Below are positions 1-64,000 of a DNA stretch of 64,000 nt, piece by piece. The DNA lies in the IMG/VR virus record IMGVR_UViG_3300047481_000755, positions 1 through 64,000 of that record; one strand, given 5' to 3'. A program made the position numbers and the translations under genes. The stretch is from a virus. Positions within the stretch are counted from its first letter, which is position 1, and each line of letters begins with the position of its first letter. Below the pieces are notes generated by a model. The model was not told the DNA's origin. It ran no database searches and saw only the letters and a list, made by a program, of their open reading frames with translations.

Positions 1-146
1 GGATTATCCCATGTCTGAGACACAAGCTCGCTGTGGAAACTCAGATAGGTTCCATCACTGGAACGCAGCGCATTCATCACTGGAATCCTGTGTTCTGGTT
101 CAATACGATTGATAACATTGTTAATCCTGATAGATAGACTGTTCAT
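1..146 (-). CDS. Unknown protein, N-terminal part (runs off left edge)
   Basis: An open frame starts at an ATG at 146 (minus strand) and stays open for 48 codons to the window edge. An AAGGA ribosome-binding site lies about 8 bases upstream, and a sigma-70-like promoter lies further upstream at 176-205. The visible residues begin MNSLSIRINN and show no recognisable domain. The protein is incomplete, so no function is proposed. Confidence 0.55.
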   Translation of the reverse strand, partial: MNSLSIRINNVINRIEPEHRIPVMNALRSSDGTYLSFHSELVSQTWDN

Positions 147-175
147 GGGGTATCCTTTTTCGTTGACATGGGAGT

Positions 176-205
176 AGTGTATCACGGATGGCTATTTACA
201 GTCAA
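176..205 (-). promoter_or_regulatory. Sigma-70-like early promoter
   Basis: On the minus strand TTGACT (205-200) and TACACT (181-176) are separated by 18 bases, about 30 bases ahead of the partial gene that starts at 146. It resembles the other near-consensus host-type promoters in the window. Confidence 0.5.
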
Positions 206-316
206 AACTACTACTTTAAATTTTGGAAAGTTGTGTAAATACAACAGACAAGGAGGAAATAACGCACCAAAAATAATGAATTTCAATCATTCTTCGTTGT
301 AGAAAAAGGGGCAAGT

Positions 317-838
317 ATGATTGATCCATTTACCGCATTTTCCGTTGCTAGTGCCGCATTCAACGGAATAAAAAAGGCAGTTGAAATAGGCAGAGAGGTA
401 CAGGACGTATATTCTCAATTGAGTCAATGGGCTGGTGCGATATCTGATTTACAGGAATCTATATCACAAATTGAAAATAGAAAACCTGGACTATTTGAGA
501 AGATAGGATTCAGTAAGAACGAAACAGCGGAGGCATTCGACACATTTATAGCCAAACAAAAAATAATAGAAATGGAAAAAGAAATACATCATATGTTTAC
601 GTATGGTGAACTACAGCATTTAGGATCAGATGGTTATAAAGAATTTATTCAAATGCGTAGAAGCATAAAGGCTAAACGAGAAAAAATGATATATGAACAA
701 ATGCGTAGAAGACAGGAATTTGCTAGAAAAGTAAAAGATTACACATTAGCATTATTGTTACTAATACCTTCTACTATTTTAATATATCATATCATCAGTA
801 TTATTTACACAGCAGGAGTAAGTGCAGGCAAATGGTAA
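317..838 (+). CDS. Conserved phage membrane protein, unknown function
   Basis: A 173-residue protein and the first of three plus-strand genes. The first 130 residues are mostly helical and charged, with a basic stretch around residues 112-135. One hydrophobic segment near residues 140-165 is a likely single membrane anchor close to the C terminus. An AGGGGC-type ribosome-binding site precedes the ATG. I do not recognise a named domain. The next two genes also encode membrane-attached products, so the cassette may act at the envelope; this is inference. Confidence 0.75.
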   Translation: MIDPFTAFSVASAAFNGIKKAVEIGREVQDVYSQLSQWAGAISDLQESISQIENRKPGLFEKIGFSKNETAEAFDTFIAKQKIIEMEKEIHHMFTYGELQHLGSDGYKEFIQMRRSIKAKREKMIYEQMRRRQEFARKVKDYTLALLLLIPSTILIYHIISIIYTAGVSAGKW

Positions 839-856
839 TTTAAGGAGTTTTGCGAT

Positions 857-1021
857 ATGATTAAAATTACTAAATATATAGTGTTATTTGTAGGTGTACT
901 TGTTTTGTCTGGATGTCAGGAGCGTTATAGATATCCATGTCAGGATCCAGCAAGACATCATGAATACCAATGTAAACCAGAAATTTGTGAGGAAACTAGA
1001 ACATGTCCGAAGATACCATAG
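857..1021 (+). CDS. Small lipoprotein, 54 aa
   Basis: The start is the ATG at 857, nine bases after a strong TAAGGAG ribosome-binding site. The N terminus has a lysine, a hydrophobic stretch and a lipobox LVLSGC, so the mature protein would start at a lipidated cysteine near residue 20. The remaining 34 residues hold five more cysteines in a short Arg/Tyr-rich tail. It overlaps the next gene by 19 bases. It could be a spanin-like or superinfection-related lipoprotein, but nothing shows which. Confidence 0.7.
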   Translation: MIKITKYIVLFVGVLVLSGCQERYRYPCQDPARHHEYQCKPEICEETRTCPKIP

Positions 1022-1314
1022 ATATTGTAGAAACTGAAAAAACATCAAAAATACGATTAACCATCGAAGAGTTGAATGCTCGCGTGAAAGCGTCAATAGT
1101 TATATGTTTAGCATTAACATTAATGGGTATCGTATTTGTTGTACTGTACAGCATAATATTTGTAACTCAGCCATTAGATGCTATTAGTCCAATTGATGCT
1201 AAATTTTTTGAATTAATAATTCCAATTGCTACCTTTTTAACTGGCACATTGTCTGGATATATTCTATCCGGGGGCAAAGACGATAAAAAGGATTGTAAGG
1301 GATCCAAAGATTAA
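1003..1314 (+). CDS. Small two-helix membrane protein
   Basis: A 103-residue protein with an acidic, soluble N terminus and two hydrophobic segments (about residues 31-53 and 68-90). A charged Lys/Asp-rich tail follows. The second segment carries the FLTGTLSGY pattern seen in small phage membrane proteins. It overlaps the lipoprotein gene upstream, so the two are probably translationally coupled. It ends converging on, and overlapping by four bases, the minus-strand gene that follows. Function unknown. Confidence 0.75.
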   Translation: MSEDTIDIVETEKTSKIRLTIEELNARVKASIVICLALTLMGIVFVVLYSIIFVTQPLDAISPIDAKFFELIIPIATFLTGTLSGYILSGGKDDKKDCKGSKD

Positions 1315-1670
1315 ATAGAATTTTCGTAGTTTCGCAGCAACGTTTTTATATCTCCATCCATTAATATAAGCGTTGCTGTGTACTCATCATCGAATGTATA
1401 TAATTTGCCCTGGGCAGGCATCAAAAAATAGAAACTAGGATAATATCGTTCCAATTGAAGTAATAATTTATTTGTTACTAACCCATCTATATTAAAACAG
1501 AAAGATTTTAATTTACAGTCTTTTGTTAAAAAAGAAAAACCATTAAGAGTTAGCCGTAAACTATCATTATTGGAATTATTGAACCAAATAATATTTTTAA
1601 ATTTTATCAGCGGCAGTCCAGATTGAGCCGCGAATATTTTATTCAATTCAGTTTGGGTATACTTTTTCAC
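1311..1670 (-). CDS. Conserved T4-like phage protein, unknown
   Basis: 119 residues with no signal peptide or membrane segment. The pattern KFKNIIWFNNSN...SLRLT near the N terminus, with an aromatic-rich middle, resembles a family I have seen repeatedly in aquatic T4-like phages without a function. The start overlaps the end of the upstream gene by 23 bases, which suggests coupled translation with it. It is the last minus-strand gene before the plus-strand cassette. Confidence 0.7.
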   Translation of the reverse strand: MKKYTQTELNKIFAAQSGLPLIKFKNIIWFNNSNNDSLRLTLNGFSFLTKDCKLKSFCFNIDGLVTNKLLLQLERYYPSFYFLMPAQGKLYTFDDEYTATLILMDGDIKTLLRNYENSI

Positions 1671-1938
1671 CTTGCTTCAACAGTATAACTTCAAACTGAT
1701 TTGTCTTAAATAAGACGTTTAATTTCTTTGCTAAATTAATAGCATGACCTTTATTTGAAAAGGCAACTTTTTTGTATTTTGGACCAGGATAATTTACCAG
1801 CATATTGCTGGATTTAAGATTGAATGGTTGTCCATTATAAAACACAGCCCAAATGCCATCACTACTTAGTATCTGTTCGGTTTTATAATTACTTTTGTTT
1901 ACATATTCAGTTAATATGTTGGGCTTGGGTCTACTCAT
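1648..1938 (-). CDS. Conserved T4-like phage protein, unknown
   Basis: 96 residues beginning MSRPKPNILTEY. The core motifs are WAVFYNGQPFNL and KVAFSNKGHAINLAKKLN, typical of a small conserved phage family of unknown function. Its ribosome-binding site AGAGGT lies seven bases before the ATG. That site is paired into an inverted repeat that also carries a late-type promoter, so expression is probably confined to late infection (see 1945-1999). Confidence 0.72.
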   Translation of the reverse strand: MSRPKPNILTEYVNKSNYKTEQILSSDGIWAVFYNGQPFNLKSSNMLVNYPGPKYKKVAFSNKGHAINLAKKLNVLFKTNQFEVILLKQGEKVYPN

Positions 1939-1944
1939 TTACAC

Positions 1945-1999
1945 ACCTCTAACTTGATAAATTCAATAATATACTAATATATTTATCAAATACAGAGGT
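1945..1999 (-). promoter_or_regulatory. SD-sequestering hairpin with late promoter GATAAATA
   Basis: Inverted repeat: ACCTCT and TTGATAAA (1945-1961) pair with TTTATCAA and AGAGGT (1982-1999). In the minus-strand mRNA the 3' arm contains AGAGGU, the ribosome-binding site of the gene starting at 1938. The 5' arm contains the late-type box GATAAATA (1987-1980). Long transcripts should therefore hide the site, and transcripts started at the late box should expose it. The same arrangement occurs at other genes here. Confidence 0.65.
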
Positions 2000-2006
2000 A
2001 ATATCC

Positions 2007-2237
2007 CTATTTGAATCCGCCGCCCGACATTACAACTTGAATTACTTTATTTGGATCTTCTTGATTAGTAGCAGGCTTAGACGATAATCGTGCTATCATT
2101 GATAGTAATTCAAAAATATCTGCCTGTAGACCACGTGCTTCTTGTGCGGAAAGTGTTAAATCTCGTGAACCAGACTGGTTCATTATTTTAAGTTTATCAT
2201 TAAACTTTTTGATATGTAGAGTTAAATTATGCTCCAC
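2007..2237 (-). CDS. Small conserved phage protein, unknown
   Basis: 76 residues, mainly helical, with a Gly-rich C terminus ending MSGGGFK. It overlaps the end of the upstream gene by 11 bases. The size, position and C-terminal motif match a small conserved family in T4-like phages of aquatic bacteria. No function is known to me. Confidence 0.65.
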   Translation of the reverse strand: MEHNLTLHIKKFNDKLKIMNQSGSRDLTLSAQEARGLQADIFELLSMIARLSSKPATNQEDPNKVIQVVMSGGGFK

Positions 2238-2691
2238 TGGATAATACCGCTTCCGCTTCTACTTTTGATTTGAATGGACCTAATGATTGATAACGATTTA
2301 CCATGATAAGTTTAGGACAAAACATTATCTGCCATTCATTTTGAAATTTGATTGCGAAATACCCAGCACAATAGTGGCATTTACTGTTTTTCTTTTTAGT
2401 ATATGCAGCAAACTTTTTCCTTACATTCCATATGATATTATATGGTTTGCCGGATACTGGGTAATCGGTGATTAGATTTGAAGTGTTAGACTTTTTGCTA
2501 TTTTTACGATCAAAGATGATATTATTTTCATCTCCTAACGTTGTAATACTGGCATAACGCTTTCGTTCTTGGTCTTTAACCAAAGAAAATCCACCAGCAT
2601 CAATTGCTTGAATTGTGCCAATTTTTTGTCCATTGGATTCAAGAATCCAATATTTGTTTGATAATACTGATTTTGCTATAGTTTTACTCAT
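2227..2691 (-). CDS. Conserved T4-like phage protein with Cys pair
   Basis: 154 residues from the start MSKTIAKSV at 2691. I prefer this to an upstream ATG because it overlaps the stop of the RNase H gene by only eight bases. The middle has KCHYCAGYFAIKF and later MFCPKLI, giving three cysteines that could hold a metal. The C terminus contains the GPFKSK motif. It is conserved next to RNase H in related phages as far as I recall; its function is unknown. Confidence 0.72.
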   Translation of the reverse strand: MSKTIAKSVLSNKYWILESNGQKIGTIQAIDAGGFSLVKDQERKRYASITTLGDENNIIFDRKNSKKSNTSNLITDYPVSGKPYNIIWNVRKKFAAYTKKKNSKCHYCAGYFAIKFQNEWQIMFCPKLIMVNRYQSLGPFKSKVEAEAVLSSGA

Positions 2692-3682
2692 TTGATGGAT
2701 ATGGGTTAGATAAAATATCGGCAATTGTATTAGACATCTCGCTTAGACGATTTAGTTCATACTTACCGCAAAACTTAAGAAACTCAATACCTACCATTGG
2801 TTTACTCTTGGGCACTGAGCCTGTGATAATAGTTTCTGTAATCCACTCTTTAACGTGGGCAGGTTGAGCCTTGAGATCAATTAGTGTTCGGTTGCGTTCG
2901 TAGTCATCTAGGACACGATGTTCGGTGCTATTGTGGTCAGTCCAACGCTGTAGCATTAGATTATTCCAGTTGAAGCCGCGAGTTTTACGATCTTCAAATG
3001 CTTCAATCAAACCTACTTTGTTCTTTGAGCCTTTAACACGAACGCCTGGGTAAGCACTGAATACATTATCAGAACTATCACCACGAATACACTTTTCAAA
3101 AAGTAGCCACTCTGGATCAGGAATAGTTTTTGGCTCTTTAGTCTTCTTGTCTATTACCTGCTTGTTCTTCTTATCAAAGATGCCATTAATGGTGTGTAGT
3201 TCTTCTGTAATACCATTGTACTGAGATACGTTTGACGCAAGTAGTTGATAGAAATCAGTATCACTACTAACGATGATATGTTCATCATTAGGATGATGTT
3301 GAATCCAACCACTGATTAGATCATCTGCCTCAAGATTATTGTGTTTAAGAACGGTACAATTGGTCTTTTCAATGAGAAAAGTCTTGAGTTTTTCAAAAGT
3401 TTCCCAGAAAAGTTTGTCTTCTTCTAGTTCACTTTCTGTAAGTGCGGCTTTTGCTACGGTACGATTTTTCTTGTACGGTTCATAGAAGTCTTTACGCCAA
3501 CTACGACCTTCAAGGCAAAATACAACATGTTTTGCGCCAAAATCACGGTATGCTTTATTGACGCTTGCTAGCGTTACGTGGATGGAAAATCCCAGCTTGT
3601 CCCATGTATCACTTTGCCGACTGGCGGTATGACGAGCACGGAAAAAGGTGTTTGCGGTGTCTACGATTAGATATTTTGTCAT
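2684..3682 (-). CDS. rnh: RNase H / 5'-3' exonuclease (T4 Rnh type)
   Basis: A 332-residue flap/5' exonuclease of the FEN family. It would remove RNA primers from Okazaki fragments at the phage fork. The acidic metal-binding positions are visible: DTANTFFRARH near the N terminus, LEADDLISGW near residue 120, SSDTDFYQLL near 145 and CIRGDSSDNV near 200. The latter precedes the helix-hairpin-helix region GVRVKGSKNKVG. Its length is close to T4 Rnh (305 aa). It belongs to the replication block with the clamp and polymerase downstream. Confidence 0.9.
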   Translation of the reverse strand: MTKYLIVDTANTFFRARHTASRQSDTWDKLGFSIHVTLASVNKAYRDFGAKHVVFCLEGRSWRKDFYEPYKKNRTVAKAALTESELEEDKLFWETFEKLKTFLIEKTNCTVLKHNNLEADDLISGWIQHHPNDEHIIVSSDTDFYQLLASNVSQYNGITEELHTINGIFDKKNKQVIDKKTKEPKTIPDPEWLLFEKCIRGDSSDNVFSAYPGVRVKGSKNKVGLIEAFEDRKTRGFNWNNLMLQRWTDHNSTEHRVLDDYERNRTLIDLKAQPAHVKEWITETIITGSVPKSKPMVGIEFLKFCGKYELNRLSEMSNTIADILSNPYPSNE

Positions 3683-3717
3683 TTTAAATGGATGTTTTAT
3701 GTGATGGCATCAGGTAA

Positions 3718-4389
3718 TTAATTTACTAAGATCGCCTTTTGATTTTTCGTTTTCATTTTTTTTCTTCCGGGCGTTGAATAGTCCTTAGACACATGAGTTT
3801 TGTAAGTATGGCAATTAGCACATAATGTTTGGCAATTTTCTTCTCTGTTATCGTATGGATCACCATTAATGTGATCAACCTGCAATTGAGCAGAAATTTT
3901 AATAGGATAGTTACAAATATACCCTAAGCGTCCATCAATATTTTCACAATAATTTTTTCTATGTTTTCTATATGAATGCTTTGAATTCATATAATCAATG
4001 TATGAGGCAAAGCCTGCCTCTTTCGCTCTTAATTCATTCATTGAACTTACGCGATCAGCGTGTGAGGCAAAGCCTTCTCTTATCGCATTCGCATTCAACT
4101 GATCGGCGTATGAGGCAAAGCCTGCCTTTTTCGCCCTTACATTCAAATACTCATAGGGTGAGGCACAGCCCGCATTTTTGGCCACTACCTCTTCAATAGA
4201 ATTTAGACCATGCTTTTCTGCGACTTTTTTGCCATGATGTTTAGCACATAGAGATCGAAAAAGAGGTGTACCATCTTTACGATATGTTCCCATATGTTGC
4301 CTAGCATTATTACACTCGGGGTTAACACATTTCGGACGATCACCGATGGGAATAAAAATTTTATATGTGCCTTCAGATGATTTTTTCAT
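3718..4389 (-). CDS. HNH homing endonuclease with internal repeats
   Basis: 223 residues. A C-terminal HNH nuclease domain shows VDHINGDPYDNREENC then CANCH (residues 171-194), the His-Asn-His metal-binding core. An N-terminal Cys pair (CVNPEC) and a second Cys/His region may bind zinc. Between them are four degenerate units of about 15-19 residues around AGFASYADYxN (residues 70-136), probably a DNA-contacting linker. Free-standing HNH genes like this move between phages by cutting and recombination. It sits just upstream of rnh and has its own promoter at 4426-4454. Confidence 0.85.
   Translation of the reverse strand: MKKSSEGTYKIFIPIGDRPKCVNPECNNARQHMGTYRKDGTPLFRSLCAKHHGKKVAEKHGLNSIEEVVAKNAGCASPYEYLNVRAKKAGFASYADQLNANAIREGFASHADRVSSMNELRAKEAGFASYIDYMNSKHSYRKHRKNYCENIDGRLGYICNYPIKISAQLQVDHINGDPYDNREENCQTLCANCHTYKTHVSKDYSTPGRKKMKTKNQKAILVN
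3982..4179 (-). repeat. Four degenerate ~50-bp tandem units inside the HNH gene
   Basis: The coding repeats specify K/E-x-AGFASYADxxN modules. At the DNA level a GAGGCAAAGCC-type stretch recurs in each unit on the plus strand. The units lie between the N-terminal zinc-like region and the HNH domain. Confidence 0.7.
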
Positions 4390-4425
4390 GATGCTATTAC
4401 ACTGATTGCTTGTTAAACACCGTGA

Positions 4426-4454
4426 ACTGTATCATGACTTCATTTTTTTGTCAA
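4426..4454 (-). promoter_or_regulatory. Sigma-70-like promoter before HNH gene
   Basis: TTGACA (4454-4449), a 17-base spacer, then TACAGT (4431-4426), about 37 bases before the HNH start at 4389. The -35 box is perfect. Confidence 0.65.
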
Positions 4455-4458
4455 GCGA

Positions 4459-4923
4459 TTACGAAATTTCTGTTCTGCCTGATCCTATGTCTTTTTTCTG
4501 AACACCTGACACTGGTCTAGGATTGTTGGCTTCGTATTGTTCAAATGTTTCTAGTACGACATTCCTACATACATCCTGAAACCATTGATCCACAATTTGT
4601 GAATCGTCATTGCCTTTATACCCAGCACGGATCAATTTAGCAACAAAAAATTCGTTCCAATCTAATTCAAAAGCGCCATTACCGATATTATTAGGATCTA
4701 AATCCACATTTACAATACTAACATAAGGTTCGCCTTTTTCAGTGGCAATTTCTTTTGCGGTTTTCTTAACAATTGGTTTAGATTCCGTTGGCTTCTTAAC
4801 ACGTTTCTTTTTCTCTTTTACTGATTCAGAAACAGGTTCTACAACAGTTTCAATATTAGATATCTGTTGAACACCTTGTTCTGGTTGTTTTTGAGAAAGT
4901 AAATTTTTGATTATATTGAGCAT
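4459..4923 (-). CDS. Conserved phage protein, unknown
   Basis: 154 residues. The first 65 are low-complexity, rich in Lys, Glu and Val. The rest holds a conserved block around GNGAFELDWNEFFVAKLIRAGYKG and a short helix with DQWFQDVCRNV. The C-terminal block is widespread in T4-like phages without an assigned function. Confidence 0.7.
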   Translation of the reverse strand: MLNIIKNLLSQKQPEQGVQQISNIETVVEPVSESVKEKKKRVKKPTESKPIVKKTAKEIATEKGEPYVSIVNVDLDPNNIGNGAFELDWNEFFVAKLIRAGYKGNDDSQIVDQWFQDVCRNVVLETFEQYEANNPRPVSGVQKKDIGSGRTEIS

Positions 4924-4932
4924 TTTAGTACT

Positions 4933-5178
4933 TTAATGTTTTAGTGACCATATGATAAATTCATGTTTATCAATATAAAATTTTTCAATAGTGAATGATC
5001 CAGGCGGGGAACCTGGACCAATCATTCTTGTACCTTTGTAGCAATGTGTTAGCCACAGCCTCTTTTCTGTTAGAAAACATTTTCTTGGTAATATACAAAA
5101 ATGTAAATGCCAATCTTTTACATATTTTAAATATGGAGTTATAAAATCAATATAATCCAAAGCGGCTGGACCTAACAT
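4933..5178 (-). CDS. Small conserved phage protein, unknown
   Basis: 81 residues with the recognisable pattern PRKCFLTEKRLWLTHCYKG...GPGSPPG. It is a short aromatic-rich protein found in T4-like phages; nothing links it to a function. It lies in a run of small minus-strand genes separated by zero to ten bases. Confidence 0.68.
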   Translation of the reverse strand: MLGPAALDYIDFITPYLKYVKDWHLHFCILPRKCFLTEKRLWLTHCYKGTRMIGPGSPPGSFTIEKFYIDKHEFIIWSLKH

Positions 5179-5190
5179 AGACGGAAACTT

Positions 5191-5319
5191 TCATTGATTG
5201 CTTCTATTTATTTTTGAAACAATTTTGTATAAAAATTTCTGAAACCAAACTGTACTAATAATATATACAAAACTTAATATTGATAATGGAATAAATAGAT
5301 ATACTAAGTTATTGAACAT
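5191..5319 (-). CDS. Very small membrane protein, 42 aa
   Basis: An ATG at 5319 begins one base after the stop codon of the upstream gene (5321-5323). It encodes MFNNLVYLFIPLSILSF and onward: one hydrophobic helix, then a basic tail. No clear ribosome-binding site is seen, so coupling to the upstream gene is likely if it is expressed. Confidence 0.45.
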   Translation of the reverse strand: MFNNLVYLFIPLSILSFVYIISTVWFQKFLYKIVSKINRSNQ

Positions 5320-5320
5320 A

Positions 5321-5524
5321 CTAAATTGTTTTTCCCAAATCAATATAAATTAATCTGTCTAGCAAATCTTCGTAATTCTTGCCCAGTCTTCTTGCCTGCC
5401 AGATGTCTGTAAGCAATTGGATATGTTCAAATGTTTTATCTAGGCCGCGATCTTTTACTGCTTCGATTAAAATATCATCGTCTATATCATCTACGTCAAT
5501 ATCTATAGTAATTTTTCTACTCAT
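5321..5524 (-). CDS. Small acidic conserved phage protein
   Basis: 67 residues with a very acidic start (DIDVDDIDDDIL) and a helical C terminus. The pattern matches small acidic proteins of unknown role common in T4-like phages. It is tightly coupled to the 42-residue membrane protein gene downstream. Confidence 0.6.
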   Translation of the reverse strand: MSRKITIDIDVDDIDDDILIEAVKDRGLDKTFEHIQLLTDIWQARRLGKNYEDLLDRLIYIDLGKTI

Positions 5525-5556
5525 AGTGTGCCTTAGTATTAATTATATTAAAACAT

Positions 5557-5847
5557 TTATCTACCGATATTATCAATAAATATGATTTTTTCTACAGTTT
5601 TAGATACTTCTTCCTCTTCGTGAACGATATAAAGCACATTGTCGAATTCATCTATCTTTTTATTGTATCGTCTTGATGATAGAACATAACCGCCATTGGC
5701 ATTGTGAACTGTAATAGTTAGTGGATATCTGGTATGTAGTGAGTTGACATCTTCTGCTACCGAAACTTCTAAGTTTCCCTTTAAGGCTCTACCAGACAAC
5801 TTATTTGCCCCACTCCTACTGAACAGATTTCTTATCTTACTTAACAT
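5557..5847 (-). CDS. Unknown small phage protein
   Basis: 96 residues starting MLSKIRNLFSRSG, an amphipathic start, followed by beta-rich sequence (LTITVHNANGGYVLSSRRY) and an acidic EEEE stretch. An AGGA ribosome-binding site precedes the ATG. No domain recognised. Confidence 0.6.
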   Translation of the reverse strand: MLSKIRNLFSRSGANKLSGRALKGNLEVSVAEDVNSLHTRYPLTITVHNANGGYVLSSRRYNKKIDEFDNVLYIVHEEEEVSKTVEKIIFIDNIGR

Positions 5848-5852
5848 TGATA

Positions 5853-6032
5853 TTATCCTAGAATTCGTTGCTTTTCGAACTTTTTATATTGATCTGACTT
5901 GTATAAATCACGCTCATCAAACTTAAGCATGTTTTCTTTACAGAATTCTCTATACGCATCAAGATCATTAAAGATTCTAGTTACTTCAGGCTTCATTGTT
6001 AGATGCTTTTCGATGTACTTTGGCACTGCCAT
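5853..6032 (-). CDS. Small conserved phage protein, 59 aa
   Basis: An ATG at 6032 follows an AAGGAA ribosome-binding site. The product, MAVPKYIEKHLTMKPEVTRI and onward, has a recognisable pattern MKPEVxxIFxDLxAYxxFCxxxxxxFDxxDLY. I know this from small uncharacterised proteins of cyanophages and other aquatic T4-like phages. It fills the only gap between its neighbours. Confidence 0.72.
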   Translation of the reverse strand: MAVPKYIEKHLTMKPEVTRIFNDLDAYREFCKENMLKFDERDLYKSDQYKKFEKQRILG

Positions 6033-6046
6033 GATAAATTTTCCTT

Positions 6047-6418
6047 TTAGATTTTAAGTAACATACTAGGTGTTCTCGTTTCATACTTTGCGAGAATACC
6101 CATATTTGAGTTGTTTAATTCTATCCAAATGTTTTTGTCTGGATAAAAAGTTGCTAATCTTTCATAGATATCATCCACTAATAGATGATAATTACTAGTA
6201 TTTAACGACGAATCATCCTCTGGATATAAATTCATAATAGAAGGAATAACTTCATTCATATTTGTTGTTTGATTATTCCAAGTAGAACAATCAATCCACA
6301 CTTTAAAAGATAGTTCTTCGCCATTGACATTTCGAACAAATTTTGCCCAGAATTTTTTGTCTGAATGTTTAATAATTCTCTGTCGTTGCTCAGAAAGCAT
6401 TTGATCACGCTGTAACAT
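6047..6418 (-). CDS. Unknown phage protein
   Basis: 123 residues, mixed alpha/beta, with no membrane segment. It contains KVWIDCSTWNNQ and a C-terminal IWIELNNSNMGILAKYE block. It overlaps the end of the upstream gene by 14 bases. No family recognised. Confidence 0.6.
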   Translation of the reverse strand: MLQRDQMLSEQRQRIIKHSDKKFWAKFVRNVNGEELSFKVWIDCSTWNNQTTNMNEVIPSIMNLYPEDDSSLNTSNYHLLVDDIYERLATFYPDKNIWIELNNSNMGILAKYETRTPSMLLKI

Positions 6419-6695
6419 ATAGTCCCTTCACTTCTTCAAGTTCTTTCATATTGTGATTAACGATATTGTCTTTGAACAATAGCAAGAACAACAATGCTGA
6501 ATTTTTTTGAGAAAAATCTAAATGTAATCTCATACCACCATTTCTTTGTTGTACCGAAACCTTGCTATTTTGAAATTGTATCGTGGTTATTTTCTTCGTG
6601 GAATCATAATTTATCTCTGCCTCCTGCATACGTGCCCACTCTATGACTTCATCAGTGAGTTTATCTATATCTATTGTTATAGGAAATAGTCTCAT
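6405..6695 (-). CDS. Unknown phage protein
   Basis: 96 residues from MRLFPITIDIDK at 6695. This start forms an exact ATGA overlap with the stop of the glycosyltransferase gene, so I chose it over an ATG eight codons upstream. The sequence is short alpha/beta with no recognised domain. Confidence 0.6.
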   Translation of the reverse strand: MRLFPITIDIDKLTDEVIEWARMQEAEINYDSTKKITTIQFQNSKVSVQQRNGGMRLHLDFSQKNSALLFLLLFKDNIVNHNMKELEEVKGLYVTA

Positions 6696-7615
6696 GAGTT
6701 TGCTTTTATATCTTGCCATCCACTTTTCAGTGTTAATCCGTAGTCGTTAGTGCCCTGTATTGGCACATAATCGTCCTTGAAAAGCAATGGTATATTTTTG
6801 AAGGGATTATAATTTACTTCGTGATGAACTCTGCCAAATTTCCAGGTCAGTTTACTAACGTCTGGATGCATATCAACCTGCATTTGACTTTTAGCATTAG
6901 TGCCTTCTTTGGCGTAAAATTCAGCAGTATTACCGCCACCTAATTTCTGAGTACGCATTTTATCTTGTAAGAAAGCATTAAACTGTACGGTTGCCCAACC
7001 TGCTTTAAGCATTCTTAAACTTATATCAGTGTCTTCATTATATCGACCACGCCATCTGAATGGAGTATCATTACGAATTAAGTTACAACTATAAATTCTG
7101 GTATTCGCAACAAAGGGTGGAATCTTGGAGTTTTGTGGAGCAAAAGCACGATATTGTGGACCCGCCATACCGATATTTTTATATCTGAGTACGAAGTCTT
7201 CCATGATCCTAAAACAAGTACCATCACCAAATCTGATTTTCTTATTATCAGTCAATCGTAAAAATTCAGCAATGTTATCATCACTAATCCAATGCCAATC
7301 ATGGCCAGTAGAAATACTATGATCCCACGCGAAGTTTCTGGCAGGGCCTGGCCCAGTTGATTTAGTCAATCCTAGATTATCAAAGCAATCATAATTGCGT
7401 TTATACGACATATCTAATTCTAATATCGTAGAAAATGACTTTTGTCCTGTATCTTTTTCCCAATTTCTTATTGACTTGTAATACAATTCACATTCTTGCG
7501 GCTCTACAACTAAGTAATGAGGTACTTTCATGAGATCCAATATTTTACTAGTCAATCTCATATTATTTTCAAATCTACCTTTTGTTGGAATATAGTATGG
7601 AAATTTTGGATTCAT
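6692..7615 (-). CDS. TET-associated-type glycosyltransferase (putative)
   Basis: 307 residues. The order of motifs fits the phage glycosyltransferase family that accompanies TET/JBP-type DNA base oxidation: YIPTKGRFENN at the start, LVVEPQE, ARNFAWDHS, WISDDNIAEF (the DxD-like nucleotide-sugar site), NTRIYSCNL and RWRGRYNEDTDISLRMLKAGW. GGNTAEFYAKEG and a final HPDV...FGRVHH block follow. Such enzymes transfer a sugar onto an oxidised pyrimidine in DNA. No TET gene is in this window. It overlaps the HNH gene upstream and the next gene downstream by four bases each. Confidence 0.75.
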   Translation of the reverse strand: MNPKFPYYIPTKGRFENNMRLTSKILDLMKVPHYLVVEPQECELYYKSIRNWEKDTGQKSFSTILELDMSYKRNYDCFDNLGLTKSTGPGPARNFAWDHSISTGHDWHWISDDNIAEFLRLTDNKKIRFGDGTCFRIMEDFVLRYKNIGMAGPQYRAFAPQNSKIPPFVANTRIYSCNLIRNDTPFRWRGRYNEDTDISLRMLKAGWATVQFNAFLQDKMRTQKLGGGNTAEFYAKEGTNAKSQMQVDMHPDVSKLTWKFGRVHHEVNYNPFKNIPLLFKDDYVPIQGTNDYGLTLKSGWQDIKANS

Positions 7616-8061
7616 ATTACATCTTTGTATGTTCTGTATCTTTTTATTTCACGCACGACATTAAAACTGACATTATAATCATCTGCTATTTCTTTCATCA
7701 AGCGTGAGTCATTTCTTATTGACCTTACATCATTCTCTGACAGCGTTCGTTCTTTATATTTGTGATTACGTTTTTTATTATACATATCACGCACATTGTC
7801 TAAATGAGTTCCTAAAAATAAATGTTCTGGATTTACACACAGTCTGTTGTCGCATTTATGACACACATAAAAATTATCAAGGATCATTCCAGACATTTCA
7901 GCGGAAAGTCTATGTGCTTTTACAGATTTTCCATTATATGAAAAAGCACCATATCCAGTAGCATATCTTCCAGCAGTCCATTCCCAGCAACCATTAGATG
8001 TGTTTTTGTTTACTTTTTCCCAAAATCTTTGTTCTAAGTTTATTGATTTACGGCCAGCCAT
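7612..8061 (-). CDS. HNH homing endonuclease with C-terminal HTH
   Basis: 149 residues. The N-terminal FWEKVNK...GCWEWTAGRYATGYGAF and VCHKCDNRLCVNPEHLFLGT motifs are those of His-Me-finger HNH_3 nucleases. The last 45 residues (SENDVRSIR ... EIADDYNVSFNVVREIKRY) look like a small helix-turn-helix used for site recognition. No Shine-Dalgarno motif is visible before the start; a 6-bp hairpin (8072-8088) lies upstream. It is inserted between two conserved genes, as expected for a free-standing homing gene. Confidence 0.85.
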   Translation of the reverse strand: MAGRKSINLEQRFWEKVNKNTSNGCWEWTAGRYATGYGAFSYNGKSVKAHRLSAEMSGMILDNFYVCHKCDNRLCVNPEHLFLGTHLDNVRDMYNKKRNHKYKERTLSENDVRSIRNDSRLMKEIADDYNVSFNVVREIKRYRTYKDVI

Positions 8062-8087
8062 TTTGTTTTATAGTAATTGAGGATTAC

Positions 8088-8339
8088 TCATTCTTCAATC
8101 CAGAATAGATCACTTACGTTGTTTTGCTCTCGTTTAGGAAACCAAATACTTTTTGTTTTCTTAGTCAATGATTGACCAACTAGTTCCTCAAACCTTTTGA
8201 CTGCGGCCTCATCTTCAAAGTTAATCAATAGTTGACGATATGCTCCATTGTCAGGCTGATTGTATGATGGCATATTTTGCCAGTGTTCGTCATAGAACTC
8301 TTGTGGCCACTCGATAACTTCTTCGTCAGTTGTATTCAT
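8088..8339 (-). CDS. Conserved T4-like phage protein next to clamp
   Basis: 83 residues with NMPSYNQPDNGAYRQLL, FEELVGQSLTKKTKSIWFPKRE and a C-terminal LFWIEE. This compact block is conserved in many phages, but I know no function. Its ATG touches the stop of the clamp gene (TAATG-type junction), so it is probably cotranslated with the clamp. Confidence 0.7.
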   Translation of the reverse strand: MNTTDEEVIEWPQEFYDEHWQNMPSYNQPDNGAYRQLLINFEDEAAVKRFEELVGQSLTKKTKSIWFPKREQNNVSDLFWIEE

Positions 8340-9073
8340 TATTGCTTCTGTACTGGTAGTAGATATTCGTATTCGGTAAGTCCGCTATCAAGTGTAATAC
8401 GCATAACACCCGCATCACTGATATACACATGTTTATCACCTGTTAGGTCCATAATTGCTAGAAATTGCTTTACAGGCCAGTGAAAAGATTTAGACAGTGA
8501 GCCAGATACACCTGCTTGAAAAACGAACTTGCCAGCATGTGTTGATGGATTACCAAACGACATTGCTATAGAGTTATTTTCATATAGTACGTTGAAATTT
8601 GGCTCATCACTATGTACGTTAGATTGCTTTTTGAGCCTGGTAATACCCGCAACAGTAGGCTTAAAATTCAAATGCCAGGTAGCACCCTTGAAAATAACGT
8701 TTTTGATTTTTTGCTCAACCAATGTCTTACTCATTAGACGATAGTCATTGGCAAAATCGCCATCCTTATTTTCAAAGTGAATTACCGCTGGATGATCTTC
8801 GCCATCCTTGGTTTCTTTAAGTACATTGATCTTGGCATCAGAGTTATATTCATCGTCGAAACTAAGAATAGTTCGTAGTTTTTCAAGTGAAGGCATGCCA
8901 AAAACACCCTTAAAGGCTGGAATAGATGTCTTCATCCTAGCATTTAAGATGACTGTTTTGTTTTCGGTAACAGCAGAAATCGTAGTTTCTATGTCTGTGC
9001 CAGTTACTTTGATTAGTTCAATATTGCCGATAGGCAACGTATGATGGATGATGTCGTTTAGTATGTCCTTCAT
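8339..9073 (-). CDS. 45: Sliding clamp (T4 gp45 type)
   Basis: 244 residues from the ATG at 9073, which has an AGGAAA ribosome-binding site; an in-frame upstream TTG lacks one. The beta-rich protein matches T4 gp45 in length (228 aa) and position next to polymerase. It has a conserved-looking C-terminal block from FHWPVKQFLAIMD to YEYLLPV. The clamp is the trimeric ring that tethers the DNA polymerase; in T4 it also activates late transcription through gp33/gp55. It has its own promoter at 9099-9127. Confidence 0.85.
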   Translation of the reverse strand: MKDILNDIIHHTLPIGNIELIKVTGTDIETTISAVTENKTVILNARMKTSIPAFKGVFGMPSLEKLRTILSFDDEYNSDAKINVLKETKDGEDHPAVIHFENKDGDFANDYRLMSKTLVEQKIKNVIFKGATWHLNFKPTVAGITRLKKQSNVHSDEPNFNVLYENNSIAMSFGNPSTHAGKFVFQAGVSGSLSKSFHWPVKQFLAIMDLTGDKHVYISDAGVMRITLDSGLTEYEYLLPVQKQ

Positions 9074-9098
9074 TGATTTTCCTGTATTGTTTATGGAT

Positions 9099-9127
9099 AG
9101 TTTAATGTCTTGATGTTTCAAAGTCAA
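9099..9127 (-). promoter_or_regulatory. Sigma-70-like promoter for the clamp gene
   Basis: TTGACT (9127-9122), 17 bases, TAAACT (9104-9099), about 26 bases before the clamp start. The -10 is weaker than in the other early promoters. Confidence 0.45.
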
Positions 9128-9145
9128 GATAATTGTTTACAAAGT

Positions 9146-10177
9146 TTATTCAAAAACGAAAAGATCACTAAGAACTTCGTCAACTGCGGTAAGTTCACGT
9201 AAATTCCAGTTTAGTACGGATAGTAAGTTATCAATCTTTTCGTCAACCAGAGTTGTTTCCATGCTTGCGTCATCAAATGGCAAAGATAGGAACCATTCTG
9301 GCAATCGTAGTTCATCGGTTGGATATGCGATACTAGTAAAGTTGTGTGGGTTTGATTTTAGTTTACAAATAACAACACGCATACCATCAACGATCTGCAT
9401 ACTGTAATTATCATTGTTTATCTGTCTTAGATAATTCCAGTTCAGGCTAGCCCGGACATGTCCGGGCATATTGGTATCACCATCATCTTCGTCACTGACA
9501 AAGATTGACTTGTCCATTTTTTTGGCATTTGATTTTGCTTTGTTAGCATATAGTGTTAGATTGTTGACGGATTTCGGACTGCCCTTCATCCAACTGCTCA
9601 TTTCTGATAGTTCTTTTTTGAATGTTTTTATCTTTTCAATAATGAATTCTTTTTCTTTACCTGCTAGAACTTCCTCTAACACTTCCATGAGAAATACTTG
9701 AACAAATTTTGGAGTATCACTGCGTTTGAGATCAAGTCCCATGGCCTTGATTTTACCACGTTTACCATTAACATCTAATCTTTTGCCTTCTTTATCATAG
9801 ATGTTTACAGCATAGCGTTTCTTCGTGATGAATAGAGCACGATCACCTACTAACTCTCGGCCTGCCTTAATAATTTCACCGTTCTTTGTTGGACAATGAA
9901 ATGCTTGCTTCATAAATTGTGGGAAACTGGCGTTTGTGTCGTTGGCAAGATCATCGTAAATTTCAATGGCTCGTTCCTTTGACCAATCTAGGGCATCAAT
10001 TGCGTTACGTTCTTTGATAATAGGCCAAATGCTGTAATAAATGGAGTCGGTATTATGAACCAATATATCATTGGCAAAAAAATAAGGATCAGCATCCTCT
10101 ATGCTAAGATCGTATACGTAATCATCTACTTCTCCTAAACACTCTACTGAATTTACTTTTGTCCATTCTGCATCCAT
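9146..10177 (-). CDS. 43: DNA polymerase, C-terminal piece with C-intein
   Basis: 343 residues. The first 42 are a C-terminal split intein ending FFANDILVHN. Then comes the polymerase extein, which opens with TDSIYYSIWP, the second half of family B motif C (YGD/TDS). Downstream are the palm-thumb motif TKKRYAVNIYD and a thumb region ending in a short C-terminal tail that could contact the clamp. It must be joined to the N-terminal piece (11148-13535) by protein trans-splicing to give a polymerase of about 979 residues. The start overlaps the end of the endonuclease gene by 25 bases. Confidence 0.88.
   Translation of the reverse strand: MDAEWTKVNSVECLGEVDDYVYDLSIEDADPYFFANDILVHNTDSIYYSIWPIIKERNAIDALDWSKERAIEIYDDLANDTNASFPQFMKQAFHCPTKNGEIIKAGRELVGDRALFITKKRYAVNIYDKEGKRLDVNGKRGKIKAMGLDLKRSDTPKFVQVFLMEVLEEVLAGKEKEFIIEKIKTFKKELSEMSSWMKGSPKSVNNLTLYANKAKSNAKKMDKSIFVSDEDDGDTNMPGHVRASLNWNYLRQINNDNYSMQIVDGMRVVICKLKSNPHNFTSIAYPTDELRLPEWFLSLPFDDASMETTLVDEKIDNLLSVLNWNLRELTAVDEVLSDLFVFE
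10052..10177 (-). other. C-terminal half of split intein (42 residues)
   Basis: The residues YVYDLSIEDADPYFFANDILVHN are the classical C-terminal intein blocks F and G, ending in His-Asn. The +1 residue is threonine, which would be the splicing nucleophile. The insertion point is the pol-c site inside motif C, the same site used by inteins in archaeal B-family polymerases. Confidence 0.85.
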
Positions 10178-11115
10178 TGTACTACCCTTTCTATTGTTTC
10201 AATTTTGTTTTTTCTAAATTCATTTTCCCATATAACCATTACTCTAAATCCGTGATTTATTGCCGTTTGTATTTTCTTTTTGTCTTTTTCCCACACATCT
10301 TTTGCCAACATATTGCCTATAATTTTTCTGTCTTCTTTGTATATAGAAGGATTACAGTGCCAATAATCTCCATTGAATTCTATTATACAGTTTTTGTGTT
10401 TTATATCAAATATAACGTATGAATTTAATTCGTGACACCATTTTCCATAAGGTTTATTAAATGTAGTATGCTCTAGACGACCAACTTTTTCTTCTAACAT
10501 TGTTGTGAATTCTTTTTCTAAGTTTGAACCTAAATTTTCTTTTGATTCTTTTCTAGATAAAATCACTTCAACGGCTTCGTCTAGCGTAATTTGAAGTTTG
10601 TTAGCGATTGCTATTGCCGAATTAGAGGTTCCTTTTTGTTTGTTATACTCTAAATATTTTATTGATCCAAGATCTTGGCCATACTTTTCAATAAAATACT
10701 CTTTAGTATTACTGTATGCCTGTTTATCACAATATTCATGCCATTTTCTCAAGCCTTCTTTTTCGCCGTATCTTTCAATACATTTTTTTAAAGTAATAGA
10801 TCTGCTAGCATTATATTCTAAAAATTGTTTCTCAGACCATCCATATTTTTCTTTTTTATATTCATATGTATTAGAGTATGCTTGCTTTTCGCAATATGAT
10901 TTCCAACGTGCTTCTCCCTCGATCTGTCCATACTTTTTAACCATATTTTCGTATGTTAAAGTTGTTTTTTTTGCTAAACTAGGATCAACTAACATAGCAT
11001 TTGGATATTTTTTTAGATATTCGTCACACGTCTTAATTTTGCCAGAACATTTATATCTTAGATGTGTCCATTGAATTCTGTTAACTTCTTTGCTACATTC
11101 TAAACATTTAATCAT
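10153..11115 (-). CDS. Vsr-like homing endonuclease in the split-intein gap
   Basis: 320 residues. The N-terminal zinc-like part has CLECSKEV and, further on, CSGKIKTC. Next come three or four units of about 35 residues around KYGxxEGxxRWxxYCxKQAYSNTxEY. The C-terminal Vsr-type nuclease fold (about residues 210-310) shows FDIKHKNCIIEFNGDYWHCNP and WEKDKKKIQTAINHGFRVMVIWENE. This is the endonuclease family described for fractured phage genes with split inteins. It lies exactly between the two polymerase halves, on the same strand. Its ribosome-binding site is held in a hairpin (11114-11139). Confidence 0.87.
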   Translation of the reverse strand: MIKCLECSKEVNRIQWTHLRYKCSGKIKTCDEYLKKYPNAMLVDPSLAKKTTLTYENMVKKYGQIEGEARWKSYCEKQAYSNTYEYKKEKYGWSEKQFLEYNASRSITLKKCIERYGEKEGLRKWHEYCDKQAYSNTKEYFIEKYGQDLGSIKYLEYNKQKGTSNSAIAIANKLQITLDEAVEVILSRKESKENLGSNLEKEFTTMLEEKVGRLEHTTFNKPYGKWCHELNSYVIFDIKHKNCIIEFNGDYWHCNPSIYKEDRKIIGNMLAKDVWEKDKKKIQTAINHGFRVMVIWENEFRKNKIETIERVVQWMQNGQK

Positions 11116-11139
11116 ATGCTGATACTCCTATCAGCATAT
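11114..11139 (-). promoter_or_regulatory. Perfect 11-bp hairpin holding the endonuclease SD in its loop
   Basis: ATATGCTGATA (11114-11124) and TATCAGCATAT (11129-11139) pair perfectly around a four-base loop. In the minus-strand RNA the loop reads GGAG, the ribosome-binding site, and the 3' arm runs into the start codon at 11115. A late-type AATAAATA abuts the 5' arm (about 11138-11145). Late transcripts would begin inside that arm and lose the hairpin. The td-intron endonuclease gene of T4 is controlled the same way. Confidence 0.7.
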
Positions 11140-11147
11140 ATTTATTA

Positions 11148-13535
11148 TTATTTTGGAGAAAACGTTATTATTAAATCATTTTCTTTGATTTCATTGGGTT
11201 TGACTTCGGTCAAAAACCCATCTCTGTCTACGATTAAACTATGATCTTCTGTTACTGTTACTTGCTTTCCATTTTTGGTAGTTATACGATAAAGTTTCTT
11301 TTTTGTTTTATGCCGCATAACATAACTGATTGAATAAGCATTGGGTTCCATTTGTTCAGCACTAAATCCAAGAACTTTAGTTTCGTTCCAAACTCCGTAT
11401 TCTTTCTCGCCTACTTTTGAATGTTCTAGGCAATTCGCATATAAACTAGCAATAGTCATATCACCATCAGATGTTCTTATAATAGAATCTCCCGTAACAC
11501 TGTCGCCATAAATTACTGCTTTGCCCGTTAAATCATACTCGCCCGTTACAAGTTCGTTTAACTTAGAACCCATATGTTTTACGATTTGTCTACCGGATAG
11601 TGTAACGCTCTGGCCTATACGCAAATCATAGAACCTACAATGCTTGTTAAGCAGGGCTCCGTATGCTGAATTAAGCAAAATTTTACGCACTAATTGACGT
11701 TTGTCCAGAAATTCTTGTTCTTCTTTGGTTTTTGCTTGCTTTAGTTTTGCTTGAACTTGTTTCCGTTCACTGTACCATCTGGTAAGTAGGCCCGGGATAA
11801 CGCCTTCTTGTCCATAGGTGAATATAGTGCCATTAGCACTTAGCATCCATGGCTGATTGCTATCGTAGATCATATGCCAAATTTCAGCAGCACTGTATGT
11901 ATCACTGACGCCACGCTCCCAATCTATAGTGATTAGAGTATCGCGTTCTTGGTTCATAACGGCGGTGTATTCAAGAGAGCCAAATAAGCCTTCCCATAGA
12001 ATTGGACCTGTGATATCCTTAGCAGTTTTGTTTCTTTTTTCTCGTGCTAATCTGGTCTTCTTATCTTCAATATATTGTTCTGTTAAGGTTTGTCTGAGTT
12101 GTCCAACGATTGTTTCTGGTGCCATGTTAATAGCGCGGATAACTGACGGGTATAGACTGTTGATGTCGCACGCCGCGACCCACTCGTGCATACCCCTTTT
12201 GGGCGTAGCAACAAAGGCACCGGCGGCAGTGATATCTTCTTCGTCATCATCTTCTTCATAAATTTCATCCTTAAGGTCAATTGTTTTGTTTTGAACGATT
12301 AGATTTCTATGATGGGCTTCATTAATAACAGCCTGCTCAATCATGGCCACGCTACCCATAACTGTTTTTAGCAGTACGGTATTTTCGTGAGCAAGTTGAT
12401 TTGCCAGATCCAAGAATTTTAACTTGGCATGAATTTTGTATACTAGTAGTGTGTCTTGGCGGTTATATTCAATGAATTTTCGCCAGTCACGATTGAACAA
12501 TTGATCTAGTGTGCCTTCGTATTGAGTTTTGTTTTCTCCTACTTCCATTTCACCGATGTAGTCAAGTTTATAACTATGTCGTTGCTCGTAGTTATACTTC
12601 TTGTACAGTTGTAGATAGTCCATATGAACACGACCAACTAGTTCATATGTAGTTTCTGTTTTGCCAAACTTGTTGATAATTTTTTGTCTGGGATGTTGAT
12701 CAAATAAGCAAAATCTACGGGTATCGTTCTTGCTCATGACCCTGGTTACTCTATTAACCATATAAGGTATATCGTAACTCTCACTGTTCCAGCCAGTAAG
12801 CACATCAGCATCATCAATTAAGGCAAAGAAAGTCTCAAACATATCCACCTCATTGTCGAAGATGAATACATTATCAAAATCTTTTACCAATTCTTTTGCT
12901 GTATCAGCATCAATATGTGCGGGAGGAATACACAATGTAACTAACTGTTCCAGCCAATCTAGATATAAGGTGATAGCCGTGACATCATTGAATGGATCTG
13001 TAGTAGGCGCAAATCCAGGGCCGAGTTTTAGATACTTACATGTGTACACGCTATCCCAACGAAGATTGTCTGGATCGTATACTTCACAATCATCCTTATT
13101 AAGAAGATGACTGAGTTCATGTACCGTTATTTTTGATGTCGTGCGCTTACTCTTTGAACGAGTTTCTACGATATGCGAGTTTGGATACGCATATGGCTGC
13201 ATATTGACTTCAATGTCGAAGAACACTGTATGTAGTTTAGGTGCTGGACGATCTAGATAATTATCTGCTAGACATCTGAAAACTGGATTAACATCACTCT
13301 CAAACAATCGCTTATTTGATAGAATACGTTTTTCTTTTTGAAATTCACTTAACTTTCTGGTGTTGAATTTACTCAGGGCATCACCGTAAACACTACGATA
13401 CTTGCCCTTGGGATCTTCCCAATATAAAACATAGTTCGTAGGATAATCCACATAGCGACGAACTCCACTATCGTCACGCTCAACTACGTGAATTATGTCC
13501 TTGTCTCGCTCAAGGACAGCATCTACATAACTCAT
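11148..13535 (-). CDS. 43: DNA polymerase, N-terminal piece with N-intein
   Basis: 795 residues: a family B replicative polymerase up to motif C, then a 117-residue N-intein. Exonuclease motifs are TVFFDIEV, NSESYDIPYMVNR and YNRQDTLLVYKI. Polymerase motif A is ACDINSLYPSVIRA and motif B is KILLNSAYGALL; motif C breaks off after VIYGD (residue 678). It ends with tandem in-frame stop codons (TAATAATAA). It lies downstream of dsbA, whose stop overlaps this ATG by one base. The protein is functional only if spliced in trans to the piece encoded at 9146-10177. Confidence 0.92.
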   Translation of the reverse strand: MSYVDAVLERDKDIIHVVERDDSGVRRYVDYPTNYVLYWEDPKGKYRSVYGDALSKFNTRKLSEFQKEKRILSNKRLFESDVNPVFRCLADNYLDRPAPKLHTVFFDIEVNMQPYAYPNSHIVETRSKSKRTTSKITVHELSHLLNKDDCEVYDPDNLRWDSVYTCKYLKLGPGFAPTTDPFNDVTAITLYLDWLEQLVTLCIPPAHIDADTAKELVKDFDNVFIFDNEVDMFETFFALIDDADVLTGWNSESYDIPYMVNRVTRVMSKNDTRRFCLFDQHPRQKIINKFGKTETTYELVGRVHMDYLQLYKKYNYEQRHSYKLDYIGEMEVGENKTQYEGTLDQLFNRDWRKFIEYNRQDTLLVYKIHAKLKFLDLANQLAHENTVLLKTVMGSVAMIEQAVINEAHHRNLIVQNKTIDLKDEIYEEDDDEEDITAAGAFVATPKRGMHEWVAACDINSLYPSVIRAINMAPETIVGQLRQTLTEQYIEDKKTRLAREKRNKTAKDITGPILWEGLFGSLEYTAVMNQERDTLITIDWERGVSDTYSAAEIWHMIYDSNQPWMLSANGTIFTYGQEGVIPGLLTRWYSERKQVQAKLKQAKTKEEQEFLDKRQLVRKILLNSAYGALLNKHCRFYDLRIGQSVTLSGRQIVKHMGSKLNELVTGEYDLTGKAVIYGDSVTGDSIIRTSDGDMTIASLYANCLEHSKVGEKEYGVWNETKVLGFSAEQMEPNAYSISYVMRHKTKKKLYRITTKNGKQVTVTEDHSLIVDRDGFLTEVKPNEIKENDLIITFSPK
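11151..11501 (-). other. N-terminal half of split intein (117 residues)
   Basis: It begins with Ser (SVTGDSIIRTSDGDMT), the first splicing nucleophile, directly after the extein VIYGD. It includes the block-B signature VTVTEDHSL (Thr and His) and LYRITTKNGKQ, and ends at the stop codon. No LAGLIDADG or HNH domain is fused to it; the endonuclease is a separate gene. Confidence 0.85.
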
Positions 13536-13801
13536 TACAGAGTTCGCCCTACTGTTTCTAGAATGGTATTTAGTTCTTCCATATCACGGTTTACTTCGGT
13601 CAACTTACTCTTATTTGCGACTTTGATAGCCTTCTTTAGAATAGATGGTTTGATCTCAAGTTCTTCTGCGATGGCTTTTACGGTCTCGTTAAGGCCAGCG
13701 TTTAGATCTTCTACTTCTTGAAGAACTTTGATTCCCTCGTTGATTAATTGGCTAAGTTTGATTTTGGCTTCATGATTAAATGTTCGATTGTAGTCACTCA
13801 T
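13535..13801 (-). CDS. dsbA: DsbA-like dsDNA-binding protein
   Basis: 88 residues from MSDYNRTFNHEAK at 13801, with an AGGAG ribosome-binding site. It is mostly helical. The block EELEIKPSILKKAIKVANKSKL and a following acidic helix match the T4 DsbA family (89 aa), which binds double-stranded DNA near late promoters. It is coupled to the polymerase start and preceded by a promoter at 13836-13865. Confidence 0.75.
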   Translation of the reverse strand: MSDYNRTFNHEAKIKLSQLINEGIKVLQEVEDLNAGLNETVKAIAEELEIKPSILKKAIKVANKSKLTEVNRDMEELNTILETVGRTL

Positions 13802-13835
13802 GTGAACAGAACTCCTGATGTTAGATGGTTTGTGT

Positions 13836-13865
13836 ATTGTACGCTGAAGTTGATCAATCAATCAA
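13836..13865 (-). promoter_or_regulatory. Sigma-70-like promoter for dsbA-polymerase
   Basis: TTGATT (13865-13860), 18 bases, TACAAT (13841-13836), about 35 bases before dsbA. It lies directly after the hairpin at 13881-13935, so transcription from the left-moving operon upstream may end and a new one start here. Confidence 0.5.
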
Positions 13866-13880
13866 CGATTTTGGAAAAAT

Positions 13881-13935
13881 GCCCCATTTTGAATAGAATG
13901 AGTAGCGAATTCATTGTACTATTGAGGTATGGGGC
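13881..13935 (-). terminator. Branched hairpin, probable terminator before dsbA
   Basis: On the minus strand GCCCCAT (13935-13929) pairs with ATGGGGC (13887-13881), followed by ATTTTT. Inside, AATAG/CTATT and AATGA/TCATT give further stacked helices. The shape and trailing T run suit a rho-independent terminator, though the closing stem is only seven pairs. Confidence 0.5.
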
Positions 13936-13963
13936 GACCTACTCGGTCCTAAGGCCAAGACTG

Positions 13964-14116
13964 TTAACCGATGATTAAGTATGTTAGATAATTAACATCG
14001 CTTTGATTTTCTAAATCATCAGTATATTCAATTTTTTCTAAGACAAATTCTTTGCCTAGATTTTCTGTAGTATTTATAGTTTCTTCTGAGGTTGGAACAA
14101 TATTAGATTCGTTCAT
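13964..14116 (-). CDS. Small acidic protein, 50 aa
   Basis: The ATG at 14116 lies inside the end of the Dps-like gene (14-base overlap, out of frame). The product MNESNIVPTSEETINTTENL and onward is acidic and unstructured, with no known domain. Overlap with the upstream gene suggests translational coupling. It may be spurious. Confidence 0.4.
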   Translation of the reverse strand: MNESNIVPTSEETINTTENLGKEFVLEKIEYTDDLENQSDVNYLTYLIIG

Positions 14117-14546
14117 TCAGTGTAGCCTTTAACATCCAACTATGTTTTTTATGGGCATCAATTCTATTCGCTAGGAAGTCACTTAATCCCACTTCGCCCT
14201 CACGTTCCGAAAGATCATATACCATTTTAAAGATTTTAACGCACTTTTCACTATCTGAGAGTAGATCACTGATCATATCAAGGGCGGGTGGAACAATCAG
14301 TTCATCTTCTATTTGTGATAGCATACTAAGTCTTGTATAACTGCCAGGAGTATAACTTCCTAACTTTCTGATATTTTCAGCGAATGGATCTATGCTTTCA
14401 AAAACTTCTTCGTAAATTTTTCCGAATAGTTTGTGATACTGAGAAAAGTCATTTCCTTCAACATTCCAATGGTAAAAATGCGCTTTCAAATAGAAACTAA
14501 ATTCAGTACTGAATGCTATTTTCATTGCTTTAATTAACTCTTCCAT
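14103..14546 (-). CDS. Dps-like ferritin (starvation/oxidative-stress protein)
   Basis: 147 residues of the Dps/ferritin-like four-helix family. The ferroxidase-region motif KAHFYHWNVEG is followed by YHKLFGKIYEEVFESIDPFAENIRKLG and a terminal helix with HKKHSWML. Dps dodecamers oxidise Fe(II) with peroxide and coat DNA. The length is close to standard Dps (about 160). An upstream GGAG and the late box at 14566-14573 suggest late expression. It fits with the phage's AhpC, AhpD and superoxide dismutase. Confidence 0.8.
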   Translation of the reverse strand: MEELIKAMKIAFSTEFSFYLKAHFYHWNVEGNDFSQYHKLFGKIYEEVFESIDPFAENIRKLGSYTPGSYTRLSMLSQIEDELIVPPALDMISDLLSDSEKCVKIFKMVYDLSEREGEVGLSDFLANRIDAHKKHSWMLKATLNERI

Positions 14547-17500
14547 TATTTACTCCGTGATTTTTTATTTATTCTTTGACTTTTAGATAGTGAGCCAACT
14601 GGACTTACGGGATTATCTACACCTATCGTTGCTGCTGATCCACTGTAACCTGCTTGATTTAACTCTTCTTCAGTGAGTGGTATACCAAATGCTCTAAATG
14701 CGTCTAATTTAGTGGAAGATGCGGAATCACCTGTAAGATACCAGCCACGAACATCACGGCGCATATTGAATTCGTTGATCAAGATTTTTTTATCTGTACC
14801 AACTACGTTGAAGTATAGATTTTCATTGGTCTTTGATTTACCCCAATTACTTGCGCCACGTTTACGGCATTTGACTAGAGCGCCACTGGCATACGCACTT
14901 GGCCATACCTTATAACGACTCTTGACTTTATAGTAGCAGGCATCCTTTTTCTCGGTCAACATATCAATATTGAACATAGGACCGCTACAGTGAGGACATG
15001 CTTCTTCTCTTAATGGAGAATTACTAACAAGTTTGTTTATTACTCGTAGTGTATTTGGACCTATTTTTCCATCTGGGTCTAGACCATTTTGACGCTGAAA
15101 CTCTTTAATGGAATCAACATCAGTTAAGCCTAGTTTTTGTATATTTTGCCGTTGAGTAGTTTGTTTTCTAATATTGTAGTCGGTATTACTACGATCACCT
15201 CTTGTTGCGCCAGATAGATAATTGTAGTATTCTCCTACTTTCATATCACGAAAATGTGGGTTACCTGCAAGTAATTGCTTTCTTTTTGCTTCTACTTTCG
15301 CTGGATTTCTGGAATCGTTTGGATTACGACTTTTCCAAGCGTCCATAAGAGTATCAATAACTGCTTTGTTGGGATCATTGCGTACACCGTCATATATATC
15401 TACCGCACCACGACCTCCTACGGCGTGTGCCATATATAAATTTACTTTGTCTGGCACGATGCCATTATTTTTTAGGACACTGGCATTTTCATTTGTTAAT
15501 TCTTGTAGTAATCTATTTTGAGTTGCTTGATCAAATTTTGTAGTTTTTGGATCAATGCCTGCTTTTCTAGCAAGATTTGCTAGTGTGCTTCCGACAAACT
15601 GATATGCGCCTACTGCGTTAGCATTGCTGTGATTATCAGATCTATACTTTTGAAAACGCATTACTTCATCAACGGACATGTCTGATAGTTTTTTAGCGCC
15701 GCCTAGATTTTCTTTACTCCATTGTTCGGCAGTGAGTAATGGTGCACCGACGTTTGGCCCCTTATTCGCTTTTACTATATTAACAATTTGGCCATTTTGT
15801 ACAACATCGCCAAATGCTATATCTGGATTTTTTTGAGATTCCGCTTTACCGATAGCGTCTACTATTTCTTCAGGTGGCGGTAGGGGCATACGTTGAATAA
15901 CTCCAGTACTGCCCGTATCGGGTCTGGATAAATCAGCCTCACCAGCATATCTAAGTTGTTCGGGTGTTAAATTTGATCTTAATTCCTGTTGTTGAGCTGG
16001 CTCTTGTTGTACCCGAGCATTTTGTGAAGCCCTATTTGGCGCGGATTGTGATGGCGGTTTAATGGGTTCACTGATTGAAGGTTGTGATTGTGCTTGATCT
16101 TCAGCATCACGTTGAGCCTGGCTCATTTGTTGTCGTGGTTCAACTTTGATGGCGGATGCAGAGGTAGTACTTCCTGTAAATGGTGGAAGATTAAGAGTTG
16201 CTCCAGCAAATATTTTATTAGGATCTTTAATTTGCGGATTTAATCGCATTAACTCAGCAACAGTGACACCATTTTGTCTAGCAATTGTACTTAATGTATC
16301 ACCACGTTCTATGGTCATTGAGTTTGGTATAGCAGGTTCACTGATTGAAAGTTGTGATTGAGATTGATCTTCAGCATCACGTTGAGCCTGACTCATTTGT
16401 TGATTTATTTTTGGTGTTTCTGGTCTTTGTGTAAAAGATGGTGTGGTGCCCATATCAACCGCTGATTGTGATGGTCTTGATTGTGCCGGAGTTGATGGCC
16501 CACCTGGCAATGATGGTAATGGTAAATCTCCCATAGCAGGTGAAGAAGTACGATCATCATCAGCGCCGCCACCACTTAATGCGCTTGACGTGTCAGTTGA
16601 TACACCAGTAGTTGGTGCTGATCTGACCGTTCCACTAGCAGTTGTTCCAGGTGGTCTGGCAATACTTGCTTCTGCTTTTTTAATTAATTCTTGATTTGTT
16701 ACTTGTATACCGCCTGGATGATACCATTTGCCATCACGCTTTGTTAAATTTCCACCCAAACGCGATAAGCCTTGATCAATGATTCCAAGATTTGCTTGTT
16801 GGCTCGGTGTTTCTGGCTGTCGGCCAAGATCTCTGGCAGTTGGCTCTGGTTGATAATATTGACCAGTTCCGGCACGAGGCATTGCGCCGCGCCTAGGTTC
16901 AGTTGCTTTTCTTTGAACTGAAGTTGATGCTGGTGTGACAGTAGTTGTAGGTGCTGCTGATTGTGTCCTACCGCCGGACTGTGCTGCTCTGTATTTTGCC
17001 CATTCCTCTGGTGGAGCATATATACTGGGTGTTCCAGGTTTTGGTTGATATGTAATAGTTGGTCCAGCGGCTAGTCTGTTTTTCGGAGCAGTAGTAGAAC
17101 TGGGTTCTGGTTTAGGAGCAGCAGGTGAAGTGGCAACTCTTGTAGCAGCAGCCTGTCTAGCGGCAGCCCGAGCTGCAGCCGCAGGATCAACCTGTTGAAC
17201 TGGAGATTGTACTCTAACTTCAGTTGATGAAGTTTGAGATCTGGCACCTGGACCAGGTCCGGCACCAACAGAGGCAGCACTTAATCTGTTTCTTTGTGCT
17301 TGTGCTGCGGAATCAGTGCCTGTCGCACGAGCTTTGTTTTCAAATACATTTTTTAATGTTATCTCTTGATCTTCTTTTACTTTGGTGCTAACATTTATTG
17401 CTGCTCCACGGCGTTCTGGATTAGGATCCTCACGGCGTTTTTTACTAGCAGCACTGGCTCGACCTTTTTTACCTAGTGAGTGTGCTTTGCTGCGTGGCAA

Positions 17501-17701
17501 GCATTTTGGCTTACCTTCGCCCTCACTGCCACGCGCACACTCTCCTCGAATTTTTCCATCAGGCCCAAATCTTACCCATTTTTCTTTGAACCATTTTCTG
17601 AGATTTTCGGTAATGACTTCACTTTCAACATCTTTGGCATGTATTAAATTTTCAGTGATGTTTACTTTTTTGTTACTGGAATAAAACTCATATAAATTCA
17701 T
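14546..17701 (-). CDS. Large multidomain muralytic/structural protein (DUF5872, LysM, lysozyme-like, PG-binding)
   Basis: 1051 residues. In order: a start MNLYEFYSSNKKVNITEN resembling a capsid-targeting segment; a DUF5872-like block WVRFGPDGKIRG...GKPKCLPRSKAHSLGKKGRA (residues 40-90); and a long Pro/Ala/Gln low-complexity region. A LysM repeat with ERGDTLSTIARQNGVTVAEL follows (near residues 465-510), then a transglycosylase/muramidase-like region from VDAIGKAESQ to the NANAVGAYQFVGSTLANLA motif. After these come a peptidoglycan-binding module (IKEFQRQNGLDPDGKIGPNT) and a C-terminal block CYYKVKSRYKVWPSAYASGALVKC. It probably degrades peptidoglycan during entry as a virion or ejected protein; that role is inferred. 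Confidence 0.75.
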   Translation of the reverse strand: MNLYEFYSSNKKVNITENLIHAKDVESEVITENLRKWFKEKWVRFGPDGKIRGECARGSEGEGKPKCLPRSKAHSLGKKGRASAASKKRREDPNPERRGAAINVSTKVKEDQEITLKNVFENKARATGTDSAAQAQRNRLSAASVGAGPGPGARSQTSSTEVRVQSPVQQVDPAAAARAAARQAAATRVATSPAAPKPEPSSTTAPKNRLAAGPTITYQPKPGTPSIYAPPEEWAKYRAAQSGGRTQSAAPTTTVTPASTSVQRKATEPRRGAMPRAGTGQYYQPEPTARDLGRQPETPSQQANLGIIDQGLSRLGGNLTKRDGKWYHPGGIQVTNQELIKKAEASIARPPGTTASGTVRSAPTTGVSTDTSSALSGGGADDDRTSSPAMGDLPLPSLPGGPSTPAQSRPSQSAVDMGTTPSFTQRPETPKINQQMSQAQRDAEDQSQSQLSISEPAIPNSMTIERGDTLSTIARQNGVTVAELMRLNPQIKDPNKIFAGATLNLPPFTGSTTSASAIKVEPRQQMSQAQRDAEDQAQSQPSISEPIKPPSQSAPNRASQNARVQQEPAQQQELRSNLTPEQLRYAGEADLSRPDTGSTGVIQRMPLPPPEEIVDAIGKAESQKNPDIAFGDVVQNGQIVNIVKANKGPNVGAPLLTAEQWSKENLGGAKKLSDMSVDEVMRFQKYRSDNHSNANAVGAYQFVGSTLANLARKAGIDPKTTKFDQATQNRLLQELTNENASVLKNNGIVPDKVNLYMAHAVGGRGAVDIYDGVRNDPNKAVIDTLMDAWKSRNPNDSRNPAKVEAKRKQLLAGNPHFRDMKVGEYYNYLSGATRGDRSNTDYNIRKQTTQRQNIQKLGLTDVDSIKEFQRQNGLDPDGKIGPNTLRVINKLVSNSPLREEACPHCSGPMFNIDMLTEKKDACYYKVKSRYKVWPSAYASGALVKCRKRGASNWGKSKTNENLYFNVVGTDKKILINEFNMRRDVRGWYLTGDSASSTKLDAFRAFGIPLTEEELNQAGYSGSAATIGVDNPVSPVGSLSKSQRINKKSRSK
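14566..14573 (-). promoter_or_regulatory. Late-type promoter box AATAAATA
   Basis: AATAAATA lies 20 bases before the Dps-like start, with a GGAG ribosome-binding site between. It matches the T4 late -10 consensus TATAAATA at seven of eight positions. Confidence 0.45.
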
Positions 17702-17703
17702 GT

Positions 17704-18087
17704 TTATTTTCCTAATTTGGCTAGATACGCAGCATTTGATAGAGAGTTTTTCAAATTACTTGCTGTTTGTGGAGTTTCGGCTGCTTTGGCTATTAATGGA
17801 GTAAGAGCACTCATGGCTTGTTGTTCTGGACCTGTGAGTGGTTTTTGATCATTTATTTTTACAACGGCACTGGCTGCCTGATTGATGTCAAGATTTGGGC
17901 CCAACACATTTTTTAAACCACTCATTGTATTTTTGGCAGTGGCTATATCTACTTGTTGAGCACGTTTTTCAGCCCTTACATCCTTGGGTCCGGCGGTTGT
18001 TTGTTGTTGTGGACTAGTAGTTTGTTTAGTAGGATCTTGTGCGTTTGGTGTAGGTGGTGCCGCTTCTACCTTAAATTTTTTTTTTTT
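17704..18087 (-). CDS. C-terminal part of frameshifted virion-type protein
   Basis: An open frame runs without a stop from the A14 tract (18089-18076) to 17704, about 123 residues. It opens FKVEAAPPTPNAQDP and closes with a helical block around MSGLKNVLGPNLDINQAAS. The only ATG, at 17925, would make a 73-residue protein. The Pro/Gln-rich section before that ATG looks like a direct continuation of the upstream frame. I therefore read this as the end of the gene that starts at 19538, reached by a -1 shift or a one-base difference in the A run. Confidence 0.6.
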   Translation of the reverse strand, partial: KKKKFKVEAAPPTPNAQDPTKQTTSPQQQTTAGPKDVRAEKRAQQVDIATAKNTMSGLKNVLGPNLDINQAASAVVKINDQKPLTGPEQQAMSALTPLIAKAAETPQTASNLKNSLSNAAYLAKLGK

Positions 18088-19538
18088 TTAGGAATATAGT
18101 TGTTTTCTACGATATCAAATCTATTATCTAGATAGTTTTCAAACTGCCTAGAAAGACGATTAACTATGTTATGTTTATTTTCTGCCATAGAACTTGTATT
18201 GCCTATATTTGATAGAGCAAAATTATTTCTGCTGCCAGTCGATGATATTTTATCTAATATCTTTACTGGAGGTACGCTACGCCCTGCTCCGGTACTACTC
18301 TGCGGCTGTGCTGGTAATCTTGATGGTTCAACTTTTGGAGCACTTAACCCTGGCCCAGGGCCAGCACCAACGGAGGACCGTCCTAACTCAGTTCTATAAT
18401 CTCGTGCTGAAGGAGCAACACCCATGGCGACAGCCTTACCAGTTCTTCTTTTCATGGTATCTTGACTAAAAGTTAATCCACTTGCGGGATCTACCGCGGC
18501 CGGTCTTACGCGAGTAGTTGCTCCTTGATACACTGAATCTGCTTCAGCACCTGCACTGGCATTGCCGATGTCGTATGATGTTATTGTATTCGGAGGTTTA
18601 ACTGGAGATGCAACTGCTGCTGGTGCTGCTGAACTTACCGGTGCTACTGATGGAGTGGATATTGAAGAAGGAACAGAGGCATTGCCCGCAGCATCCGCCG
18701 CTGCGGCCATTCGATCCATGCGGGCTTCAAAATCTGATGGTAAAGCACTGGTTGTTTTAGAAGGATCGTATAATGAAACAGATTGTTTTAAACCAGAACC
18801 GTTTAGATTTTGTCTACCAAAATTAAGTTCTTGTGCTCTACGTTGAGCATCCGCATTTTTGAAGTAACTTACAGGTGGTTTTGGACCAGGCATTCTTTTT
18901 AGAATATCTGGATCTTGACGATTCGCACCACCTAGCCATTTTTCTTGTTCAGGTGTGAATGTAAATCCCTGATCATCTGGTTCATATGTTTTATATGGAT
19001 CACGGGCTTTTAATTTTTCTGTTGTTCGTTTTAACCAATCATATTCGGATAACATTTCTTCTTCCATGCCTACCATTTTTCTTTCAACATCTTTGGCGGT
19101 ATCAGTACCCTTTAGGTATCCAGGAAATTTATTCATCTCAAGAGTAGGCTCAATAGATTTAGATGCTGCTGGTAATGGTCCACCTGGATCTTTTCTTTTA
19201 CCAACAAATGATTGTTGTTTAGAAATATCGCCCAATTTTGGCTCTAATCTTCCATAAGGATCAACTGATGGCTTCGCTGCGGGAATTTCTTGTTTCAGCG
19301 TTGGAATTTTTTCTTGTGCTTGACTAATAGCCTGTCGTGTACTTTGGCCAGGTTGAACTTTAATTCTTGGTTTAACCGTGCCGCCTACTGCGCCCATTGG
19401 GGGAGCAATATCTTGTATTGGACTAAAATCAAATTTAGGCTCAATACGTTGACCGCTAAAATCTCTGGCACCAGGTCTGAAGCCAACTTGTTCAGAAAGA
19501 ATATCTAATTTGGATAGGATATTTTTAATGTCGCTCAT
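18066..19538 (-). CDS. Low-complexity virion/cargo-type protein, N-terminal part
   Basis: 490 residues from MSDIKNILSKLDILSEQ at 19538; the short start contains an L-S-E site like the other putative cargo proteins. The rest is rich in Pro, Ala, Ser and Lys with little predicted fold. Short recurrent phrases such as SVGAGPGPG are shared with the 1051-residue neighbour, pointing to common ancestry or exchange of segments. It stops shortly after an A14 tract, beyond which a compatible frame continues (17704-18087). Function unknown. Confidence 0.65.
   Translation of the reverse strand: MSDIKNILSKLDILSEQVGFRPGARDFSGQRIEPKFDFSPIQDIAPPMGAVGGTVKPRIKVQPGQSTRQAISQAQEKIPTLKQEIPAAKPSVDPYGRLEPKLGDISKQQSFVGKRKDPGGPLPAASKSIEPTLEMNKFPGYLKGTDTAKDVERKMVGMEEEMLSEYDWLKRTTEKLKARDPYKTYEPDDQGFTFTPEQEKWLGGANRQDPDILKRMPGPKPPVSYFKNADAQRRAQELNFGRQNLNGSGLKQSVSLYDPSKTTSALPSDFEARMDRMAAAADAAGNASVPSSISTPSVAPVSSAAPAAVASPVKPPNTITSYDIGNASAGAEADSVYQGATTRVRPAAVDPASGLTFSQDTMKRRTGKAVAMGVAPSARDYRTELGRSSVGAGPGPGLSAPKVEPSRLPAQPQSSTGAGRSVPPVKILDKISSTGSRNNFALSNIGNTSSMAENKHNIVNRLSRQFENYLDNRFDIVENNYIPKKKKNLR
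18076..18089 (-). other. A14 homopolymer: candidate slippage/frameshift site
   Basis: Fourteen consecutive A on the coding strand fall four codons before the stop of the 19538 frame. One extra A (or a -1 ribosomal shift on A AAA AAA) joins it to the downstream open frame. A sequencing or assembly miscount is the simple alternative. Confidence 0.7.
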
Positions 19539-19542
19539 GATT

Positions 19543-21993
19543 TTATTTATCTTTCTGCTGTCTATATGTTCCGCCAAACAAGGTGCCAACTTTGGACTTA
19601 TTCTTTATCTTTGGATTTACAACTCCAGCAATACTACCTGCTGTAGTTTCATCTATTGTGGATTTTTTTGCTACATCTTTTAATTTCAAGATTGTGGCAT
19701 TATTGCGATCCGCCCAACGATTTGCTTCATCTTCGCTACGAAAAACTTTTGTTTTTACTATTTTTTGATCACGATTGTTATACACTTGAATCAACGCTTC
19801 TACCGAATTATCTGTGCTTTCCGATACGCTTTCCTTCTTGGTATTTTTCACACAATTAGGGTATTTTTTACCAAACATAGTTTTCATACCCTCTTTACGA
19901 TAGCCTTTCCAACATGCCTCGCCTACTTTGCTCTCATTGACGCCAAAATCTTTGTTAGTAACTTGCCACGGCTGTTTTAAAGGAACAGGATCTGGACTTG
20001 GCTTAACACCAGCGGTAGTTGAAATATTTTTTGCTCTAGCAAGATTAGATTTGACCATATTTAACGCATCTGGAGTAATGCTTCCACGAACGCCAGTTTG
20101 AGTAGCATCTGGAACGACATCGAAACCCTGACGTTTCATGCCACTGCTTTGTAAAACTGTATCAGTTTTTGAAACAATTTGATCTAACTGTTTTTGATCT
20201 GTACCTTCCGCCACACCTTGCTTTAGACGCTTGCCGTTGATTACTTCTACACCGTTGATTTCTAAAGGATACCAATCATTGATTGCCAATCGTTCAAACA
20301 CTTCATCCAACGAACTGGCTTTTACTTTCAACTTTACTTGCTTGGACAATGCGTTGCTCTTGTCAAAGGCTAATACTCGGTAAACTTGATCCGAGCCTTC
20401 CGCCACACCTTGCTGTTTCACACCTTGCTGTTTTTGTTGACGTTTTACTGCTTTCTGTTTAGCAAGTTTAGCAGGGCTTGTTGGTTGTTTTAATCCTTTT
20501 TTCCAGTTAGCAGGTGGAGTTTTAATCTCGCCTCCCCACTGGTCAAATTCGCCTTCCGCCACACCTTGTTCGCTAATATGCTTTAGATGCGTAGTAGTTA
20601 ATACGAAAGAATCCTTATACTTACCATCTTCGCCGGCTTTGCTAGGATCGTCTAACTTAACTTTAACTCGCCCATCTACATTGATATTTTTAGATACAGC
20701 AACAATCGTACCTGTGCCCAACGGACCATCTACACGATCTCCTACATTGTAGGTATTCTTAAAGCCTTCCGCCACACCTTTCGCCTTTAGGTGCATGTCT
20801 CTTGTTTTTACATAACGCTTGGTTTCTTTATCTCCAGATTCAATATCACCTTGATTATAATGCCCTATTGCTCGTCCTGCGTGTTTACTTGCAACCACAT
20901 CGGGATGTTCTTTGCCTTTGATAGAACGCTTGATGCCTTTTACAACATCACTAAAGCCTTTCGCCACACCTTGGCGGCCAAGTTTTTTCTTAATACTAGC
21001 GATTTCACGGGCAATAGCATTTTGTTTAGTCCAGAAACTGTAATCATCACTGTATTGATATTCTGGATCAAATTCGCTTTCTAACTCACGCAATCTTGCT
21101 TCTAATTCCTCTCTACTTGGCTCAGGCGCATACTTTGCTTGTGATTTAGTTGGACCACCAGTTTTTAATTGACCGCTCTTTTTCATATCATCAATCATCG
21201 CAGCAAACTGACTATGAAAATCACTTTCATTAACAGTTGATTCAGACGCAGCACGTATTGATTTTAGATCTTTATCTGATGGCGCACCTTTGCTGCCAGG
21301 TTTACGCATACGTTCACCACTGCCACCTTTTATACGTTCACGTTTTGCTCTGATATTAGCCCATAAGCCCGGTTTTTCACTCTCACTTACTGGCTGTTCA
21401 GTTGATGTAGTGTTATCGGCGGGTAAATTTTTAGTGTAGTAAATTACAGATTTTTTATCTGATGCTTCATCGTATTCACGCTTAATCTTCTGTGCCATTT
21501 CTGGATTTTTATCCATCATGGATCTGAAGTATGTTTTGGCGCCATTCAACCAATTGAATTTTTTAGGCATGCCATCTACGCTAACAGGATTGCCCTTAAC
21601 GATAACATACCAAGGACCACGCTCAAAATCTTGAAATTTTTCTTCTTCGTCTTCCGCTACTGGAGCGGTTGACTCAACTACACTATTTTTTTTTACTGGT
21701 TTCAATCCTTCTGCTAGTGGAAGAAAATCATCTTCACCAGCGTCAACATTCATCATTTGATATTCAAGATGTTCTCTGACCGATTTTAGATAGTCATTTG
21801 CTAGTGTTATCTTGGAAGCGACCCAACCTTCTAAGCCTTGTTCTTCAGAAATATTACGTAATAACTTGTGTAGAACAATAGCATGTTCAGCGGCATAGTA
21901 GCAATCTACTCTGGCCATTTGAACTTCGTGATCGCTATGGGCTTCATGTGCGTCCTCTAAGAAGCCTTCCTTTAGAAACTGTTTACTATTCAT
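19543..21993 (-). CDS. Modular 816-aa protein with QGVAEG linkers
   Basis: 816 residues. The start MNSKQFLKEGFLED resembles a capsid-targeting peptide with an L-K-E site. A conserved helical domain follows (DHEVQMARVDCYYAAEHAIVL ... GLEGWVASKITLANDYL). After residue 100 the protein is a string of small modules separated by (K)QGVAEG or near copies. One module is SH3/KOW-like (YNVGDRVDGPLGTGTIVAV), and another is a Cys-pair block EACWKGYRKEGMKTMFGKKY. Each linker ends in V-A-E before Gly, similar to T4 prohead-protease sites. I infer a processed head-cargo polyprotein; the enzymatic content, if any, is unknown. Confidence 0.7.
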   Translation of the reverse strand: MNSKQFLKEGFLEDAHEAHSDHEVQMARVDCYYAAEHAIVLHKLLRNISEEQGLEGWVASKITLANDYLKSVREHLEYQMMNVDAGEDDFLPLAEGLKPVKKNSVVESTAPVAEDEEEKFQDFERGPWYVIVKGNPVSVDGMPKKFNWLNGAKTYFRSMMDKNPEMAQKIKREYDEASDKKSVIYYTKNLPADNTTSTEQPVSESEKPGLWANIRAKRERIKGGSGERMRKPGSKGAPSDKDLKSIRAASESTVNESDFHSQFAAMIDDMKKSGQLKTGGPTKSQAKYAPEPSREELEARLRELESEFDPEYQYSDDYSFWTKQNAIAREIASIKKKLGRQGVAKGFSDVVKGIKRSIKGKEHPDVVASKHAGRAIGHYNQGDIESGDKETKRYVKTRDMHLKAKGVAEGFKNTYNVGDRVDGPLGTGTIVAVSKNINVDGRVKVKLDDPSKAGEDGKYKDSFVLTTTHLKHISEQGVAEGEFDQWGGEIKTPPANWKKGLKQPTSPAKLAKQKAVKRQQKQQGVKQQGVAEGSDQVYRVLAFDKSNALSKQVKLKVKASSLDEVFERLAINDWYPLEINGVEVINGKRLKQGVAEGTDQKQLDQIVSKTDTVLQSSGMKRQGFDVVPDATQTGVRGSITPDALNMVKSNLARAKNISTTAGVKPSPDPVPLKQPWQVTNKDFGVNESKVGEACWKGYRKEGMKTMFGKKYPNCVKNTKKESVSESTDNSVEALIQVYNNRDQKIVKTKVFRSEDEANRWADRNNATILKLKDVAKKSTIDETTAGSIAGVVNPKIKNKSKVGTLFGGTYRQQKDK
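20204..20220 (-). repeat. QGVAEG module copy 1
   Basis: Coding strand CAAGGTGTGGCGGAAGG, encoding Q-G-V-A-E-G in frame inside the 816-residue protein. Identical in sequence to two other copies here. Confidence 0.85.
20396..20427 (-). repeat. QGVAEG module copy 2 with preceding half copy
   Basis: A full copy (20396-20412) is preceded on the coding strand by a half copy CAGCAAGGTGTG (to 20427), giving QQGVKQQGVAEG. This looks like a partial tandem duplication. Confidence 0.85.
20552..20568 (-). repeat. QGVAEG module copy 3
   Basis: An identical 17-base CAAGGTGTGGCGGAAGG in the same reading frame, here after an SH3/KOW-like module. Confidence 0.85.
20765..20781 (-). repeat. QGVAEG module copy 4 (KGVAEG variant)
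   Basis: The first base differs (AAAGGTGTGGCGGAAGG), giving Lys for Gln. The other 16 bases are identical. Confidence 0.8.
20957..20973 (-). repeat. QGVAEG module copy 5 (QGVAKG, site lost)
   Basis: CAAGGTGTGGCGAAAGG: a single G-to-A change turns the Glu codon into Lys, which would abolish a V-A-E type cleavage site. Confidence 0.8.
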
Positions 21994-22017
21994 TTCGGTT
22001 AATCCTATGATTTTATA

Positions 22018-22025
22018 TATTTATC
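22018..22025 (-). promoter_or_regulatory. Late-type promoter box GATAAATA
   Basis: GATAAATA lies 25 bases before the 816-residue protein gene (start 21993), at the end of the upstream gene. It matches seven of eight bases of the T4 late box, with an AGGA ribosome-binding site following. Confidence 0.45.
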
Positions 22026-23124
22026 TACTATTTGTAATTGCGTCTGGATGTTTTCGGTTGTAAAGACGCATGATAACGCCTGCTTGGGCATTTGCGCCAT
22101 TTTCTTCATCACTACCTGTTACGCCGGAGTTGTGGTCTAATTCATTGTTTAAGTGTTGTTTGTAATGTACTAATTCGTGTGCTAGAGTTCTTAACACATC
22201 AACAGGATGTCTGCCATGTACACCTACCAATATCATATTCTTTTCAGGCATGAATTGACCAAAACTGCTTTGAATGCCATCGCCGCCTATCGTCATCTTG
22301 AATGAAATCTTGGGTAAATTCTTTATCTCCAACACCTTCATTGCTATCGGTAAAAATTGTCTAATAGAGCCTTTTAGAGCATCTATAGTTGATATGTCTT
22401 CATTGATTTTACCACTTATTGGACTTGCTGTATCCGTGCTCACGCCTACTATATCTTCGGTTGTTGCTGATTGAATCTTATCAAAAATTGTGCCCAGTTC
22501 TTGACGTGGATATTTGTACATCTTGGTCAAGAATTCTGTTCTCTCTTCTGGATTGTTACGAATTTTGTTCCATAAATTTCTAGCATCAGTGCCGTGACTT
22601 ACGTCATATGTTTCGTTGCCGATGGTAATTTTTTTCTGTAGTTCCGGAATCACTACGACATATCCATGTTTATCGGCAGTGACTGGTTGCTCACCATCTC
22701 GCAGTGTTTTGTAGTAACTAGGGCTACCTGCTGGTTTGGTAATATTTCCGTCTTTGTCTTTTTGATCTCTTTTGGTATATGTATCTGGGTTCAATCGATC
22801 AGCATCTGGGCCACCTACCACTGTTATGAATACAGTGTTTGCTGGGTCAAATTTTTGTGGTAGTACATACATCTTGTTGGTTTCAATAATTCTGTCACCA
22901 GGAACACCAGCAGCGGTCATTAGTTGATATTTGTCGTTGAAGTTGAATGGGCTTTTAGGACCACTGGTATCATTGCTAGTGAGAATGTACACATTTTCAC
23001 TGCCAAATCTACGTTGTAGTATTTCAAATACGCCAGCATGGCCTTGATGAAATGGCTGAAATCTTCCAGGGTAAGTAACAATTACATCTGGCTTTTGTTG
23101 TTCGTAAAGTTCGTATGCGTACAT
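22021..23124 (-). CDS. Nucleotidyltransferase-zincin fusion protein
   Basis: 367 residues. After a capsid-targeting-like start (MYAYELYEQQ) comes a HIGH-superfamily nucleotidyltransferase domain (residues 14 to about 205): VTYPGRFQPFHQGH holds the HxGH motif, and VVGGPDADRLNP follows. The last 120 residues form a second domain with LRTLAHELVHYKQ, the HExxH zinc motif of metallopeptidases. NMN adenylyltransferase-like enzymes of this type make NAD or CDP-activated compounds; the actual substrate is unknown. The pairing with a zincin is unusual. A terminator separates it from the upstream glycosyltransferase gene. Confidence 0.75.
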   Translation of the reverse strand: MYAYELYEQQKPDVIVTYPGRFQPFHQGHAGVFEILQRRFGSENVYILTSNDTSGPKSPFNFNDKYQLMTAAGVPGDRIIETNKMYVLPQKFDPANTVFITVVGGPDADRLNPDTYTKRDQKDKDGNITKPAGSPSYYKTLRDGEQPVTADKHGYVVVIPELQKKITIGNETYDVSHGTDARNLWNKIRNNPEERTEFLTKMYKYPRQELGTIFDKIQSATTEDIVGVSTDTASPISGKINEDISTIDALKGSIRQFLPIAMKVLEIKNLPKISFKMTIGGDGIQSSFGQFMPEKNMILVGVHGRHPVDVLRTLAHELVHYKQHLNNELDHNSGVTGSDEENGANAQAGVIMRLYNRKHPDAITNSR

Positions 23125-23145
23125 AGTAATTATATGTTAATACTA

Positions 23146-23153
23146 TATTTATT
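23146..23153 (-). promoter_or_regulatory. Late-type promoter box AATAAATA
   Basis: AATAAATA lies 22 bases before the gene starting at 23124. The following ATAGTA/TACTAT inverted repeat reaches the start codon, a weak version of the hairpin arrangement seen elsewhere. Confidence 0.4.
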
Positions 23154-23160
23154 ACAGAAA

Positions 23161-23187
23161 TAGAAAACGGGACACTGTGGTCCCGTT
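23161..23187 (-). terminator. Rho-independent terminator
   Basis: Minus strand: AACGGGAC, loop CACAGT, GTCCCGTT, then TTCTATTTC. A perfect 8-bp stem lies 24 bases after the glycosyltransferase stop. Confidence 0.8.
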
Positions 23188-23210
23188 ACGATGTTTTACG
23201 TGTTTAAGTA

Positions 23211-24155
23211 TCAACTAGCAGGTTCAACAACTGTTGATTTTTCAGCCAGTGCTGCCTCTGCTGCTTTCTTTTGTGCTTCTAGTGCTGCTTTACCTTCTGG
23301 GCTATTAGCATCAACACGCTTTAGACCACGACGTTCTAGCGCAGATAGATCGCCCTTGAACTCATAATGTCCAATGTGATTTAGTAGCACTCTGCTATCT
23401 GCCCAGATATCACCACCTAGTGCCTGCCAACGACGACAGAATGTCCAGTCTTCACTTAGATAGTGTCCCTTAGCATCAATCACAGTATCGAAAATACTAT
23501 ACATGAATGGTTCGTATTGCTTACCTAGGCCGATATCGTCAACATATTTACATTCTGGATGTGCGACAGTAAGTTGTTCATAAACATGCTTCTTGAATAG
23601 TAGGAAACCTGTTCCTTGTGTATCTACTTGGAAGATAGGCCCTTCAATTCTGCCACCATTCTTTAGATTGATAACATAGTCAATAGGCAAACTCTTCTTA
23701 GGATACAGACCACCGATAACGTCCTTATCTGCGGCAATCATGCCAAAAATTGCTTCTGGTTCAAACCGAATATCAGCATCAATAAACATGAAGTGTGTTG
23801 CTGCTGCGTTGGTCATCATCTTGGCACATAGATTATTTCTAGCGCGAGTGACCAGACTCTCATTGACCATAGTATCTAGACTCCAGTTTAGACCTACTTT
23901 GCTCGCTAGCAAGGTAAATCGTAGAAAACTGGTCATAGTTGGCTCACTGACCATACCGCCATAACATGGAACAGCAAAGTGTACATGAACTTTCTTATAA
24001 TCAAACGTGGGTTGTTGTGTGCCTGGTGTGGTTTTTGGTAGATTAGGCACGGGCATAATAGGCTTAGTTAACTTAGGTACTGGTGTTCCAGAACTTTGTG
24101 GTGTAATAAGTTTTGCGTCTACAGTTTCTTTTTCGCTCATTGATTTTTCTTTCAT
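23211..24155 (-). CDS. Family-2-like glycosyltransferase
   Basis: 314 residues. A Pro/Thr-rich leader of about 50 residues is followed by a GT-A fold domain: HFAVPCYGGMV at the start, ARNNLCAKMM, then FMFIDADIRFEP with the DxD nucleotide-sugar/metal site. GGLYPKK and a later LSEDWTFCRRWQALGGDIW motif follow. Such enzymes transfer sugars to proteins, DNA or surface glycans. The start forms an ATGA overlap with the preceding 55-residue gene; a second in-frame ATG five codons on is possible. It ends just before a terminator. Confidence 0.8.
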   Translation of the reverse strand: MKEKSMSEKETVDAKLITPQSSGTPVPKLTKPIMPVPNLPKTTPGTQQPTFDYKKVHVHFAVPCYGGMVSEPTMTSFLRFTLLASKVGLNWSLDTMVNESLVTRARNNLCAKMMTNAAATHFMFIDADIRFEPEAIFGMIAADKDVIGGLYPKKSLPIDYVINLKNGGRIEGPIFQVDTQGTGFLLFKKHVYEQLTVAHPECKYVDDIGLGKQYEPFMYSIFDTVIDAKGHYLSEDWTFCRRWQALGGDIWADSRVLLNHIGHYEFKGDLSALERRGLKRVDANSPEGKAALEAQKKAAEAALAEKSTVVEPAS

Positions 24156-24319
24156 TCAGTTTCTATTTCTACAATGATATCATTGCCGACTAATTCTTGA
24201 ACAATTTGTTCAAGTGATGCTAAAACTTCAGTACTAGCAAGTGATGTTTCTAGTGTATCTGAATTTTTAACTAGTTTATTAAGTTTTATAGTTATGATTT
24301 CTTCATGGATTTTTGCCAT
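24152..24319 (-). CDS. Small conserved phage protein, 55 aa
   Basis: An ATG at 24319 with an AGGA ribosome-binding site ten bases upstream. It is acidic and helical, with LASLEQIVQELVGNDIIVEIE at the C terminus, a pattern I know from small unannotated proteins of T4-like phages. Its ribosome-binding site is paired in a hairpin that contains a late box (24325-24367). Confidence 0.72.
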   Translation of the reverse strand: MAKIHEEIITIKLNKLVKNSDTLETSLASTEVLASLEQIVQELVGNDIIVEIETE

Positions 24320-24324
24320 TTGTT

Positions 24325-24367
24325 GTTGATCCTAGTTGAATATGGATATTTATTATTCAGGATCAAC
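24325..24367 (-). promoter_or_regulatory. SD-sequestering hairpin with late box AATAAATA in loop
   Basis: GTTGATCCT (24325-24333) and AGGATCAAC (24359-24367) form a perfect 9-bp inverted repeat. In the minus-strand RNA the 3' arm carries AGGA, the ribosome-binding site of the gene at 24319. The loop carries AATAAATA (24354-24347). Late transcripts would lack the 5' arm and free the site. Confidence 0.65.
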
Positions 24368-25075
24368 CAGATTATAAATTTTATTAACGATTCCTGGATG
24401 AACAATATTCAGCAACATTACGATTTTTTCATCGTTAGTATAAAAATACCCACCACCAAAATATCCTTTTCCACGTCTTAATTGACGAACAAGATATTCG
24501 CTTGCGCTGTTTTCTATTTCTGACTTTGATATAACATCAGCAAGAGCATTGGCATTTTCAATATTAAACGCACGATTTAATGTTATTTTATATTTGAAAG
24601 AATTATGTTGACTGCGTATGATATTGCCATCTGTAATTAATTTATGTTGAGCATCTGAGCCTGGAATAGATACTTCTATCACTCTTTCGCCATATAAATT
24701 TGCTACCGTCTTTAGTAATTCAATATCATTACTGTAGAATATAGCATGTGGTTCTTCAACACGAAATCTTAGATCAGTGCTTTTGTCATGATTTTCAATA
24801 AAATTTGATAAATCATGTAGTTGAGTATCATCGGCATTTTCGAAATTACTACGTTGTCTATTGTAGAAGTAACTACTACCATAAAACTTATTTGCTCTCT
24901 CAATCATTTCAATGATACGATCAGAAAAACTAGTTATATTTTTACTTCGCAGTAATTTACAACCAGGAGCATAAATTTTTACACTGTTAGCATATATTCC
25001 ATAAAATGCTTTTTTTGTATTTTGAATATTAACAGTTGGATTTAATTGAGTCCAGAATGATGTATCCATTTTCAT
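24353..25075 (-). CDS. Unknown phage protein next to clpA-like gene
   Basis: 240 residues with two similar halves of alternating helix and strand. It has FWTQLNPTVNIQNTKKAFYG at the start, and GSSYFYNRQR and GGGYFYTNDEK in comparable positions of the two halves, which hints at an internal duplication. It overlaps the end of the ClpA-like gene by 47 bases. No known domain. Confidence 0.65.
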   Translation of the reverse strand: MKMDTSFWTQLNPTVNIQNTKKAFYGIYANSVKIYAPGCKLLRSKNITSFSDRIIEMIERANKFYGSSYFYNRQRSNFENADDTQLHDLSNFIENHDKSTDLRFRVEEPHAIFYSNDIELLKTVANLYGERVIEVSIPGSDAQHKLITDGNIIRSQHNSFKYKITLNRAFNIENANALADVISKSEIENSASEYLVRQLRRGKGYFGGGYFYTNDEKIVMLLNIVHPGIVNKIYNLVDPE

Positions 25076-27323
25076 CTATTAGAGTGTTAGTGTTGTATAT
25101 TGTATATGCTTTTTGCTGAAAGTCAAACTCAATTTTACCATTATAAGTAACATTGACGTTACACTTAGATAACTTTTCAAATAATATCTTTTTGCTCAGT
25201 GGCACTTTGATCAATTCAGAAATAGTTCGGGCCAATGGCCTTGCGCCCAGTTTGCTATCATAGCCAACTTCAATGATACGATCCATAGCAGTGGTATCAA
25301 GATTAACGGTAATACCTTTATCTAGCAGCAGATCATTTAATTCCTTGACGAACTTGCCAATAATTAACTTGATATGATCCTTGGATAACTTCTTGAACTT
25401 AACGATGCTATCAAGACGATTTCTGAACTCTGGCTTGAAGAAGTCTTTAACTGCCTTATCGTCTTCGTTTGATTTCTCTAATTTAGGAACAAATCCCATG
25501 GTGTTAGTTTCATTCTCTGCTGCGCCAAGATTGCTAGTTAGCATCAATACACATTGACGACAATTTGCCTTCTTGCCATTGCTGCTGGTAACTATACCTT
25601 CGTCCATCATGGTTAGTAGAATGTGAGCAACATCTGGATGTGCTTTTTCAATCTCGTCAAACAGAATTACTGAATTAGGATTCTTTTCAATATCACTGAT
25701 CAACAGACCGCCACCCAAATTGCCGTCATCATAGCCAACATATCCCGGTGGCGCACCAATCAACTTTGCGATAGCATGTTTTTCTTGATACTCGCTCATG
25801 TCGTACCGTATCAACTTCATGCCTAGATTTTCTGCTAGTAATTTAGCCAATTCTGTTTTGCCTGTACCGGTTGGACCAGTTAATAGAAAACTGCCAACAG
25901 GTTTATTCAGTGCTTTCAGTCCAGCCTTGCTAACATATATTTTTTCTAAGATAGTATCTACTGCTCCATCTTGGCCAAATAGTTTAGACTTGATATTGCC
26001 CTCAATATTCTCTACTAGTGATACGTTCTGAGCATCCAATTGTTCTATTGGAACTTTGATATATTGACTGAGAACACTGATAATATCGCTTTTCTTGATA
26101 GTTAAATTCTGACCTAGAACTTTTGCCTTAGCACAGGCAGTATCAAGTAGATCAATGGCTTTGTCTGGCAGTTTTTTATCTGTTTGATACTTGGCACTTA
26201 ATTCAACGGCAGCAATTACTGCCTCATCAGTTATTTCTACGCCATGAAAATCTTCAAAAACATCAGTTAACTCGGTGATAATTTTCTTTGCTATATCAAT
26301 GCTTGGTTCATCAACGGTCAATCTGTAAAAACGGCGCATCAATGCCCGATCTTTTTCAAAACTCTGATTGTATTCTTCCCATGTTGTACTGGCGATTACT
26401 TTGATATTGCCCTTGGTTAGTGCTGGCTTGATCATGTTTGAAAAGTCTACACTACTATTTGAACCACTGCCGGCACCACGCATCTGATGTGCTTCGTCAA
26501 TGAAAAGAATAGTATCACCCTTAAGTTCAAGTGCCTTTAATACATGTTTCAATTTTTCTTCAAACTCGCCACGATACTTACTGCCTGCCAGTAGCGATGG
26601 AATATCAAGACTATATACAGTGTAATTCTTTAGATAGTCTGGAACTTCGCCTTCAACAATTTTTACTGCCAATCCCTCGGCAATAGCAGTTTTGCCAACG
26701 CCAGGATCGCCTACCATAAGCACATTACACTTGTTTCTCTTTGCTAGAACATTGATCATTTCCTCTAGTTCTACTTCTCTGCCAATTACGGGATCCAATT
26801 TTTCTGATTTTGCCATTTCAGACAAGTTATCACAATAGTTTTCTAGCAGGGTATCCAACTGAGACTTGCCCTTTTTCTTTGGCTTTTGTTCAGCGAAAGT
26901 ATTATTCCAGTAATTGATTACTTTATCTTTCTCGATGCCATACTTCATTAAGAAGTACCGCGCATGACTTTTATCTTCAGCACATATACTCAGATAGATA
27001 TCTACAATTTGTAAATTTGATCGTCCACTAAACAGTACTTGAGTAAACGCACGATTAAATACTCGTTCTAGAGTGTGAGTCTTTTTTGGAACAATATCGT
27101 AACCGTTGCTGATTAAATAAGTTTGACTATCAATGTAATCTTCTAACTCAATCAGTAGATCATCAATTTTTACTTCTAATTTGGTAGTCAACTCACGAAA
27201 TATATCGTGTGTGAGTAAGCCGTAAAGCAGATGCTCTAGCGTTACATATTCGTGATTTTTCTTGATGGCTAGTTTAGTAGCCTCTTCAATAATCTTATCA
27301 ATTTCTGGTTGTGTTTGTAGCAT
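25029..27323 (-). CDS. clpA: ClpA-like AAA+ unfoldase
   Basis: 764 residues, close to bacterial ClpA (758). An N-terminal Clp_N repeat domain is followed by AAA-1 with Walker A GDPGVGKTA and Walker B LFIDEAHQM. AAA-2 has Walker A GPTGTGKTE and LFDEIEKAH, and a D2-small C-terminal domain ends the protein. The ClpP-docking loop of ClpA is not evident, so it may act alone or on phage proteins. ClpA feeds unfolded substrates to ClpP; a phage copy could redirect host proteolysis. It lies just downstream of the DnaJ-like gene. Confidence 0.9.
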   Translation of the reverse strand: MLQTQPEIDKIIEEATKLAIKKNHEYVTLEHLLYGLLTHDIFRELTTKLEVKIDDLLIELEDYIDSQTYLISNGYDIVPKKTHTLERVFNRAFTQVLFSGRSNLQIVDIYLSICAEDKSHARYFLMKYGIEKDKVINYWNNTFAEQKPKKKGKSQLDTLLENYCDNLSEMAKSEKLDPVIGREVELEEMINVLAKRNKCNVLMVGDPGVGKTAIAEGLAVKIVEGEVPDYLKNYTVYSLDIPSLLAGSKYRGEFEEKLKHVLKALELKGDTILFIDEAHQMRGAGSGSNSSVDFSNMIKPALTKGNIKVIASTTWEEYNQSFEKDRALMRRFYRLTVDEPSIDIAKKIITELTDVFEDFHGVEITDEAVIAAVELSAKYQTDKKLPDKAIDLLDTACAKAKVLGQNLTIKKSDIISVLSQYIKVPIEQLDAQNVSLVENIEGNIKSKLFGQDGAVDTILEKIYVSKAGLKALNKPVGSFLLTGPTGTGKTELAKLLAENLGMKLIRYDMSEYQEKHAIAKLIGAPPGYVGYDDGNLGGGLLISDIEKNPNSVILFDEIEKAHPDVAHILLTMMDEGIVTSSNGKKANCRQCVLMLTSNLGAAENETNTMGFVPKLEKSNEDDKAVKDFFKPEFRNRLDSIVKFKKLSKDHIKLIIGKFVKELNDLLLDKGITVNLDTTAMDRIIEVGYDSKLGARPLARTISELIKVPLSKKILFEKLSKCNVNVTYNGKIEFDFQQKAYTIYNTNTLIDENGYIILDSIKSNC

Positions 27324-27331
27324 GTAGATAT

Positions 27332-28147
27332 TTAGGTAGATGTTTTGATTTGTCGCACTAAATCTAGTTGTGAGACAGATAAGGTAGTTGGTATTATAAT
27401 GTTAACTTTCACATAAAAATTTCCTCTGATATCCTTTTGAAATTCATATAAACCCTCGCCTGGTATTTTAAATTTTGTACCTTGTTGAGTGTTTGGTGGT
27501 ATTTTTATGATGAAAGTTTTTTCGGATAGTGTTTGTACTTCTAGTTCACAGCCTAGTATAGCATCAAAGCAGTTCAGCGAAATTTCCGTTTCTAGATCCA
27601 AGCCTTTTTGTATAAATTTGTTAGACTCGTGAACGATGATGCTGATGTACAAGTCGCCTGGGTGAGCGTTTGGGAAAATTCTCTCACCTCCACCACCAAA
27701 CTTCATTACAGTGCCAGATTTTATACCTCTGGGTATCTTTATCTCTAGCGTTTTGCTATCGTTGTTCTTAGTGCGTATCGTTACAAATTTTGTAGTTTCG
27801 GACAACGTATCTGCTAGATTAATTTCTATTGAAGTTTTTATGTCTGGATTTCTACGTTGTCCCCTCATAAAATGCGAAAATATATCACCGTCACCAAATG
27901 AAAATCCAAATGAGTTGAATACATCATCAATGTTTGGATTACCGCCAAAATTACCACTTCTCATGGCGTCGTATTCTGCTCGCTTACGATCATCCATGAG
28001 TGTATCATATGCTTGCTGTATTTCTTGAAACTTAGCAGTATCACCACCACGATCTGGGTGATGTTTGCCCGCTAACTTTCTATACGAACTTTTGATTTCG
28101 TCCTTGGAAGCACCAGGAGATACATTTAAAATTTTATAATAATCCAT
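27332..28147 (-). CDS. DnaJ-like co-chaperone (CbpA type)
   Basis: 271 residues from MDYYKILNVSPGASKDEIK at 28147. A J domain with the essential HPD (GKHHPDRGG) is followed by a Gly/Phe-rich linker and two C-terminal beta domains. The Cys-rich zinc domain of true DnaJ is missing, as in CbpA. It would stimulate host DnaK ATPase and deliver phage substrates. It is followed by clpA, so the pair may form a protein-quality or remodelling unit. A terminator lies upstream of the start. Confidence 0.88.
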   Translation of the reverse strand: MDYYKILNVSPGASKDEIKSSYRKLAGKHHPDRGGDTAKFQEIQQAYDTLMDDRKRAEYDAMRSGNFGGNPNIDDVFNSFGFSFGDGDIFSHFMRGQRRNPDIKTSIEINLADTLSETTKFVTIRTKNNDSKTLEIKIPRGIKSGTVMKFGGGGERIFPNAHPGDLYISIIVHESNKFIQKGLDLETEISLNCFDAILGCELEVQTLSEKTFIIKIPPNTQQGTKFKIPGEGLYEFQKDIRGNFYVKVNIIIPTTLSVSQLDLVRQIKTST

Positions 28148-28168
28148 ACTCACTATTCTACAACAAAA

Positions 28169-28191
28169 ATGGGCAGAAATCAACTGCCCAT
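28169..28191 (-). terminator. Rho-independent terminator
   Basis: Minus strand: ATGGGCAG, loop TTGATTT, CTGCCCAT, then TTTTGTTG. It ends the lysis/secreted-protein operon between 28215 and the dnaJ-like start. Confidence 0.8.
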
Positions 28192-28214
28192 CTTGTGTTT
28201 TGATAATTTATATT

Positions 28215-28427
28215 TTACTTTTTGGTTCCGTCAGGTACTTCTTTACCCTCTACCTTTTTGCGAACCTTGATTTCCTTACATGTTTGTTTAACTGTGCCGT
28301 CCTTGTTCTTTACAACTTGGCCGTTTTTGTCTTTAACATCAGTACAAACTTTTTTGATTTCTGGAGCAGCATTTAGGGATAGTGATGCTGCCATTAATGC
28401 TATAAATAAGAAATTTTGTATCTTCAT
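28215..28427 (-). CDS. Small secreted periplasmic protein
   Basis: 70 residues with a clear signal peptide (MKIQNFLFIALMAASLSLNA, cleavage after LNA). A 50-residue Lys-rich mature part has two cysteines (KVCTDV, QTCKEI) that could form a disulfide. It sits at the end of the lysis gene run. It could be an envelope-acting factor, but nothing specific is recognised. Confidence 0.7.
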   Translation of the reverse strand: MKIQNFLFIALMAASLSLNAAPEIKKVCTDVKDKNGQVVKNKDGTVKQTCKEIKVRKKVEGKEVPDGTKK

Positions 28428-28433
28428 ATCAAC

Positions 28434-28889
28434 TTACCTTTCTGGAAATTCTGCGTCTGGAACTAACTTTCTGCCCTTATAATCAGATTGTGGCGCGACG
28501 TATGGTGCAGGCGCACTGGAAGGCATCATTGATGGTGTATAAGATTGTGGTGCTGGGCTCATAGACATACTAGGAGCAGGCAGTGCGGCTGGTGCTGCCG
28601 GTGCCGATTGGGTAGCGGCAACGCCTGCTATCTTTTCTTGGCCTCTACTCCATGCGGTAATACCCAATATTGCGCCCATTGCCATGTGAAATAGACCTGC
28701 CCCAATTAGCGTAAGTGGTTGCCATTGACGGAAAGCGTCATTTGCTGCCTCAACTTCCCAAAATTGTACTATGGTAAACATTATTGGAAATAGAATGAAG
28801 TCAAATACACAAACGACCATATACATCATGGCCATCATAGGTCTCCATTTTTTCTGCATCCAATCTTCTTTTTCTTTTGCTTTGCTCAT
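28434..28889 (-). CDS. Holin-like protein (3TM gene-transfer-agent holin type)
   Basis: 151 residues from MSKAKEKEDW at 28889, an exact ATGA overlap with the lipoprotein gene; an earlier in-frame ATG would overlap by 46 bases. Two clear hydrophobic helices and a third weaker one include KWRPMMAMMYMVVCVFDFILFPI and GAGLFHMAMGAILGI. This pattern resembles the three-helix holins first noted in gene-transfer agents. The Pro/Ala-rich C terminus is cytoplasmic or disordered. Its position after endolysin and spanin genes supports a lysis role. Confidence 0.7.
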   Translation of the reverse strand: MSKAKEKEDWMQKKWRPMMAMMYMVVCVFDFILFPIMFTIVQFWEVEAANDAFRQWQPLTLIGAGLFHMAMGAILGITAWSRGQEKIAGVAATQSAPAAPAALPAPSMSMSPAPQSYTPSMMPSSAPAPYVAPQSDYKGRKLVPDAEFPER

Positions 28890-29155
28890 TTTTTCTTCCC
28901 ATTCATAATCTTTTGTGTTTCTTTGTACCACTCTTGCCAGCCATTAACACTTTCAGAACATTGATAGTAGGTGCCATAATTTTGTATAACAACTGCCATC
29001 AGATCCTTAATACTATTTTGGTCTTCTGGTACTTCTATTAACTGAGAGCACTTTTCTAATAATATTTCTGGCGCCTCAGGAAATTTTTGAGTGACAGGCA
29101 CTGTAGTAAAACAGCCAGTCAAAAATAGAGGTAGAATTAGTAATGCTAGTTTCAT
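28886..29155 (-). CDS. Outer-membrane spanin-like lipoprotein (Rz1 type)
   Basis: 89 residues. MKLALLILPLFLTGC is a short lipoprotein signal with lipobox LTGC. The mature part has three further cysteines or disulfide candidates and a helical C terminus. It overlaps the inner-membrane spanin-like gene by four bases (ATGA), the usual arrangement for two-component spanins. The pair would fuse inner and outer membranes in the last step of lysis. Confidence 0.65.
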   Translation of the reverse strand: MKLALLILPLFLTGCFTTVPVTQKFPEAPEILLEKCSQLIEVPEDQNSIKDLMAVVIQNYGTYYQCSESVNGWQEWYKETQKIMNGKKK

Positions 29156-29655
29156 TTTTTACCTCTGGTCAATTCGTTTATAGTTAAGTTTATTCTGGCC
29201 GCTTCATTGTGTAGTTTGATGATATCAACTGGTATAGGACATACTTCCATAAACTTAACTACTTCTTCTTTTTTGACTACTTCACGATCTACATAACGTA
29301 TAATTTCATCAGCCTTTTCTCGTACAATCTTATTCTTGTATACGACTTTTTCTTGAATTACAACCTTAACTTCTTCCGCCTTTGCTTCGGCTATCTTTAG
29401 TTTTTTTTCTACTTCTTCAACTTTATCGCGCCATATTTTTTCTGTGCTATAACCACCTTTTACATAGATACCAGCACAAAGAATAATAATACTGACGATT
29501 TGAATTATCTTGTAGTATCCAGCAATCGCAGGAATCAATCTGACCATAGGCGATATGAATACAAAACTCAACACCGTTAAGGTAATACCAATGAACAGTA
29601 TTGAGTTTACAATGTATTCAAGCATCGTTGTAGGTAACAGATGTAACAACCACAT
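29152..29655 (-). CDS. Inner-membrane spanin-like protein (Rz type)
   Basis: 167 residues. Two N-terminal hydrophobic segments (residues 11-30 and about 45-63) are followed by a long Lys/Glu/Val coiled coil (residues 70-140) and a short C-terminal tail. The architecture of an N-terminal anchor plus periplasmic coiled coil fits an i-spanin. It starts at a TAATG overlap with the endolysin stop, with a GGAG ribosome-binding site, and is followed by the lipoprotein gene. Confidence 0.65.
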   Translation of the reverse strand: MWLLHLLPTTMLEYIVNSILFIGITLTVLSFVFISPMVRLIPAIAGYYKIIQIVSIIILCAGIYVKGGYSTEKIWRDKVEEVEKKLKIAEAKAEEVKVVIQEKVVYKNKIVREKADEIIRYVDREVVKKEEVVKFMEVCPIPVDIIKLHNEAARINLTINELTRGKK

Positions 29656-30299
29656 TAATGAACTCCTAGAACATGTAGGGCGTGATTGTAGTGTTTAATT
29701 CTATCTTCTAGTCCTATCGTACCGCCGTTAATTCTCTTACTTAAGGTAATTATATCCTTCTTATCGGCGAACTGATTTAACTTATTCTCATCCCAGAACC
29801 AGGCAGCACTCTGAACACAGCCTTCAAATGTTTTTAGATGTTCAACTGCCTCTTCAACATCAATTTCCAAACTCATTGCGTAGTTCGTGTAGTTGTTCTT
29901 GCCAGTTAATTGAATTAATCCACGCCCACAGTAGCGGTATCCATCGCCACTTTCTTCTGGACCATTGCCCATGCGATTAGCATAAATTCTGTTAGCAATT
30001 GCTTCTTGACGATTAGGCATTGCCGCATAGCGTTGTGCTATCTCGTCATTCGGGAAATATTTGGGAAATACTTTTCGTAGTGATTGCCAACGATAGTTTA
30101 AGTTTTCTTTGATGAATCTAAAGTTACCAGATTCGTGAGCACATTGTGCTAAGAAAGCAGCAACCCGAAGTGGAGTTTCTATTTCGTATTCGGGAAGTAT
30201 CGCTATCAGAGCATTGTACCAATCATCTATATATTGATTTTTTGGTACGATTTCTTTAAGTTGGTCAAGTGTGAAGTCAAAACTGAATTGAGTAGCCAT
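29655..30299 (-). CDS. Endolysin, GH19 chitinase-like
   Basis: 214 residues of the glycoside hydrolase family 19 fold used by many phage endolysins to cut peptidoglycan glycan strands. AFLAQCAHESGNFRFIKENLNYRW holds the catalytic Glu, and GRGLIQLTGKNNYTNYA is the family signature. There is no signal peptide, so release needs the holin. The ribosome-binding site and start codon lie in a hairpin loop next to a late promoter (30289-30331), as for T4 lysozyme. Spanin and holin genes follow. Confidence 0.88.
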   Translation of the reverse strand: MATQFSFDFTLDQLKEIVPKNQYIDDWYNALIAILPEYEIETPLRVAAFLAQCAHESGNFRFIKENLNYRWQSLRKVFPKYFPNDEIAQRYAAMPNRQEAIANRIYANRMGNGPEESGDGYRYCGRGLIQLTGKNNYTNYAMSLEIDVEEAVEHLKTFEGCVQSAAWFWDENKLNQFADKKDIITLSKRINGGTIGLEDRIKHYNHALHVLGVH

Positions 30300-30331
30300 G
30301 TTATATCCTCTGTACTACTCACGTATTTATC
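30289..30331 (-). promoter_or_regulatory. Endolysin hairpin plus late box GATAAATA
   Basis: TGAGTAG (30289-30295) pairs with CTACTCA (30315-30321). In the minus-strand RNA the loop contains AGAGG and the AUG at 30299. GATAAATA (30331-30324) lies just before the 5' arm, so a late start about six bases on would remove part of that arm. T4 gene e (lysozyme) is regulated by the same kind of structure. Confidence 0.6.
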
Positions 30332-30350
30332 CCAAAATACAAAAATAATA

Positions 30351-30959
30351 TCAGCGTATTCTGGCCAGATCTCTAAGCAAATTAGTGTAATCGTTGACTA
30401 CTGCTTTTTTGGTTATGTTGACTCTAGCTGATTCTTTCATTTGCTCTAGTTCTTTATTGAACATTTCATCACGATCATACTTGGCGATGTACTGATCTGG
30501 TGTCATAGGAATGACCTGCTTTAATTTCCTAGCATCAACTGGATACTCATCTTTGCTTTTTTGATACTGAAAGCGCCACTCTGAAAACTTTTGATCGGTA
30601 AGATTGATAATATCTTCAATCAACTCAACAATATGTTTGGCTGCTGGTGGTGTTCGTTCTAATTCTACGAACACTAGATAATCGCCATCATCAAGTTCAC
30701 CCGTGCTGATATCAGCATCCAGTACCCATTCATAGCCACGCTCTATGAAGTTCATAAGATCTTCGGCTGCTTTTTTCTCAAGTGCTTTGATGCTCAATAC
30801 CATGATATCGGCATCTTCACCCATCTTGCTCTTGAACTCGTCTATATGAAGTTTGTTATGAACTAGTCTGGCTAAATCGCCATGTTCAAGACCTTCAGAG
30901 AGTTGGTGCTGGTGGGATTCCTGGTGGCTGCCCTGGTATTTGTCCTGGCTGTGCTGCAT
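30351..30959 (-). CDS. Conserved T4-like phage protein, unknown
   Basis: 202 residues as an ATG-initiated frame, but the first 20 (Gln/His/Ser-rich) come from the out-of-frame tail of the gene upstream. The conserved part starts near LSEGLEHGDLARLVHNKLHIDEFKSK and includes DADISTGELDDGDYLVFVELERTP, a compact block I associate with T4-like structural neighbourhoods. No ribosome-binding site fits the ATG. A +1 shift at CTC TGA would fuse it to the 30895-31476 protein. Function unknown. Confidence 0.65.
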   Translation of the reverse strand: MQHSQDKYQGSHQESHQHQLSEGLEHGDLARLVHNKLHIDEFKSKMGEDADIMVLSIKALEKKAAEDLMNFIERGYEWVLDADISTGELDDGDYLVFVELERTPPAAKHIVELIEDIINLTDQKFSEWRFQYQKSKDEYPVDARKLKQVIPMTPDQYIAKYDRDEMFNKELEQMKESARVNITKKAVVNDYTNLLRDLARIR

Positions 30960-31476
30960 TTCCTTCTACCTTATTATTCTCATTGCCTGTGTCATCATCT
31001 AGACCTTCCTCGTATGCGTCGTCAATTTCTTCCGCATTCAAGGTTTCATTTTCTAATTCAATAGAACCACGTTCAATATCACTCATCAATCTTTTTGGCA
31101 TAGTAATCGTAACAACCCATACCGGCTTACTAACCATACGTGGTGTTTTTGTGCCTGGCTTAAAATCGTCAGGACTTTTAACTTCAACTGGATATTCAAA
31201 TGTGTCTTTTTCATATGAAATTTCACAACCGTAGTCCAGTAATCTTTTTCCACCCGATGGATCTGGCATCTTTCTGAAGGGATACATCCACTTACAAGTG
31301 ACGAAATACTTTTCGTAGATTGGTCCTTCTACTAGTTCGCCTATCTTCCAGTTCTTAAAGGTGTAAAGATCAAACTCGTCTAGCACTCGCTCATAATCTA
31401 GTAATGAGTTCAAGTTACTATCAGACATGTATATTGTCTTGGTGTTAGTTAGTATACTTTTAAGATCAGTTGCCAT
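30895..31476 (-). CDS. Conserved T4-like phage protein, unknown
   Basis: 193 residues. The conserved core includes FKNWKIGELVEGPIYEKYFV, WMYPFRKMPDPSGGKRLLDYG and WVVTITMPKRLM. The last 40 residues are Glu/Asn/Pro-rich and end with a proline tract. It is widely conserved with the following gene in T4-like phages as far as I can tell, possibly virion-associated. A late box lies upstream (31495-31502). Confidence 0.7.
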   Translation of the reverse strand: MATDLKSILTNTKTIYMSDSNLNSLLDYERVLDEFDLYTFKNWKIGELVEGPIYEKYFVTCKWMYPFRKMPDPSGGKRLLDYGCEISYEKDTFEYPVEVKSPDDFKPGTKTPRMVSKPVWVVTITMPKRLMSDIERGSIELENETLNAEEIDDAYEEGLDDDTGNENNKVEGNAAQPGQIPGQPPGIPPAPTL

Positions 31477-31494
31477 TTTTCTAGTGTTTTAATT

Positions 31495-31502
31495 TATTTA
31501 TC
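31495..31502 (-). promoter_or_regulatory. Late-type promoter box GATAAATA
   Basis: GATAAATA lies 19 bases before the start at 31476, in the divergent region shared with phoH. Confidence 0.45.
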
Positions 31503-31614
31503 ATGATTGATGAATACTAGCAAAACTGATAAATTGGGACACGAAACTAATATTTAGTGTAGAAAATAATTTCTAATATATGATTTTTCAGAGTATAGAA
31601 GATGTTTAAATAAT

Positions 31615-31636
31615 GATGTGAGGCAATCCCCACATC
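31615..31636 (+). promoter_or_regulatory. 5'-leader hairpin upstream of phoH
   Basis: GATGTG (31615-31620) pairs with CACATC (31631-31636), extended by GG/CC, just before the AGGAG ribosome-binding site of phoH. Its role is unknown; it may stabilise or regulate the leader. The 180-base region 31477-31660 otherwise shows no gene and no convincing plus-strand promoter. Confidence 0.4.
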
Positions 31637-31660
31637 AACTCTATAGAATAGGAGAAAACT

Positions 31661-32395
31661 TTGTCAAAAAGAAATCGTAGAGAGTTTCAAGCACAAGCAA
31701 TAGAAAACAATGTAGTCAGTCTAAGTTCATATTACACCAAAAAAAGACAGGTACATTTGTTACCAAAGACCCTAAATCAAGAATCCTATATAAATTTACT
31801 AACAGATCCATCAAAGTTAATAGTTTTCGCAACTGGTCCAGCAGGAACAGGCAAAACAATGCTAGCAATGTTGGCTGGAATTAAAGCACTCAAAGAAGGA
31901 GAAATTACAAAGATAGTATTAACACGACCAGCAGTTGGTGTTGATGACGAACGTCATGGCTTTTTGCCAGGCGACTTAAATCAAAAAATGGAACCGTGGA
32001 CACGACCACTCTTCGATGTACTTGCGGAATACTATGATAAAAAAGACATCGTTAGAATGCTAGACGAACAAATAATAGAGATATCTCCACTAGCATTTAT
32101 GAGAGGACGGACGTTTAAACACTCCTGGATCATTGCTGATGAAATGCAGAATGCCACGCCTAATCAAATGAAGATGTTACTTACTAGATTGGGAGAAGGC
32201 AGTAAAATGGTAGTAACTGGAGATACCAAACAAGCCGATAGAAAAGATCCAGACAATGGACTACTTGACTTCAAAGGACTTGTTGAGAGTTACAAAAACT
32301 GTATGTATGTTAGCGGTATAGAGTTGACCGGTAAGGATATCCAACGACATCCTGCCGTAGTAGAGATATTGAAAATTTATAAGGAGATTGCGTAA
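31661..32395 (+). CDS. phoH: PhoH-like ATPase
   Basis: 244 residues and the only long plus-strand gene in the middle of the window. It starts at TTG (31661) behind a perfect AGGAG. Walker A is ATGPAGTGKTM and Walker B is WIIADEMQNATPNQMK; VTGDTKQADRKD follows. PhoH-family NTPases are very common in phages of aquatic bacteria; related proteins act as RNA helicases/nuclease partners, but the phage role is unsettled. It converges on the next minus-strand gene with only five bases between. Confidence 0.9.
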   Translation: MSKRNRREFQAQAIENNVVSLSSYYTKKRQVHLLPKTLNQESYINLLTDPSKLIVFATGPAGTGKTMLAMLAGIKALKEGEITKIVLTRPAVGVDDERHGFLPGDLNQKMEPWTRPLFDVLAEYYDKKDIVRMLDEQIIEISPLAFMRGRTFKHSWIIADEMQNATPNQMKMLLTRLGEGSKMVVTGDTKQADRKDPDNGLLDFKGLVESYKNCMYVSGIELTGKDIQRHPAVVEILKIYKEIA

Positions 32396-32400
32396 CCGTA

Positions 32401-32634
32401 TTACTTACGTTTAGTATAAGAAACCAGAGCGTCAATTTGACCCTGCATTCTGTTAATTTTTCTTTTTAAGAAAGCAAGTTCAATTGACTGCTCTGTGTTT
32501 GTAGATGCTAAATTTCTGAATTGCTCACGCCATATCTTCATTTCTTTTTCATGTCCGAGTAGTGTTGGACGAGGTGGCGCATTTGGATCGACCTCTTTTT
32601 TCTTCTTTGGCATACTGTACATACTCAGACTCAT
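32401..32634 (-). CDS. Small conserved phage protein, coiled-coil
   Basis: 77 residues: a basic start (MPKKKKEVDPNAPPRP), then LLGHEKEMKIWREQFRNLA and a C-terminal coiled coil. AGGA precedes the ATG at 32634. It is frequent in T4-like phages, function unknown to me. A CATAAATACT late-like box lies at 32668-32675. Confidence 0.65.
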   Translation of the reverse strand: MSLSMYSMPKKKKEVDPNAPPRPTLLGHEKEMKIWREQFRNLASTNTEQSIELAFLKRKINRMQGQIDALVSYTKRK

Positions 32635-32644
32635 GGTAACATCC

Positions 32645-32944
32645 TTACTTTATTTCGTTCATCACAGTATTTATGTACTCGCTATAACCTTCTTCAAAGT
32701 ACTTAAATAGTTCATCCCACGTTTTTTCAGCGTGCCATGTGTTTTTCACCACGCTTTTAGTAGATAGATTAAGAATAATTTTAGCATCACTTCGCAATTT
32801 ATCTTTTAACCCACGAGTAATATTGACCATTTCGTCATAGTATACATTCTCTGGACTGCTCATATAACCACGGACCTTAGTCATTCCAGGATCACGTGGC
32901 TTTAGCGTATAAAACGCTACTAAATAAATATCTTTATTTTTCAA
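32645..32944 (-). CDS. Conserved phage protein, unknown
   Basis: 99 residues with YLVAFYTLKPRDPGMTKVRGYM at the start and a helical C terminus. It overlaps the HNH gene upstream by four bases, which indicates the HNH gene landed neatly at the gene boundary. No function known. Confidence 0.65.
   Translation of the reverse strand: MKNKDIYLVAFYTLKPRDPGMTKVRGYMSSPENVYYDEMVNITRGLKDKLRSDAKIILNLSTKSVVKNTWHAEKTWDELFKYFEEGYSEYINTVMNEIK
32668..32675 (-). promoter_or_regulatory. Late-type promoter box CATAAATA
   Basis: CATAAATACT lies 34 bases before the gene starting at 32634, inside the end of the upstream gene. The extended match to T4 TATAAATACT is nine of ten. Confidence 0.4.
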
Positions 32945-33594
32945 TTTGATTTTCTGTTACCTTTCCCGTCATATTTTTTTATATTTTCTTCCCATGATAT
33001 TAATTGTAAATTTTCTTTTGAACTCATTTGTTCTATTGATATACCCTGTTCAAATCCCAATCTTACACTTATTATATGATCAATTTGATATGCCCCAATT
33101 ACTCCACATTTGCCAATTGGCAAATTATTTGGATTTATTTCGGTTTTATATTCTTTATAAGTTTTTCTTGTTCTCGTTGAGATTCTATTTCTGTATTTTT
33201 TAAAATTAGAATAAACTATGCTATCTCTAGCCATAATTTCTTCGGATTCTTTTTTTCTTTTTGTACCTCGTTGCGTGTTTGCGTATGCTGCTACTCTGGG
33301 ATCATTTTTTGTTAATCCTTTATTCCAAGGTTCTCTCGGACGATTAGTCCAATACTCCTTGACTGATGTTTTGATCTTTTGCCTGGTATCGTCATTGACC
33401 GAATGTTCTTTTAAACCCTCACTAATATTAAATTTATGTTCTTCTGTTAATTTTTTACCAGTTAGAGCGACAGAATTTTTCTCGCCTATTTTCTTTTTAA
33501 TAACTGGACATTTAGAAGCTTTTTTATCACAGCATAATAACCCATTGTAATTTGTATATGTCGATAGTAATCCACATCCTCTATAACAAAGCAT
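32941..33594 (-). CDS. HNH homing endonuclease with NUMOD-like motifs
   Basis: 217 residues. The Cys-rich N terminus (CYRGCG, CCDKKASKC) may bind zinc. NUMOD3-like segments (KKLTEEHKFNISEGLKEH, PREPWNKGLT) occupy the middle. The C-terminal HNH core is GAYQIDHIISVRLGFEQG ... SSKENLQLISWEEN. It is a free-standing homing endonuclease next to the clamp-loader gene. Its strong AAAGGAG site lies in the loop, and its AUG in the 3' arm, of a perfect 10-bp hairpin (33589-33623). Confidence 0.85.
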   Translation of the reverse strand: MLCYRGCGLLSTYTNYNGLLCCDKKASKCPVIKKKIGEKNSVALTGKKLTEEHKFNISEGLKEHSVNDDTRQKIKTSVKEYWTNRPREPWNKGLTKNDPRVAAYANTQRGTKRKKESEEIMARDSIVYSNFKKYRNRISTRTRKTYKEYKTEINPNNLPIGKCGVIGAYQIDHIISVRLGFEQGISIEQMSSKENLQLISWEENIKKYDGKGNRKSN

Positions 33595-33623
33595 AAATTT
33601 TCTCCTTTAATCTATTTATGCTT
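33589..33623 (-). promoter_or_regulatory. Perfect 10-bp hairpin over HNH start, late box CATAAATA in 5' arm
   Basis: AAGCATAAAT (33589-33598) and ATTTATGCTT (33614-33623) pair perfectly. In the minus-strand RNA the loop has AAAGGAG and the 3' arm contains the AUG at 33594. The 5' arm is the late box CATAAATA (33620-33613). Late transcripts lose the arm. Confidence 0.7.
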
Positions 33624-33643
33624 AGTTCTACTAACGTCGCGGA

Positions 33644-34567
33644 TTATTTATTAATTTGTGCCAATTCACAAAACATGGCACTAATGTTTATCTCAGGATC
33701 TGCTACTAAACTGTGATTTACAAGTGCTTTACGAATTACAAGAATGGCTTCGTCTTGACCTTCATCCGACGCACTCCACAGTTGAAGATTATCATAACAC
33801 CATCTGAACAGTTCTTCCATTTCCTCTGGCCTAGCCTGTGAACATAGCAATTTTCGTGCTTCACGCAATTTTCGTGCTTTGATTAGTTCAACAAGAGCAA
33901 ACTTGTAGTCCGCTGAGCCACTATCACTATCACGAGGAGACAGCAATTTTCCAGTGTTTGAATTGCTCTGTAGCAGATTTAAACACTTACGTAGATCTGG
34001 ATACGTTACCTTGATGTAGTTGTCTAGTGTTTCTAGATCAAAGTCAACACCCTCATTGACCAACACAGTTGCCGCACGGGCTGTAAATTCAGTCTGATCA
34101 GTCTTATCTATATGTAATTCGTAACAACGACTTTTCAATGGAGGAATGATTTTATGAACTAGATTACAGGTAAAGATAAATCGTGCTTGAGATTGATACG
34201 TTTCCATTAGTCCACGAAGTAGACCTTGTGCGTTTGGACTCAGAAAATCTGCCTCGTCTAGTAGTACAATTTTTAGATCACCGAATGGCATTGTACTGAT
34301 AAAACCCTCAATCTTTGATTTGATGAAGTCAACCCCGTTATCACGACTGGCGTTTACCTGCATAAAATCATAGTCATGAATTTCAAGTTCATTAACTAAA
34401 ATTTTTGCTAGAGTGGTTTTACCTGTTCCCGCTGGACCGTATAACAATAGATGTGGCAAACTTTTTTCGGTAATCCACTGAGCAATTTGTTGCTTGGTAG
34501 TTTCATCAGTGAATACATAATTATCAACACTAGATGGACGATACTTTTCAGTCCAGAGTTCCTTCAT
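33644..34567 (-). CDS. 44: Clamp loader large subunit (T4 gp44 type)
   Basis: 307 residues from MKELWTEKYRPSS at 34567, an exact ATGA overlap with the upstream gene. It is an AAA+ ATPase with Walker A LLYGPAGTGKTT, Walker B IVLLDEADFL and the arginine-finger motif PLKSRCYEL. It loads the gp45-like clamp (8339-9073) at primer-template ends using ATP. T4 gp44 is 319 residues. The small subunit gp62 is not evident in this window. Confidence 0.92.
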   Translation of the reverse strand: MKELWTEKYRPSSVDNYVFTDETTKQQIAQWITEKSLPHLLLYGPAGTGKTTLAKILVNELEIHDYDFMQVNASRDNGVDFIKSKIEGFISTMPFGDLKIVLLDEADFLSPNAQGLLRGLMETYQSQARFIFTCNLVHKIIPPLKSRCYELHIDKTDQTEFTARAATVLVNEGVDFDLETLDNYIKVTYPDLRKCLNLLQSNSNTGKLLSPRDSDSGSADYKFALVELIKARKLREARKLLCSQARPEEMEELFRWCYDNLQLWSASDEGQDEAILVIRKALVNHSLVADPEINISAMFCELAQINK

Positions 34568-34770
34568 TTGATATTCCAATCCTTTTTTGCTTGTTCAATG
34601 ACTTTACATGGGTTCATAATTGCCCACGCGCCTATGATAGCAGGCGCAGCGAGTAAAAACAATATCTTTTTAACCGAAGATATTTCCATCACAGGAGGAT
34701 GATGCGGGCATCTACCTTGATTGAAATCACACTTTGATGAATAATTTTCACCACATGTATCACATTTCAT
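34564..34770 (-). CDS. Small zinc-ribbon membrane protein
   Basis: 68 residues. The N terminus has KCDTCGEN and, later, CDFNQGRCPHH, a probable zinc ribbon. One membrane helix (ILFLLAAPAIIGAWAIM) and a short basic tail follow. It starts after AGGA and is coupled to the clamp-loader gene. Function unknown. Confidence 0.6.
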   Translation of the reverse strand: MKCDTCGENYSSKCDFNQGRCPHHPPVMEISSVKKILFLLAAPAIIGAWAIMNPCKVIEQAKKDWNIK

Positions 34771-34781
34771 AATTTTTCCTA

Positions 34782-35261
34782 TTATTGAGATTTGTTATTT
34801 TTTGCGAACTCGGCATCCGCAACACGTTTACGAAGACTACTGGAACTAAAACTATGATCACGGCCATTAAAAATTAATTTAATGTTTCGCTTCTCGCATA
34901 TTTCTTTGCCCGTAAAATTCTTATCAGCATACTCCACACCTAAAATTCTAACATCTATGGGCAAAGTTAGCAGAATGTCTTCAAGATCTTTTTCTGTTTC
35001 ATACACTATGATTTCGTCTACATATCTTGTGGCGGCCAGTTGAATTTGTCGCTCAACAATACTTTGTACTGGACGATTTTTTGTGTCTGGGCGATCAATA
35101 GTTGGATTAGTTTGTAGCCCAGCAATCAGATAGTCGCAATGATTTTTCGCTTCTGCTAGCATAGCAATATGTCCCGCATGAGGACCTAAGTCAAATGTAG
35201 AAAAAGTAATTCCTATCTTGAGACCTTTTTCTTTTAACTCTTTAACTTTGTTGAATATCAT
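34782..35261 (-). CDS. Cytidylyltransferase-like protein (TagD/glycerol-3-P type)
   Basis: 159 residues. GITFSTFDLGPHAGHI carries the HxGH motif, RPVQSIVERQIQLAATRYVDEI is the second conserved region, and FSSSSLRKRV is the ISSTxIR equivalent. This is the size of single-domain CTP:phosphate cytidylyltransferases that make CDP-activated alcohols or sugars. It is the second HIGH-type nucleotidyltransferase in the window. It overlaps the AbrB-like gene by 20 bases. Confidence 0.8.
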   Translation of the reverse strand: MIFNKVKELKEKGLKIGITFSTFDLGPHAGHIAMLAEAKNHCDYLIAGLQTNPTIDRPDTKNRPVQSIVERQIQLAATRYVDEIIVYETEKDLEDILLTLPIDVRILGVEYADKNFTGKEICEKRNIKLIFNGRDHSFSSSSLRKRVADAEFAKNNKSQ

Positions 35262-35430
35262 CTGTCTTCTTTTTTAGAGTGATAGTACCGTCATCTTGAA
35301 CATCCCATACCAGGGTATCTCCGATTTTCCAGTCCATTTTTTGAAGTAAATCATCTGGAAAAGTTAGCATCAAGTTTTCTGGATCTTCTGGATCTGATTC
35401 AACGTTTAGAATGTATGAGTTTGTATTCAT
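35242..35430 (-). CDS. AbrB/MazE-like small DNA-binding protein
   Basis: 62 residues with LMLTFPDDLLQKMDWKIGDTLVWDVQDDGTITLKK, the swapped-hairpin AbrB fold (a strand, a short helix, then GDxL). Such proteins are regulators or antitoxins. No toxin gene adjoins it. It overlaps the GroES-like gene by four bases. Confidence 0.7.
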   Translation of the reverse strand: MNTNSYILNVESDPEDPENLMLTFPDDLLQKMDWKIGDTLVWDVQDDGTITLKKKTDDIQQS

Positions 35431-35834
35431 CGTGTTTTTTGATCTACACCTAGTGCGGAAGAAAGAATATCATCACTGTTTGGAGTTTCATCAGAAACTG
35501 CCATAATAGCATCCGCGTCTACACGCCTGATGATAAACTCTTGACCATCAATTTCAACTTTTATACCGCGCGTCCAACGACCATGCTCTACTAGGACCCA
35601 TTGTTCTGGCACCACATCTTGCTGTTCTGGTCCAATAGCATATACTTTTGCCCATCGTGGTCTAATGCCAGACGCTTTAGCATCGTCACCTAGCAGAACA
35701 AGACCACTAGATAACTTCCGTTCACCGAAATTCATTTCGGAAACAATTACATGATTTTTGATGGGAATAATGCCCTTAATTTTGTTTGTAAATTGATACT
35801 TGATAGTCGTATCAAACGGATTATTTAATTTCAT
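35427..35834 (-). CDS. GroES-like co-chaperonin
   Basis: 135 residues. The GroES fold is shown by KGIIPIKNHVIVSEM, then a glycine-containing mobile-loop region LSSGLVLLGDD. Next come KVYAIGPEQQDVVPEQWVLVEHG and a C-terminal RRVDADAIMAV. Like T4 gp31 it would cap host GroEL to fold phage proteins, notably the capsid protein. It is longer than GroES (97 aa) because of extra ends. Confidence 0.82.
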   Translation of the reverse strand: MKLNNPFDTTIKYQFTNKIKGIIPIKNHVIVSEMNFGERKLSSGLVLLGDDAKASGIRPRWAKVYAIGPEQQDVVPEQWVLVEHGRWTRGIKVEIDGQEFIIRRVDADAIMAVSDETPNSDDILSSALGVDQKTR

Positions 35835-36025
35835 TGTCGTCCTCGTTGATTGTACTTGTCTTTGATTATATCATTCTTTTTCTTAACAATGTTACCATAT
35901 TGGTCAACCACATCACCACGAGCATTGACGTTCATGTTTCCTACAGCAACTTCGCGTTCATGTAACAGTCTTAAACGGTCCATATCTATTGATTTGCCCT
36001 GGGCTGTTTTATATACTTTTGGCAT
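35831..36025 (-). CDS. Small conserved T4-like phage protein
   Basis: 64 residues: MPKVYKTAQGKSIDMDRLRLLHEREVAVGNMNVNARGDVVD (written here in short blocks: KSIDMDRL, AVGNMNVNARGD). This pattern is strongly conserved in T4-like phages of aquatic bacteria. It is basic and probably unstructured at the C terminus. Function unknown; it overlaps the co-chaperonin gene by four bases. Confidence 0.7.
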   Translation of the reverse strand: MPKVYKTAQGKSIDMDRLRLLHEREVAVGNMNVNARGDVVDQYGNIVKKKNDIIKDKYNQRGRQ

Positions 36026-36034
36026 AAAATATCC

Positions 36035-36550
36035 TTACTTTAAAAATTCTCGTATATCAAGTTCGTACACAATACTGTTTACTTTATGAACACCTAGTAA
36101 ATACAACACATAACTAGCAGTGCTGGATCCGCGTCCTATTCCATAAACAACATCATGTTTTTTGAATACGTCTACCATATATTTAAGAAACCGTAGCAAA
36201 TCAAACAGATTTCTTTCTTGAAATAGTAGTAATTCGTCGGCCACTCTACACAATTCATCGTCTGATTTACAAAGTCCAACTATGTAATCAACGATATTTA
36301 GATCTTTGTATTCTTGTGGTATATGCCAATTTGATGTGTTTATGGTATCAAACTCTGCCAATGATAAATCGTGAAATTCCTCGTACTTTGCCAGTGGAGA
36401 AATATCTAGATAAAAATGTGATACGGCAGCATTATAGGTATCAGGATCCCTTACTGAAACACCATCAAGGGATGCCTTTGGATTTTTATACAGTAAAGCA
36501 TATAAATCATCTGATGATAGATATGCTCTACCGTAATCGTCAAATTTCAT
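36035..36550 (-). CDS. DNA polymerase III alpha-like fragment protein
   Basis: 171 residues. The C-terminal half contains VVYGIGRGSSTASYVLYLLGVHKVNSIVYEL, which matches the GxGRGSxxxS motif of bacterial PolIII alpha (C-family palm). Neither the PHP nuclease nor the catalytic aspartates are present, so it cannot be a polymerase. Short PolIII-alpha-like proteins occur in other T4-like phages; the role is unknown. It overlaps the upstream gene by four bases. Confidence 0.65.
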   Translation of the reverse strand: MKFDDYGRAYLSSDDLYALLYKNPKASLDGVSVRDPDTYNAAVSHFYLDISPLAKYEEFHDLSLAEFDTINTSNWHIPQEYKDLNIVDYIVGLCKSDDELCRVADELLLFQERNLFDLLRFLKYMVDVFKKHDVVYGIGRGSSTASYVLYLLGVHKVNSIVYELDIREFLK

Positions 36551-36783
36551 TTGGTTTGAACTAAATCTTTCAAGGATTCGTTTTTCTTATTTACTTCTTC
36601 AAGTGTCTTTTGATGCCTACGACTGGCCTCGGCATTATATTCATCAAGTAGCATATGAATTTGACCTACTACACTGTAATTTCCAAGACGATAACTTTGT
36701 GTTAGATAGTTAGTCAGTTCAGAAATCTTCTTGAATAGATCTTGATCATTTATGGCTGATAAATCTTCAACTAGTGGATGCAT
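36547..36783 (-). CDS. Small conserved helical phage protein
   Basis: 78 residues: HPLVEDLSAINDQDLFKKISELT then a long helix with QIHMLLDEYNAEASRR. It is a common small T4-like phage protein of unknown role. GGAG precedes the ATG. Confidence 0.65.
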   Translation of the reverse strand: MHPLVEDLSAINDQDLFKKISELTNYLTQSYRLGNYSVVGQIHMLLDEYNAEASRRHQKTLEEVNKKNESLKDLVQTK

Positions 36784-36784
36784 C

Positions 36785-36919
36785 TTAATTCTCCGTCTGT
36801 ATTTTCAGTAATTCTTCTAGTTTTTCTCTGGCCAGATAAATTCTACCGTCACAAAGATATTCATAGATTGACGTAAGAATTTTGTGAGTAGTCACATCAT
36901 ATAGTGCTTCACTTCTCAT
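36785..36919 (-). CDS. Very small helical protein, 44 aa
   Basis: The ATG at 36919 makes an ATGA overlap with the MazG-like stop and runs to 36785. The product MRSEALYDVTTHKILTSIYE and onward is helical (YLAREKLEELLK). It fills the space between two genes in the same operon. No domain recognised. Confidence 0.55.
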   Translation of the reverse strand: MRSEALYDVTTHKILTSIYEYLCDGRIYLAREKLEELLKIQTEN

Positions 36920-37338
36920 AGATCACCGTCCGCTCTATTTTCACTGCGATAGACATCAAATTTACCACCTGGATATCGTGCTTCCAATTTCCTAACGTTT
37001 TCAGCAATAACCTCGTTTGGATCATACCCCAGTGCCCTACACGCATTTACCCAGTACCAGGCGATATCACCAAGTTCACGCATCATATGAAAACGATTTT
37101 CTTCAGTAAATGGCTTACCTTGAAATAGCATCTTTTTGACGATTTCACTAAACTCACCACCTTCGCTGGACAACCCAACACTAGCAGTCAACAGTAGTGG
37201 AACATTTAGTTGAATTCCTGCTAAAGCGGCCTGTTTTTCCAAATTATGAATGCTTTCAATCAATGATTGAACATTATTGGATTGTTTACTGGTAACTGTG
37301 CCTACAAATTCTTTGTAACGATTGAGATCAACTTCCAT
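36916..37338 (-). CDS. MazG-like nucleotide pyrophosphohydrolase
   Basis: 140 residues of the all-alpha NTP pyrophosphohydrolase superfamily. SSEGGEFSEIVKKMLFQ and MMRELGDIAWYWVNACRALG supply the ExxE and ExxD metal ligands, followed by ENVRKLEARYPGG. MazG-type enzymes hydrolyse NTPs; phage versions have been linked to nucleotide-pool control. The gene heads an operon with its own promoter (37363-37390). Confidence 0.82.
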   Translation of the reverse strand: MEVDLNRYKEFVGTVTSKQSNNVQSLIESIHNLEKQAALAGIQLNVPLLLTASVGLSSEGGEFSEIVKKMLFQGKPFTEENRFHMMRELGDIAWYWVNACRALGYDPNEVIAENVRKLEARYPGGKFDVYRSENRADGDL

Positions 37339-37362
37339 TTTTAATTCCTTAAAGTGTTAATG

Positions 37363-37390
37363 ATTATAACACAATCTGGGATGATATCAA
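37363..37390 (-). promoter_or_regulatory. Sigma-70-like promoter for mazG operon
   Basis: TTGATA (37390-37385), 16 bases, perfect TATAAT (37368-37363), 25 bases before the MazG start. Confidence 0.65.
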
Positions 37391-37406
37391 TCGTTACGTG
37401 AACAAA

Positions 37407-38657
37407 TTAGCCAATTCTGTACCAAACACCATTTCCGCTGTTTATGGTTGAGTTGGCGTAATAGATCCAACTTCCGCCGACAGTGGTGTTTACTGTAGTA
37501 CCATTTAATGAGCCGTATACCGTATCTGTACCGGAACCACCGTGAGTTAGTGTTGTAATTGTATTGGCAAATGATATACGAATTACTTGGCCCTGCATAG
37601 CGCCAGTAGGCATGATTACTGTATAGGTAGATATAGTTGACGATGTTGGATTTACAGCGGCGAATCCAGCAGCATTTGATAGTGTAGTAGATCCACCGTC
37701 CGTAGCAGTAACAAGTTCTACGCCATATGCATCGCCGCCACATAGATCGCTAATACCATTTACAGTCAGATTTCCTACGTTAGCATTGCCAGATACGGCC
37801 AGTGATGTTAGAGTTCCTAGTAGTGTAACATTTGGCTGAACGTTGGTAATCAGATTGCCTTGAATGCCACTGTTTGCTATAAAATAATTAGCCGTAACGT
37901 TGCCTGTAAACGAAGCGTCAGTTCCCGTGCTAACCATATTACCAATGAAGTTGTTAGCAGTGATGTTGCCTATTGCTACTCCACCAACGTTTGTAACAGT
38001 CATGGTAATACCAGTAGTAGCAGCACCACCAACATCAGTTGTAATGACCAGATTGCCACCCATAACCCGAGTTTTGTTATTTACCCAGTCCACGAGATAG
38101 AAACTGGTGCCACCGTCGATGGTGCCTACTTCATATGTGTAAGTACCTGGACCGTCAAACGTCAATACACGACTAGTAGTGTTATAGCCAGCAATATCGT
38201 ATGCTTTGGTAACACTGGCTGGCATAGTAACCGTATGTGCTGAGTTTGCTACGATTATCTGAAGGACAATTCTAGCAAAACTTCCGTTCGTTGGAGCAAA
38301 ACCGGTAAAGCCACTGATAGTAGTAGAACCCGCAAGGGTCATTGTTTGAAATGTGCCCGTATCAAAGTTAACGCTAACAGAACCAGATACCGCATTACCT
38401 ACATTGAAGTATTTTTCTCTAATACCCTGCATTTGGGCATTGGTAATCAGATTGCCCTGTAAGTTATTGTTAAATGTGCCATTATTAAGTGGACTTGCCA
38501 AAATTACTTTGTTTTGTAAATCAGTTATTTCTTCATACGCTGATTCAAAGTTATTTTTAATATTAGTAAAATTGTCTCTAAATCCTTGACTACTATTATC
38601 CTGACCTGCGACAGGATAAGTGCCATCAATGATGTTATAATTTATTTGACTTGCCAT
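37407..38657 (-). CDS. Tail fibre-like structural protein
   Basis: 416 residues. It starts MASQINYNIIDGTYPVAGQDNSSQGFRDNF (short blocks: DGTYPVAGQDN, SQGFRDNF), a conserved N-terminal module of fibre/baseplate proteins in T4-like phages. Gly/Asn/Thr-rich beta repeats with GNxTANxFIGN phrases follow, and the C terminus has aromatic Trp-Tyr. It was probably assembled as a trimeric beta structure on the tail. A late box at 38691-38698 and two related genes upstream support a late structural operon. Confidence 0.72.
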   Translation of the reverse strand: MASQINYNIIDGTYPVAGQDNSSQGFRDNFTNIKNNFESAYEEITDLQNKVILASPLNNGTFNNNLQGNLITNAQMQGIREKYFNVGNAVSGSVSVNFDTGTFQTMTLAGSTTISGFTGFAPTNGSFARIVLQIIVANSAHTVTMPASVTKAYDIAGYNTTSRVLTFDGPGTYTYEVGTIDGGTSFYLVDWVNNKTRVMGGNLVITTDVGGAATTGITMTVTNVGGVAIGNITANNFIGNMVSTGTDASFTGNVTANYFIANSGIQGNLITNVQPNVTLLGTLTSLAVSGNANVGNLTVNGISDLCGGDAYGVELVTATDGGSTTLSNAAGFAAVNPTSSTISTYTVIMPTGAMQGQVIRISFANTITTLTHGGSGTDTVYGSLNGTTVNTTVGGSWIYYANSTINSGNGVWYRIG

Positions 38658-41266
38658 TATGTTATTACTCCAACTTGGGGATACTTCAGATATTTATCTC
38701 CGGATCCTGGCTCTTTATATTGTTCTCTGAAATTATGTATGAAACTAACGTTTGATACCGTTACTAACGCATTTGTGTATAAGGTAATATTTGAATCACT
38801 GTTAATAGTTTTTACGGTTCCAACTTTTACATTGGTATTTACTATGATAGTATCATTTACATAAATTTCACTGCCGAATATAGTAGAACTTGATATAGAT
38901 GAATAGGATACGGATGATAGAGTATTTTCTACTGGAGAATCAATAACTAAAGTTTCGGCACTAATAATTCTGATAATATCACCTAATTCTTCGCCAGTAT
39001 CTGATCTATATAGTGGACGACCAGCACGTAATTCAGTATTGAAACTAGTTCCGTTACCATTAATTATGGTACTACCAACAGTTGAACTAATAGTGCCAGC
39101 ACCATTAACTGTTAGTGTTAACCCAACTATAATGTTACTATTTGTATTTGCGCTAATAGTTCCTGTACCAGCAACGAAATTATTTGCTATAAATGTATTT
39201 GCTGTTTTGTTGTAACTAGTACTCATACTGTTATCCCATAGATAACGATCAATGGTAAAATCAACACGATTTAGTAAATTTATATTTTGACGAACACGAT
39301 ATGCTACTTCTTTACCTTTGCCGGGTATGGTATAGCATAAAATCAATGCTCTGGTAAAGCCGAGTACAGTGCCATTTTCTTGTCTACTGGTCATCCAGTC
39401 AGGTAATACTCCACGATTTGAATAACCAACGCCATTTACCATTCTAGTTTCCATATTTGGAAAACTATTTGGATAAATTGTGCTTATGTTTTGACTATTT
39501 GCCGGTAAACTAACCGCTAAATTAGGACCCAACCCCTCGTTATTAACCTGTTCATCAATTATATCTACATAAACTACTTCATATTTGGTATTAAAATTGC
39601 TATCTACTGCTATAGCAGTTTTCACTGGTCCAAATCTTAGAGTTTTCCAATAATGATTTAGAGTCATTGATTGTACATATATGCTTGCTTCTCTAGGCTT
39701 TAATCCTGCCAAGAATAAACTTCTACGTAGCGTATTTTTGCCAAACCATGGATCATTTGATCTATACAAATATGATTGTGGGAAAATATCGGTATTATCT
39801 ATCAGAGATTTATAACTATCTCGTTCACTGGAATCGGGTAATATTTGAATGTATAAGTTCTCATACGGTTCTATAATAGGCGCCAATACTGTTAATGTGA
39901 AAGTTTTTGTACTATAAACAAAGTTGTTGGCATCGTATACTGCTACTGTGAAATTAAACACACGATCAAAGAAAGTATTACCGTCATCAAATGTAGTAGT
40001 ACCACTGTCTAACATGAATGTATCAAATGTTGCTCTGCCAGAAATTAACCCATTATCAAGTAATTTTAGACCGGGTGGCAATGTTCCTGTACTAGTTTCT
40101 AGGCGATAATTTAAGTATCTATTACTAGGAGTTTCTGCCTCGATATATAATTCTGAAACTTGACCAGTAAAGATATTTCCTAAATCACTATCTGTTAACC
40201 ACTCAACTTCGTCAGAAATTTGTCCAAGAACACGTAAACTAAATGTTTTGGGCACACTAGCATAAATTGGTAGAGTTTGCTTATACACGTAAACAGAAAA
40301 CGTATAGGTGGCATTTCCTAAGGAACCACTTGGAACTAAACCCGTTATCCATCCCGAGTTGGCATTTAGTGTTAGGCCAGGCGGCAATGATCCGCTTGAT
40401 ATAGCATATCCAATTACGTCGTCATCAAAGTCTAGACCATTTATTTTTATATCTACTCTGGTATCTTGACGAATACGTTTTAATAATCCAGCATCGTCTA
40501 ATATTACTGGTGTATGTTTTGGTGCTGATGAATCCGCTGTTATTAATGTATCAGAATCTGCTGTTAGTAAGGTACTATCCGCTGTTATACTTGATAGAGC
40601 AAACACAAATATAGTATAGATTTTTGTGTCTACGGTAATACCATTATCTGCTTTGATGGTAAATTGATAGTTTTTACTTGTACTTGTTCCAGTAAAATCA
40701 AAGAAATATTCATCAAATTGACTGTTGTCAAATCCAGTATTTGATGCCGTTTGTTCTGAAATAAATGGTCTAATATACCCAGATAGAATGCCAGTAGTTG
40801 AATTTAGTGTAATGCCTGGAGGTAATTCACCATCAATAATACTAAACGTAGAGGTAAGATATTGATTTGATTCAATAGTGTTTATATCTATATATAGGTA
40901 CGAGCCGTCAATGTATGAACCTAAATTTTCTTGAACGGGTGTTATTATTTGTGGCAATATGCCTGCAATAGTAAGACTAAATGTTCTATCAGCAACTTCG
41001 AAGGCTGGACTAGTTATTCTTAACGTGAATGTACTTGTTGTTATTTTATTTGACGCTGCAGGAACACCGCCGATTGAGCCTATAGGCATACCCGCCATAG
41101 TACCATCTGATTTTATTTCCAATCCTGTTGGTAATCTGCCAGAAACTAAACTGTATACTGGCGTGCCGCCACCCACTACATAGGCATCAAAATTAAATTC
41201 ATAGTATTCTTCTTCTGGTATTATACCCAGATCACCGGCGGGGGTAAGCCAAATAGGTATACTCAT
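38657..41266 (-). CDS. Large tail protein with putative Ig (He_PIG) repeats
   Basis: 869 residues from MSIPIWLTPAGDLG at 41266, the conserved start of this family; an ATG 12 codons upstream lies inside the previous gene. About five copies of a beta-sandwich repeat carry the phrase SGxLPxGLxL...GxIxG, typical of He_PIG Ig-like domains. A region with YVQSMTLNHYWKTLRFGPVKTA and a Thr/Asn/Ser-rich C terminus follow. It also has a short ADS repeat (TADSTLLTADSDTLITADS). It probably forms part of the baseplate or fibre. Confidence 0.72.
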   Translation of the reverse strand: MSIPIWLTPAGDLGIIPEEEYYEFNFDAYVVGGGTPVYSLVSGRLPTGLEIKSDGTMAGMPIGSIGGVPAASNKITTSTFTLRITSPAFEVADRTFSLTIAGILPQIITPVQENLGSYIDGSYLYIDINTIESNQYLTSTFSIIDGELPPGITLNSTTGILSGYIRPFISEQTASNTGFDNSQFDEYFFDFTGTSTSKNYQFTIKADNGITVDTKIYTIFVFALSSITADSTLLTADSDTLITADSSAPKHTPVILDDAGLLKRIRQDTRVDIKINGLDFDDDVIGYAISSGSLPPGLTLNANSGWITGLVPSGSLGNATYTFSVYVYKQTLPIYASVPKTFSLRVLGQISDEVEWLTDSDLGNIFTGQVSELYIEAETPSNRYLNYRLETSTGTLPPGLKLLDNGLISGRATFDTFMLDSGTTTFDDGNTFFDRVFNFTVAVYDANNFVYSTKTFTLTVLAPIIEPYENLYIQILPDSSERDSYKSLIDNTDIFPQSYLYRSNDPWFGKNTLRRSLFLAGLKPREASIYVQSMTLNHYWKTLRFGPVKTAIAVDSNFNTKYEVVYVDIIDEQVNNEGLGPNLAVSLPANSQNISTIYPNSFPNMETRMVNGVGYSNRGVLPDWMTSRQENGTVLGFTRALILCYTIPGKGKEVAYRVRQNINLLNRVDFTIDRYLWDNSMSTSYNKTANTFIANNFVAGTGTISANTNSNIIVGLTLTVNGAGTISSTVGSTIINGNGTSFNTELRAGRPLYRSDTGEELGDIIRIISAETLVIDSPVENTLSSVSYSSISSSTIFGSEIYVNDTIIVNTNVKVGTVKTINSDSNITLYTNALVTVSNVSFIHNFREQYKEPGSGDKYLKYPQVGVIT
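38691..38698 (-). promoter_or_regulatory. Late-type promoter box GATAAATA
   Basis: GATAAATA lies 34 bases before the tail-fibre-like gene start at 38657, within the end of the preceding tail gene. Confidence 0.45.
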
Positions 41267-41267
41267 T

Positions 41268-42095
41268 TTATATATTAGCCACCTGAACAAATACGTTGCC
41301 AACGTCAGTGCTTACAGTACGTACTATCAAAAACGCAGTTGTATTTCCGGTAATTTCTACAGCGTCGGTATTGATATTTGTTCTATTTGGGTAAAAAGGC
41401 AGTACAATGGTACTTAAACTAGGGCCAGGATTGAATAACATATATGTTCGTTCTAATCCAGCAGCAATTGTAGCATTTAATGTTGCAGTAACAGTGGTAC
41501 CAGCATTTATAGTAAATGCTACAGTTGATCCAATTGAATCAGTAGTATTCAACACAAATTCATACGCATCACTAACTCCATTTATAGGAGTATCTAAATT
41601 ATCTCCAGATGGACTACGAACAATGTGATTAATAGATAGCAAATTAGATGAAGTTCCTGAGATATTACCAGTATACGTACCTGTAGTGCCAGAGATATTG
41701 CCAATTAATGTATTTGCGGTAATATTACCAGTAAGCGTAACGGTAGTACCTGATATGTTACCGTTGAACGTAGGCGCGGTAATAGTACCGGTAGAAGTTA
41801 TTGTTCCAGATACACTTAAATTGCCACCAGATATGTTTACATTTGCGGCAGTAACATTTATATTGCCAGACTCCGATGATAATACATTGCCACTGAGAGT
41901 TTCAGCCTCCACTAGATTAAATGAAGATACATAAGTGCTAGTTATATTTGCGAATATTTCTCGCTCACTAACATTCGGCCATATAGACAAAATGTCCTGA
42001 AAATTTTCATTTACTTTAGTGAAACTGGTTCGTAGTGAATCACCAGTACCATCGTTTGGCGCAGAGCCTACATTTACGTTTGAGAATATTGCCAT
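41268..42095 (-). CDS. Tail fibre-like protein, short paralogue
   Basis: 275 residues. The N-terminal module NVGSAPNDGTGDSLRTSFTKVNENF is a common fibre-attachment motif. It is followed by GNISGTTVTLTGNITANTL-type repeats similar to those in the 416-residue protein and a beta-rich C terminus. The start codon and ribosome-binding site are inside a 12-bp hairpin with a late box (42091-42129), so it should be made only late. Two further tail genes follow. Confidence 0.72.
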   Translation of the reverse strand: MAIFSNVNVGSAPNDGTGDSLRTSFTKVNENFQDILSIWPNVSEREIFANITSTYVSSFNLVEAETLSGNVLSSESGNINVTAANVNISGGNLSVSGTITSTGTITAPTFNGNISGTTVTLTGNITANTLIGNISGTTGTYTGNISGTSSNLLSINHIVRSPSGDNLDTPINGVSDAYEFVLNTTDSIGSTVAFTINAGTTVTATLNATIAAGLERTYMLFNPGPSLSTIVLPFYPNRTNINTDAVEITGNTTAFLIVRTVSTDVGNVFVQVANI

Positions 42096-42129
42096 AGATA
42101 AAAACTCTTTTTACTTATTTATCTATGGC
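42091..42129 (-). promoter_or_regulatory. 12-bp hairpin over tail-gene start with late box GATAAATA
   Basis: GCCATAGATAAA (42091-42102) and TTTATCTATGGC (42118-42129) are perfectly complementary. In the minus-strand RNA the AUG (42095) lies in the 3' arm and the AAGAG site in the loop. The 5' arm carries GATAAATA (42123-42116). Transcripts initiated at the late box lack the complete arm. Confidence 0.72.
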
Positions 42130-42158
42130 GAATGAAAAAAATGGCAACTAAGTTGCCA

Positions 42159-42713
42159 TCAATATAATCTAGCGTTGACTTTATTCCAGTCTATTATTCG
42201 CCATATATTTTCTAGATATTTGGATTTATTAGAGCCATAATCCTTGGCCCAGACATGTTCCCACCAATCAATTAATAATCCAATATCGTTCTTTATTTGA
42301 TGATTTGTTATTGTTTTTATATCACCATTCTTGGCCATATACACCCAGCCAGAACCTTGTATTTTCATAGCAACATCTTTGACTTCCTTTTTGAAGTCAT
42401 CAAAACTGCCATACTTCTTGTTAATCAACGTTAAACTTATTCCATTGGGTTTATTACCTACTCGTGGAGGCATTAATTGTGGGAAAAATATATTATGTAG
42501 AAATGCTCCTGCCTCGTTAAATTTACGATCACCTTCTTTTTTATTGTAGCGATCAACATATCCCTTTGCTAACTCACCATAATGGTAGTCAATAGATGAC
42601 TTACTCAATACGGGAGATAATCCTGTACGTGGATATGGTAATTTTTCCAATACTAGTTCTTTACCACTATTGGATTCTATCAAGTTAATGAGTTCTCTTA
42701 CATTTTCAGACAT
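42159..42713 (-). CDS. sodA: Fe/Mn superoxide dismutase
   Basis: 184 residues. The metal ligands expected for Fe/Mn SOD are visible: SSIDYHYGELAKGYV (first His), NEAGAFLHNIFF (second His) and LLIDWWEHVWAKDYG (Asp and third His). IKTITNHQI and GSGWVYMAKNG are further family signatures. It would dismutate superoxide in the infected cell. The length is slightly shorter than bacterial SodB (193) and the middle is divergent. Fe versus Mn preference cannot be told. It lies directly after the IF-1 gene. Confidence 0.85.
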   Translation of the reverse strand: MSENVRELINLIESNSGKELVLEKLPYPRTGLSPVLSKSSIDYHYGELAKGYVDRYNKKEGDRKFNEAGAFLHNIFFPQLMPPRVGNKPNGISLTLINKKYGSFDDFKKEVKDVAMKIQGSGWVYMAKNGDIKTITNHQIKNDIGLLIDWWEHVWAKDYGSNKSKYLENIWRIIDWNKVNARLY

Positions 42714-42721
42714 GTATGTAT

Positions 42722-42940
42722 TTATTCACGATACATAATTCTAGCCTTAGTCATATCATACGGACTCATTTCAAGTACCACATTATCGCCCGTGATAATC
42801 TTGATTTCATTTTTTCTGAGTTTACCACCAATATAGGCAGTAACTAGAAACTCACTATTTTCTAGTTTAACTCTAAACATAGCATTGCCAAGAACTTGCT
42901 CAACAACACCATTCACGCGCATACCTTCCTCTTTTGCCAT
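42722..42940 (-). CDS. infA: Translation initiation factor IF-1
   Basis: 72 residues, exactly the size of bacterial IF-1. The OB-fold signature runs MAKEEGMRVNGVVEQVLGNAMFRV, then YIGGKLRKNEIKIITGDNVVLEMSPYDMTKARI (blocks: GNAMFRVKLEN, GKLRKN, GDNVVLEMSPYD). IF-1 binds the ribosomal A site with IF-2 and IF-3. A phage copy could bias initiation on viral mRNAs. It starts shortly after the 42954 gene, and the shared promoter 43361-43389 suggests early expression. Confidence 0.85.
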   Translation of the reverse strand: MAKEEGMRVNGVVEQVLGNAMFRVKLENSEFLVTAYIGGKLRKNEIKIITGDNVVLEMSPYDMTKARIMYRE

Positions 42941-42953
42941 TAAATTTCCTTAA

Positions 42954-43331
42954 TTATCGCCGCATATGTGCGGCATCAATTGCTTCTTGTTCCGTAAATA
43001 CGGGTTGAAGGCAACTCTTATGAACAACGGTAATACCTTTGACCATATCACCAGTATACTGTTGACTGGGTTTGCTACTAACTGCGCCAGTAATCCAACT
43101 GTTCAAACTCTTGGGACGAGTATCTGACTCACGCCGAACAACGTCGGTACGCATAGTTTGACCTGCGGGCTTACTGACTTTGGTAGTAGTTGATTTGTAT
43201 TTATTTTTCAAATTTTCCCACTCACGGGCCTGTTCTTCTGCCTGACGTTTGGCCTCGGCAGACTTGTACTTGATTTTGCCCTTACGTTTGCCGGTAGTAG
43301 ACAGCCAAGGACCTTCAAGATGCATGGTCAT
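42954..43331 (-). CDS. Conserved basic phage protein, unknown
   Basis: 125 residues. MTMHLEGPWLSTTGKRKGKIKYKSAEAKRQAEE (blocks: HLEGPWLSTTGKRKGK, KSAEAKRQAEE) and a C-terminal SLNSW...GDMVKGITVVHKSCLQPV block are conserved in aquatic T4-like phages. It is basic and possibly nucleic-acid binding. It is the first gene after a strong sigma-70 promoter. Confidence 0.7.
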   Translation of the reverse strand: MTMHLEGPWLSTTGKRKGKIKYKSAEAKRQAEEQAREWENLKNKYKSTTTKVSKPAGQTMRTDVVRRESDTRPKSLNSWITGAVSSKPSQQYTGDMVKGITVVHKSCLQPVFTEQEAIDAAHMRR

Positions 43332-43360
43332 GTAAATATCTCCGCTACAACAGAATTCAT

Positions 43361-43389
43361 AGTATATGTGAAAACATAATTTTTGTCAA
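43361..43389 (-). promoter_or_regulatory. Strong sigma-70-like promoter
   Basis: TTGACA (43389-43384), 17 bases, TATACT (43366-43361), 30 bases before the gene at 43331, which is followed by infA and sod. Confidence 0.7.
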
Positions 43390-43742
43390 ACTTTGGGCAA
43401 AGGAAAGTTTACATCTACTGGATTCCAGTCAGGCCCAGACACCTTACACACGATATGATTGTCTTTTACCAAGAAAAAACTATGATCTGGAAATCTTGAA
43501 CGACAATGTTCAATTAATTCCTGTAGCGTTTTTCCTTGAGCTAAGAAAGTATCGTCATGTGAATCAAACCAATATTCAATATCGCCGTGATGTTCTGACT
43601 TTATGATATGAGTTTCATCATTGATTTTTTTAATCAATTCATTTTGTTTTTCTAACTTATGTTCCATTTTAACGGTCATATACTTTTTCATTAGTAAAAA
43701 AAGACCGTACCAAAAAGCGAATTGAAGAATAAATTCTAGCAT
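43386..43742 (-). CDS. Membrane-anchored phage protein, unknown
   Basis: 118 residues. One N-terminal membrane helix (FILQFAFWYGLFLLMKKY) is followed by a cytoplasmic domain with EYWFDSHDDTFLAQGKTLQELIEHC. It starts immediately after the upstream gene (one-base gap). Function unknown. Confidence 0.65.
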   Translation of the reverse strand: MLEFILQFAFWYGLFLLMKKYMTVKMEHKLEKQNELIKKINDETHIIKSEHHGDIEYWFDSHDDTFLAQGKTLQELIEHCRSRFPDHSFFLVKDNHIVCKVSGPDWNPVDVNFPLPKV

Positions 43743-43743
43743 A

Positions 43744-44580
43744 TTAGGTCCAAAGATGATTACGGATTTTAATTAGACGAATCAACATTTCAGTATCTTC
43801 GCGCTCGTATTCTGCCTCAATTTCTTGATTTTTATCAAGAGCAATTTTCCCTATATTGTTTTCTTCTTCGGATCCTGCCTCTAAATCTAACAGGTCATAG
43901 CCCTTTTCTCTACGCATATCACAGTAAGCAGACCATCCACTGGCCTTCATAGGATCTGGGCGATTTTTGTATATATTTTTCCACCAATGATACAACTCAT
44001 AGATTTCAGTAGCAGAAATTGCTTGAGGTGTTGGTTTGTCATATAACGGATCAGACACATCTGTCCATTCATAATCATGCTTCAAACTCATTTGCCAACG
44101 CAGATGATCTAATCCTGCTTCTGGACAACGCCATACACGCCAACGAAACCAACCCCAACTCCAGCGTGGAGCATGATATTTCTTTCTTGCTTCCTTATCC
44201 CACGCAATATTAGCCCATGCCAGTTCTATTTCAACATAATCAACTAGTTCATTAAACAGACATGGCAGAAATCTATAGCCTACATCCTGCCAACGGCCGG
44301 GCTTAATGTCGTCCCTGTGTGCGGTTAACGCATGAGTTTTTGTGACCCATCTGTTATTGATGTAATACTTAACATCATATAGACGATCTACGGGCCACCA
44401 TAAAAAATCTTGAATGCTATCTAACGCTTCTTCTGCTAGCCAGTATCTGATCTTATGTTTACTTTGGGCGGTCTTTCGCCAGATGCCCCATTCTTTACCA
44501 GTAGACGCCCCTGGCTTGGGGGTGCCTCGCAACCAATCCGCGAATTTTGTACAACTCCAGTATCTTGCTCTTTGACCCAT
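43744..44580 (-). CDS. Conserved Trp-rich T4-like phage protein
   Basis: 278 residues with an unusually high Trp/Tyr content: RYWSCTKFADWLRG, FLWWPVDRLYDVKYYINNRW, WSWGWFRWRVWRC, YELYHWWKNIYKNRPDP. The family is conserved in aquatic T4-like phages and was once noted next to small unknowns as here, but has no assigned function. The acidic C-terminal helix is conserved too. No nuclease or transferase motif is evident. Confidence 0.7.
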   Translation of the reverse strand: MGQRARYWSCTKFADWLRGTPKPGASTGKEWGIWRKTAQSKHKIRYWLAEEALDSIQDFLWWPVDRLYDVKYYINNRWVTKTHALTAHRDDIKPGRWQDVGYRFLPCLFNELVDYVEIELAWANIAWDKEARKKYHAPRWSWGWFRWRVWRCPEAGLDHLRWQMSLKHDYEWTDVSDPLYDKPTPQAISATEIYELYHWWKNIYKNRPDPMKASGWSAYCDMRREKGYDLLDLEAGSEEENNIGKIALDKNQEIEAEYEREDTEMLIRLIKIRNHLWT

Positions 44581-44582
44581 GA

Positions 44583-44951
44583 TTAAATTTCCCTAGATTT
44601 TACTACGAACCAACCTATTTTTTTCAAATCTTCGATGATTTCTTCCGTTACAACACCTTCATTTACGGATCCACCATTTGAACTTCCATCATCGTTGATG
44701 ATTCCACTACAGTACCAATCCAAATAATCACCGCTGCCAATGATATCAGCGATTAGTCCGCCAGCATAACGCCAACTACAAGACCATGTATCATCTGTAA
44801 GAATAGGCCATACTTCATCTTTTCTAAACTGATTATTACATAGGGCAGCATATAAGTTTTGAGCATATACATTATTGCTGCGAACTTTTTCGACTAACCA
44901 ATCAGTTGACATCAACTCTTTTTCTAGATCAAATTTTTGTTCATCATTCAT
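44583..44951 (-). CDS. Conserved phage protein, unknown
   Basis: 122 residues from MNDEQKFDLEKEL at 44951, an overlap of eight bases with the upstream gene. The core TWSCSWRYAGGLIADIIGSGDYLDWYCSGI is a conserved phage block of unknown function. Confidence 0.65.
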   Translation of the reverse strand: MNDEQKFDLEKELMSTDWLVEKVRSNNVYAQNLYAALCNNQFRKDEVWPILTDDTWSCSWRYAGGLIADIIGSGDYLDWYCSGIINDDGSSNGGSVNEGVVTEEIIEDLKKIGWFVVKSREI

Positions 44952-45135
44952 ATTGTGGAACAGATACACTGCCATTCTTGACTTCAGGAACATTTGTCCA
45001 TGGACCAGGACATGTTTCTGTTACAGGAAGTACATCACCATCTGGATAAGTGTGTTCTAAACGTGTTTTTCTTTCAAGAATTCTATACTGTAGAATTCGT
45101 GAAGATCCATTATTCAGCCATCGTAGTTCTAACAT
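44944..45135 (-). CDS. Small conserved phage protein, unknown
   Basis: 63 residues, MLELRWLNNGSSRILQYR...WTNVPEV, a small beta-rich family common in T4-like phages. It overlaps both neighbours, so the run 44583-45938 is translated as a chain of coupled genes. Confidence 0.62.
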   Translation of the reverse strand: MLELRWLNNGSSRILQYRILERKTRLEHTYPDGDVLPVTETCPGPWTNVPEVKNGSVSVPQYE

Positions 45136-45403
45136 TTTTCTTTTTCTTCTTTACTTCTTCAAGTGCCACTAGTGGCTTAATTTTGTCATGTGACGTAGTT
45201 ATGATAGATACCCACTCACTGTTGATTTTGATTGGGAGATATAGATGAATCATCACTCGTGGCGGACTATCAACATATACTTTACTATCAATATACACTG
45301 ATCCCGTAAACGGAATTCCTTCGTGATGACCATATACACGATCACCTAAAAAGTATGTAGGTTTATAAGTTACCGTGTCAAAATATTTCTTCAAGCCAGA
45401 CAT
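45110..45403 (-). CDS. Small beta-rich phage protein, SH3-like
   Basis: 97 residues from MSGLKKYFDTV at 45403, which has an AAGGTGG ribosome-binding site inside the upstream gene. YFLGDRVYGHHEGIPFTGSVYID suggests an SH3/KOW-like barrel; the tail is Lys-rich. It is conserved among T4-like phages, function unknown. Confidence 0.62.
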   Translation of the reverse strand: MSGLKKYFDTVTYKPTYFLGDRVYGHHEGIPFTGSVYIDSKVYVDSPPRVMIHLYLPIKINSEWVSIITTSHDKIKPLVALEEVKKKKKNVRTTMAE

Positions 45404-45597
45404 TCTGCCCACCTTAGATTGAATAACATTGCGGATTTTGGATCGGTAAAGATAAAACGATATGATCCCAAAATAAAATCATCAAATTGTACAGCATAGT
45501 TTTTGCTCACTACATCATTAGTCCACTCTATCATTGATTGTAGTGTATCTTCATTTACTGTACGAACTTTTATACTTATTTTTTGAGGATATTCCAT
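45391..45597 (-). CDS. Small conserved phage protein, unknown
   Basis: 68 residues, KISIKVRTVNEDTLQSMIEW ... RFIFTDPKSAMLFNLRWA. It has a short alpha/beta fold resembling a ferredoxin-like half. It overlaps the gene on each side. Confidence 0.6.
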   Translation of the reverse strand: MEYPQKISIKVRTVNEDTLQSMIEWTNDVVSKNYAVQFDDFILGSYRFIFTDPKSAMLFNLRWAECLA

Positions 45598-45938
45598 ACT
45601 TTTTCTTTGCCTACAATTTCTTTTTCTAGTTCTCGATATCTATCGCCAAGTTCTTTCAGTTCCGACCAACGTTCTTCTAACTCTGGGTTTACTTGAAGAA
45701 TAGCCAATCTACTATTGATAGTATTTAGGGTATCCATTAAACTAACATTGCCTATTTTTATATCTGCGCCGTCGGTTAAATGCAGACCATTGCTATATGA
45801 TGTCGTTGAGTCAGTGCTAAAAATATATGGAGATAAAGTAGAACTTGAAACTGAAATGTTACCAAACCCAGTGTATTGATCAGATAACGTAACATTCATT
45901 GTTTCAATTACAGCATCTAAATCATCATTTTGTATCAT
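45576..45938 (-). CDS. Phage protein with fibre-like N terminus and coiled coil
   Basis: 120 residues. The Ser/Thr-rich beta first half (TGFGNISVSSSTLSPYIFS ... DIKIGNVSLMDTLNTINSRLAIL) and coiled-coil C terminus are reminiscent of small virion-associated proteins. Function unknown. Its ATG follows the phosphoesterase stop by an ATGA-type overlap. Confidence 0.6.
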   Translation of the reverse strand: MIQNDDLDAVIETMNVTLSDQYTGFGNISVSSSTLSPYIFSTDSTTSYSNGLHLTDGADIKIGNVSLMDTLNTINSRLAILQVNPELEERWSELKELGDRYRELEKEIVGKEKVWNILKK

Positions 45939-46780
45939 GTAATCTCCACTGTTTTATTAATATCCCACTCTGTCTCCTCATATCCCTCATAGCCACGTGG
46001 GTTACATACAACTCGGGTAGATCCAATCATGTAATCATATGGACTATGAACATGCCCATGAGTCCACAACTTAATACAAGGATGATCTAGAATAAACTCG
46101 GATAGATCGCTAGCATATCCTCCGTTCATATGGTGATCTTTGGCATACCTAGGATGAATAGATTGGCGAGATGGCGCATGATGAGTAACAACTACGTATT
46201 TCTTCGTAGTATCACTATCAATTACATCACCAATATATTTCAAACTGGCACGATGGCGGTCAATTGTATGTGCTGGCCTAAGTTTCGTGTATCCATGTCC
46301 GTCATGACGAATGATACGATAATCATTCATGCCATTTTGAAGAGTGTAAAGTGTAATAGGATCACCACGATTACAGTCAGTCCATAGCGTACTGCCAACG
46401 AAAGTGAACTCGCCGATTTCCTTACATTCGTTTTCTAGAAAATAAATGTTGGGAAACTTGCTACATTCTTCCCGTAGATAGTCTAGACTAGCAATCCAGT
46501 TTCCATGATAGAACTCATGGTTTCCCGCAATATAGATTACATGTGGAAATTGATCACTACAGCGCCTCAAAAAGTCACGAAATCGCAGTGCGGTTTGTTG
46601 CCTACGACCCAGATCTTCAAGATTGACACTACTATACATCCCGTAATTCATTTCAGGATGATTATGTAGATCTTCAGCGACAAGAATATCACCGCTGAGA
46701 ATTAGTACATCACACCCGTCATTAATGATATTGATATCGCTAAACTCAAGGTGTAAGTCGGAAACTATTTTGATTTTCAT
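45935..46780 (-). CDS. Calcineurin-like metallophosphoesterase
   Basis: 281 residues with the five metal-binding motifs of the family: VSDLHLE, LSGDILVAEDLH, IYIAGNHEFYHGNW, VVTHHAPS and LWTHGHVHSPYD. Phage members of this family can be nucleotide phosphodiesterases or protein phosphatases; the substrate is not clear. It overlaps its neighbours by four bases each. Confidence 0.85.
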   Translation of the reverse strand: MKIKIVSDLHLEFSDINIINDGCDVLILSGDILVAEDLHNHPEMNYGMYSSVNLEDLGRRQQTALRFRDFLRRCSDQFPHVIYIAGNHEFYHGNWIASLDYLREECSKFPNIYFLENECKEIGEFTFVGSTLWTDCNRGDPITLYTLQNGMNDYRIIRHDGHGYTKLRPAHTIDRHRASLKYIGDVIDSDTTKKYVVVTHHAPSRQSIHPRYAKDHHMNGGYASDLSEFILDHPCIKLWTHGHVHSPYDYMIGSTRVVCNPRGYEGYEETEWDINKTVEIT

Positions 46781-46959
46781 TCTTCATTATCCATATTAAA
46801 CTTGCCGCTACGCAGCATTTGATTTTCTTTCGCCCGAACACGATTTCTAAGAACCTTCTTAGTGCCGCGACTATGCTTGGCAGCATTACCCCACTCAGTA
46901 GAAAATTGACGTTCACTGAACCGTTGAGGTTGATTGGACTTGTTTGCCGACTTGCTCAT
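46777..46959 (-). CDS. Small basic protein, unknown
   Basis: 60 residues from MSKSANKSNQPQRFSERQFS at 46959. It is very basic (many Arg/Lys) and probably unfolded or nucleic-acid binding. It ends with an acidic DNEE. Coupled to the phosphoesterase gene by ATGA. Confidence 0.58.
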   Translation of the reverse strand: MSKSANKSNQPQRFSERQFSTEWGNAAKHSRGTKKVLRNRVRAKENQMLRSGKFNMDNEE

Positions 46960-47012
46960 GATTACCAACAGAATTAAGGAGATATGTATTCTATGTCAGA
47001 CCGTATTAAAAG

Positions 47013-47285
47013 TCAAATTTCGTCTACGGAAATAATGTTTGAAATTTTAAAACTACGCCAGCCACTGTTTTCAGTATCCCAGACACTAATAAGTTCTGGG
47101 CTTGATTTACGTTTTGTGCCTTCTGTGACAGGCGCTGGTGGCAAAATATCTGATCGTAGTGTACAGCGAAGTGTACGCTCCGAACCGTCTACTTTGGTAA
47201 ATTTTACAGAATAAGTTCCGCTCTTAAGAAGATCGCGCAGAAACTGCGAGGTCTCGGCGGTAGTGTTTTGCTTGAAATTAATCAT
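47013..47285 (-). CDS. SH3-like barrel protein (DUF2693/WYL_2 type)
   Basis: 90 residues. SQFLRDLLKSGTYSVKFTKVDGSERTLRCTL (blocks: LRDLLKSG, FTKVDGSERTLRCTL), then VWDTENSGWRSFKISNI. This is the pattern of the small SH3-like proteins found in many phages near replication genes. It binds something in the replication/transcription machinery by analogy only. Confidence 0.72.
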   Translation of the reverse strand: MINFKQNTTAETSQFLRDLLKSGTYSVKFTKVDGSERTLRCTLRSDILPPAPVTEGTKRKSSPELISVWDTENSGWRSFKISNIISVDEI

Positions 47286-47288
47286 AAT

Positions 47289-48602
47289 TTAGATCTTTTC
47301 TCCAGGAATAAAGCCACGAAAATGTAGGAAACGAGGGAAACGCAGGCTATACGTACCGTCCTGGTTCATTGTAATAGCATCAGCACGAATTTCAACGACT
47401 TGACCAATAAGGCTAGAACGGTTAATCCAAAACAGATCACGATCACTATCGCTAAAACCACTGCCGCAATTGACGGAAATATTTTTCCCGAGATCGGATC
47501 CGGAGCAAACCAATGCGCCCAGGCGTCCGACATTTCGTCCAGTACCTTCTTCAACATCAACAATCTCCAGACTTACCTCAATAAAAGGCTTGAGTTTTAG
47601 CCAACTTACTGTACGCTTACATTCATATGGAGCATCAGTATTCTTGATCATGATACCTTCATAGCCGCCATCAATCGCAATTTGATTGATTTCACGGAAT
47701 CGACGTTGACCCTCTTCAGTATCAAGATCAACCAACTCCTGTTCTAGAACTTCTACGTTCGGCGTTTCTTCTCGCCACAGATCCTTCCATGCCTGCAACT
47801 TAATACTACGTTGACATTGAGGACGATCCCATTTGCCAGCCTGAAATGCTTCAAGTGTAATGAAATCAAACAGATGAAGAACAGCATCACCCGCGTTTAC
47901 GTTACTCTTGCGATGAATTTGCTTCATCAAATCCTGAAAACTGCTGCTCATGACTTCACCATCAAAGACAACAGGTTCAGTAATACCAGTAACGGTACGA
48001 CGGAATTGTTCCTTGATATGTTCAAAGTTCACCAGTTCTTTGCCATTACGGCTGAATTGATCCACTCGTCCATCAGGATAAACAACAGTCAGAACACGAA
48101 CACCATCCAACTTGACTTCAATCAACTTCTTACCAGAAAGTTTGGATTCGTGATTAGCACTGTCTTGAGCCAGTTGACAACTAAACACAGGAATAGTATA
48201 CTGCGGCCAATGGTCTTCAACAACCTTGTTGATAGTTTTTTCGCTAACACCACAGCGTAGATCCTTAATCAGAATACGACGATACCATCCATTCCACTGT
48301 GTGTTTGTGGAATGATCCATCATATCTTCGATCAGATCACGCGCCGCATTGCCGGTAATTTCACGATTAATTAGCCGATTAACATTTGCGACAAATGAAG
48401 ACCATGGATAACCACCGCCATCAGTGCCACTACGTTCAGGCACTTGTTTGATGCCGAACGTAATCATAGGATCCAGTGCCAACTTACAGCCGGCAAAGAA
48501 TTCATCATTGCCAGACTGTGCTTCCGCAAGAATAATGGCTTCTTTGTTCAGACGACTGGGATGATTTTCCAGATGATTAATTACACGATAAACGTCGCTC
48601 AT
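47289..48602 (-). CDS. 30: ATP-dependent DNA ligase (T4 gp30 type)
   Basis: 437 residues from MSDVYRVINHLENH at 48602, an ATGA overlap with the SWIM gene and an AGGAG site. An N-terminal helical domain is followed by an adenylation domain whose lysine is K164 in LIEVKLDGVRV (T4 ligase K159). FDGEVMSSSF, YEGIMIKN and WLKLKP complete motifs III-V. It seals nicks between Okazaki fragments. The C-terminal OB domain ends in FRGFIPGEKI. GC content and codon use are higher than in the flanking genes. Confidence 0.92.
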   Translation of the reverse strand: MSDVYRVINHLENHPSRLNKEAIILAEAQSGNDEFFAGCKLALDPMITFGIKQVPERSGTDGGGYPWSSFVANVNRLINREITGNAARDLIEDMMDHSTNTQWNGWYRRILIKDLRCGVSEKTINKVVEDHWPQYTIPVFSCQLAQDSANHESKLSGKKLIEVKLDGVRVLTVVYPDGRVDQFSRNGKELVNFEHIKEQFRRTVTGITEPVVFDGEVMSSSFQDLMKQIHRKSNVNAGDAVLHLFDFITLEAFQAGKWDRPQCQRSIKLQAWKDLWREETPNVEVLEQELVDLDTEEGQRRFREINQIAIDGGYEGIMIKNTDAPYECKRTVSWLKLKPFIEVSLEIVDVEEGTGRNVGRLGALVCSGSDLGKNISVNCGSGFSDSDRDLFWINRSSLIGQVVEIRADAITMNQDGTYSLRFPRFLHFRGFIPGEKI

Positions 48603-48973
48603 TTCTGTTCTCCTTGAATTTTTGTTGCGTGCTTGCAACGACCATGAAACTTAAAACCGGTACACGAACACACAAACCGACCATCGATTTTGCTAACAGT
48701 ATAACTATCACCTTTGCTGCCCGCAACTGTCCAGGTAGGATGTGCGGGTTTTTCTTGCGTAGGCAACGCACCAAACGTATTAGCAACCTTGGCAAAAGTA
48801 CGACCACGAGTGTCAAACCCCATGGGCTTACTAAAGATGGTAAGATTGTTAGTACCAGCACGAACATACCCAATCATCTTGCTCTTGCTATCGTTAAGCA
48901 AGTAGATATGATTGGGAACTTCGCTAGAATTCCATTTGGTGGTTTCTTGATAGAACTGCATGTGTTGTCGCAT
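48599..48973 (-). CDS. SWIM-type zinc-finger protein
   Basis: 124 residues from the ATG at 48973. The C terminus VSKIDGRFVCSCTGFKFHGRCKH has the CxC..CxH spacing of SWIM zinc fingers. The N-terminal 80 residues contain PNHIYLLNDSKSKMIGYVR. It is coupled to the ligase gene by ATGA, and the pairing suggests a role in DNA joining or repair. It may start at a later ATG (residue 5). Confidence 0.75.
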   Translation of the reverse strand: MRQHMQFYQETTKWNSSEVPNHIYLLNDSKSKMIGYVRAGTNNLTIFSKPMGFDTRGRTFAKVANTFGALPTQEKPAHPTWTVAGSKGDSYTVSKIDGRFVCSCTGFKFHGRCKHATKIQGEQK

Positions 48974-48990
48974 CAAATGTCTAAGATGCT

Positions 48991-49019
48991 AGTGTACATC
49001 ATGTCCTATTTTGTGTCAA
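48991..49019 (-). promoter_or_regulatory. Sigma-70-like promoter for SWIM-ligase operon
   Basis: TTGACA (49019-49014), 17 bases, TACACT (48996-48991), 18 bases before the SWIM gene start. Confidence 0.65.
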
Positions 49020-49618
49020 ATTTTTCCTGCTAATACTATACGGCAAATATGTTCGGTTCTCTCAATATGCTCGAATGCTCTCCATGGCGAAGTGTCTACC
49101 GCAATAACTCCATGTCGGTCCATACCTACGATATTATATTTGATTTTACCCGTCACAGGATGATATCCAATATTTTTAACGCAGGCATCCGCTAATTCTT
49201 TAGTAATAGGCGGAATTAATGGTACATTAGGCGCTACACTAGTATATCTACTAAGTTCTGGAAATTCTTTAAGTAAATCTGGTAATTGAATTCCAGCATA
49301 CATCGCAGCAACAGTGTATGTAGGATGAAAATGTAATATAACTCGTACTTCAGTATCAATTACATTTTGAAGTGCTAAGTGTAGTGGTAATTCACCACTG
49401 GGTTTTAGATTATGACTTACATCAGTATATGGCAAACTTTCACCAGATAATGTTACTTTTTTAAACATTTCTGGCTGTAGAGTTTGTTTTCTAATACCAC
49501 TGGGCGTTACATAAAAATGATCACGATCATGCCATCGTATACTAGCATTACCATCTCTGGCAGTAATCCAATTACGACGATATGCTTCCTCGAATAATTC
49601 AGAGATAGTTTCTAACAT
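49016..49618 (-). CDS. Class II aldolase/adducin-family protein
   Basis: 200 residues. ARDGNASIR, TPSGIRK, KPSGELPLHLAL and LHFHPTYTVA mark the class II aldolase fold and its zinc histidines. MDRHGVIAVD and the terminal EHIERTEH add the third His region. Family members include fuculose-1-phosphate aldolase, ribulose-5-phosphate 4-epimerase and methylthioribulose-phosphate dehydratase; which is meant cannot be decided. It lies two bases after an AhpD-like fragment and behind a dual early/late promoter. Confidence 0.8.
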   Translation of the reverse strand: MLETISELFEEAYRRNWITARDGNASIRWHDRDHFYVTPSGIRKQTLQPEMFKKVTLSGESLPYTDVSHNLKPSGELPLHLALQNVIDTEVRVILHFHPTYTVAAMYAGIQLPDLLKEFPELSRYTSVAPNVPLIPPITKELADACVKNIGYHPVTGKIKYNIVGMDRHGVIAVDTSPWRAFEHIERTEHICRIVLAGKI

Positions 49619-49619
49619 A

Positions 49620-49736
49620 TTATGAATTTAGTAAACGACTAACAGATGTAATTACGGCAGAAATACGTCCAATATCACGTAATTGTTCTACAGTATAACC
49701 TTCTTTCTTTAGTGTATCGTAGTGTGCCTTACTCAT
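49620..49736 (-). pseudogene. Remnant of AhpD C terminus (38 aa)
   Basis: From the ATG at 49736 the frame encodes SKAHYDTLKKEGYTVEQL and then RDIGRISAVITSVSRLLNS. The full AhpD-like protein at 50616-51134 ends SAHYKGLKAMGYTVEQLRDI... with about two thirds identity over 35 residues. The CxxC catalytic pair and everything upstream are missing. The two DNA copies are clearly diverged, so this is an old duplicate or the original 3' end displaced when the HNH gene entered. It may still be translated. Confidence 0.75.
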
Positions 49737-49857
49737 TGATGTTATATACCTTTGCTAAAGCCCGCGTCTGAGACGGTTAATGATGTCATATTATGACTCC
49801 TTTATATGTTATTGCCTAACAAACTTCGACACGAGGTACTCTGTTTAGGATGCTATC

Positions 49858-49886
49858 AGCATAGCAAAAGTATTTATACTTGTCAA
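49858..49886 (-). promoter_or_regulatory. Dual early/late promoter before aldolase
   Basis: TTGACA (49886-49881), 17 bases, TATGCT (49863-49858). The spacer contains a perfect late box TATAAATACT (49878-49871 for the eight-base core), so both polymerase forms could start here. The region 49737-49914 holds no other feature I can support. Confidence 0.65.
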
Positions 49887-49914
49887 CAAGTAATTAAACT
49901 AATTTTGCCAAAAA

Positions 49915-50604
49915 TTATTCTTTTGATTTACAGTTGTCGCCGTGCCAACGATTGAACATTCCAGAACTAACTGTCTTGCTACAATGTCCGCAGGTTTTTT
50001 TGATTTGGCTTGGGTGTGTTCCGTTTGCCAGTTGATTCTTTACAGACTGTCCGCCCAAAAAGTTATGACTACCTTCTGCTACTCGTTTTTGGTTAGTTTT
50101 ACGAGATACTTCTCCGCCCAAAAACGGATGGGTTCCATTCTTGACTTTTACTAACTCTTTTTCACGAGCCCAATCTTTGTCCAAAAAGGTATGGTTGCCT
50201 TCTGCTATTCGTTTTAGATTTCGCTGTGATGCTTTGTCACTGTCTTGCCAGTGATGCTCGCCTGCTTCTACCAAACGCTGTTGTGTTCGCTTTTGAATCT
50301 TACCGCCCAAAAAGTTATGTGTGCCATTCTCAACTGCTTCTAATGCCGCCATTCTTGACAGGTTAGATTTTTCTTCAGGGCGCATCTTTAGTGCTCCAGA
50401 GATCAACAAACAAGCATACCAGTCTCCTTGACTGTGGTGTATGTCGTAGTGTTCTTGGATAGTGACTGCTTTTAAGTTTGACGGATCATTGTTAGTATGA
50501 TCCCCGTCAATGTGATGTATTTCATAAGAGCGTCCATCAGCATCAACGGGTATCTTACCGTGGTGCTTTTGATATATGTTTCTATAAGATCTATCTCGTC
50601 TCAT
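49915..50604 (-). CDS. HNH homing endonuclease with repeated GTHxFLGG motifs
   Basis: 229 residues from MRRDRSYRNIYQKHHG at 50604. The N-terminal HNH core is EIHHIDGDHTNNDPSNLKAV. The rest is a chain of five short units, each with NGTHxFLGGxxx..KxxxxRVAEGxH, ending in a zinc motif CGHCSKTVSSGMFNRWHGDNC. It lies between intact AhpD and the AhpD remnant. No Shine-Dalgarno motif is seen; the start lies in a large hairpin (50571-50617). Confidence 0.85.
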   Translation of the reverse strand: MRRDRSYRNIYQKHHGKIPVDADGRSYEIHHIDGDHTNNDPSNLKAVTIQEHYDIHHSQGDWYACLLISGALKMRPEEKSNLSRMAALEAVENGTHNFLGGKIQKRTQQRLVEAGEHHWQDSDKASQRNLKRIAEGNHTFLDKDWAREKELVKVKNGTHPFLGGEVSRKTNQKRVAEGSHNFLGGQSVKNQLANGTHPSQIKKTCGHCSKTVSSGMFNRWHGDNCKSKE

Positions 50605-50617
50605 AGAAATATTTATC
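50571..50617 (-). promoter_or_regulatory. 19-bp imperfect hairpin over HNH start with late box
   Basis: GATAAATATTTCTATGAGA (minus strand, 50617-50599) pairs with a 3' arm (50589-50571) at 16 of 19 positions plus a G-U pair. The 5' arm holds both GATAAATA and the start codon at 50604. This is a variant of the hairpin arrangement seen at the other endonuclease genes; here the AUG is in the 5' arm. Confidence 0.5.
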
Positions 50618-51134
50618 AACTATTCAGCACCTTCGCTACACTATTCATTACTGCCGCGATTCTACCTATGTCTCGTAGTTGCTCTACGGTATAGCCCATA
50701 GCCTTCAAGCCTTTGTAATGAGCAGAAATACAAAATTCGCATTTGCCAACAATACTAGCGGCCAAACTATATGCTTCAAAACGTGCTTTTGTAGTGCCGC
50801 CATGTGTGGCAATAGCATTCATTCTCAATTGTGCCGGTAGGCCCTTGAGTTGTTCATCGCCCGTCATTTCAACGTATGGATACCATACATTGTTTTGTGC
50901 CATAATACTAGCAGCGGTAATTGCGGCCTCTGCCTCTTTACGATCAGCAATTTGTGAATGTAGCCATGTCCAGAATCCGCTTCTGCCCGTAGCAAACGCT
51001 GCTGCTAGTGCTACGGCTTCAGCCTCTTCAACAGGCAGAGAACTGCGTTTAATAACGGCATCTAAATTTAGTTTTGTGTCTTTAGCATAATCAGGAATAC
51101 TATTTTCCTTTAATGCGTCTACCCATTGAGTCAT
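50616..51134 (-). CDS. ahpD: AhpD-like alkylhydroperoxidase
   Basis: 172 residues. The start NSIPDYAKDTKLNLDAVI, the middle LPAQLRMNAIATHGGTTKARFEAYS and the active site GKCEFCISAHYK (Cys132, Cys135, His139) match AhpD of Mycobacterium. AhpD reduces AhpC using dihydrolipoamide-linked electrons. An AhpC gene lies 1.15 kb upstream in the same operon, with GMP reductase between. The HNH gene follows within 11 bases. Confidence 0.85.
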   Translation of the reverse strand: MTQWVDALKENSIPDYAKDTKLNLDAVIKRSSLPVEEAEAVALAAAFATGRSGFWTWLHSQIADRKEAEAAITAASIMAQNNVWYPYVEMTGDEQLKGLPAQLRMNAIATHGGTTKARFEAYSLAASIVGKCEFCISAHYKGLKAMGYTVEQLRDIGRIAAVMNSVAKVLNS

Positions 51135-51143
51135 TATTTTCCT

Positions 51144-52268
51144 TTACTTTAAAAATACATCGTTAATTTGTCTGTTCACTTTGATAAATGTAGTACATTT
51201 AGGTAGTTGTTTTAGGCTAGGTGCGCCAACATAGGTACATGTACTGCGTAAACCACCTAATAAATCAAGAATAGTAGTTTCAGCGGGACCTCTGTAAGGC
51301 ACTTCTACTGTTCTGCCTTCACTGCTGCGATAATTAGCAACACCACCATGATGTTTAGTCATAGCGGTATCACTACTCATGCCGTAAAACTCTACCATCT
51401 TTTTTGAAACATATTTTGGATGATATCTAACATGTGGCATAAGCAGGCTGTTATCATTATGATTACCTATGTTGATTTTATCTTGCTCAGTTGATTGATA
51501 AACGTGTTCAACTATTGTGCCACCGCCCTCATCATGACCTGCTAACATGCCACCGAGCATAACAAAATCTGCGCCGGCACCAAATGCTTTAGCCACATCG
51601 CCTGGGCAAGTACAGCCCCCATCAGCAATAATATGGGCATCGAGGCCATGCGCCGCATCAGCGCATTCAATAATCGCCGAAAGCTGCGGATAACCAACGC
51701 CAGTCTGAATCCTAGTGGTACATACCGATCCCGGCCCAATTCCAACTTTGACAATATCTGCTCCTCGTAGTATCAATTCCTGGGTCATATCAGCAGTGAC
51801 CACATTACCGGCAATTATGGTAGCAGTTGGAAACGACCGTCTAATCTGTGATACATATTCTCCGAAATGTTCACTGTATCCATTAGCGATATCAATACAA
51901 ATGAATTGTATGCTAGGATTGTTTTTCAATACATAATTTAGTTTGCGAAAATCAGACTCGCTGGTTCCGGAAGTAACTGCGAAATAATTCTTATCTAACG
52001 CACTTATATTAGACTTGATATCTTCTTCTTGATATGATTTCACCAAGCAGGTAAACATTCCATGCTTTTGTAATGTGATTGCCATGGCAAATGTACCTAC
52101 GCCGTCCATATTACTGGCCATTATAGGTACACCTTGCCATGTTCGTCCGCTATGTTTAAACCGATATTCACGATTTAGCGACACCTCTTTGCGGCTGCTC
52201 AAGGTGCTGCGTTTTGGACGAATTAACACATCACGAAAATCAAGTTTTGTATCTTCTTCAATTCTCAT
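51144..52268 (-). CDS. guaC: GMP reductase (GuaC/IMPDH family)
   Basis: 374 residues. [24 protein letters not shown] is the GMP reductase N terminus (IMP dehydrogenase has a different start and a CBS domain, absent here). Catalytic Cys lies in [29 protein letters not shown] and [24 protein letters not shown] follow. It converts GMP to IMP with NADPH, feeding adenine nucleotide synthesis. The length is near E. coli GuaC (347). It lies between ahpD and ahpC. Confidence 0.88.
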
Positions 52269-52285
52269 GTGTGTTTATCTAGATG

Positions 52286-52843
52286 TTATAGAGTTTCGCC
52301 GCCTACAGTGCGGTTACAGGCACAAAGTTCACCCGTTTGTAGCGCATCTAAAACTCGTAGAGTTTCTTCTGGACTACGACCAACATTTAGGTTGTTGACG
52401 GTAACGTGTTGAATAACGTTATCTGGATCAACAATAAATGTAGCACGAAGTGCCGCGCCGGCTGGATTGAAGAATACGCCTAATTGTTCAACTAGACTTA
52501 GGTTTACAAATTCTTCACCGTCCCATGAACCACGTTGTGTATCAGCGAATTGAATATGACGGATCTTACCTAGATCGTCGTGATTACGTTGCCATGCCAG
52601 TTTACAGAACTCGTTATCAGTGCTGCCCGTTAGTAGTACAGCATCCCGATCAGCAAAATCTTGGAACAACTTGTCATAAGCAACAATTTCTGTTGGGCAT
52701 ACGAAAGTAAAATCCTTTGGATAAAAGACAATTACCTTCCACTTGCCAGGAAAACTGGCTGGAGTAATATCAAAAAACTGATCACTACCTGGATTAACAC
52801 CAGTAACTACAAATTGTTCTAACTTATCACCTACTGTTTTCAT
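52286..52843 (-). CDS. ahpC: AhpC-type peroxiredoxin
   Basis: 185 residues, typical 2-Cys peroxiredoxin. The peroxidatic Cys49 is in KDFTFVCPTEIVAYDK and the resolving cysteines are in TGELCACNRT (174, 176). The CxC at the C terminus is the mark of AhpC proteins that partner with AhpD (mycobacterial type). It reduces H2O2 and organic peroxides. A strong AAGGAAAA site precedes the ATG. Next upstream is the outer-membrane protein gene. Confidence 0.9.
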   Translation of the reverse strand: MKTVGDKLEQFVVTGVNPGSDQFFDITPASFPGKWKVIVFYPKDFTFVCPTEIVAYDKLFQDFADRDAVLLTGSTDNEFCKLAWQRNHDDLGKIRHIQFADTQRGSWDGEEFVNLSLVEQLGVFFNPAGAALRATFIVDPDNVIQHVTVNNLNVGRSPEETLRVLDALQTGELCACNRTVGGETL

Positions 52844-52864
52844 ATTTTCCTTATTGTGAAATAA

Positions 52865-53314
52865 TTAAAATGTGTAACGAACGCTCATGGATACGCGATT
52901 GCCATTGCTGGCATTTACCCTTGATTGTCCCAGTTGATGTGACCAATCAACTACCGCACGTACACGGTCAACGATTGGCATTGATGCTTCTACGCCCGCA
53001 GTCATGGCAAGACCGTTATCACTGTTTTGATTGCTCAGATAAGCGGCGCCCAGTGTAGGAGTAATCGTCACAGGGCCAATCTTGGCAACATCGTATCCAG
53101 CAACTACACTCCAACGGTCCTGATCATTGCCAGTAACGGCGGTGCGTGAATAACCTAGCGTAAGGGAGGTTGGTCCCATGCTATGACCAAATGTTAATCC
53201 GCCATAGTTACGATTTGGGTTAGAAAAATCACGACCAGCAGTTACGCCTAGTTCTAGGGCAGAGGCTGATAGAGTTGCTAGAGATAGAGTTGCGATTGCT
53301 AAAATTTTCTTCAT
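52865..53314 (-). CDS. Small outer-membrane beta-barrel protein
   Basis: 149 residues. The signal peptide MKKILAIATLSLATLSASA is followed by alternating beta strands (LGVTAGRD, GLTFGHSMGPTSLTLGYSR, VVAGYDVAKIGPVTITPTLGAAYLS). The C-terminal MSVRYTF ends in the Phe typical of BAM-assembled proteins. About eight strands are expected. Phage outer-membrane proteins such as Lom alter the host surface or block superinfection; a role here is inferred. It has its own promoter (53342-53370). Confidence 0.8.
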   Translation of the reverse strand: MKKILAIATLSLATLSASALELGVTAGRDFSNPNRNYGGLTFGHSMGPTSLTLGYSRTAVTGNDQDRWSVVAGYDVAKIGPVTITPTLGAAYLSNQNSDNGLAMTAGVEASMPIVDRVRAVVDWSHQLGQSRVNASNGNRVSMSVRYTF

Positions 53315-53341
53315 ATTGTTCCTTATGTTTAAAGAGAAATA

Positions 53342-53370
53342 ATTATATATGCTCCACCGCCGGAAGTAAA
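53342..53370 (-). promoter_or_regulatory. Sigma-70-like promoter for outer-membrane protein gene
   Basis: TTTACT (53370-53365), 17 bases, perfect TATAAT (53347-53342), 28 bases before the start at 53314. The -35 is weak, the -10 consensus. Confidence 0.5.
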
Positions 53371-53389
53371 TAAAAATGGTTGAACTGTT

Positions 53390-53668
53390 ATGGACAAAGA
53401 AAGAATACCAAAAAATTTACGACGAATGGTCATTGAAAGAGATGGATTGCGTTGTGTGTATTGCGACGAAGATTTGGCAGGTGCCGAAGTTCATCTAGAT
53501 CATGTGATACCAGAAAGTAGGGGCGGCCCAACTAATTACGAAAATCTACAGGTAACTTGTCGTAAGTGTAATCTAGCGAAAGGTATATTAAGTGAAGATG
53601 AATTTACAGATAAACTTCGTCAGAGAGCACTTAATATTTTAAGTAGATTAGGGCCTGCTCGTCGTTAA
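53390..53668 (+). CDS. HNH endonuclease (McrA-like)
   Basis: 92 residues on the plus strand. VIERDGLRCVYCDEDLAGAEVHLDHVIPESRGGPTNYENLQVTCRKCN (blocks: RCVYC, HLDHVIPESRGG, NYENLQVTCRKCN) is a complete zinc-bound HNH domain. It is a short stand-alone nuclease, possibly homing or packaging-linked. It converges on the DUF2452 gene with no gap and no recognisable ribosome-binding site. Confidence 0.82.
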   Translation: MDKERIPKNLRRMVIERDGLRCVYCDEDLAGAEVHLDHVIPESRGGPTNYENLQVTCRKCNLAKGILSEDEFTDKLRQRALNILSRLGPARR

Positions 53669-54163
53669 CTATTCAATAATATTGCCATCAGCATCAACTT
53701 CTGACCAAGTATAATCACCTAGCCATTTTACTCTGGCGATATATTCAAGGTCATCAGTAACTAAACTATCACCAGGTCCATGGTGACACAGTATTACTTT
53801 ACTCTTTCTAGAATCAAATGCTAACCAATAACATTGATCGTGATAGACTTGAAATTGATATTCAGCAGCATGTACTTGGTCGGTTATATCTAATTTGCGT
53901 TTTATTTGTGCTGCTTGTTTTTGTAGCACCAATACTAATTCCATAATGCGATTATATTCTTGTTTGGCATGTAGTCTTGCTACATTTATCATTATGTCTT
54001 TTTGCCGTTCAACAGGAACTAAATCAAATTTGGGTCCACCTGCCTCAACTGGGTACGGTGTTACATTTCTATTGAAAAAGTTTACAATATCTCCACCTGG
54101 ATTAATATCGTAACTGGTACGACCTTTAGAGATATTACTGATTTCGTTTGATGTTTCAGACAT
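53669..54163 (-). CDS. DUF2452-like protein
   Basis: 164 residues. The start GRTSYDINPGGDIVNFF and the ending IARVKWLGDYTWSEVDADGN, with the middle AAQIKRKLDITDQVHAAEYQFQVYHDQCYWL, match the DUF2452 family (helical, then a conserved TW motif). The family is found in bacteria and phages without known function. Confidence 0.7.
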   Translation of the reverse strand: MSETSNEISNISKGRTSYDINPGGDIVNFFNRNVTPYPVEAGGPKFDLVPVERQKDIMINVARLHAKQEYNRIMELVLVLQKQAAQIKRKLDITDQVHAAEYQFQVYHDQCYWLAFDSRKSKVILCHHGPGDSLVTDDLEYIARVKWLGDYTWSEVDADGNIIE

Positions 54164-54175
54164 TATGTGATTAAT

Positions 54176-54289
54176 ATATTAAGAAGTGTACTTATTCTGG
54201 CTCCGTGCCGTAGCATATCAACACACAGATTCCGCCCTCATCATCTGTTCGGGCTTCAGATATAAATCATGAAGTACACTTCTTAATAT
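54176..54289 (-). ncRNA. Structured 114-base element with 18-bp terminal helix and pseudoknot
   Basis: ATATTAAGAAGTGTACTT (54176-54193) and its exact complement (54272-54289) form an 18-bp stem around 78 bases. Inside, ATATC/GATAT (54215-54219 with 54259-54263) encloses a GCCC/GGGC stem (54234-54237, 54251-54254). The loop ATCTG (54243-54247) can pair with CAGAT (54226-54230), giving an H-type pseudoknot; a GGCTCCGTGCC hairpin lies on the other side. The element occupies the whole gap between the Nudix and DUF2452 genes. No tRNA or riboswitch that I know fits; a MITE-like inverted-repeat element is the alternative. Confidence 0.5.
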
Positions 54290-54290
54290 G

Positions 54291-54764
54291 TTATTTGCTA
54301 TATTTCTGTAATAGATTTATGCTGGCAGGATCAGCCAATAATAATTTTAGTCCAGGGTGTAATGGAGTAGGCCAATCACCATATTCTACCCACGCATAAC
54401 CCTGACTTTCCCAGTCTAATTTAGGTGTAAATTCACCGTCTACTAATGCTAAGAAATTGTAATAGACGAATCCCGAACTGTGTTTAAACACATACATAGG
54501 CAACAATTTCATCTTGCCATTGTACCCTGCTTCTTCACGGACTTCTCTGCGAGCGGCAGTTTCTGGGCTTTCATTGCCATCAATGGCACCACCCCATGTG
54601 CCCCATGTACCTGGTTGTTCTACATAATTACTACGGTGAGCAATACAAATTCTACCGGTGTCAAGGGCTTGAAATAGGCATCCAGCGCCACGACGACCCC
54701 AGAACCCAGTCTTCACTAACTGTTCACGATGATCGCTATCGTTACTAATTTCTTTGATTCTCAT
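54291..54764 (-). CDS. Nudix hydrolase
   Basis: 157 residues. Nudix box GAIDGNESPETAARREVREEAGY (blocks: GAIDGNES, AARREVREEAGY) has the REUxEExGU core. It removes nucleotide or mRNA cap-like moieties; the exact substrate is unknown. The start MRIKEISND resembles the shared N terminus of nearby proteins but lacks the final L/I-x-E site. Its stop abuts the structured element. Confidence 0.85.
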   Translation of the reverse strand: MRIKEISNDSDHREQLVKTGFWGRRGAGCLFQALDTGRICIAHRSNYVEQPGTWGTWGGAIDGNESPETAARREVREEAGYNGKMKLLPMYVFKHSSGFVYYNFLALVDGEFTPKLDWESQGYAWVEYGDWPTPLHPGLKLLLADPASINLLQKYSK

Positions 54765-54766
54765 GG

Positions 54767-56152
54767 TTAGGTGTAACTATTGTATAAAAAACTTCTTATA
54801 TCGTGAAGAACTTCTTCACTATAATTCTCACGCTTGGCTACTTTTAAGGCATATTCTACTATGTCACGGTCTAATCGTTCTACGCCGATTTCATCATAGA
54901 ATTTTGACCAAATCAACGGATAGAAGTCTATCAATGATTTTAATAGATCGGTTTGTTCATGTAAGTAATTTAAGCCATATGAATTTCGTAGTAACCACCA
55001 TATATCATTTGCTATTTCTCGTCTATCACGATCTTTCATACTCTCAACATTATCTGCTGCAACTTTTTTAAGTAATAATTTAAATTCGTCTAAAGGAACT
55101 AATTTATCAAGTGAGTTTAAATTTCCCACAATTGATGGACGAATTAAGAAAGCAGTTTTAAATTCTTCAGGTGTCGCTACTTTACGAATATTACCGAATA
55201 GTGATGCATCAGTTTTTATTAAGTCTAGCCTCATTGCCCTATCTAAACGTTTAAAATATTTTCCCGCTGAAAGTCCTTTCGCATGTAGGAAAGTAATCAG
55301 TCCTTGTATATTGTTATCATTTAGTAATTTTCTCATCAACTGCATATTTGTTGTGAAGATCTCATCACGCTCTTTACCGTGTTCTTGACGAGATTTCATC
55401 TTGGTGGGACTATATTTGTTGGCAACAGTATCAAGCAATTCTACTGCCCTGCCTGAAAAGAATACCGCTTGTGTAGGTTCACTGGGATGTATAATTTCTC
55501 TATCTGGATCAACAAATCCATCTATACCCAATCGTCTAAATATTTCGTTCCATGCTACTGTAGTTTTATTGGTATTCATTACCTCACTTAGTCTCATGGT
55601 AACATACCAAAATTTACCTCCCGGGGTGTTTACTCTCGCACTTTTGTTCGCAGCATCCATTAATGTATCAATGTATTTTGTTGCTGTATCACTATCAAGT
55701 GGCTGAGGTCTGTACTCTATTGGCAACTTGGTTAATAACGCTTTTAATTTATCACAGTACTCATTGTATTGTGCTTCAGTGAATTTCCCAATATCAATGA
55801 TGTTTGCACCACTTCTAGCACGAAATATATTAGCCCAGGGTTTACCGCCTGCAAATGGTAATGCTGTCATGGCCATGGTACTTGTTGGTTCTGAATATAT
55901 ATTTCCAAATGGTGTAGTTTTGTATATCACATATTCAGCGGGATAAGCATATATGCCAATTGGGGTATTGTATCTACTACCCGGATTAATACCTAATTTT
56001 GGTAGATCAGTAAAACTTACAAATAAATTCTTAAATCCAGTGTTTGGTAATGGTTGGGCACTGGCTAATGCCTGTGTAATATACTGATTGACTGATACCT
56101 TTGGGTTCTGTTCAGGATTACGCCTGGCTTCAACAATTTCGTGATATCTCAT
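54767..56152 (-). CDS. Unknown cargo-type protein, paralogue of 60467-61834
   Basis: 461 residues. It begins MRYHEIVEARRNPEQNPKVS, a capsid-targeting-like start with an I-V-E site and the phrase ARRNPxQNP shared with the paralogue. Conserved landmarks are GINPGSRYNTPIGIYAYPAEYVIYK, TPGGKFWYVTMRLSEV and IIHPSEPTQAVFF. The C-terminal half is helical repeats. The YNTPxGxYxYPxEY and EPTQAV motifs suggest an enzyme active site, but I cannot identify the family. Confidence 0.65.
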   Translation of the reverse strand: MRYHEIVEARRNPEQNPKVSVNQYITQALASAQPLPNTGFKNLFVSFTDLPKLGINPGSRYNTPIGIYAYPAEYVIYKTTPFGNIYSEPTSTMAMTALPFAGGKPWANIFRARSGANIIDIGKFTEAQYNEYCDKLKALLTKLPIEYRPQPLDSDTATKYIDTLMDAANKSARVNTPGGKFWYVTMRLSEVMNTNKTTVAWNEIFRRLGIDGFVDPDREIIHPSEPTQAVFFSGRAVELLDTVANKYSPTKMKSRQEHGKERDEIFTTNMQLMRKLLNDNNIQGLITFLHAKGLSAGKYFKRLDRAMRLDLIKTDASLFGNIRKVATPEEFKTAFLIRPSIVGNLNSLDKLVPLDEFKLLLKKVAADNVESMKDRDRREIANDIWWLLRNSYGLNYLHEQTDLLKSLIDFYPLIWSKFYDEIGVERLDRDIVEYALKVAKRENYSEEVLHDIRSFLYNSYT

Positions 56153-57042
56153 TATCTATCTTTCCACTTAGTTGCTAGCCAATTGACTAAATCAAAAACA
56201 GTGTTTAATTTTTTCTGTCGCATAAATGCTATAATTTTTGTAGCATTTTCTCTATCTACCCCGCTACTTGGCTTTCGTGCGTTGCTGAAATCGTTTTCTA
56301 ATTCTTGTGACTTGGCTTTAAGATAGAAAGGATTATCCCAATGATAGCGTAAACCATATTTAATGTTATTTGCTTCTTTGCTTAGTTGATTTTCTTTTTG
56401 GGCGCCGATTAACTCTAACCAGGATTCTAAAACACTTCTACGAATATAACTAGGTATATATGGTTTACGCTTTTCACTATCAATTGTTTTTAATACCCCG
56501 ATATCACCTGTTTGTGTTGTATCTAATCTACGCCAGGCGCCTTCGTCAGTATAAAAATATGCAGGTATATCACGGCGTTTTGCGCCTACTAATAATTTTC
56601 TAACTAATGAAATATGTTTTGGTTCTGGTTTTTCATTTTTCAATAATACATGTACACTGGTTACTCCACCTATTGGTATAGTGGGAGTTTTACTGAATAA
56701 TCTATCTTCGGCTTCATGGGCACGACCATAAGCATTTTTAGGATCACGATTCAACCAGTAATCAACTGGCTTAGCGGAATATCGTTGATTGTACCAATTA
56801 CCATCCATCACAAACATGACCGCACTTCGTGGGCCAATTTTTTGGTGATAACCACCAGTTTTAGTTCTGGCAGTACTTAGAAAGTATGGATAACCAGGCG
56901 GTGCATATTGTTCTTCAACACTGCCTAGTGTACTGCTTAATTCAAATACACCATCAGTGACAATTTTTTCACCAGCAAATATATTGGTATAGTGATAAAC
57001 TATGGGACTTAGGCCCTCTGTAAGTATTTCATTAATTCGCAT
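56152..57042 (-). CDS. Unknown cargo-type protein, ART-like opening
   Basis: 296 residues. It begins MRINEILTEGLS, with an L-T-E site. IVYHYTNIFAGEKIVTDGVFEL then resembles the opening strand-helix of ADP-ribosyltransferase/DarT-like folds, followed by SAVMFVMDGNWYNQRYSAKPVDYW and AHEAEDRLFS. The C-terminal 80 residues form a separate helical module with ATKIIAFMRQKKLNTVFDLVNWL. The ART relation is a weak suggestion only. No ribosome-binding site is visible. Confidence 0.6.
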   Translation of the reverse strand: MRINEILTEGLSPIVYHYTNIFAGEKIVTDGVFELSSTLGSVEEQYAPPGYPYFLSTARTKTGGYHQKIGPRSAVMFVMDGNWYNQRYSAKPVDYWLNRDPKNAYGRAHEAEDRLFSKTPTIPIGGVTSVHVLLKNEKPEPKHISLVRKLLVGAKRRDIPAYFYTDEGAWRRLDTTQTGDIGVLKTIDSEKRKPYIPSYIRRSVLESWLELIGAQKENQLSKEANNIKYGLRYHWDNPFYLKAKSQELENDFSNARKPSSGVDRENATKIIAFMRQKKLNTVFDLVNWLATKWKDR

Positions 57043-57057
57043 CTAGTATTTATGTCG

Positions 57058-57456
57058 TTAATCGTCAAAAGTCATTTGGAATTTACGGCCACGATACATA
57101 AATGTTACTGTTTCACCCTTGCGTACAGTGACAGGAACAGTTGTACATACTTGACGCCATTCATACCTACGTTGATCTTCGCCTATGCGATTGCCAACGC
57201 CTGCTCCTACGATAGCACCGATCACCGTTGCGGCATCCCGTCCTGAGCCGTTTCCTACCTGATTGCCTATGATACCGCCCGCAACTCCACCGATAACGGT
57301 GCCAAGTGTACTATTGTTTGATTCAACTCTTTCCTGATGACATTGTTGTTGATATGTAGTTTGATATCGTGGCTGAACATGAATAACTCTGGCAAAGTCT
57401 TCATATCCAAACGCAACGGTACTAACAAATAGTAGAGATAGTGGTAATTTACGCAT
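57058..57456 (-). CDS. Glycine-zipper surface-antigen-like protein
   Basis: 132 residues. A signal peptide (MRKLPLSLLFVSTVAFG) is followed by a glycine zipper (GTVIGGVAGGIIGNQVG ... AGVGNRIG) and a beta-rich C terminus VPVTVRKGETVTFMYRGR. This is the Rickettsia 17-kDa/SlyB-like envelope family, usually bacterial, so the gene may be of host origin. A late box at 57474-57481 and an AGGAG site precede it. Confidence 0.78.
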   Translation of the reverse strand: MRKLPLSLLFVSTVAFGYEDFARVIHVQPRYQTTYQQQCHQERVESNNSTLGTVIGGVAGGIIGNQVGNGSGRDAATVIGAIVGAGVGNRIGEDQRRYEWRQVCTTVPVTVRKGETVTFMYRGRKFQMTFDD

Positions 57457-57473
57457 ATTTTTACTCCTATGAT

Positions 57474-57481
57474 TATTTATG
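57474..57481 (-). promoter_or_regulatory. Late-type promoter box CATAAATA
   Basis: CATAAATA lies 18 bases before the glycine-zipper gene start, upstream of its AGGAG site. Confidence 0.45.
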
Positions 57482-57486
57482 GACTA

Positions 57487-57518
57487 TAAAGACAAAAGGC
57501 AGAATCACCGATTCTGCC
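57487..57518 (-). terminator. Rho-independent terminator
   Basis: Minus strand: GGCAGAATC, loop GGT, GATTCTGCC, then TTTTGTCTTT. It closes the gene at 57550-57915. Confidence 0.85.
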
Positions 57519-57549
57519 CGTTTCTTGACGAAGGTATCTAAATTATTGT

Positions 57550-57915
57550 TTACGCATCAGCCGATACTGTTTCGGATTCCGAGGCGATCATAGCACGTGC
57601 CTTGATGGCATCCATGCTAATCACGGTAGCAGACTTCGGCTTACGACCACGCTTCTTAGGAACACGAGGCAGTGGATTGTACTTCTCATCCGCAGCATCA
57701 ATAGCAGCAGCATATTCCGGATTCTTGTACAGTTCCGTGGTCTTGAGAAAAGTTACGATCTCGGGCTTGGACATTTCCCGTGGCAGTTCAATCAGTTCAA
57801 TATCGGTGTTGCCACGCTTGACCAGCATCTTCACGCGGGCTAGATCGTTAGCAAACCTGACCTTGAACTCGTTGTTCCACTTGGAAACGCCGGCAACAGT
57901 AAATACTGAATTCAT
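57550..57915 (-). CDS. Conserved phage protein, early island gene
   Basis: 121 residues. The fold core VRFANDLARVKMLVKRGNTDIELIELPREMSKPEIVTFLK (blocks: VRFANDLARVKMLVK, ELIELPREMSKPE) is shared by many phages. A basic PKKRGRKPK stretch (an AT-hook-like RGRKP) follows. This suggests DNA binding, but the role is unknown. It is GC-richer than the surrounding genes, with its own promoter and terminator. Confidence 0.7.
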   Translation of the reverse strand: MNSVFTVAGVSKWNNEFKVRFANDLARVKMLVKRGNTDIELIELPREMSKPEIVTFLKTTELYKNPEYAAAIDAADEKYNPLPRVPKKRGRKPKSATVISMDAIKARAMIASESETVSADA

Positions 57916-57950
57916 ATAGATTACTCCTTGGAGGATTGATTGAGAATTAG

Positions 57951-57979
57951 ATTGTATCTGGAATTGATACTGTCGTCAA
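57951..57979 (-). promoter_or_regulatory. Sigma-70-like promoter
   Basis: TTGACG (57979-57974), 17 bases, TACAAT (57956-57951), 35 bases before the gene at 57915. Confidence 0.65.
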
Positions 57980-57992
57980 GAAACTTTAGAGA

Positions 57993-58190
57993 TTAATAGA
58001 GAATTTTGGCAACCTTGACACGGACATTGGAACGTCCGCCGAACATTGCCTCAACCTGCCGTTCAGCCTGTTGAGAACTACCAGCCTCCACGACCATCTT
58101 GCGATCCTGTAGATCGGTACGGCTGCTGTAGCCAGCATAGGGAGAACTCAGCGGCTGAGTGATAACGTCAAACACTACTTCGAACTTCAT
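57993..58190 (-). CDS. Small early-island protein, unknown
   Basis: 65 residues from MKFEVVFDVITQPLSS at 58190. Beta-rich start, then DRKMVVEAGSSQQAERQVEAMFGG and RVKVAKILY, a typical small dimeric alpha/beta pattern. It is separate from the HTH gene upstream by 26 bases. Function unknown. Confidence 0.62.
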   Translation of the reverse strand: MKFEVVFDVITQPLSSPYAGYSSRTDLQDRKMVVEAGSSQQAERQVEAMFGGRSNVRVKVAKILY

Positions 58191-58216
58191 GATAATTACC
58201 CTTTTTGGTTGAAAAA

Positions 58217-58441
58217 TTAATCCCAATCGTGGCCAATTTCGGCACGTGGGGTATATCGACTTACTTGCGAAGCAATATAAGAACGATCCTCTTGGTCCAT
58301 ATAGACCTCATCCTGTAGATCACGATAGGCTTTGGCGACCAAATATTGACTAACGCCCAGCCTCCGTGCGGCATCAGCAGCCGATAGGCCACTGTCAAAA
58401 CAACTTTCAATTTCAATCAAAAGGTCACTCATCTTACTCAT
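58217..58441 (-). CDS. Small HTH DNA-binding protein
   Basis: 74 residues. SGLSAADAARRLGVSQYLVAKAYRDL is a helix-turn-helix of the resolvase/MerR-like class. An AAGGAG site lies eight bases before the ATG. It may regulate the early GC-rich island in which it sits. Confidence 0.72.
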   Translation of the reverse strand: MSKMSDLLIEIESCFDSGLSAADAARRLGVSQYLVAKAYRDLQDEVYMDQEDRSYIASQVSRYTPRAEIGHDWD

Positions 58442-58477
58442 GATAACTCCTTGTGGTGGTGAAAAACGTTGATGAAA

Positions 58478-58499
58478 CCAGCAACTTATTTATTGCTGG
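58478..58499 (-). terminator. Hairpin between early-island genes
   Basis: CCAGCAA and TTGCTGG (58478-58484 with 58493-58499) form a 7-bp stem with an eight-base loop, then TTTCATC on the minus strand. It follows the stop of the 58509-59123 gene by ten bases; the T run is short, so termination may be weak. Confidence 0.45.
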
Positions 58500-58508
58500 C
58501 TTCGTGGT

Positions 58509-59123
58509 TTACAGATACGCCATCTGCTTGGGCGACAGCGGGCTACGATACTTGGGAGCCGGGTTGGTAGCCCAGGCAATCACCTGATCACGCATACTCT
58601 TGCGGAAGCCGCTACGCAGGTTAGCGGTAATCAGACGCTCAATGCCTTGCCAGGCACTGCCGACCGCTGCCTTGAGGCTTTCAACTTGAGTACGTTGAAG
58701 ACCAGCGCGACGGGCAATTTCAGCCATGTGCTTACGCTCATTACGGCGCTTGAGGATCTCAGAGCGACGACGGTTGTACTCAACGTAAGCCTTGAACTCA
58801 GCACGAACTTCCGGCGTAGCATCAGCCTTAGAAGCATAGCAAGGATAAGACCAACCACGAGTGGTGGCAAAGAACACTTCCTTGCTGGTCTTGGTAACAG
58901 GATCCCACACAACCATGTACCAGTCGGAATCATCGTAGCCGTTCCGCTCGTAATCATACAAGCACAGACCATGATGGGTTTCATACAGGGTGTCACCCTG
59001 CTTGGCATCGTTCATGCCGTTAGTGCCAGGCAACGGGCAATATTCACCATCGTGAAACGTGGTACGCAGAGTGCGAACCGCGCCAGAGTAATCAAAACTG
59101 GAACCCATGTGGATGATAGCCAT
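58509..59123 (-). CDS. Conserved phage protein of the early island
   Basis: 204 residues, GC-rich (local composition clearly above the window average). YETHHGLCLYDYERNGYDDSDWYMVVWDP at the centre is a conserved block of phage proteins. A basic helical region (EYNRRRSEILKRRNERKHMAEIARRAG) and a Lys/Arg/Pro C terminus follow. It may bind nucleic acid. It has a strong sigma-70 promoter (59154-59182). Confidence 0.7.
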   Translation of the reverse strand: MAIIHMGSSFDYSGAVRTLRTTFHDGEYCPLPGTNGMNDAKQGDTLYETHHGLCLYDYERNGYDDSDWYMVVWDPVTKTSKEVFFATTRGWSYPCYASKADATPEVRAEFKAYVEYNRRRSEILKRRNERKHMAEIARRAGLQRTQVESLKAAVGSAWQGIERLITANLRSGFRKSMRDQVIAWATNPAPKYRSPLSPKQMAYL

Positions 59124-59153
59124 TTCGTTTACCTCGTTTCGTTCAGTGAATAC

Positions 59154-59182
59154 AGTATAGCAGGTATGCCAATTACTGTCAA
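59154..59182 (-). promoter_or_regulatory. Strong sigma-70-like promoter
   Basis: TTGACA (59182-59177), 17 bases, TATACT (59159-59154), 31 bases before 59123. The bases around the -10, TATACTGTATTCACTGA, are repeated at the next promoter. Confidence 0.75.
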
Positions 59183-59183
59183 A

Positions 59184-59402
59184 TTAGACCGCAGCCTTGA
59201 AGGACACACGACTCACGGCCGACGGCATGATAAAGCTGTACCCATCGCTGGTGTACCGGTAGTGGCTGCCAGCAGCAATCACTTCAGGCGCATCCAGTGC
59301 TCCAAGTGCGAACGAATACATCTCGTAACCTTCACAATACTCGTCAAGATACTCTTGGCGGATCTTGCCGTAGGTGGAGGTCATATAGGGTGCAGTGATC
59401 AT
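59184..59402 (-). CDS. Small early-island protein, unknown
   Basis: 72 residues from the ATG at 59402, with GGAG seven bases upstream. EYLDEYCEGYEMYSFALGALDAPEV and SHYRYTSDGYSFIMPSAVSRVSF. Aromatic-rich, no recognised domain. Confidence 0.6.
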   Translation of the reverse strand: MITAPYMTSTYGKIRQEYLDEYCEGYEMYSFALGALDAPEVIAAGSHYRYTSDGYSFIMPSAVSRVSFKAAV

Positions 59403-59433
59403 GATCAACTCCGTTGTCTAACTCAGTGAATAC

Positions 59434-59462
59434 AGTATAAGAGGTTTTGTATTATTTGTCAA
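59434..59462 (-). promoter_or_regulatory. Strong sigma-70-like promoter
   Basis: TTGACA (59462-59457), 17 bases, TATACT (59439-59434), 32 bases before 59402. It is followed by the same TATACTGTATTCACTGA as at 59154, so the two promoters are probably copies. Confidence 0.75.
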
Positions 59463-59878
59463 ATCGGGAAGTTTTGATTGGCCATACGTTTGGCTATGGA
59501 TTTCTGAACTTTAAAGTTTACAGGTTGACCCATACCAGCCTCATCGTGCGTTAGCATGGCATACACTCGCAGGACGCTAGGATTTGCGCCTGATAGCGTA
59601 TAAAACACACTGATATTGTGAGTTAGATGGGCGTGTTTAATGCCTGGAATTTCCAGCGACATCGGTGTGTTGGGCGTATTTCTTTTGTCCGAGGCTCCAA
59701 AAGGTTCAGTTGGATTCTCTTTTTTTGATTTTAAGAATTCAACATACTTTTCTAATACCTTAGGATTAGATCTGACATATCTACCAGCCGTTTCCTGGAA
59801 TAGTGGACACTCCGAAACTACCATTCTCGGAGTATTGCCAGGAACTTGTGATTTTACTTCGCCGCGCCCTTTTGCCAT
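59459..59878 (-). CDS. RelE-like protein (possible toxin)
   Basis: 139 residues. YVEFLKSKKENPTEPFGASDKR, IPGIKHAHLTHNISVFYTLSGANPSVLRVYAMLTHDEAG and a final SIAKRMANQNF follow the order of RelE/ParE-type ribonuclease folds. The overlap of 25 bases with a small upstream gene and a shared promoter resemble a toxin-antitoxin operon, but catalytic residues are not certain and the protein is longer than RelE. Confidence 0.55.
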   Translation of the reverse strand: MAKGRGEVKSQVPGNTPRMVVSECPLFQETAGRYVRSNPKVLEKYVEFLKSKKENPTEPFGASDKRNTPNTPMSLEIPGIKHAHLTHNISVFYTLSGANPSVLRVYAMLTHDEAGMGQPVNFKVQKSIAKRMANQNFPI

Positions 59879-60063
59879 GCGAGGGCACCTTCACGAAGAT
59901 TTTTGATGTAGGAATCAACATCAACAGGTTCAGACCAAACATCAGCACGATGGGCTTCGACCACACGAACCAGATCCGAGGTAGCAACACCAGTATCATT
60001 GCCGCTGTCCAGCGATTCGTACAGGTGTTGGCCGCGCAGTTGGGTGATTTCGGTAATCTTCAT
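59854..60063 (-). CDS. Small partner protein, possible antitoxin
   Basis: 69 residues. MKITEITQLRGQHLYESLDSG starts like the shared N terminus of the cargo-type proteins (with an L-Y-E site). VVEAHRADVWSEPVDVDSYIKNL and a short basic tail follow. As the first gene ahead of the RelE-like gene it could be its antitoxin, or a cargo protein; the data do not decide. Confidence 0.5.
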   Translation of the reverse strand: MKITEITQLRGQHLYESLDSGNDTGVATSDLVRVVEAHRADVWSEPVDVDSYIKNLREGALAWQKGAAK

Positions 60064-60093
60064 GATGTTACATCTCTGACTTGGTATGAATCC

Positions 60094-60122
60094 ATTATAG
60101 TGTATTTAGCATTTATCGTCAA
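60094..60122 (-). promoter_or_regulatory. Sigma-70-like promoter
   Basis: TTGACG (60122-60117), 17 bases, perfect TATAAT (60099-60094), 31 b before the gene at 60063. Confidence 0.7.
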
Positions 60123-60309
60123 ATTTTTTCTTGATGGTATCCAGCACTGCCGTAGCGTCAGTGTACTCGGACATTTTATCCAACTTGCCCTCAACCGTGG
60201 TGAAGATTCCCTCATAGTTTGGCACTGTGACGCTAGGCGTAATGCCCAAACTCAGAGTATAGGGCAGGTTGTATACAAGGGTTGTATTCCAGAAAAATTT
60301 CTTGTCCAT
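60106..60309 (-). CDS. Small protein, unknown
   Basis: 67 residues: MDKKFFWNTTLVYNLPYTLS... and DKMSEYTDATAVLDTIKKKF. No domain recognised. AGAAAGGA precedes the ATG, and the promoter 60334-60362 lies just upstream. Confidence 0.58.
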   Translation of the reverse strand: MDKKFFWNTTLVYNLPYTLSLGITPSVTVPNYEGIFTTVEGKLDKMSEYTDATAVLDTIKKKFDDKC

Positions 60310-60333
60310 GATTGTCCTTTCTAGGAGAAAGGT

Positions 60334-60362
60334 ATAATACTACAACTTTGTTTTTTTGTCAA
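60334..60362 (-). promoter_or_regulatory. Sigma-70-like promoter
   Basis: TTGACA (60362-60357), 17 bases, TATTAT (60339-60334), 25 bases before the start at 60309. It overlaps the end of the 60340-60459 reading frame. Confidence 0.6.
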
Positions 60363-60459
60363 AAAATTTGATGGGATGAATGGCAAAGTAAATTATTGCT
60401 CCGATAATAGACCCTAATCCTACGCCCACAATAATACTATTTACAAGTGTTATATCCAT
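60340..60459 (-). CDS. Very small membrane protein, 39 aa
   Basis: An ATG at 60459 opens MDITLVNSIIVGVGLGSIIG and onward, one Gly-rich hydrophobic helix and a basic tail with PIKFFDKKTK. No ribosome-binding site is visible, and the frame overlaps an early promoter, so it could be chance. Confidence 0.4.
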   Translation of the reverse strand: MDITLVNSIIVGVGLGSIIGAIIYFAIHPIKFFDKKTKL

Positions 60460-60466
60460 GGCAAGT

Positions 60467-61834
60467 TTATTGTTTTCCATCAATTTCTGCTGCTGCCTTG
60501 ATATGTCTACGTCTCCATGTTGCAGGATCAGGATCTTTTAAAACATCTCGGGCATAGAGTACATCAATACTATTTCCATCTATTTGTGTATTATTTTGTT
60601 TACTGAATAGTGCTATACTGTCTTCGGCGTCAGATGATAATTTCACTCCGAATGTCAATATATAGTTCATAATAATCTTATATGAGATAGCAGAGCCAAA
60701 ATTCCAATTACTAACTATTTCATCTATGTTTGGTTCTATTTCTGGCCAACGCTGTTTTAGTATTTTAAGAGCATAGTAACATGCGATAGAAATACTTTTA
60801 GTTAGATATGGTTCTAATTCAGGCCAACGCTCACCTCTTTTGCTTAACGCATCAATTAAATCTCTGAAATCAGCACTATATTTCACAACTGATATTCTTG
60901 GTAATTCGTTTAACAACATATTACGACCGTATTTCCATCCAGGTTCAATATCTGTCAAATATCGTAATATGTTATATATATCCTTATGCTCAATTACATA
61001 CTTTCTAAGATCATGTATACTGATTTGTTTATTTTTATATCTGTCTATAACTGTTTGAAATGTATAGTATCTTAACTCTCGTCTAATCGCACTGATAGGT
61101 GTACTGTTTTCAAAACTTTTAAGTAGTCTAATTCCCGAAGTATTAAGTACAACACCTTGAGTGGGTTCATCTGGATATATGATACCATCGCCGAAATCAA
61201 GAACTGTGTTATAACCTAATACAGTGCGTAATATCCAATTCCAAATATTAGCGGCCCTAGATCCAATTACATCTCTTAGCCATTGACTAAGTTTCCAAGT
61301 CACAAACCATATATTTCCACCTGGTGATGCTACACGACCTTCTGTTAATTTTGACTGATCAAGATATTCTATAAATGCGGTAAAATCTTTAGTATCAGCA
61401 CTAAACATACTACCACCTACTTTTCTTTTAAATTTATCTAATAGGCCAGGTATATTATCTAATGCTGTTTTTAGTTTTTCTAAATCGCGCTGATAATTTG
61501 CGTTTGTATAATCGTCTAAGAACAGTATTGGTTCTGGAAATTGAAATATTTGAATATATGGTGCATCATCTACAAAAGGTAATTTTCTAGGAGCATAGTG
61601 ATCTTTTTTCTCTAGATAATATTCACCAGGATAGAAATATACACCATTAGGAGTATTGTATGTGCTACGAGGATTTACCCCAATCTTATTGATCATGGTC
61701 ATTGAGATACCAATTTGATTGATATCTACGCCACTGTTAACCAGAAAATTGACTGCGCCTTTATGTCCAGATACTTCGCGTGGATTTTGTACTGGATTGC
61801 GACGGGCTTCTGTGGTAAATTCGTTTGCTCGCAT
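60467..61834 (-). CDS. Unknown cargo-type protein, paralogue of 54767-56152
   Basis: 455 residues. MRANEFTTEARRNPVQNPREVS begins with the capsid-targeting-like start (F-T-E) and the shared ARRNPxQNP phrase. GVNPRSTYNTPNGVYFYPGEYYLEK, SPGGNIWFVTWKLSQW and IIYPDEPTQGVVL align with the same landmarks in the 54767 protein. The C-terminal half is helical and diverged. The paralogues are separated by the early-gene island. Confidence 0.65.
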   Translation of the reverse strand: MRANEFTTEARRNPVQNPREVSGHKGAVNFLVNSGVDINQIGISMTMINKIGVNPRSTYNTPNGVYFYPGEYYLEKKDHYAPRKLPFVDDAPYIQIFQFPEPILFLDDYTNANYQRDLEKLKTALDNIPGLLDKFKRKVGGSMFSADTKDFTAFIEYLDQSKLTEGRVASPGGNIWFVTWKLSQWLRDVIGSRAANIWNWILRTVLGYNTVLDFGDGIIYPDEPTQGVVLNTSGIRLLKSFENSTPISAIRRELRYYTFQTVIDRYKNKQISIHDLRKYVIEHKDIYNILRYLTDIEPGWKYGRNMLLNELPRISVVKYSADFRDLIDALSKRGERWPELEPYLTKSISIACYYALKILKQRWPEIEPNIDEIVSNWNFGSAISYKIIMNYILTFGVKLSSDAEDSIALFSKQNNTQIDGNSIDVLYARDVLKDPDPATWRRRHIKAAAEIDGKQ

Positions 61835-61847
61835 AGTTTAGTATTTA

Positions 61848-62426
61848 TTACTCACCTCCACCGCCATCACCTGAACCTTCACCAGTGCCGTAGTATCCAC
61901 CGTAATATGCCGGACCATAGAAATAACGATTGGTTTTCTTCTTTGTAGATTTACGCGACTTTTTGCGTTCATCCAATTCTATTTGTTCGTTATTCTTTTT
62001 ACGACCTTGGCAATGTGCTCGTTGGCTGAATCCTTTAGGATTCTTACAGTTTATACTCTTTTTATACTTTTCACTCCAGGCTTCCGCCACACCTTGTTGA
62101 GATTCGCTCAAGTCATCCTTCTTATAAGTAATACTCCAATTATCGTCACCGTAAATTACGACACCTTCGTAGTCATCGCTGTAATCAATATAAAGTTTAC
62201 GCTTTACTCCGTCTGGGCAAGTAACACCTTTTTCTAGTCTACGTTCAACTTTTTCTTGAGACTGAATATCGCTATCTAAATCTCCGCTAGACACATCACC
62301 ATTTAGCCACTGTGCGGCTAAGGTTTTTAGTATATCGTCTCCACCACCTCCGCTGTCGGTAGCAAATTCGTTCAATGTATCTTCCGCCACACCTTGCTGT
62401 TTGTTTACGAATTCTGACGCTCGCAT
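61848..62426 (-). CDS. QGVAEG-linked small cargo protein
   Basis: 192 residues. MRASEFVNKQQGVAEDTLNE carries the shared start joined directly to a QGVAE module. A small acidic/Cys domain (CPDGVKRKLYIDYSDDYEGVVIYG) is followed by a second SQQGVAEAWSE. A conserved phage block SINCKNPKGFSQRAHCQGRKK and a Gly/Tyr-rich tail end the protein. Both QGVAE copies have the same DNA sequence as those 42 kb away. Confidence 0.7.
   Translation of the reverse strand: MRASEFVNKQQGVAEDTLNEFATDSGGGGDDILKTLAAQWLNGDVSSGDLDSDIQSQEKVERRLEKGVTCPDGVKRKLYIDYSDDYEGVVIYGDDNWSITYKKDDLSESQQGVAEAWSEKYKKSINCKNPKGFSQRAHCQGRKKNNEQIELDERKKSRKSTKKKTNRYFYGPAYYGGYYGTGEGSGDGGGGE
62080..62096 (-). repeat. QGVAEG module copy 6 (QGVAEA)
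   Basis: Coding strand CAAGGTGTGGCGGAAGC, one base different from the consensus. In frame, encoding QGVAEA. Confidence 0.85.
62380..62396 (-). repeat. QGVAEG module copy 7 (QGVAED)
   Basis: Coding strand CAAGGTGTGGCGGAAGA, encoding QGVAED, placed right after the N-terminal MRASEFVNKQ. Confidence 0.85.
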
Positions 62427-62429
62427 AAT

Positions 62430-63023
62430 TTACCACGCCCTTGGTTTAATTTTTACTTCGCCCACTAACCGTAAACTATCAGTACGATACCAGGCAGTAC
62501 TTTCTACATCCCACAGCCCCATTAACTTGTTATCCTGTCTACTACGAAAAGATCCTGACAATCTAGCAGGATAACGAATGGCATCTATGTATTTACTCAA
62601 TTCTTCCCAGGGATATGTACTTAATCTATCCCAACTATCTAACTTATATTCACGGTTGAATAACTTAGCAATTTTTATAGCAGCAGCATCACTGCCCAAA
62701 TTCAATATCTTAGCGCCTGGCTGTATTTGATACAGTGATCCTTTAGGTGACACCCATCGTGGCATATTGTAATAACACCATTCTACCCATTCACTGGTAT
62801 ATCCTACATCTCCGCCACGATTGATCGCAGTACTAGTCCATAACTTGGCATTGGGTTTAATATCTTCGCCTAACGCGGTACGGTCTAATTTTGGCATATA
62901 CAATTGAAGACGATGCGTTTTACTAGCAGCCATCTTATTACCAGTTTGAGTGGCAACATCAATCAATGCCTGTAATTCAGGTGATATACTTTCATCTTCA
63001 ACTATAAATTCTTTAGAGATCAT
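62430..63023 (-). CDS. Unknown cargo-type protein
   Basis: 197 residues. MISKEFIVEDESIS starts with an I-V-E site. Then KLWTSTAINRGGDVGYTSEWVEWCYYNMPRW, GSLYQIQPGAKILNLGS and LMGLWDVESTAWYRT follow. The TST and DVES elements could be an enzyme site (ADP-ribosyltransferases have comparable STS and ExE elements), but this is speculative. It overlaps the gene upstream by 11 bases. Confidence 0.6.
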   Translation of the reverse strand: MISKEFIVEDESISPELQALIDVATQTGNKMAASKTHRLQLYMPKLDRTALGEDIKPNAKLWTSTAINRGGDVGYTSEWVEWCYYNMPRWVSPKGSLYQIQPGAKILNLGSDAAAIKIAKLFNREYKLDSWDRLSTYPWEELSKYIDAIRYPARLSGSFRSRQDNKLMGLWDVESTAWYRTDSLRLVGEVKIKPRAW

Positions 63024-64000
63024 TCGGGTCAGCCTTTATGTATTGTAGGAAGTTCTGATGTCTATCCTTTAACCCAAACAATTTTGGATTTATTTTCTTG
63101 GTCACCGCAGTGGTATTAGTAAAGTCATTGACTTCTGGTTTAACTCTACTATTCCAATACCATACGGCAATCTTTGCTGCGATATCAGGATCTGCTGCTA
63201 GATCAGGTTGTGCTTCTAGAGGTAATCCCAATGCTTTGCCTGCTATACGATAATTATATCGTCCGGTTAGTTGTATGTATCCACGGCCACGATATTTGAC
63301 ACCATCACCGGGCTTTACATTGCCTAACAATTTAGCAGTTGTAGGAGCATATTTACGCTCATAACGGTTGAAATACTTTTTACCACCATGCTCTATCATT
63401 CTAGCATAGTCCATGGTTTCATGCGCGGTTTGTGCTAAGAATTGGGCTAACTCTGTACCTGCTAATCCAGCCTGTTGAGCAAATGCCATCAACTTTTTTT
63501 CTAATGGATTATCAGTAATGGGTTCAATTTTTTGTTGAACTTTTGCCACTTGAGGTTTCTGTTTAGACGCTACTGGGGCCGCTATAGGTTTCACTGTACC
63601 AGATGCCTGAGTTTGACTGGCAACAGTGGGCGGTGGATTCATGAACTGTGATACTTTGTCTTTGACTGCCATTCCACCAACTGCTCCGGCGCCCATAGCA
63701 GCAGCAAAACCCAAATTGGCTAACTGTTGCTTGAACCCTTCCGCTAATTCATCTTCTGGAATTATCTTACTGTATTCACCTTTGTTTAAGTAAAGTTCAT
63801 TTTCTAATCTATACTCTAAACTGTTTAATTCATTCCAACGATCTGATACAGTACTTATATACTTACGGGCAAGTTCTGGATTGGTTTTTTGTAACTGTTC
63901 CAACTTGTAATTCATTTGCGCTAGTTTGGATTTTATGCCGGCAAGTTTTTGTTTCTTCTTGATGATTTCTGGATTAGGACGACGAATATAGTCTATACTA
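63013..64000 (-). CDS. Cargo-type protein with GH19 domain (N terminus outside window)
   Basis: The open frame extends through the right edge (the last visible bases encode SIDYIRRPNPEIIKKKQK), so the true start is outside; 329 residues are visible. After a helical part and a PEDELAEGFKQQ site comes a Pro/Val-rich linker. A second GH19-type domain follows: FLAQTAHETMDYARMIE with the catalytic Glu region, and YRGRGYIQLTGRYNYRIAG. It probably degrades peptidoglycan as a virion-borne enzyme, unlike the soluble endolysin at 29655-30299. Confidence 0.75.
   Translation of the reverse strand, partial: SIDYIRRPNPEIIKKKQKLAGIKSKLAQMNYKLEQLQKTNPELARKYISTVSDRWNELNSLEYRLENELYLNKGEYSKIIPEDELAEGFKQQLANLGFAAAMGAGAVGGMAVKDKVSQFMNPPPTVASQTQASGTVKPIAAPVASKQKPQVAKVQQKIEPITDNPLEKKLMAFAQQAGLAGTELAQFLAQTAHETMDYARMIEHGGKKYFNRYERKYAPTTAKLLGNVKPGDGVKYRGRGYIQLTGRYNYRIAGKALGLPLEAQPDLAADPDIAAKIAVWYWNSRVKPEVNDFTNTTAVTKKINPKLFGLKDRHQNFLQYIKADPNDL

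Follow-up and report, generated by a model that had tools for sequence, protein, structure and literature searches.

A short coding DNA word that appears to be both a head-protease cut site and a module-exchange joint in large uncultured bacterial viruses

In phage T4, the internal proteins IPI-IPIII and Alt are directed by a capsid-targeting N-terminal peptide (CTS; about 10-20 residues, with a cut-site Glu as its last), cleaved by gp21, and ejected. The gp21 protease prefers L/I-x-E, and the T4 IP and gp23 sequences are consistent with this; on direct comparison, the N-termini of both IPII and IPIII read MKTYQEFIAEA. Rickettsia palindromic elements are short DNA repeats that lie in frame within coding sequence. 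Polyvalent proteins occur in phages and conjugative elements; for these, Iyer et al. 2017 (PMC5512222) speculate on recombined cassettes and propose processing via built-in peptidases. In SPN3US, 13 of 14 mapped prohead-protease sites take off N-terminal propeptides (PMC10052503).

The locus described here lies in a window of 64,000 nucleotides, positions 1 to 64,000 of IMG/VR record IMGVR_UViG_3300047481_000755, which extends to 68171. Similar to T4 IPs and Alt, its candidate cargo proteins include some with a MKxxxEFIxE-type N-terminal peptide and a cut-like Glu, variable cargo follows the peptide, and the genome has an S77 protease. Unlike T4 IPs, which carry one cargo per CTS, cargos here are chained, with repeated internal sites and one conserved DNA word. 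Several unrelated effector-type domains may share a chain, as in polyvalent proteins (ART-PolyVal, GNAT, ParB_N and GH19 occur); in the passages of PMC5512222 consulted, neither a recurring cut-site linker nor a joint at the DNA level like that found here was seen for those proteins. Head proteins of phiKZ and SPN3US also have several sites per chain (A/S-x-E in their case), are cut behind Glu (putatively so here), and are thought to be ejected; in contrast to the propeptide sites reported for SPN3US, the sites here lie between cargo domains. The repeat resembles the Rickettsia elements in being short, in frame and within genes, but it is not palindromic (6/19 positions) and sits at module borders with changing neighbors. 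Literature searches for QGVAEG, and for the prohead protease in combination with internal proteins, polyproteins and phages, found no paper; the titles and abstract beginnings from wider searches described no such system, and the best-listed matches for T4 and short repeats held nothing useful. Our preferred reading, to which we give a probability of roughly 0.7, is that a clade of large T4-like phages encodes cargo polyproteins that would be loaded into the head, cleaved by its protease and ejected, and whose modules would be shuffled at a 20-bp joint.

The element and the polyproteins of the window

The sequence CAAGGTGTGGCGGAAGG occurs 7 times in the window with at most 3 mismatches (3 copies exact, 4 with one mismatch), always on the minus strand, as compared to a mean of 0.03 copies in shuffled windows (n=100). 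Five copies lie in an 816-residue ORF (19543-21993) and two in a 192-residue ORF (61848-62426). The first-pass annotation had reported seven in-frame copies and a half copy; all seven were found in place and in frame, and the half copy is a duplication at 20404-20433. The copies read QGVAE or KGVAE with the single exception of QGVAK at 20957-20973, which confirms a Glu-to-Lys change noted earlier. Because a related module in another contig, L047, has QGVAEG at this place, the QGVAK copy suggests loss of the Glu in the window's virus. The features are as follows, with a slash at the putative cut.

19543-21993, minus strand: P0001, 816-residue candidate cargo polyprotein; T4-CTS-like N-terminus MNSKQFLKE/G; the element bounds its modules
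20957-20973, minus strand: element copy 1, QGVAKG, with P1 Glu replaced by Lys
20767-20958, minus strand: module FSDVVKG... (64 residues including the next site); its L047 relative has 59% identity and other neighbors
20765-20781, minus strand: element copy 2, KGVAEG, one mismatch
20554-20766, minus strand: module GFKNTYNVGDRVDGPLGTGTIV... of P0001, between copies 2 and 3
20552-20568, minus strand: element copy 3, exact
20404-20433, minus strand: half copy, a 15-bp direct duplication (QQGVK QQGVA) that overlaps copy 4 and reads QQGVKQQGVAEG
20396-20412, minus strand: element copy 4, exact
20206-20397, minus strand: module GSDQVYRVLAFDKSNALSK... of P0001, between copies 4 and 5
20204-20220, minus strand: element copy 5, exact
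19546-20205, minus strand: C-terminal part of P0001, CWKGYRKEGMKTMFGKKYPNCVKN cargo, common to cyanophages and several loci
61848-62426, minus strand: P0002, 192-residue candidate cargo polyprotein; N-terminal peptide MRASEFVNKQQGVAE ending in the element
62380-62396, minus strand: element copy 6, QGVAED
62080-62096, minus strand: element copy 7, QGVAEA, followed by WSEKYKKSINC cargo

The N-terminal part of P0001 is related to loci L186-L189 and L024, and neither the GFKNTYNVGDRVDGPLGTGTIV nor the GSDQVYRVLAFDKSNALSK module had a tblastn match at E 1e-4 within the loci searched. A further open frame beyond the window (67274-65064; 737 residues), the third with the element, contains four degenerate copies, EGVAK, QGVAE, QSVAE and KDVAE, and encodes a GNAT domain and four further modules, the last of which is protease-like by eye only; it exemplifies the joining of unrelated effector-type domains in one chain that is typical of polyvalent proteins. 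A Pfam scan of 66 polyproteins found ParB_N in two and GH19, GNAT, deaminase and nucleotidyltransferase in one each, and left most modules without a match.

A DNA repeat at which module homology ends

The exact 16-mer of the element was found in at least 120 IMG/VR contigs. Among these matches, which were picked by the exact 16-mer and are not a random sample, all 174 listed copies outside the window encode QGVAE in whichever of the three sense frames is longest; with antisense frames included in the comparison, this was true of 178 of 180 exact 15-mers. All 11 copies in the whole record (16-mer, at most 3 mismatches) are likewise in frame, so that the frame bias proposed in the first-pass annotation is borne out rather than copies being mostly out of frame. 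A second set of 44 contigs was fetched by a module and not by the 16-mer (some are near-identical, and at least 4 are also in the 120-contig set). In it, 58 of 76 QGVAE sites carry the exact 15-mer, versus 0.29% expected from codon usage, an excess of about 260-fold that upholds the earlier view of a DNA repeat and not a peptide motif alone. Two of its codons are minor ones, GTG (17% of Val) and GCG (6.5% of Ala). Fourfold-site identity is 55% in the capsid gene gp23 among 11 element-bearing contigs. For one module, it is 47% over 274 pairs below 85% nucleotide identity (27 of the 44 contigs), and 78% at the adjacent site in the 168 pairs in which both members read QGVAE, the pairs not being independent.

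Selection on the protein alone, with VAE/G sites arising independently and codon bias accounting for their DNA identity, would fit the in-frame position of every exact copy (174/174 among the matches listed) and the constraint on residues of the putative cut site. It is difficult to maintain as the whole explanation and in our judgment extremely improbable, given the proportion of exact copies, the use of minor codons, and the fact that module sharing stops at the element on the DNA level.

This last point comes from blastn matches, whose ends fall inside an element of one or both partners in 164/433 and 121/415 cases, versus 8.5% for random positions; the edges of shared matches agree with the element borders. 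Where a match is over, similarity must in any case drop to background past the element, and the informative quantity is the position of the ends. In 20 matches the element stands at both sides, the best reaching 97.8% identity (181 nt) and 97.0% (167 nt). A single 65-residue module is flanked by 24 groups of neighbors on the left (37 contigs) and 25 on the right (44 contigs). Thus the earlier proposal that modules are exchanged at the repeat is supported both by homology ending there far above chance and by the many neighbors of one module. Judged by these alignments, the element is an exchange joint between modules.

The fold of a shuffled module (28 of 44 sequences aligned) was predicted with a mean pLDDT of 76.8: residues 13-70 would form four strands plus one helix, and confidence is low at residues 1-8 and 71-73; the left site looks disordered, and the right site would begin at the helix end with its first few residues. 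No match to this predicted fold was found in the PDB at E <= 0.001.

A dedicated enzyme that recognizes the 20-bp word and transfers modules, much as integrases do with cassettes, would explain the fairly sharp borders of the element, about 20 bp apart, and its strongly conserved silent positions. We consider such site-specific recombination quite unlikely, with dyad symmetry low (best self-complementarity 6/19 positions) and 228 in-frame copies bearing 1 to 4 changes. The same low self-complementarity led us to reject a palindromic mobile element. An internal translation start, proposed from the ribosome-site-like GGAAGG, was also rejected: ATG lies within 15 nt after the element in 111 of 347 cases (32%), versus a background of 28%.

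Across 84,980 prokaryote genomes, the exact 20-mer had three matches, which lie in Ramlibacter, Mesorhizobium and a contig of Rhizobiales. For each of them, the sense frame that reads QGVAEG is longer than the other two, and frame alone is no ground for their exclusion; we treated them as near chance for GC-rich genomes, with no formal test, and set aside a host-derived repeat. The N-padded 20-mer had no blastn match in INPHARED, a search of uncontrolled sensitivity. A direct count in seven named isolates is firmer: the 16-mer with 0-1 mismatches is absent from these cultured phages, which include the three best-listed relatives by gp23, and with 2-3 mismatches there are 14 matches versus 7 for the reversed control.

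CTS-like peptides, the putative cut site and virion proteins

Other proteins of this region begin with CTS-like peptides.

56152-57042, minus strand: CTS-like protein MRINEILTE/G..., 296 residues, no PHROG match
60467-61834, minus strand: CTS-like protein MRANEFTTE/A..., 455 residues, no family match
62430-63023, minus strand: CTS-like protein MISKEFIVE/D..., 197 residues
63013-64000 and on to 64299, minus strand: CTS-like protein MRSYEIMDE/D..., with GNAT and GH19 chitinase/endolysin domains

A protein with ART-PolyVal (PF18760) adjoins the window. By eye, the start of the MRINEILTE/G... protein is like that of proteins in L030 and L101.

Among 82 polyproteins with a 5' end, 13 have a strict CTS-like N-terminus, as compared to a mean of 0.22 and a maximum of 3 in 500 shuffles, with patterns composed after examples had been seen. 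The strict pattern is unmatched in the other 69, several families start without a CTS-like peptide, and a targeting peptide is therefore recognizable in part of the set only. A looser pattern matches 25/82, yet also 74/608 other ORFs of at least 150 residues in the same loci. A given cargo can stand behind a T4-like CTS in one protein and behind the element in another, with the Glu in register; for example, the WSEKYKKSINC cargo stands directly behind a CTS-like peptide in L092, L107, L180 and L199. The register is exact in 34 of 101 best hits and other in the commoner 67, and 14 of 35 cargo families have an exact case at least once. Positional equivalence of CTS-like peptides and the element is supported by these alignments.

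In the 228 degenerate in-frame copies (1 to 4 changes), themselves selected by similarity to the word, P1 is Glu in 206, P3 is V, M, L or I in 219, and P2 is Ala in 164, so that they show the hydrophobic P3 and P1 Glu of prohead-protease substrates. P1 is Lys in 8/228 and, for the window's virus, in two of its 11 copies; some junctions would therefore stay uncut. A prohead protease gene was not found in the window's own 68-kb record. It is present in G016 (5517-5963), an overlapping record that equals the window's virus over the approximately 30 kb compared. Of 20 contigs longer than 100 kb, 11, including G016, encode the S77 protease (PF03420), and these same 11 encode the major capsid protein gp23, which has L-x-E followed by N or S ahead of its mature part in 11/11. 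The element thus resembles a prohead-protease site, as first proposed for V-A-E/G, in its P1 and P3 constraint, in the T4-type protease that the virus also encodes, and in its equivalence to the CTS.

Alternatively, the element could be an exchange joint without cleavage, a recombination hot spot and flexible linker in intact multidomain (polyvalent) proteins, with VAE incidental. The Glu has indeed been lost from some copies, such as QGVAK of P0001 and EGVAK of the 737-residue frame, and proteolysis of the polyproteins is putative. We nevertheless regard the intact-protein explanation as unlikely: P1 Glu is kept more often than P2 Ala in the degenerate copies, the same cargo lies directly behind a CTS-like Glu in other proteins, and there is a prohead protease as well as an L-x-E site in the major capsid protein.

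The polyproteins might instead be prohead core or scaffold destroyed during maturation, like T4 gp22, gp67 and gp68; in T4, core proteins are fragmented by the same protease (PMC5694885). A core or scaffold role seems very improbable to us. In G016, the distance to the head genes is approximately 70 kb for one polyprotein and 112 kb for the other, CTS-like neighbors include GNAT and GH19 domains with ART beside them, and the cargo is highly variable, with some common to virion proteins of cyanophage S-CREM2 detected by mass spectrometry (MS).

Because the 16-mer with 0-1 mismatches is absent from the seven cultured phages counted, virion data bear on phages that have the cargo and lack the element. 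A strict CTS-like N-terminus is found in 5 of 52 S-CREM2 proteins detected in virions versus 0 of 167 others, one of the five entering through a Q permitted at position 2; looser patterns give 7/52 versus 4/167 and 14/52 versus 24/167. S-CREM2 gp137, which is virion-detected, shares a module with L060 at 76% identity. By MS, gp137 is represented by four peptides and gp13 by one, and the S-CREM2 authors warned that some detected proteins may be contaminants. Comparison of 44 S-CREM2 proteins with element-bearing polyproteins gave matches for 5 of the 28 that are virion proteins and for 1 of the remaining 16, not a clear enrichment. In PA5oct, six ORFs fit a somewhat looser pattern, which adds little; the clear case, the only one looked up, is a 73-residue MS-detected structural protein between portal and protease.

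Proposed mechanism

In our preferred reading, a short N-terminal capsid-targeting peptide would carry the polyprotein chain into the prohead, where the T4-type (S77) prohead protease would cut behind the Glu of V-A-E/G between modules. The released small domains would stay in the head and reach the next host together with the DNA. The 20-bp coding word nAGCAAGGTGTGGCGGAAGGC would specify the cut site and, because it is near-identical in very many places, could also work as a homology joint. Recombination at the element would allow whole modules to be gained, lost or swapped in frame, each new junction receiving a working cut site. We infer packaging, cleavage and ejection, as well as homologous recombination as the enzymatic route.

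A broader proposal, for which we see an even chance, is that the word is kept across a diverse clade, including its silent positions, by having two jobs, protease cutting and trading of cargo domains; the clade would then share an open, plug-in library of effectors that recombination rebuilds and the capsid protease unpacks. If true, this would explain how large phages renew the proteins that they inject at the start of infection, and a module between two joints would at once be carried in the head, released by the protease and exchangeable. The 16-mer together with the CTS would then provide a sequence handle for injected anti-host or anti-defense proteins in metagenomes, and most of the candidate injected proteins here are without a known family.

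Frame and spread of the repeat

The first-pass annotation had claimed seven full copies and one half copy of an in-frame repeat reading QGVAE(G), and all of these were present, on the minus strand and in the QGVAE frame, with copies 1-5 in an 816-residue polyprotein (19543-21993) and copies 6 and 7 in a 192-residue one (61848-62426). The record of this virus extends to 68,171 bases, and its end part contains a 737-residue open frame with four further degenerate copies, so that 11 of 11 copies in the whole record are in frame (16-mer, up to three mismatches). Lysine occupied P1, the residue ahead of the putative cut (GVAK), in two of these 11, at 20957-20973 and at 66908-66923 of the record; the polyprotein set showed the same residue there in 8 of its 228 degenerate copies. 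The claim that one copy had changed from Glu to Lys held up against one relative only (locus L047), in which the related next module follows an intact QGVAEG; the lysine probably represents loss of the site in the window's virus. GVAK sites might keep adjoining modules fused on purpose.

An exact-match scan found the 16-mer in at least 120 IMG/VR stretches, where the longest of the three sense frames gave QGVAE for all 174 copies and where, among the matches listed, 36 of the 120 stretches had two or more copies. When antisense frames were counted too, the QGVAE frame was found for 178 of 180 exact 15-mers and for 81/81, 61/62 and 78/86 copies with one, two and three mismatches, respectively. 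A sequence logo defined a 20-bp element, nAG CAA GGT GTG GCG GAA GGC, with its outer four bases at 61-83% and nearly flat composition outside. The exact 20-mer matched three times among 84,980 prokaryote genomes (Ramlibacter, Mesorhizobium and Rhizobiales; loci L130-L132), each time as QGVAEG in the longest sense frame.

Twenty of the listed contigs, each containing the element by construction, exceeded 100 kb. They held 102 copies with up to two mismatches, as compared to one match for a reversed control pattern, and in 19 of the 20 the copies lay on a single strand (two of these had one copy). The T4-type S77 protease (PF03420) and the gp23 major capsid protein were found in the same 11 of the 20. 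One of these, G016 (IMGVR_UViG_3300042197_000731), differed from the window's virus over the ~30 kb compared by one mismatch and one indel of ~82 nt and, judged by this identity, is the same virus; the ~82 extra bases in G016 lie at window position 18802, within the ORF 18066-19589 that adjoins the 816-residue polyprotein. Across the 11, gp23 protein identity was 70-97% (median 78%) and fourfold-site identity 43-68% (median only 55%); the phages bearing the element are, on these measures, not all close kin. The best listed gp23 relatives were Vibrio phage 2.275.O (69.6%), Sinorhizobium phage Phosso (68.5%) and PA5oct (67.4%). No copies with 0-1 mismatch occurred in seven cultured phages, these three among them; the seven yielded 13 three-mismatch matches and one two-mismatch match (PA5oct) versus 7 for the reversed control.

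A DNA word at which modules are exchanged

In the polyprotein genes, GTG makes up 17% of Val codons and GCG 6.5% of Ala codons, and from this codon usage the exact 15-mer is expected at 0.29% of QGVAE sites. It was observed at 183 of 211 sites in a set chosen by the 16-mer and at 58 of 76 where the contigs had instead been retrieved by means of one module; the latter figure, set against 0.29%, agrees with the earlier proposal of a DNA repeat, more than a protein motif. We also compared copies of one module in 274 pairs below 85% nucleotide identity (27 of 44 contigs used). Fourfold agreement inside the module was 47%; in the adjoining site it was 78% over the 168 pairs with QGVAE in both, 41% of which had identical 15-mers. 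Thus, the word is kept, or re-spread, better than the adjoining sequence.

An all-against-all blastn comparison of 129 polyprotein genes yielded 511 between-locus matches, whose ends fell inside the element of at least one partner in 164 of 433 cases on the left and 121 of 415 on the right, as compared to 8.5% for random positions. The element was present in both partners at 87 left and 63 right ends; after exclusion of the window's twin, 84 of 87 left ends fell between -4 and +1 of the element and 60 of 62 right ends between +14 and +20. At right ends, the 45 nt on the inner side were 74% identical and the 45 nt on the outer side 28%, the level of random pairs; this drop is expected because the match stops there. 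In twenty matches, across 13 module families, both partners had the element at each end; the best two spanned 181 nt at 97.8% identity and 167 nt at 97.0%. For a 65-residue module from 44 contigs, left neighbours fell into 24 groups (in the 37 contigs with sufficient flank) and right neighbours into 25 (in all 44). Match ends at the element above chance and a module with many neighbours bear out the suggestion that modules are exchanged at the repeat. The exact 15-mer stood at 26 of 44 right-hand and 8 of 39 left-hand sites of this module, the remainder being variants such as KGVAE, ESVAE, QDVAE and KGVKE. AlphaFold predicted four strands and a helix for it, with low confidence in the outermost residues. 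Median site spacing was 77 residues (221 intervals).

Likeness to prohead-protease and capsid-targeting sites

Of the copies with 1-4 mismatches, 228 were in frame; Glu occupied P1 in 206 of them, V/M/L/I occupied P3 in 219 and Ala occupied P2 in 164. The background at this threshold was 18 copies out of frame and 8 in antisense. T4 gp23 is cut at LTE/A, residue 65 (slashes mark known or putative cuts). In all 11 gp23 proteins L-x-E followed by Asn or Ser stands just before the mature part, an equivalence matched to T4 only by eye because the alignment is gapped there.

Capsid-targeting sequences (CTS) of ~10-20 residues direct proteins to the prohead and are removed by gp21 (PMC7411985, PMC7697877, PMC10229621). 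T4 IPII and IPIII start MKTYQEFIAEA, and IPI starts MKTFKEFTSTTTPVSTITEA; a processed form of 76 residues (PMC3012670) implies that IPI, 95 residues long, should lose 19. N-termini of polyproteins and their neighbours include MRAQEFITEG, MKAYEFITEK and MRATEFIIEG. A strict CTS pattern matched 13 of 82 polyproteins versus 0.22 in shuffles, and a looser one 25 of 82, as well as 74 of 608 other ORFs in the same loci. When 358 CTS-like N-termini (loose pattern) were compared with 501 internal sites, 101 resembled sequence surrounding a site from a different locus. The two glutamates, that of the CTS and that of the site, were in exact register in 34 of these 101 (next bins, 9 and 7) and out of register in 67; by cargo family, register zero was the best match in 10 of 35 and present at least once in 14 of 35. 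For example, MKAYEFITE/KWSQKYKSSINC corresponds to QGVAE/EWSKKYKSSINC, with a cargo that sits behind copy 7 in the 192-residue polyprotein. The P1/P3 constraint, the S77 protease gene and the CTS register all accord with the annotation's reading of VAE/G as a prohead-protease-like site, at which cleavage is predicted from sequence.

Chains of the same cargo occur near terminase genes in cyanophages Bellamy (gp123) and S-SCSM2R (SSCSM2R_117), with junctions such as VVAE/KKDACY and ELDE/KCWKGY, and the DNA word is absent from them. For cyanophage S-CREM2, PMC10665884 reports a virion proteome of 52 proteins. A strict CTS-like N-terminus was found in 5 of these and in none of the 167 other proteins (one-sided P = 0.0006), by a pattern drawn up after inspection, looser patterns giving a weaker contrast. 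The five were SAM hydrolase gp6, gp13 (one peptide), kinase gp14, gp136 and cytidylyltransferase gp154; the S-CREM2 authors warn that some of the proteins detected may be contaminants (PMC10665884). Comparison of 44 S-CREM2 proteins with element-bearing polyproteins gave six matches, 5 of 28 from the virion (gp111, gp137, gp156, gp160, gp208) and 1 of 16 others (gp169), so that cargo matching alone is not clearly enriched in the virion.

Cargo and a proposed mechanism

Cargo in or beside the window includes an ART-PolyVal protein and GNAT and GH19 domains. Pfam searches of 66 polyproteins with both ends found DUF6321 in 10, and GP88, ParB_N, deaminase, nucleotidyltransferase and others in 1 to 3 each.

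Genes in and just past the window
9146-10177 and 11148-13535, minus: DNA polymerase (phrog_262), split in two ORFs within 9146-13535
10153-11115, minus: phrog_22677 ORF between them, weak endonuclease match
14546-17701, minus: 1051-aa protein, transglycosylase/endolysin-like stretch and phrog_727
25029-28183, minus: ClpB-like AAA+ protein and DnaJ protein, genes side by side
29655-30299 and 63013-64299, minus: two endolysin-like proteins, both phrog_181
64315-65100 of the record, minus: ADP-ribosyltransferase domain of polyvalent proteins (PF18760, E 1.7e-21; locus L129), just past the window

The second phrog_181 protein begins with a CTS-like sequence and carries GH19 and GNAT domains, and MLSNEFMKNKH lies near the start of the PF18760 ORF. 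Phrog_727 is matched also by 17 of the 66 element-bearing polyproteins, and the 1051-aa protein is perhaps another cargo chain.

In domain content the cargo overlaps polyvalent proteins, for which recombined cassettes have been suggested (PMC5512222). Among the open-access papers listed, as far as titles, abstract openings and excerpts go, we found no description of cargo strung together by recurring prohead-protease sites whose coding DNA doubles as the exchange joint. The simplest account is that the CTS would draw the polyprotein chain into the prohead core, where the S77 protease would split the modules at V-A-E/G; the freed modules would remain in the head and then enter the host, a working mode like that of T4 internal proteins, inferred here from sequence. 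The identical 20-bp word would allow the phage recombination system to link modules in any combination while keeping the frame.
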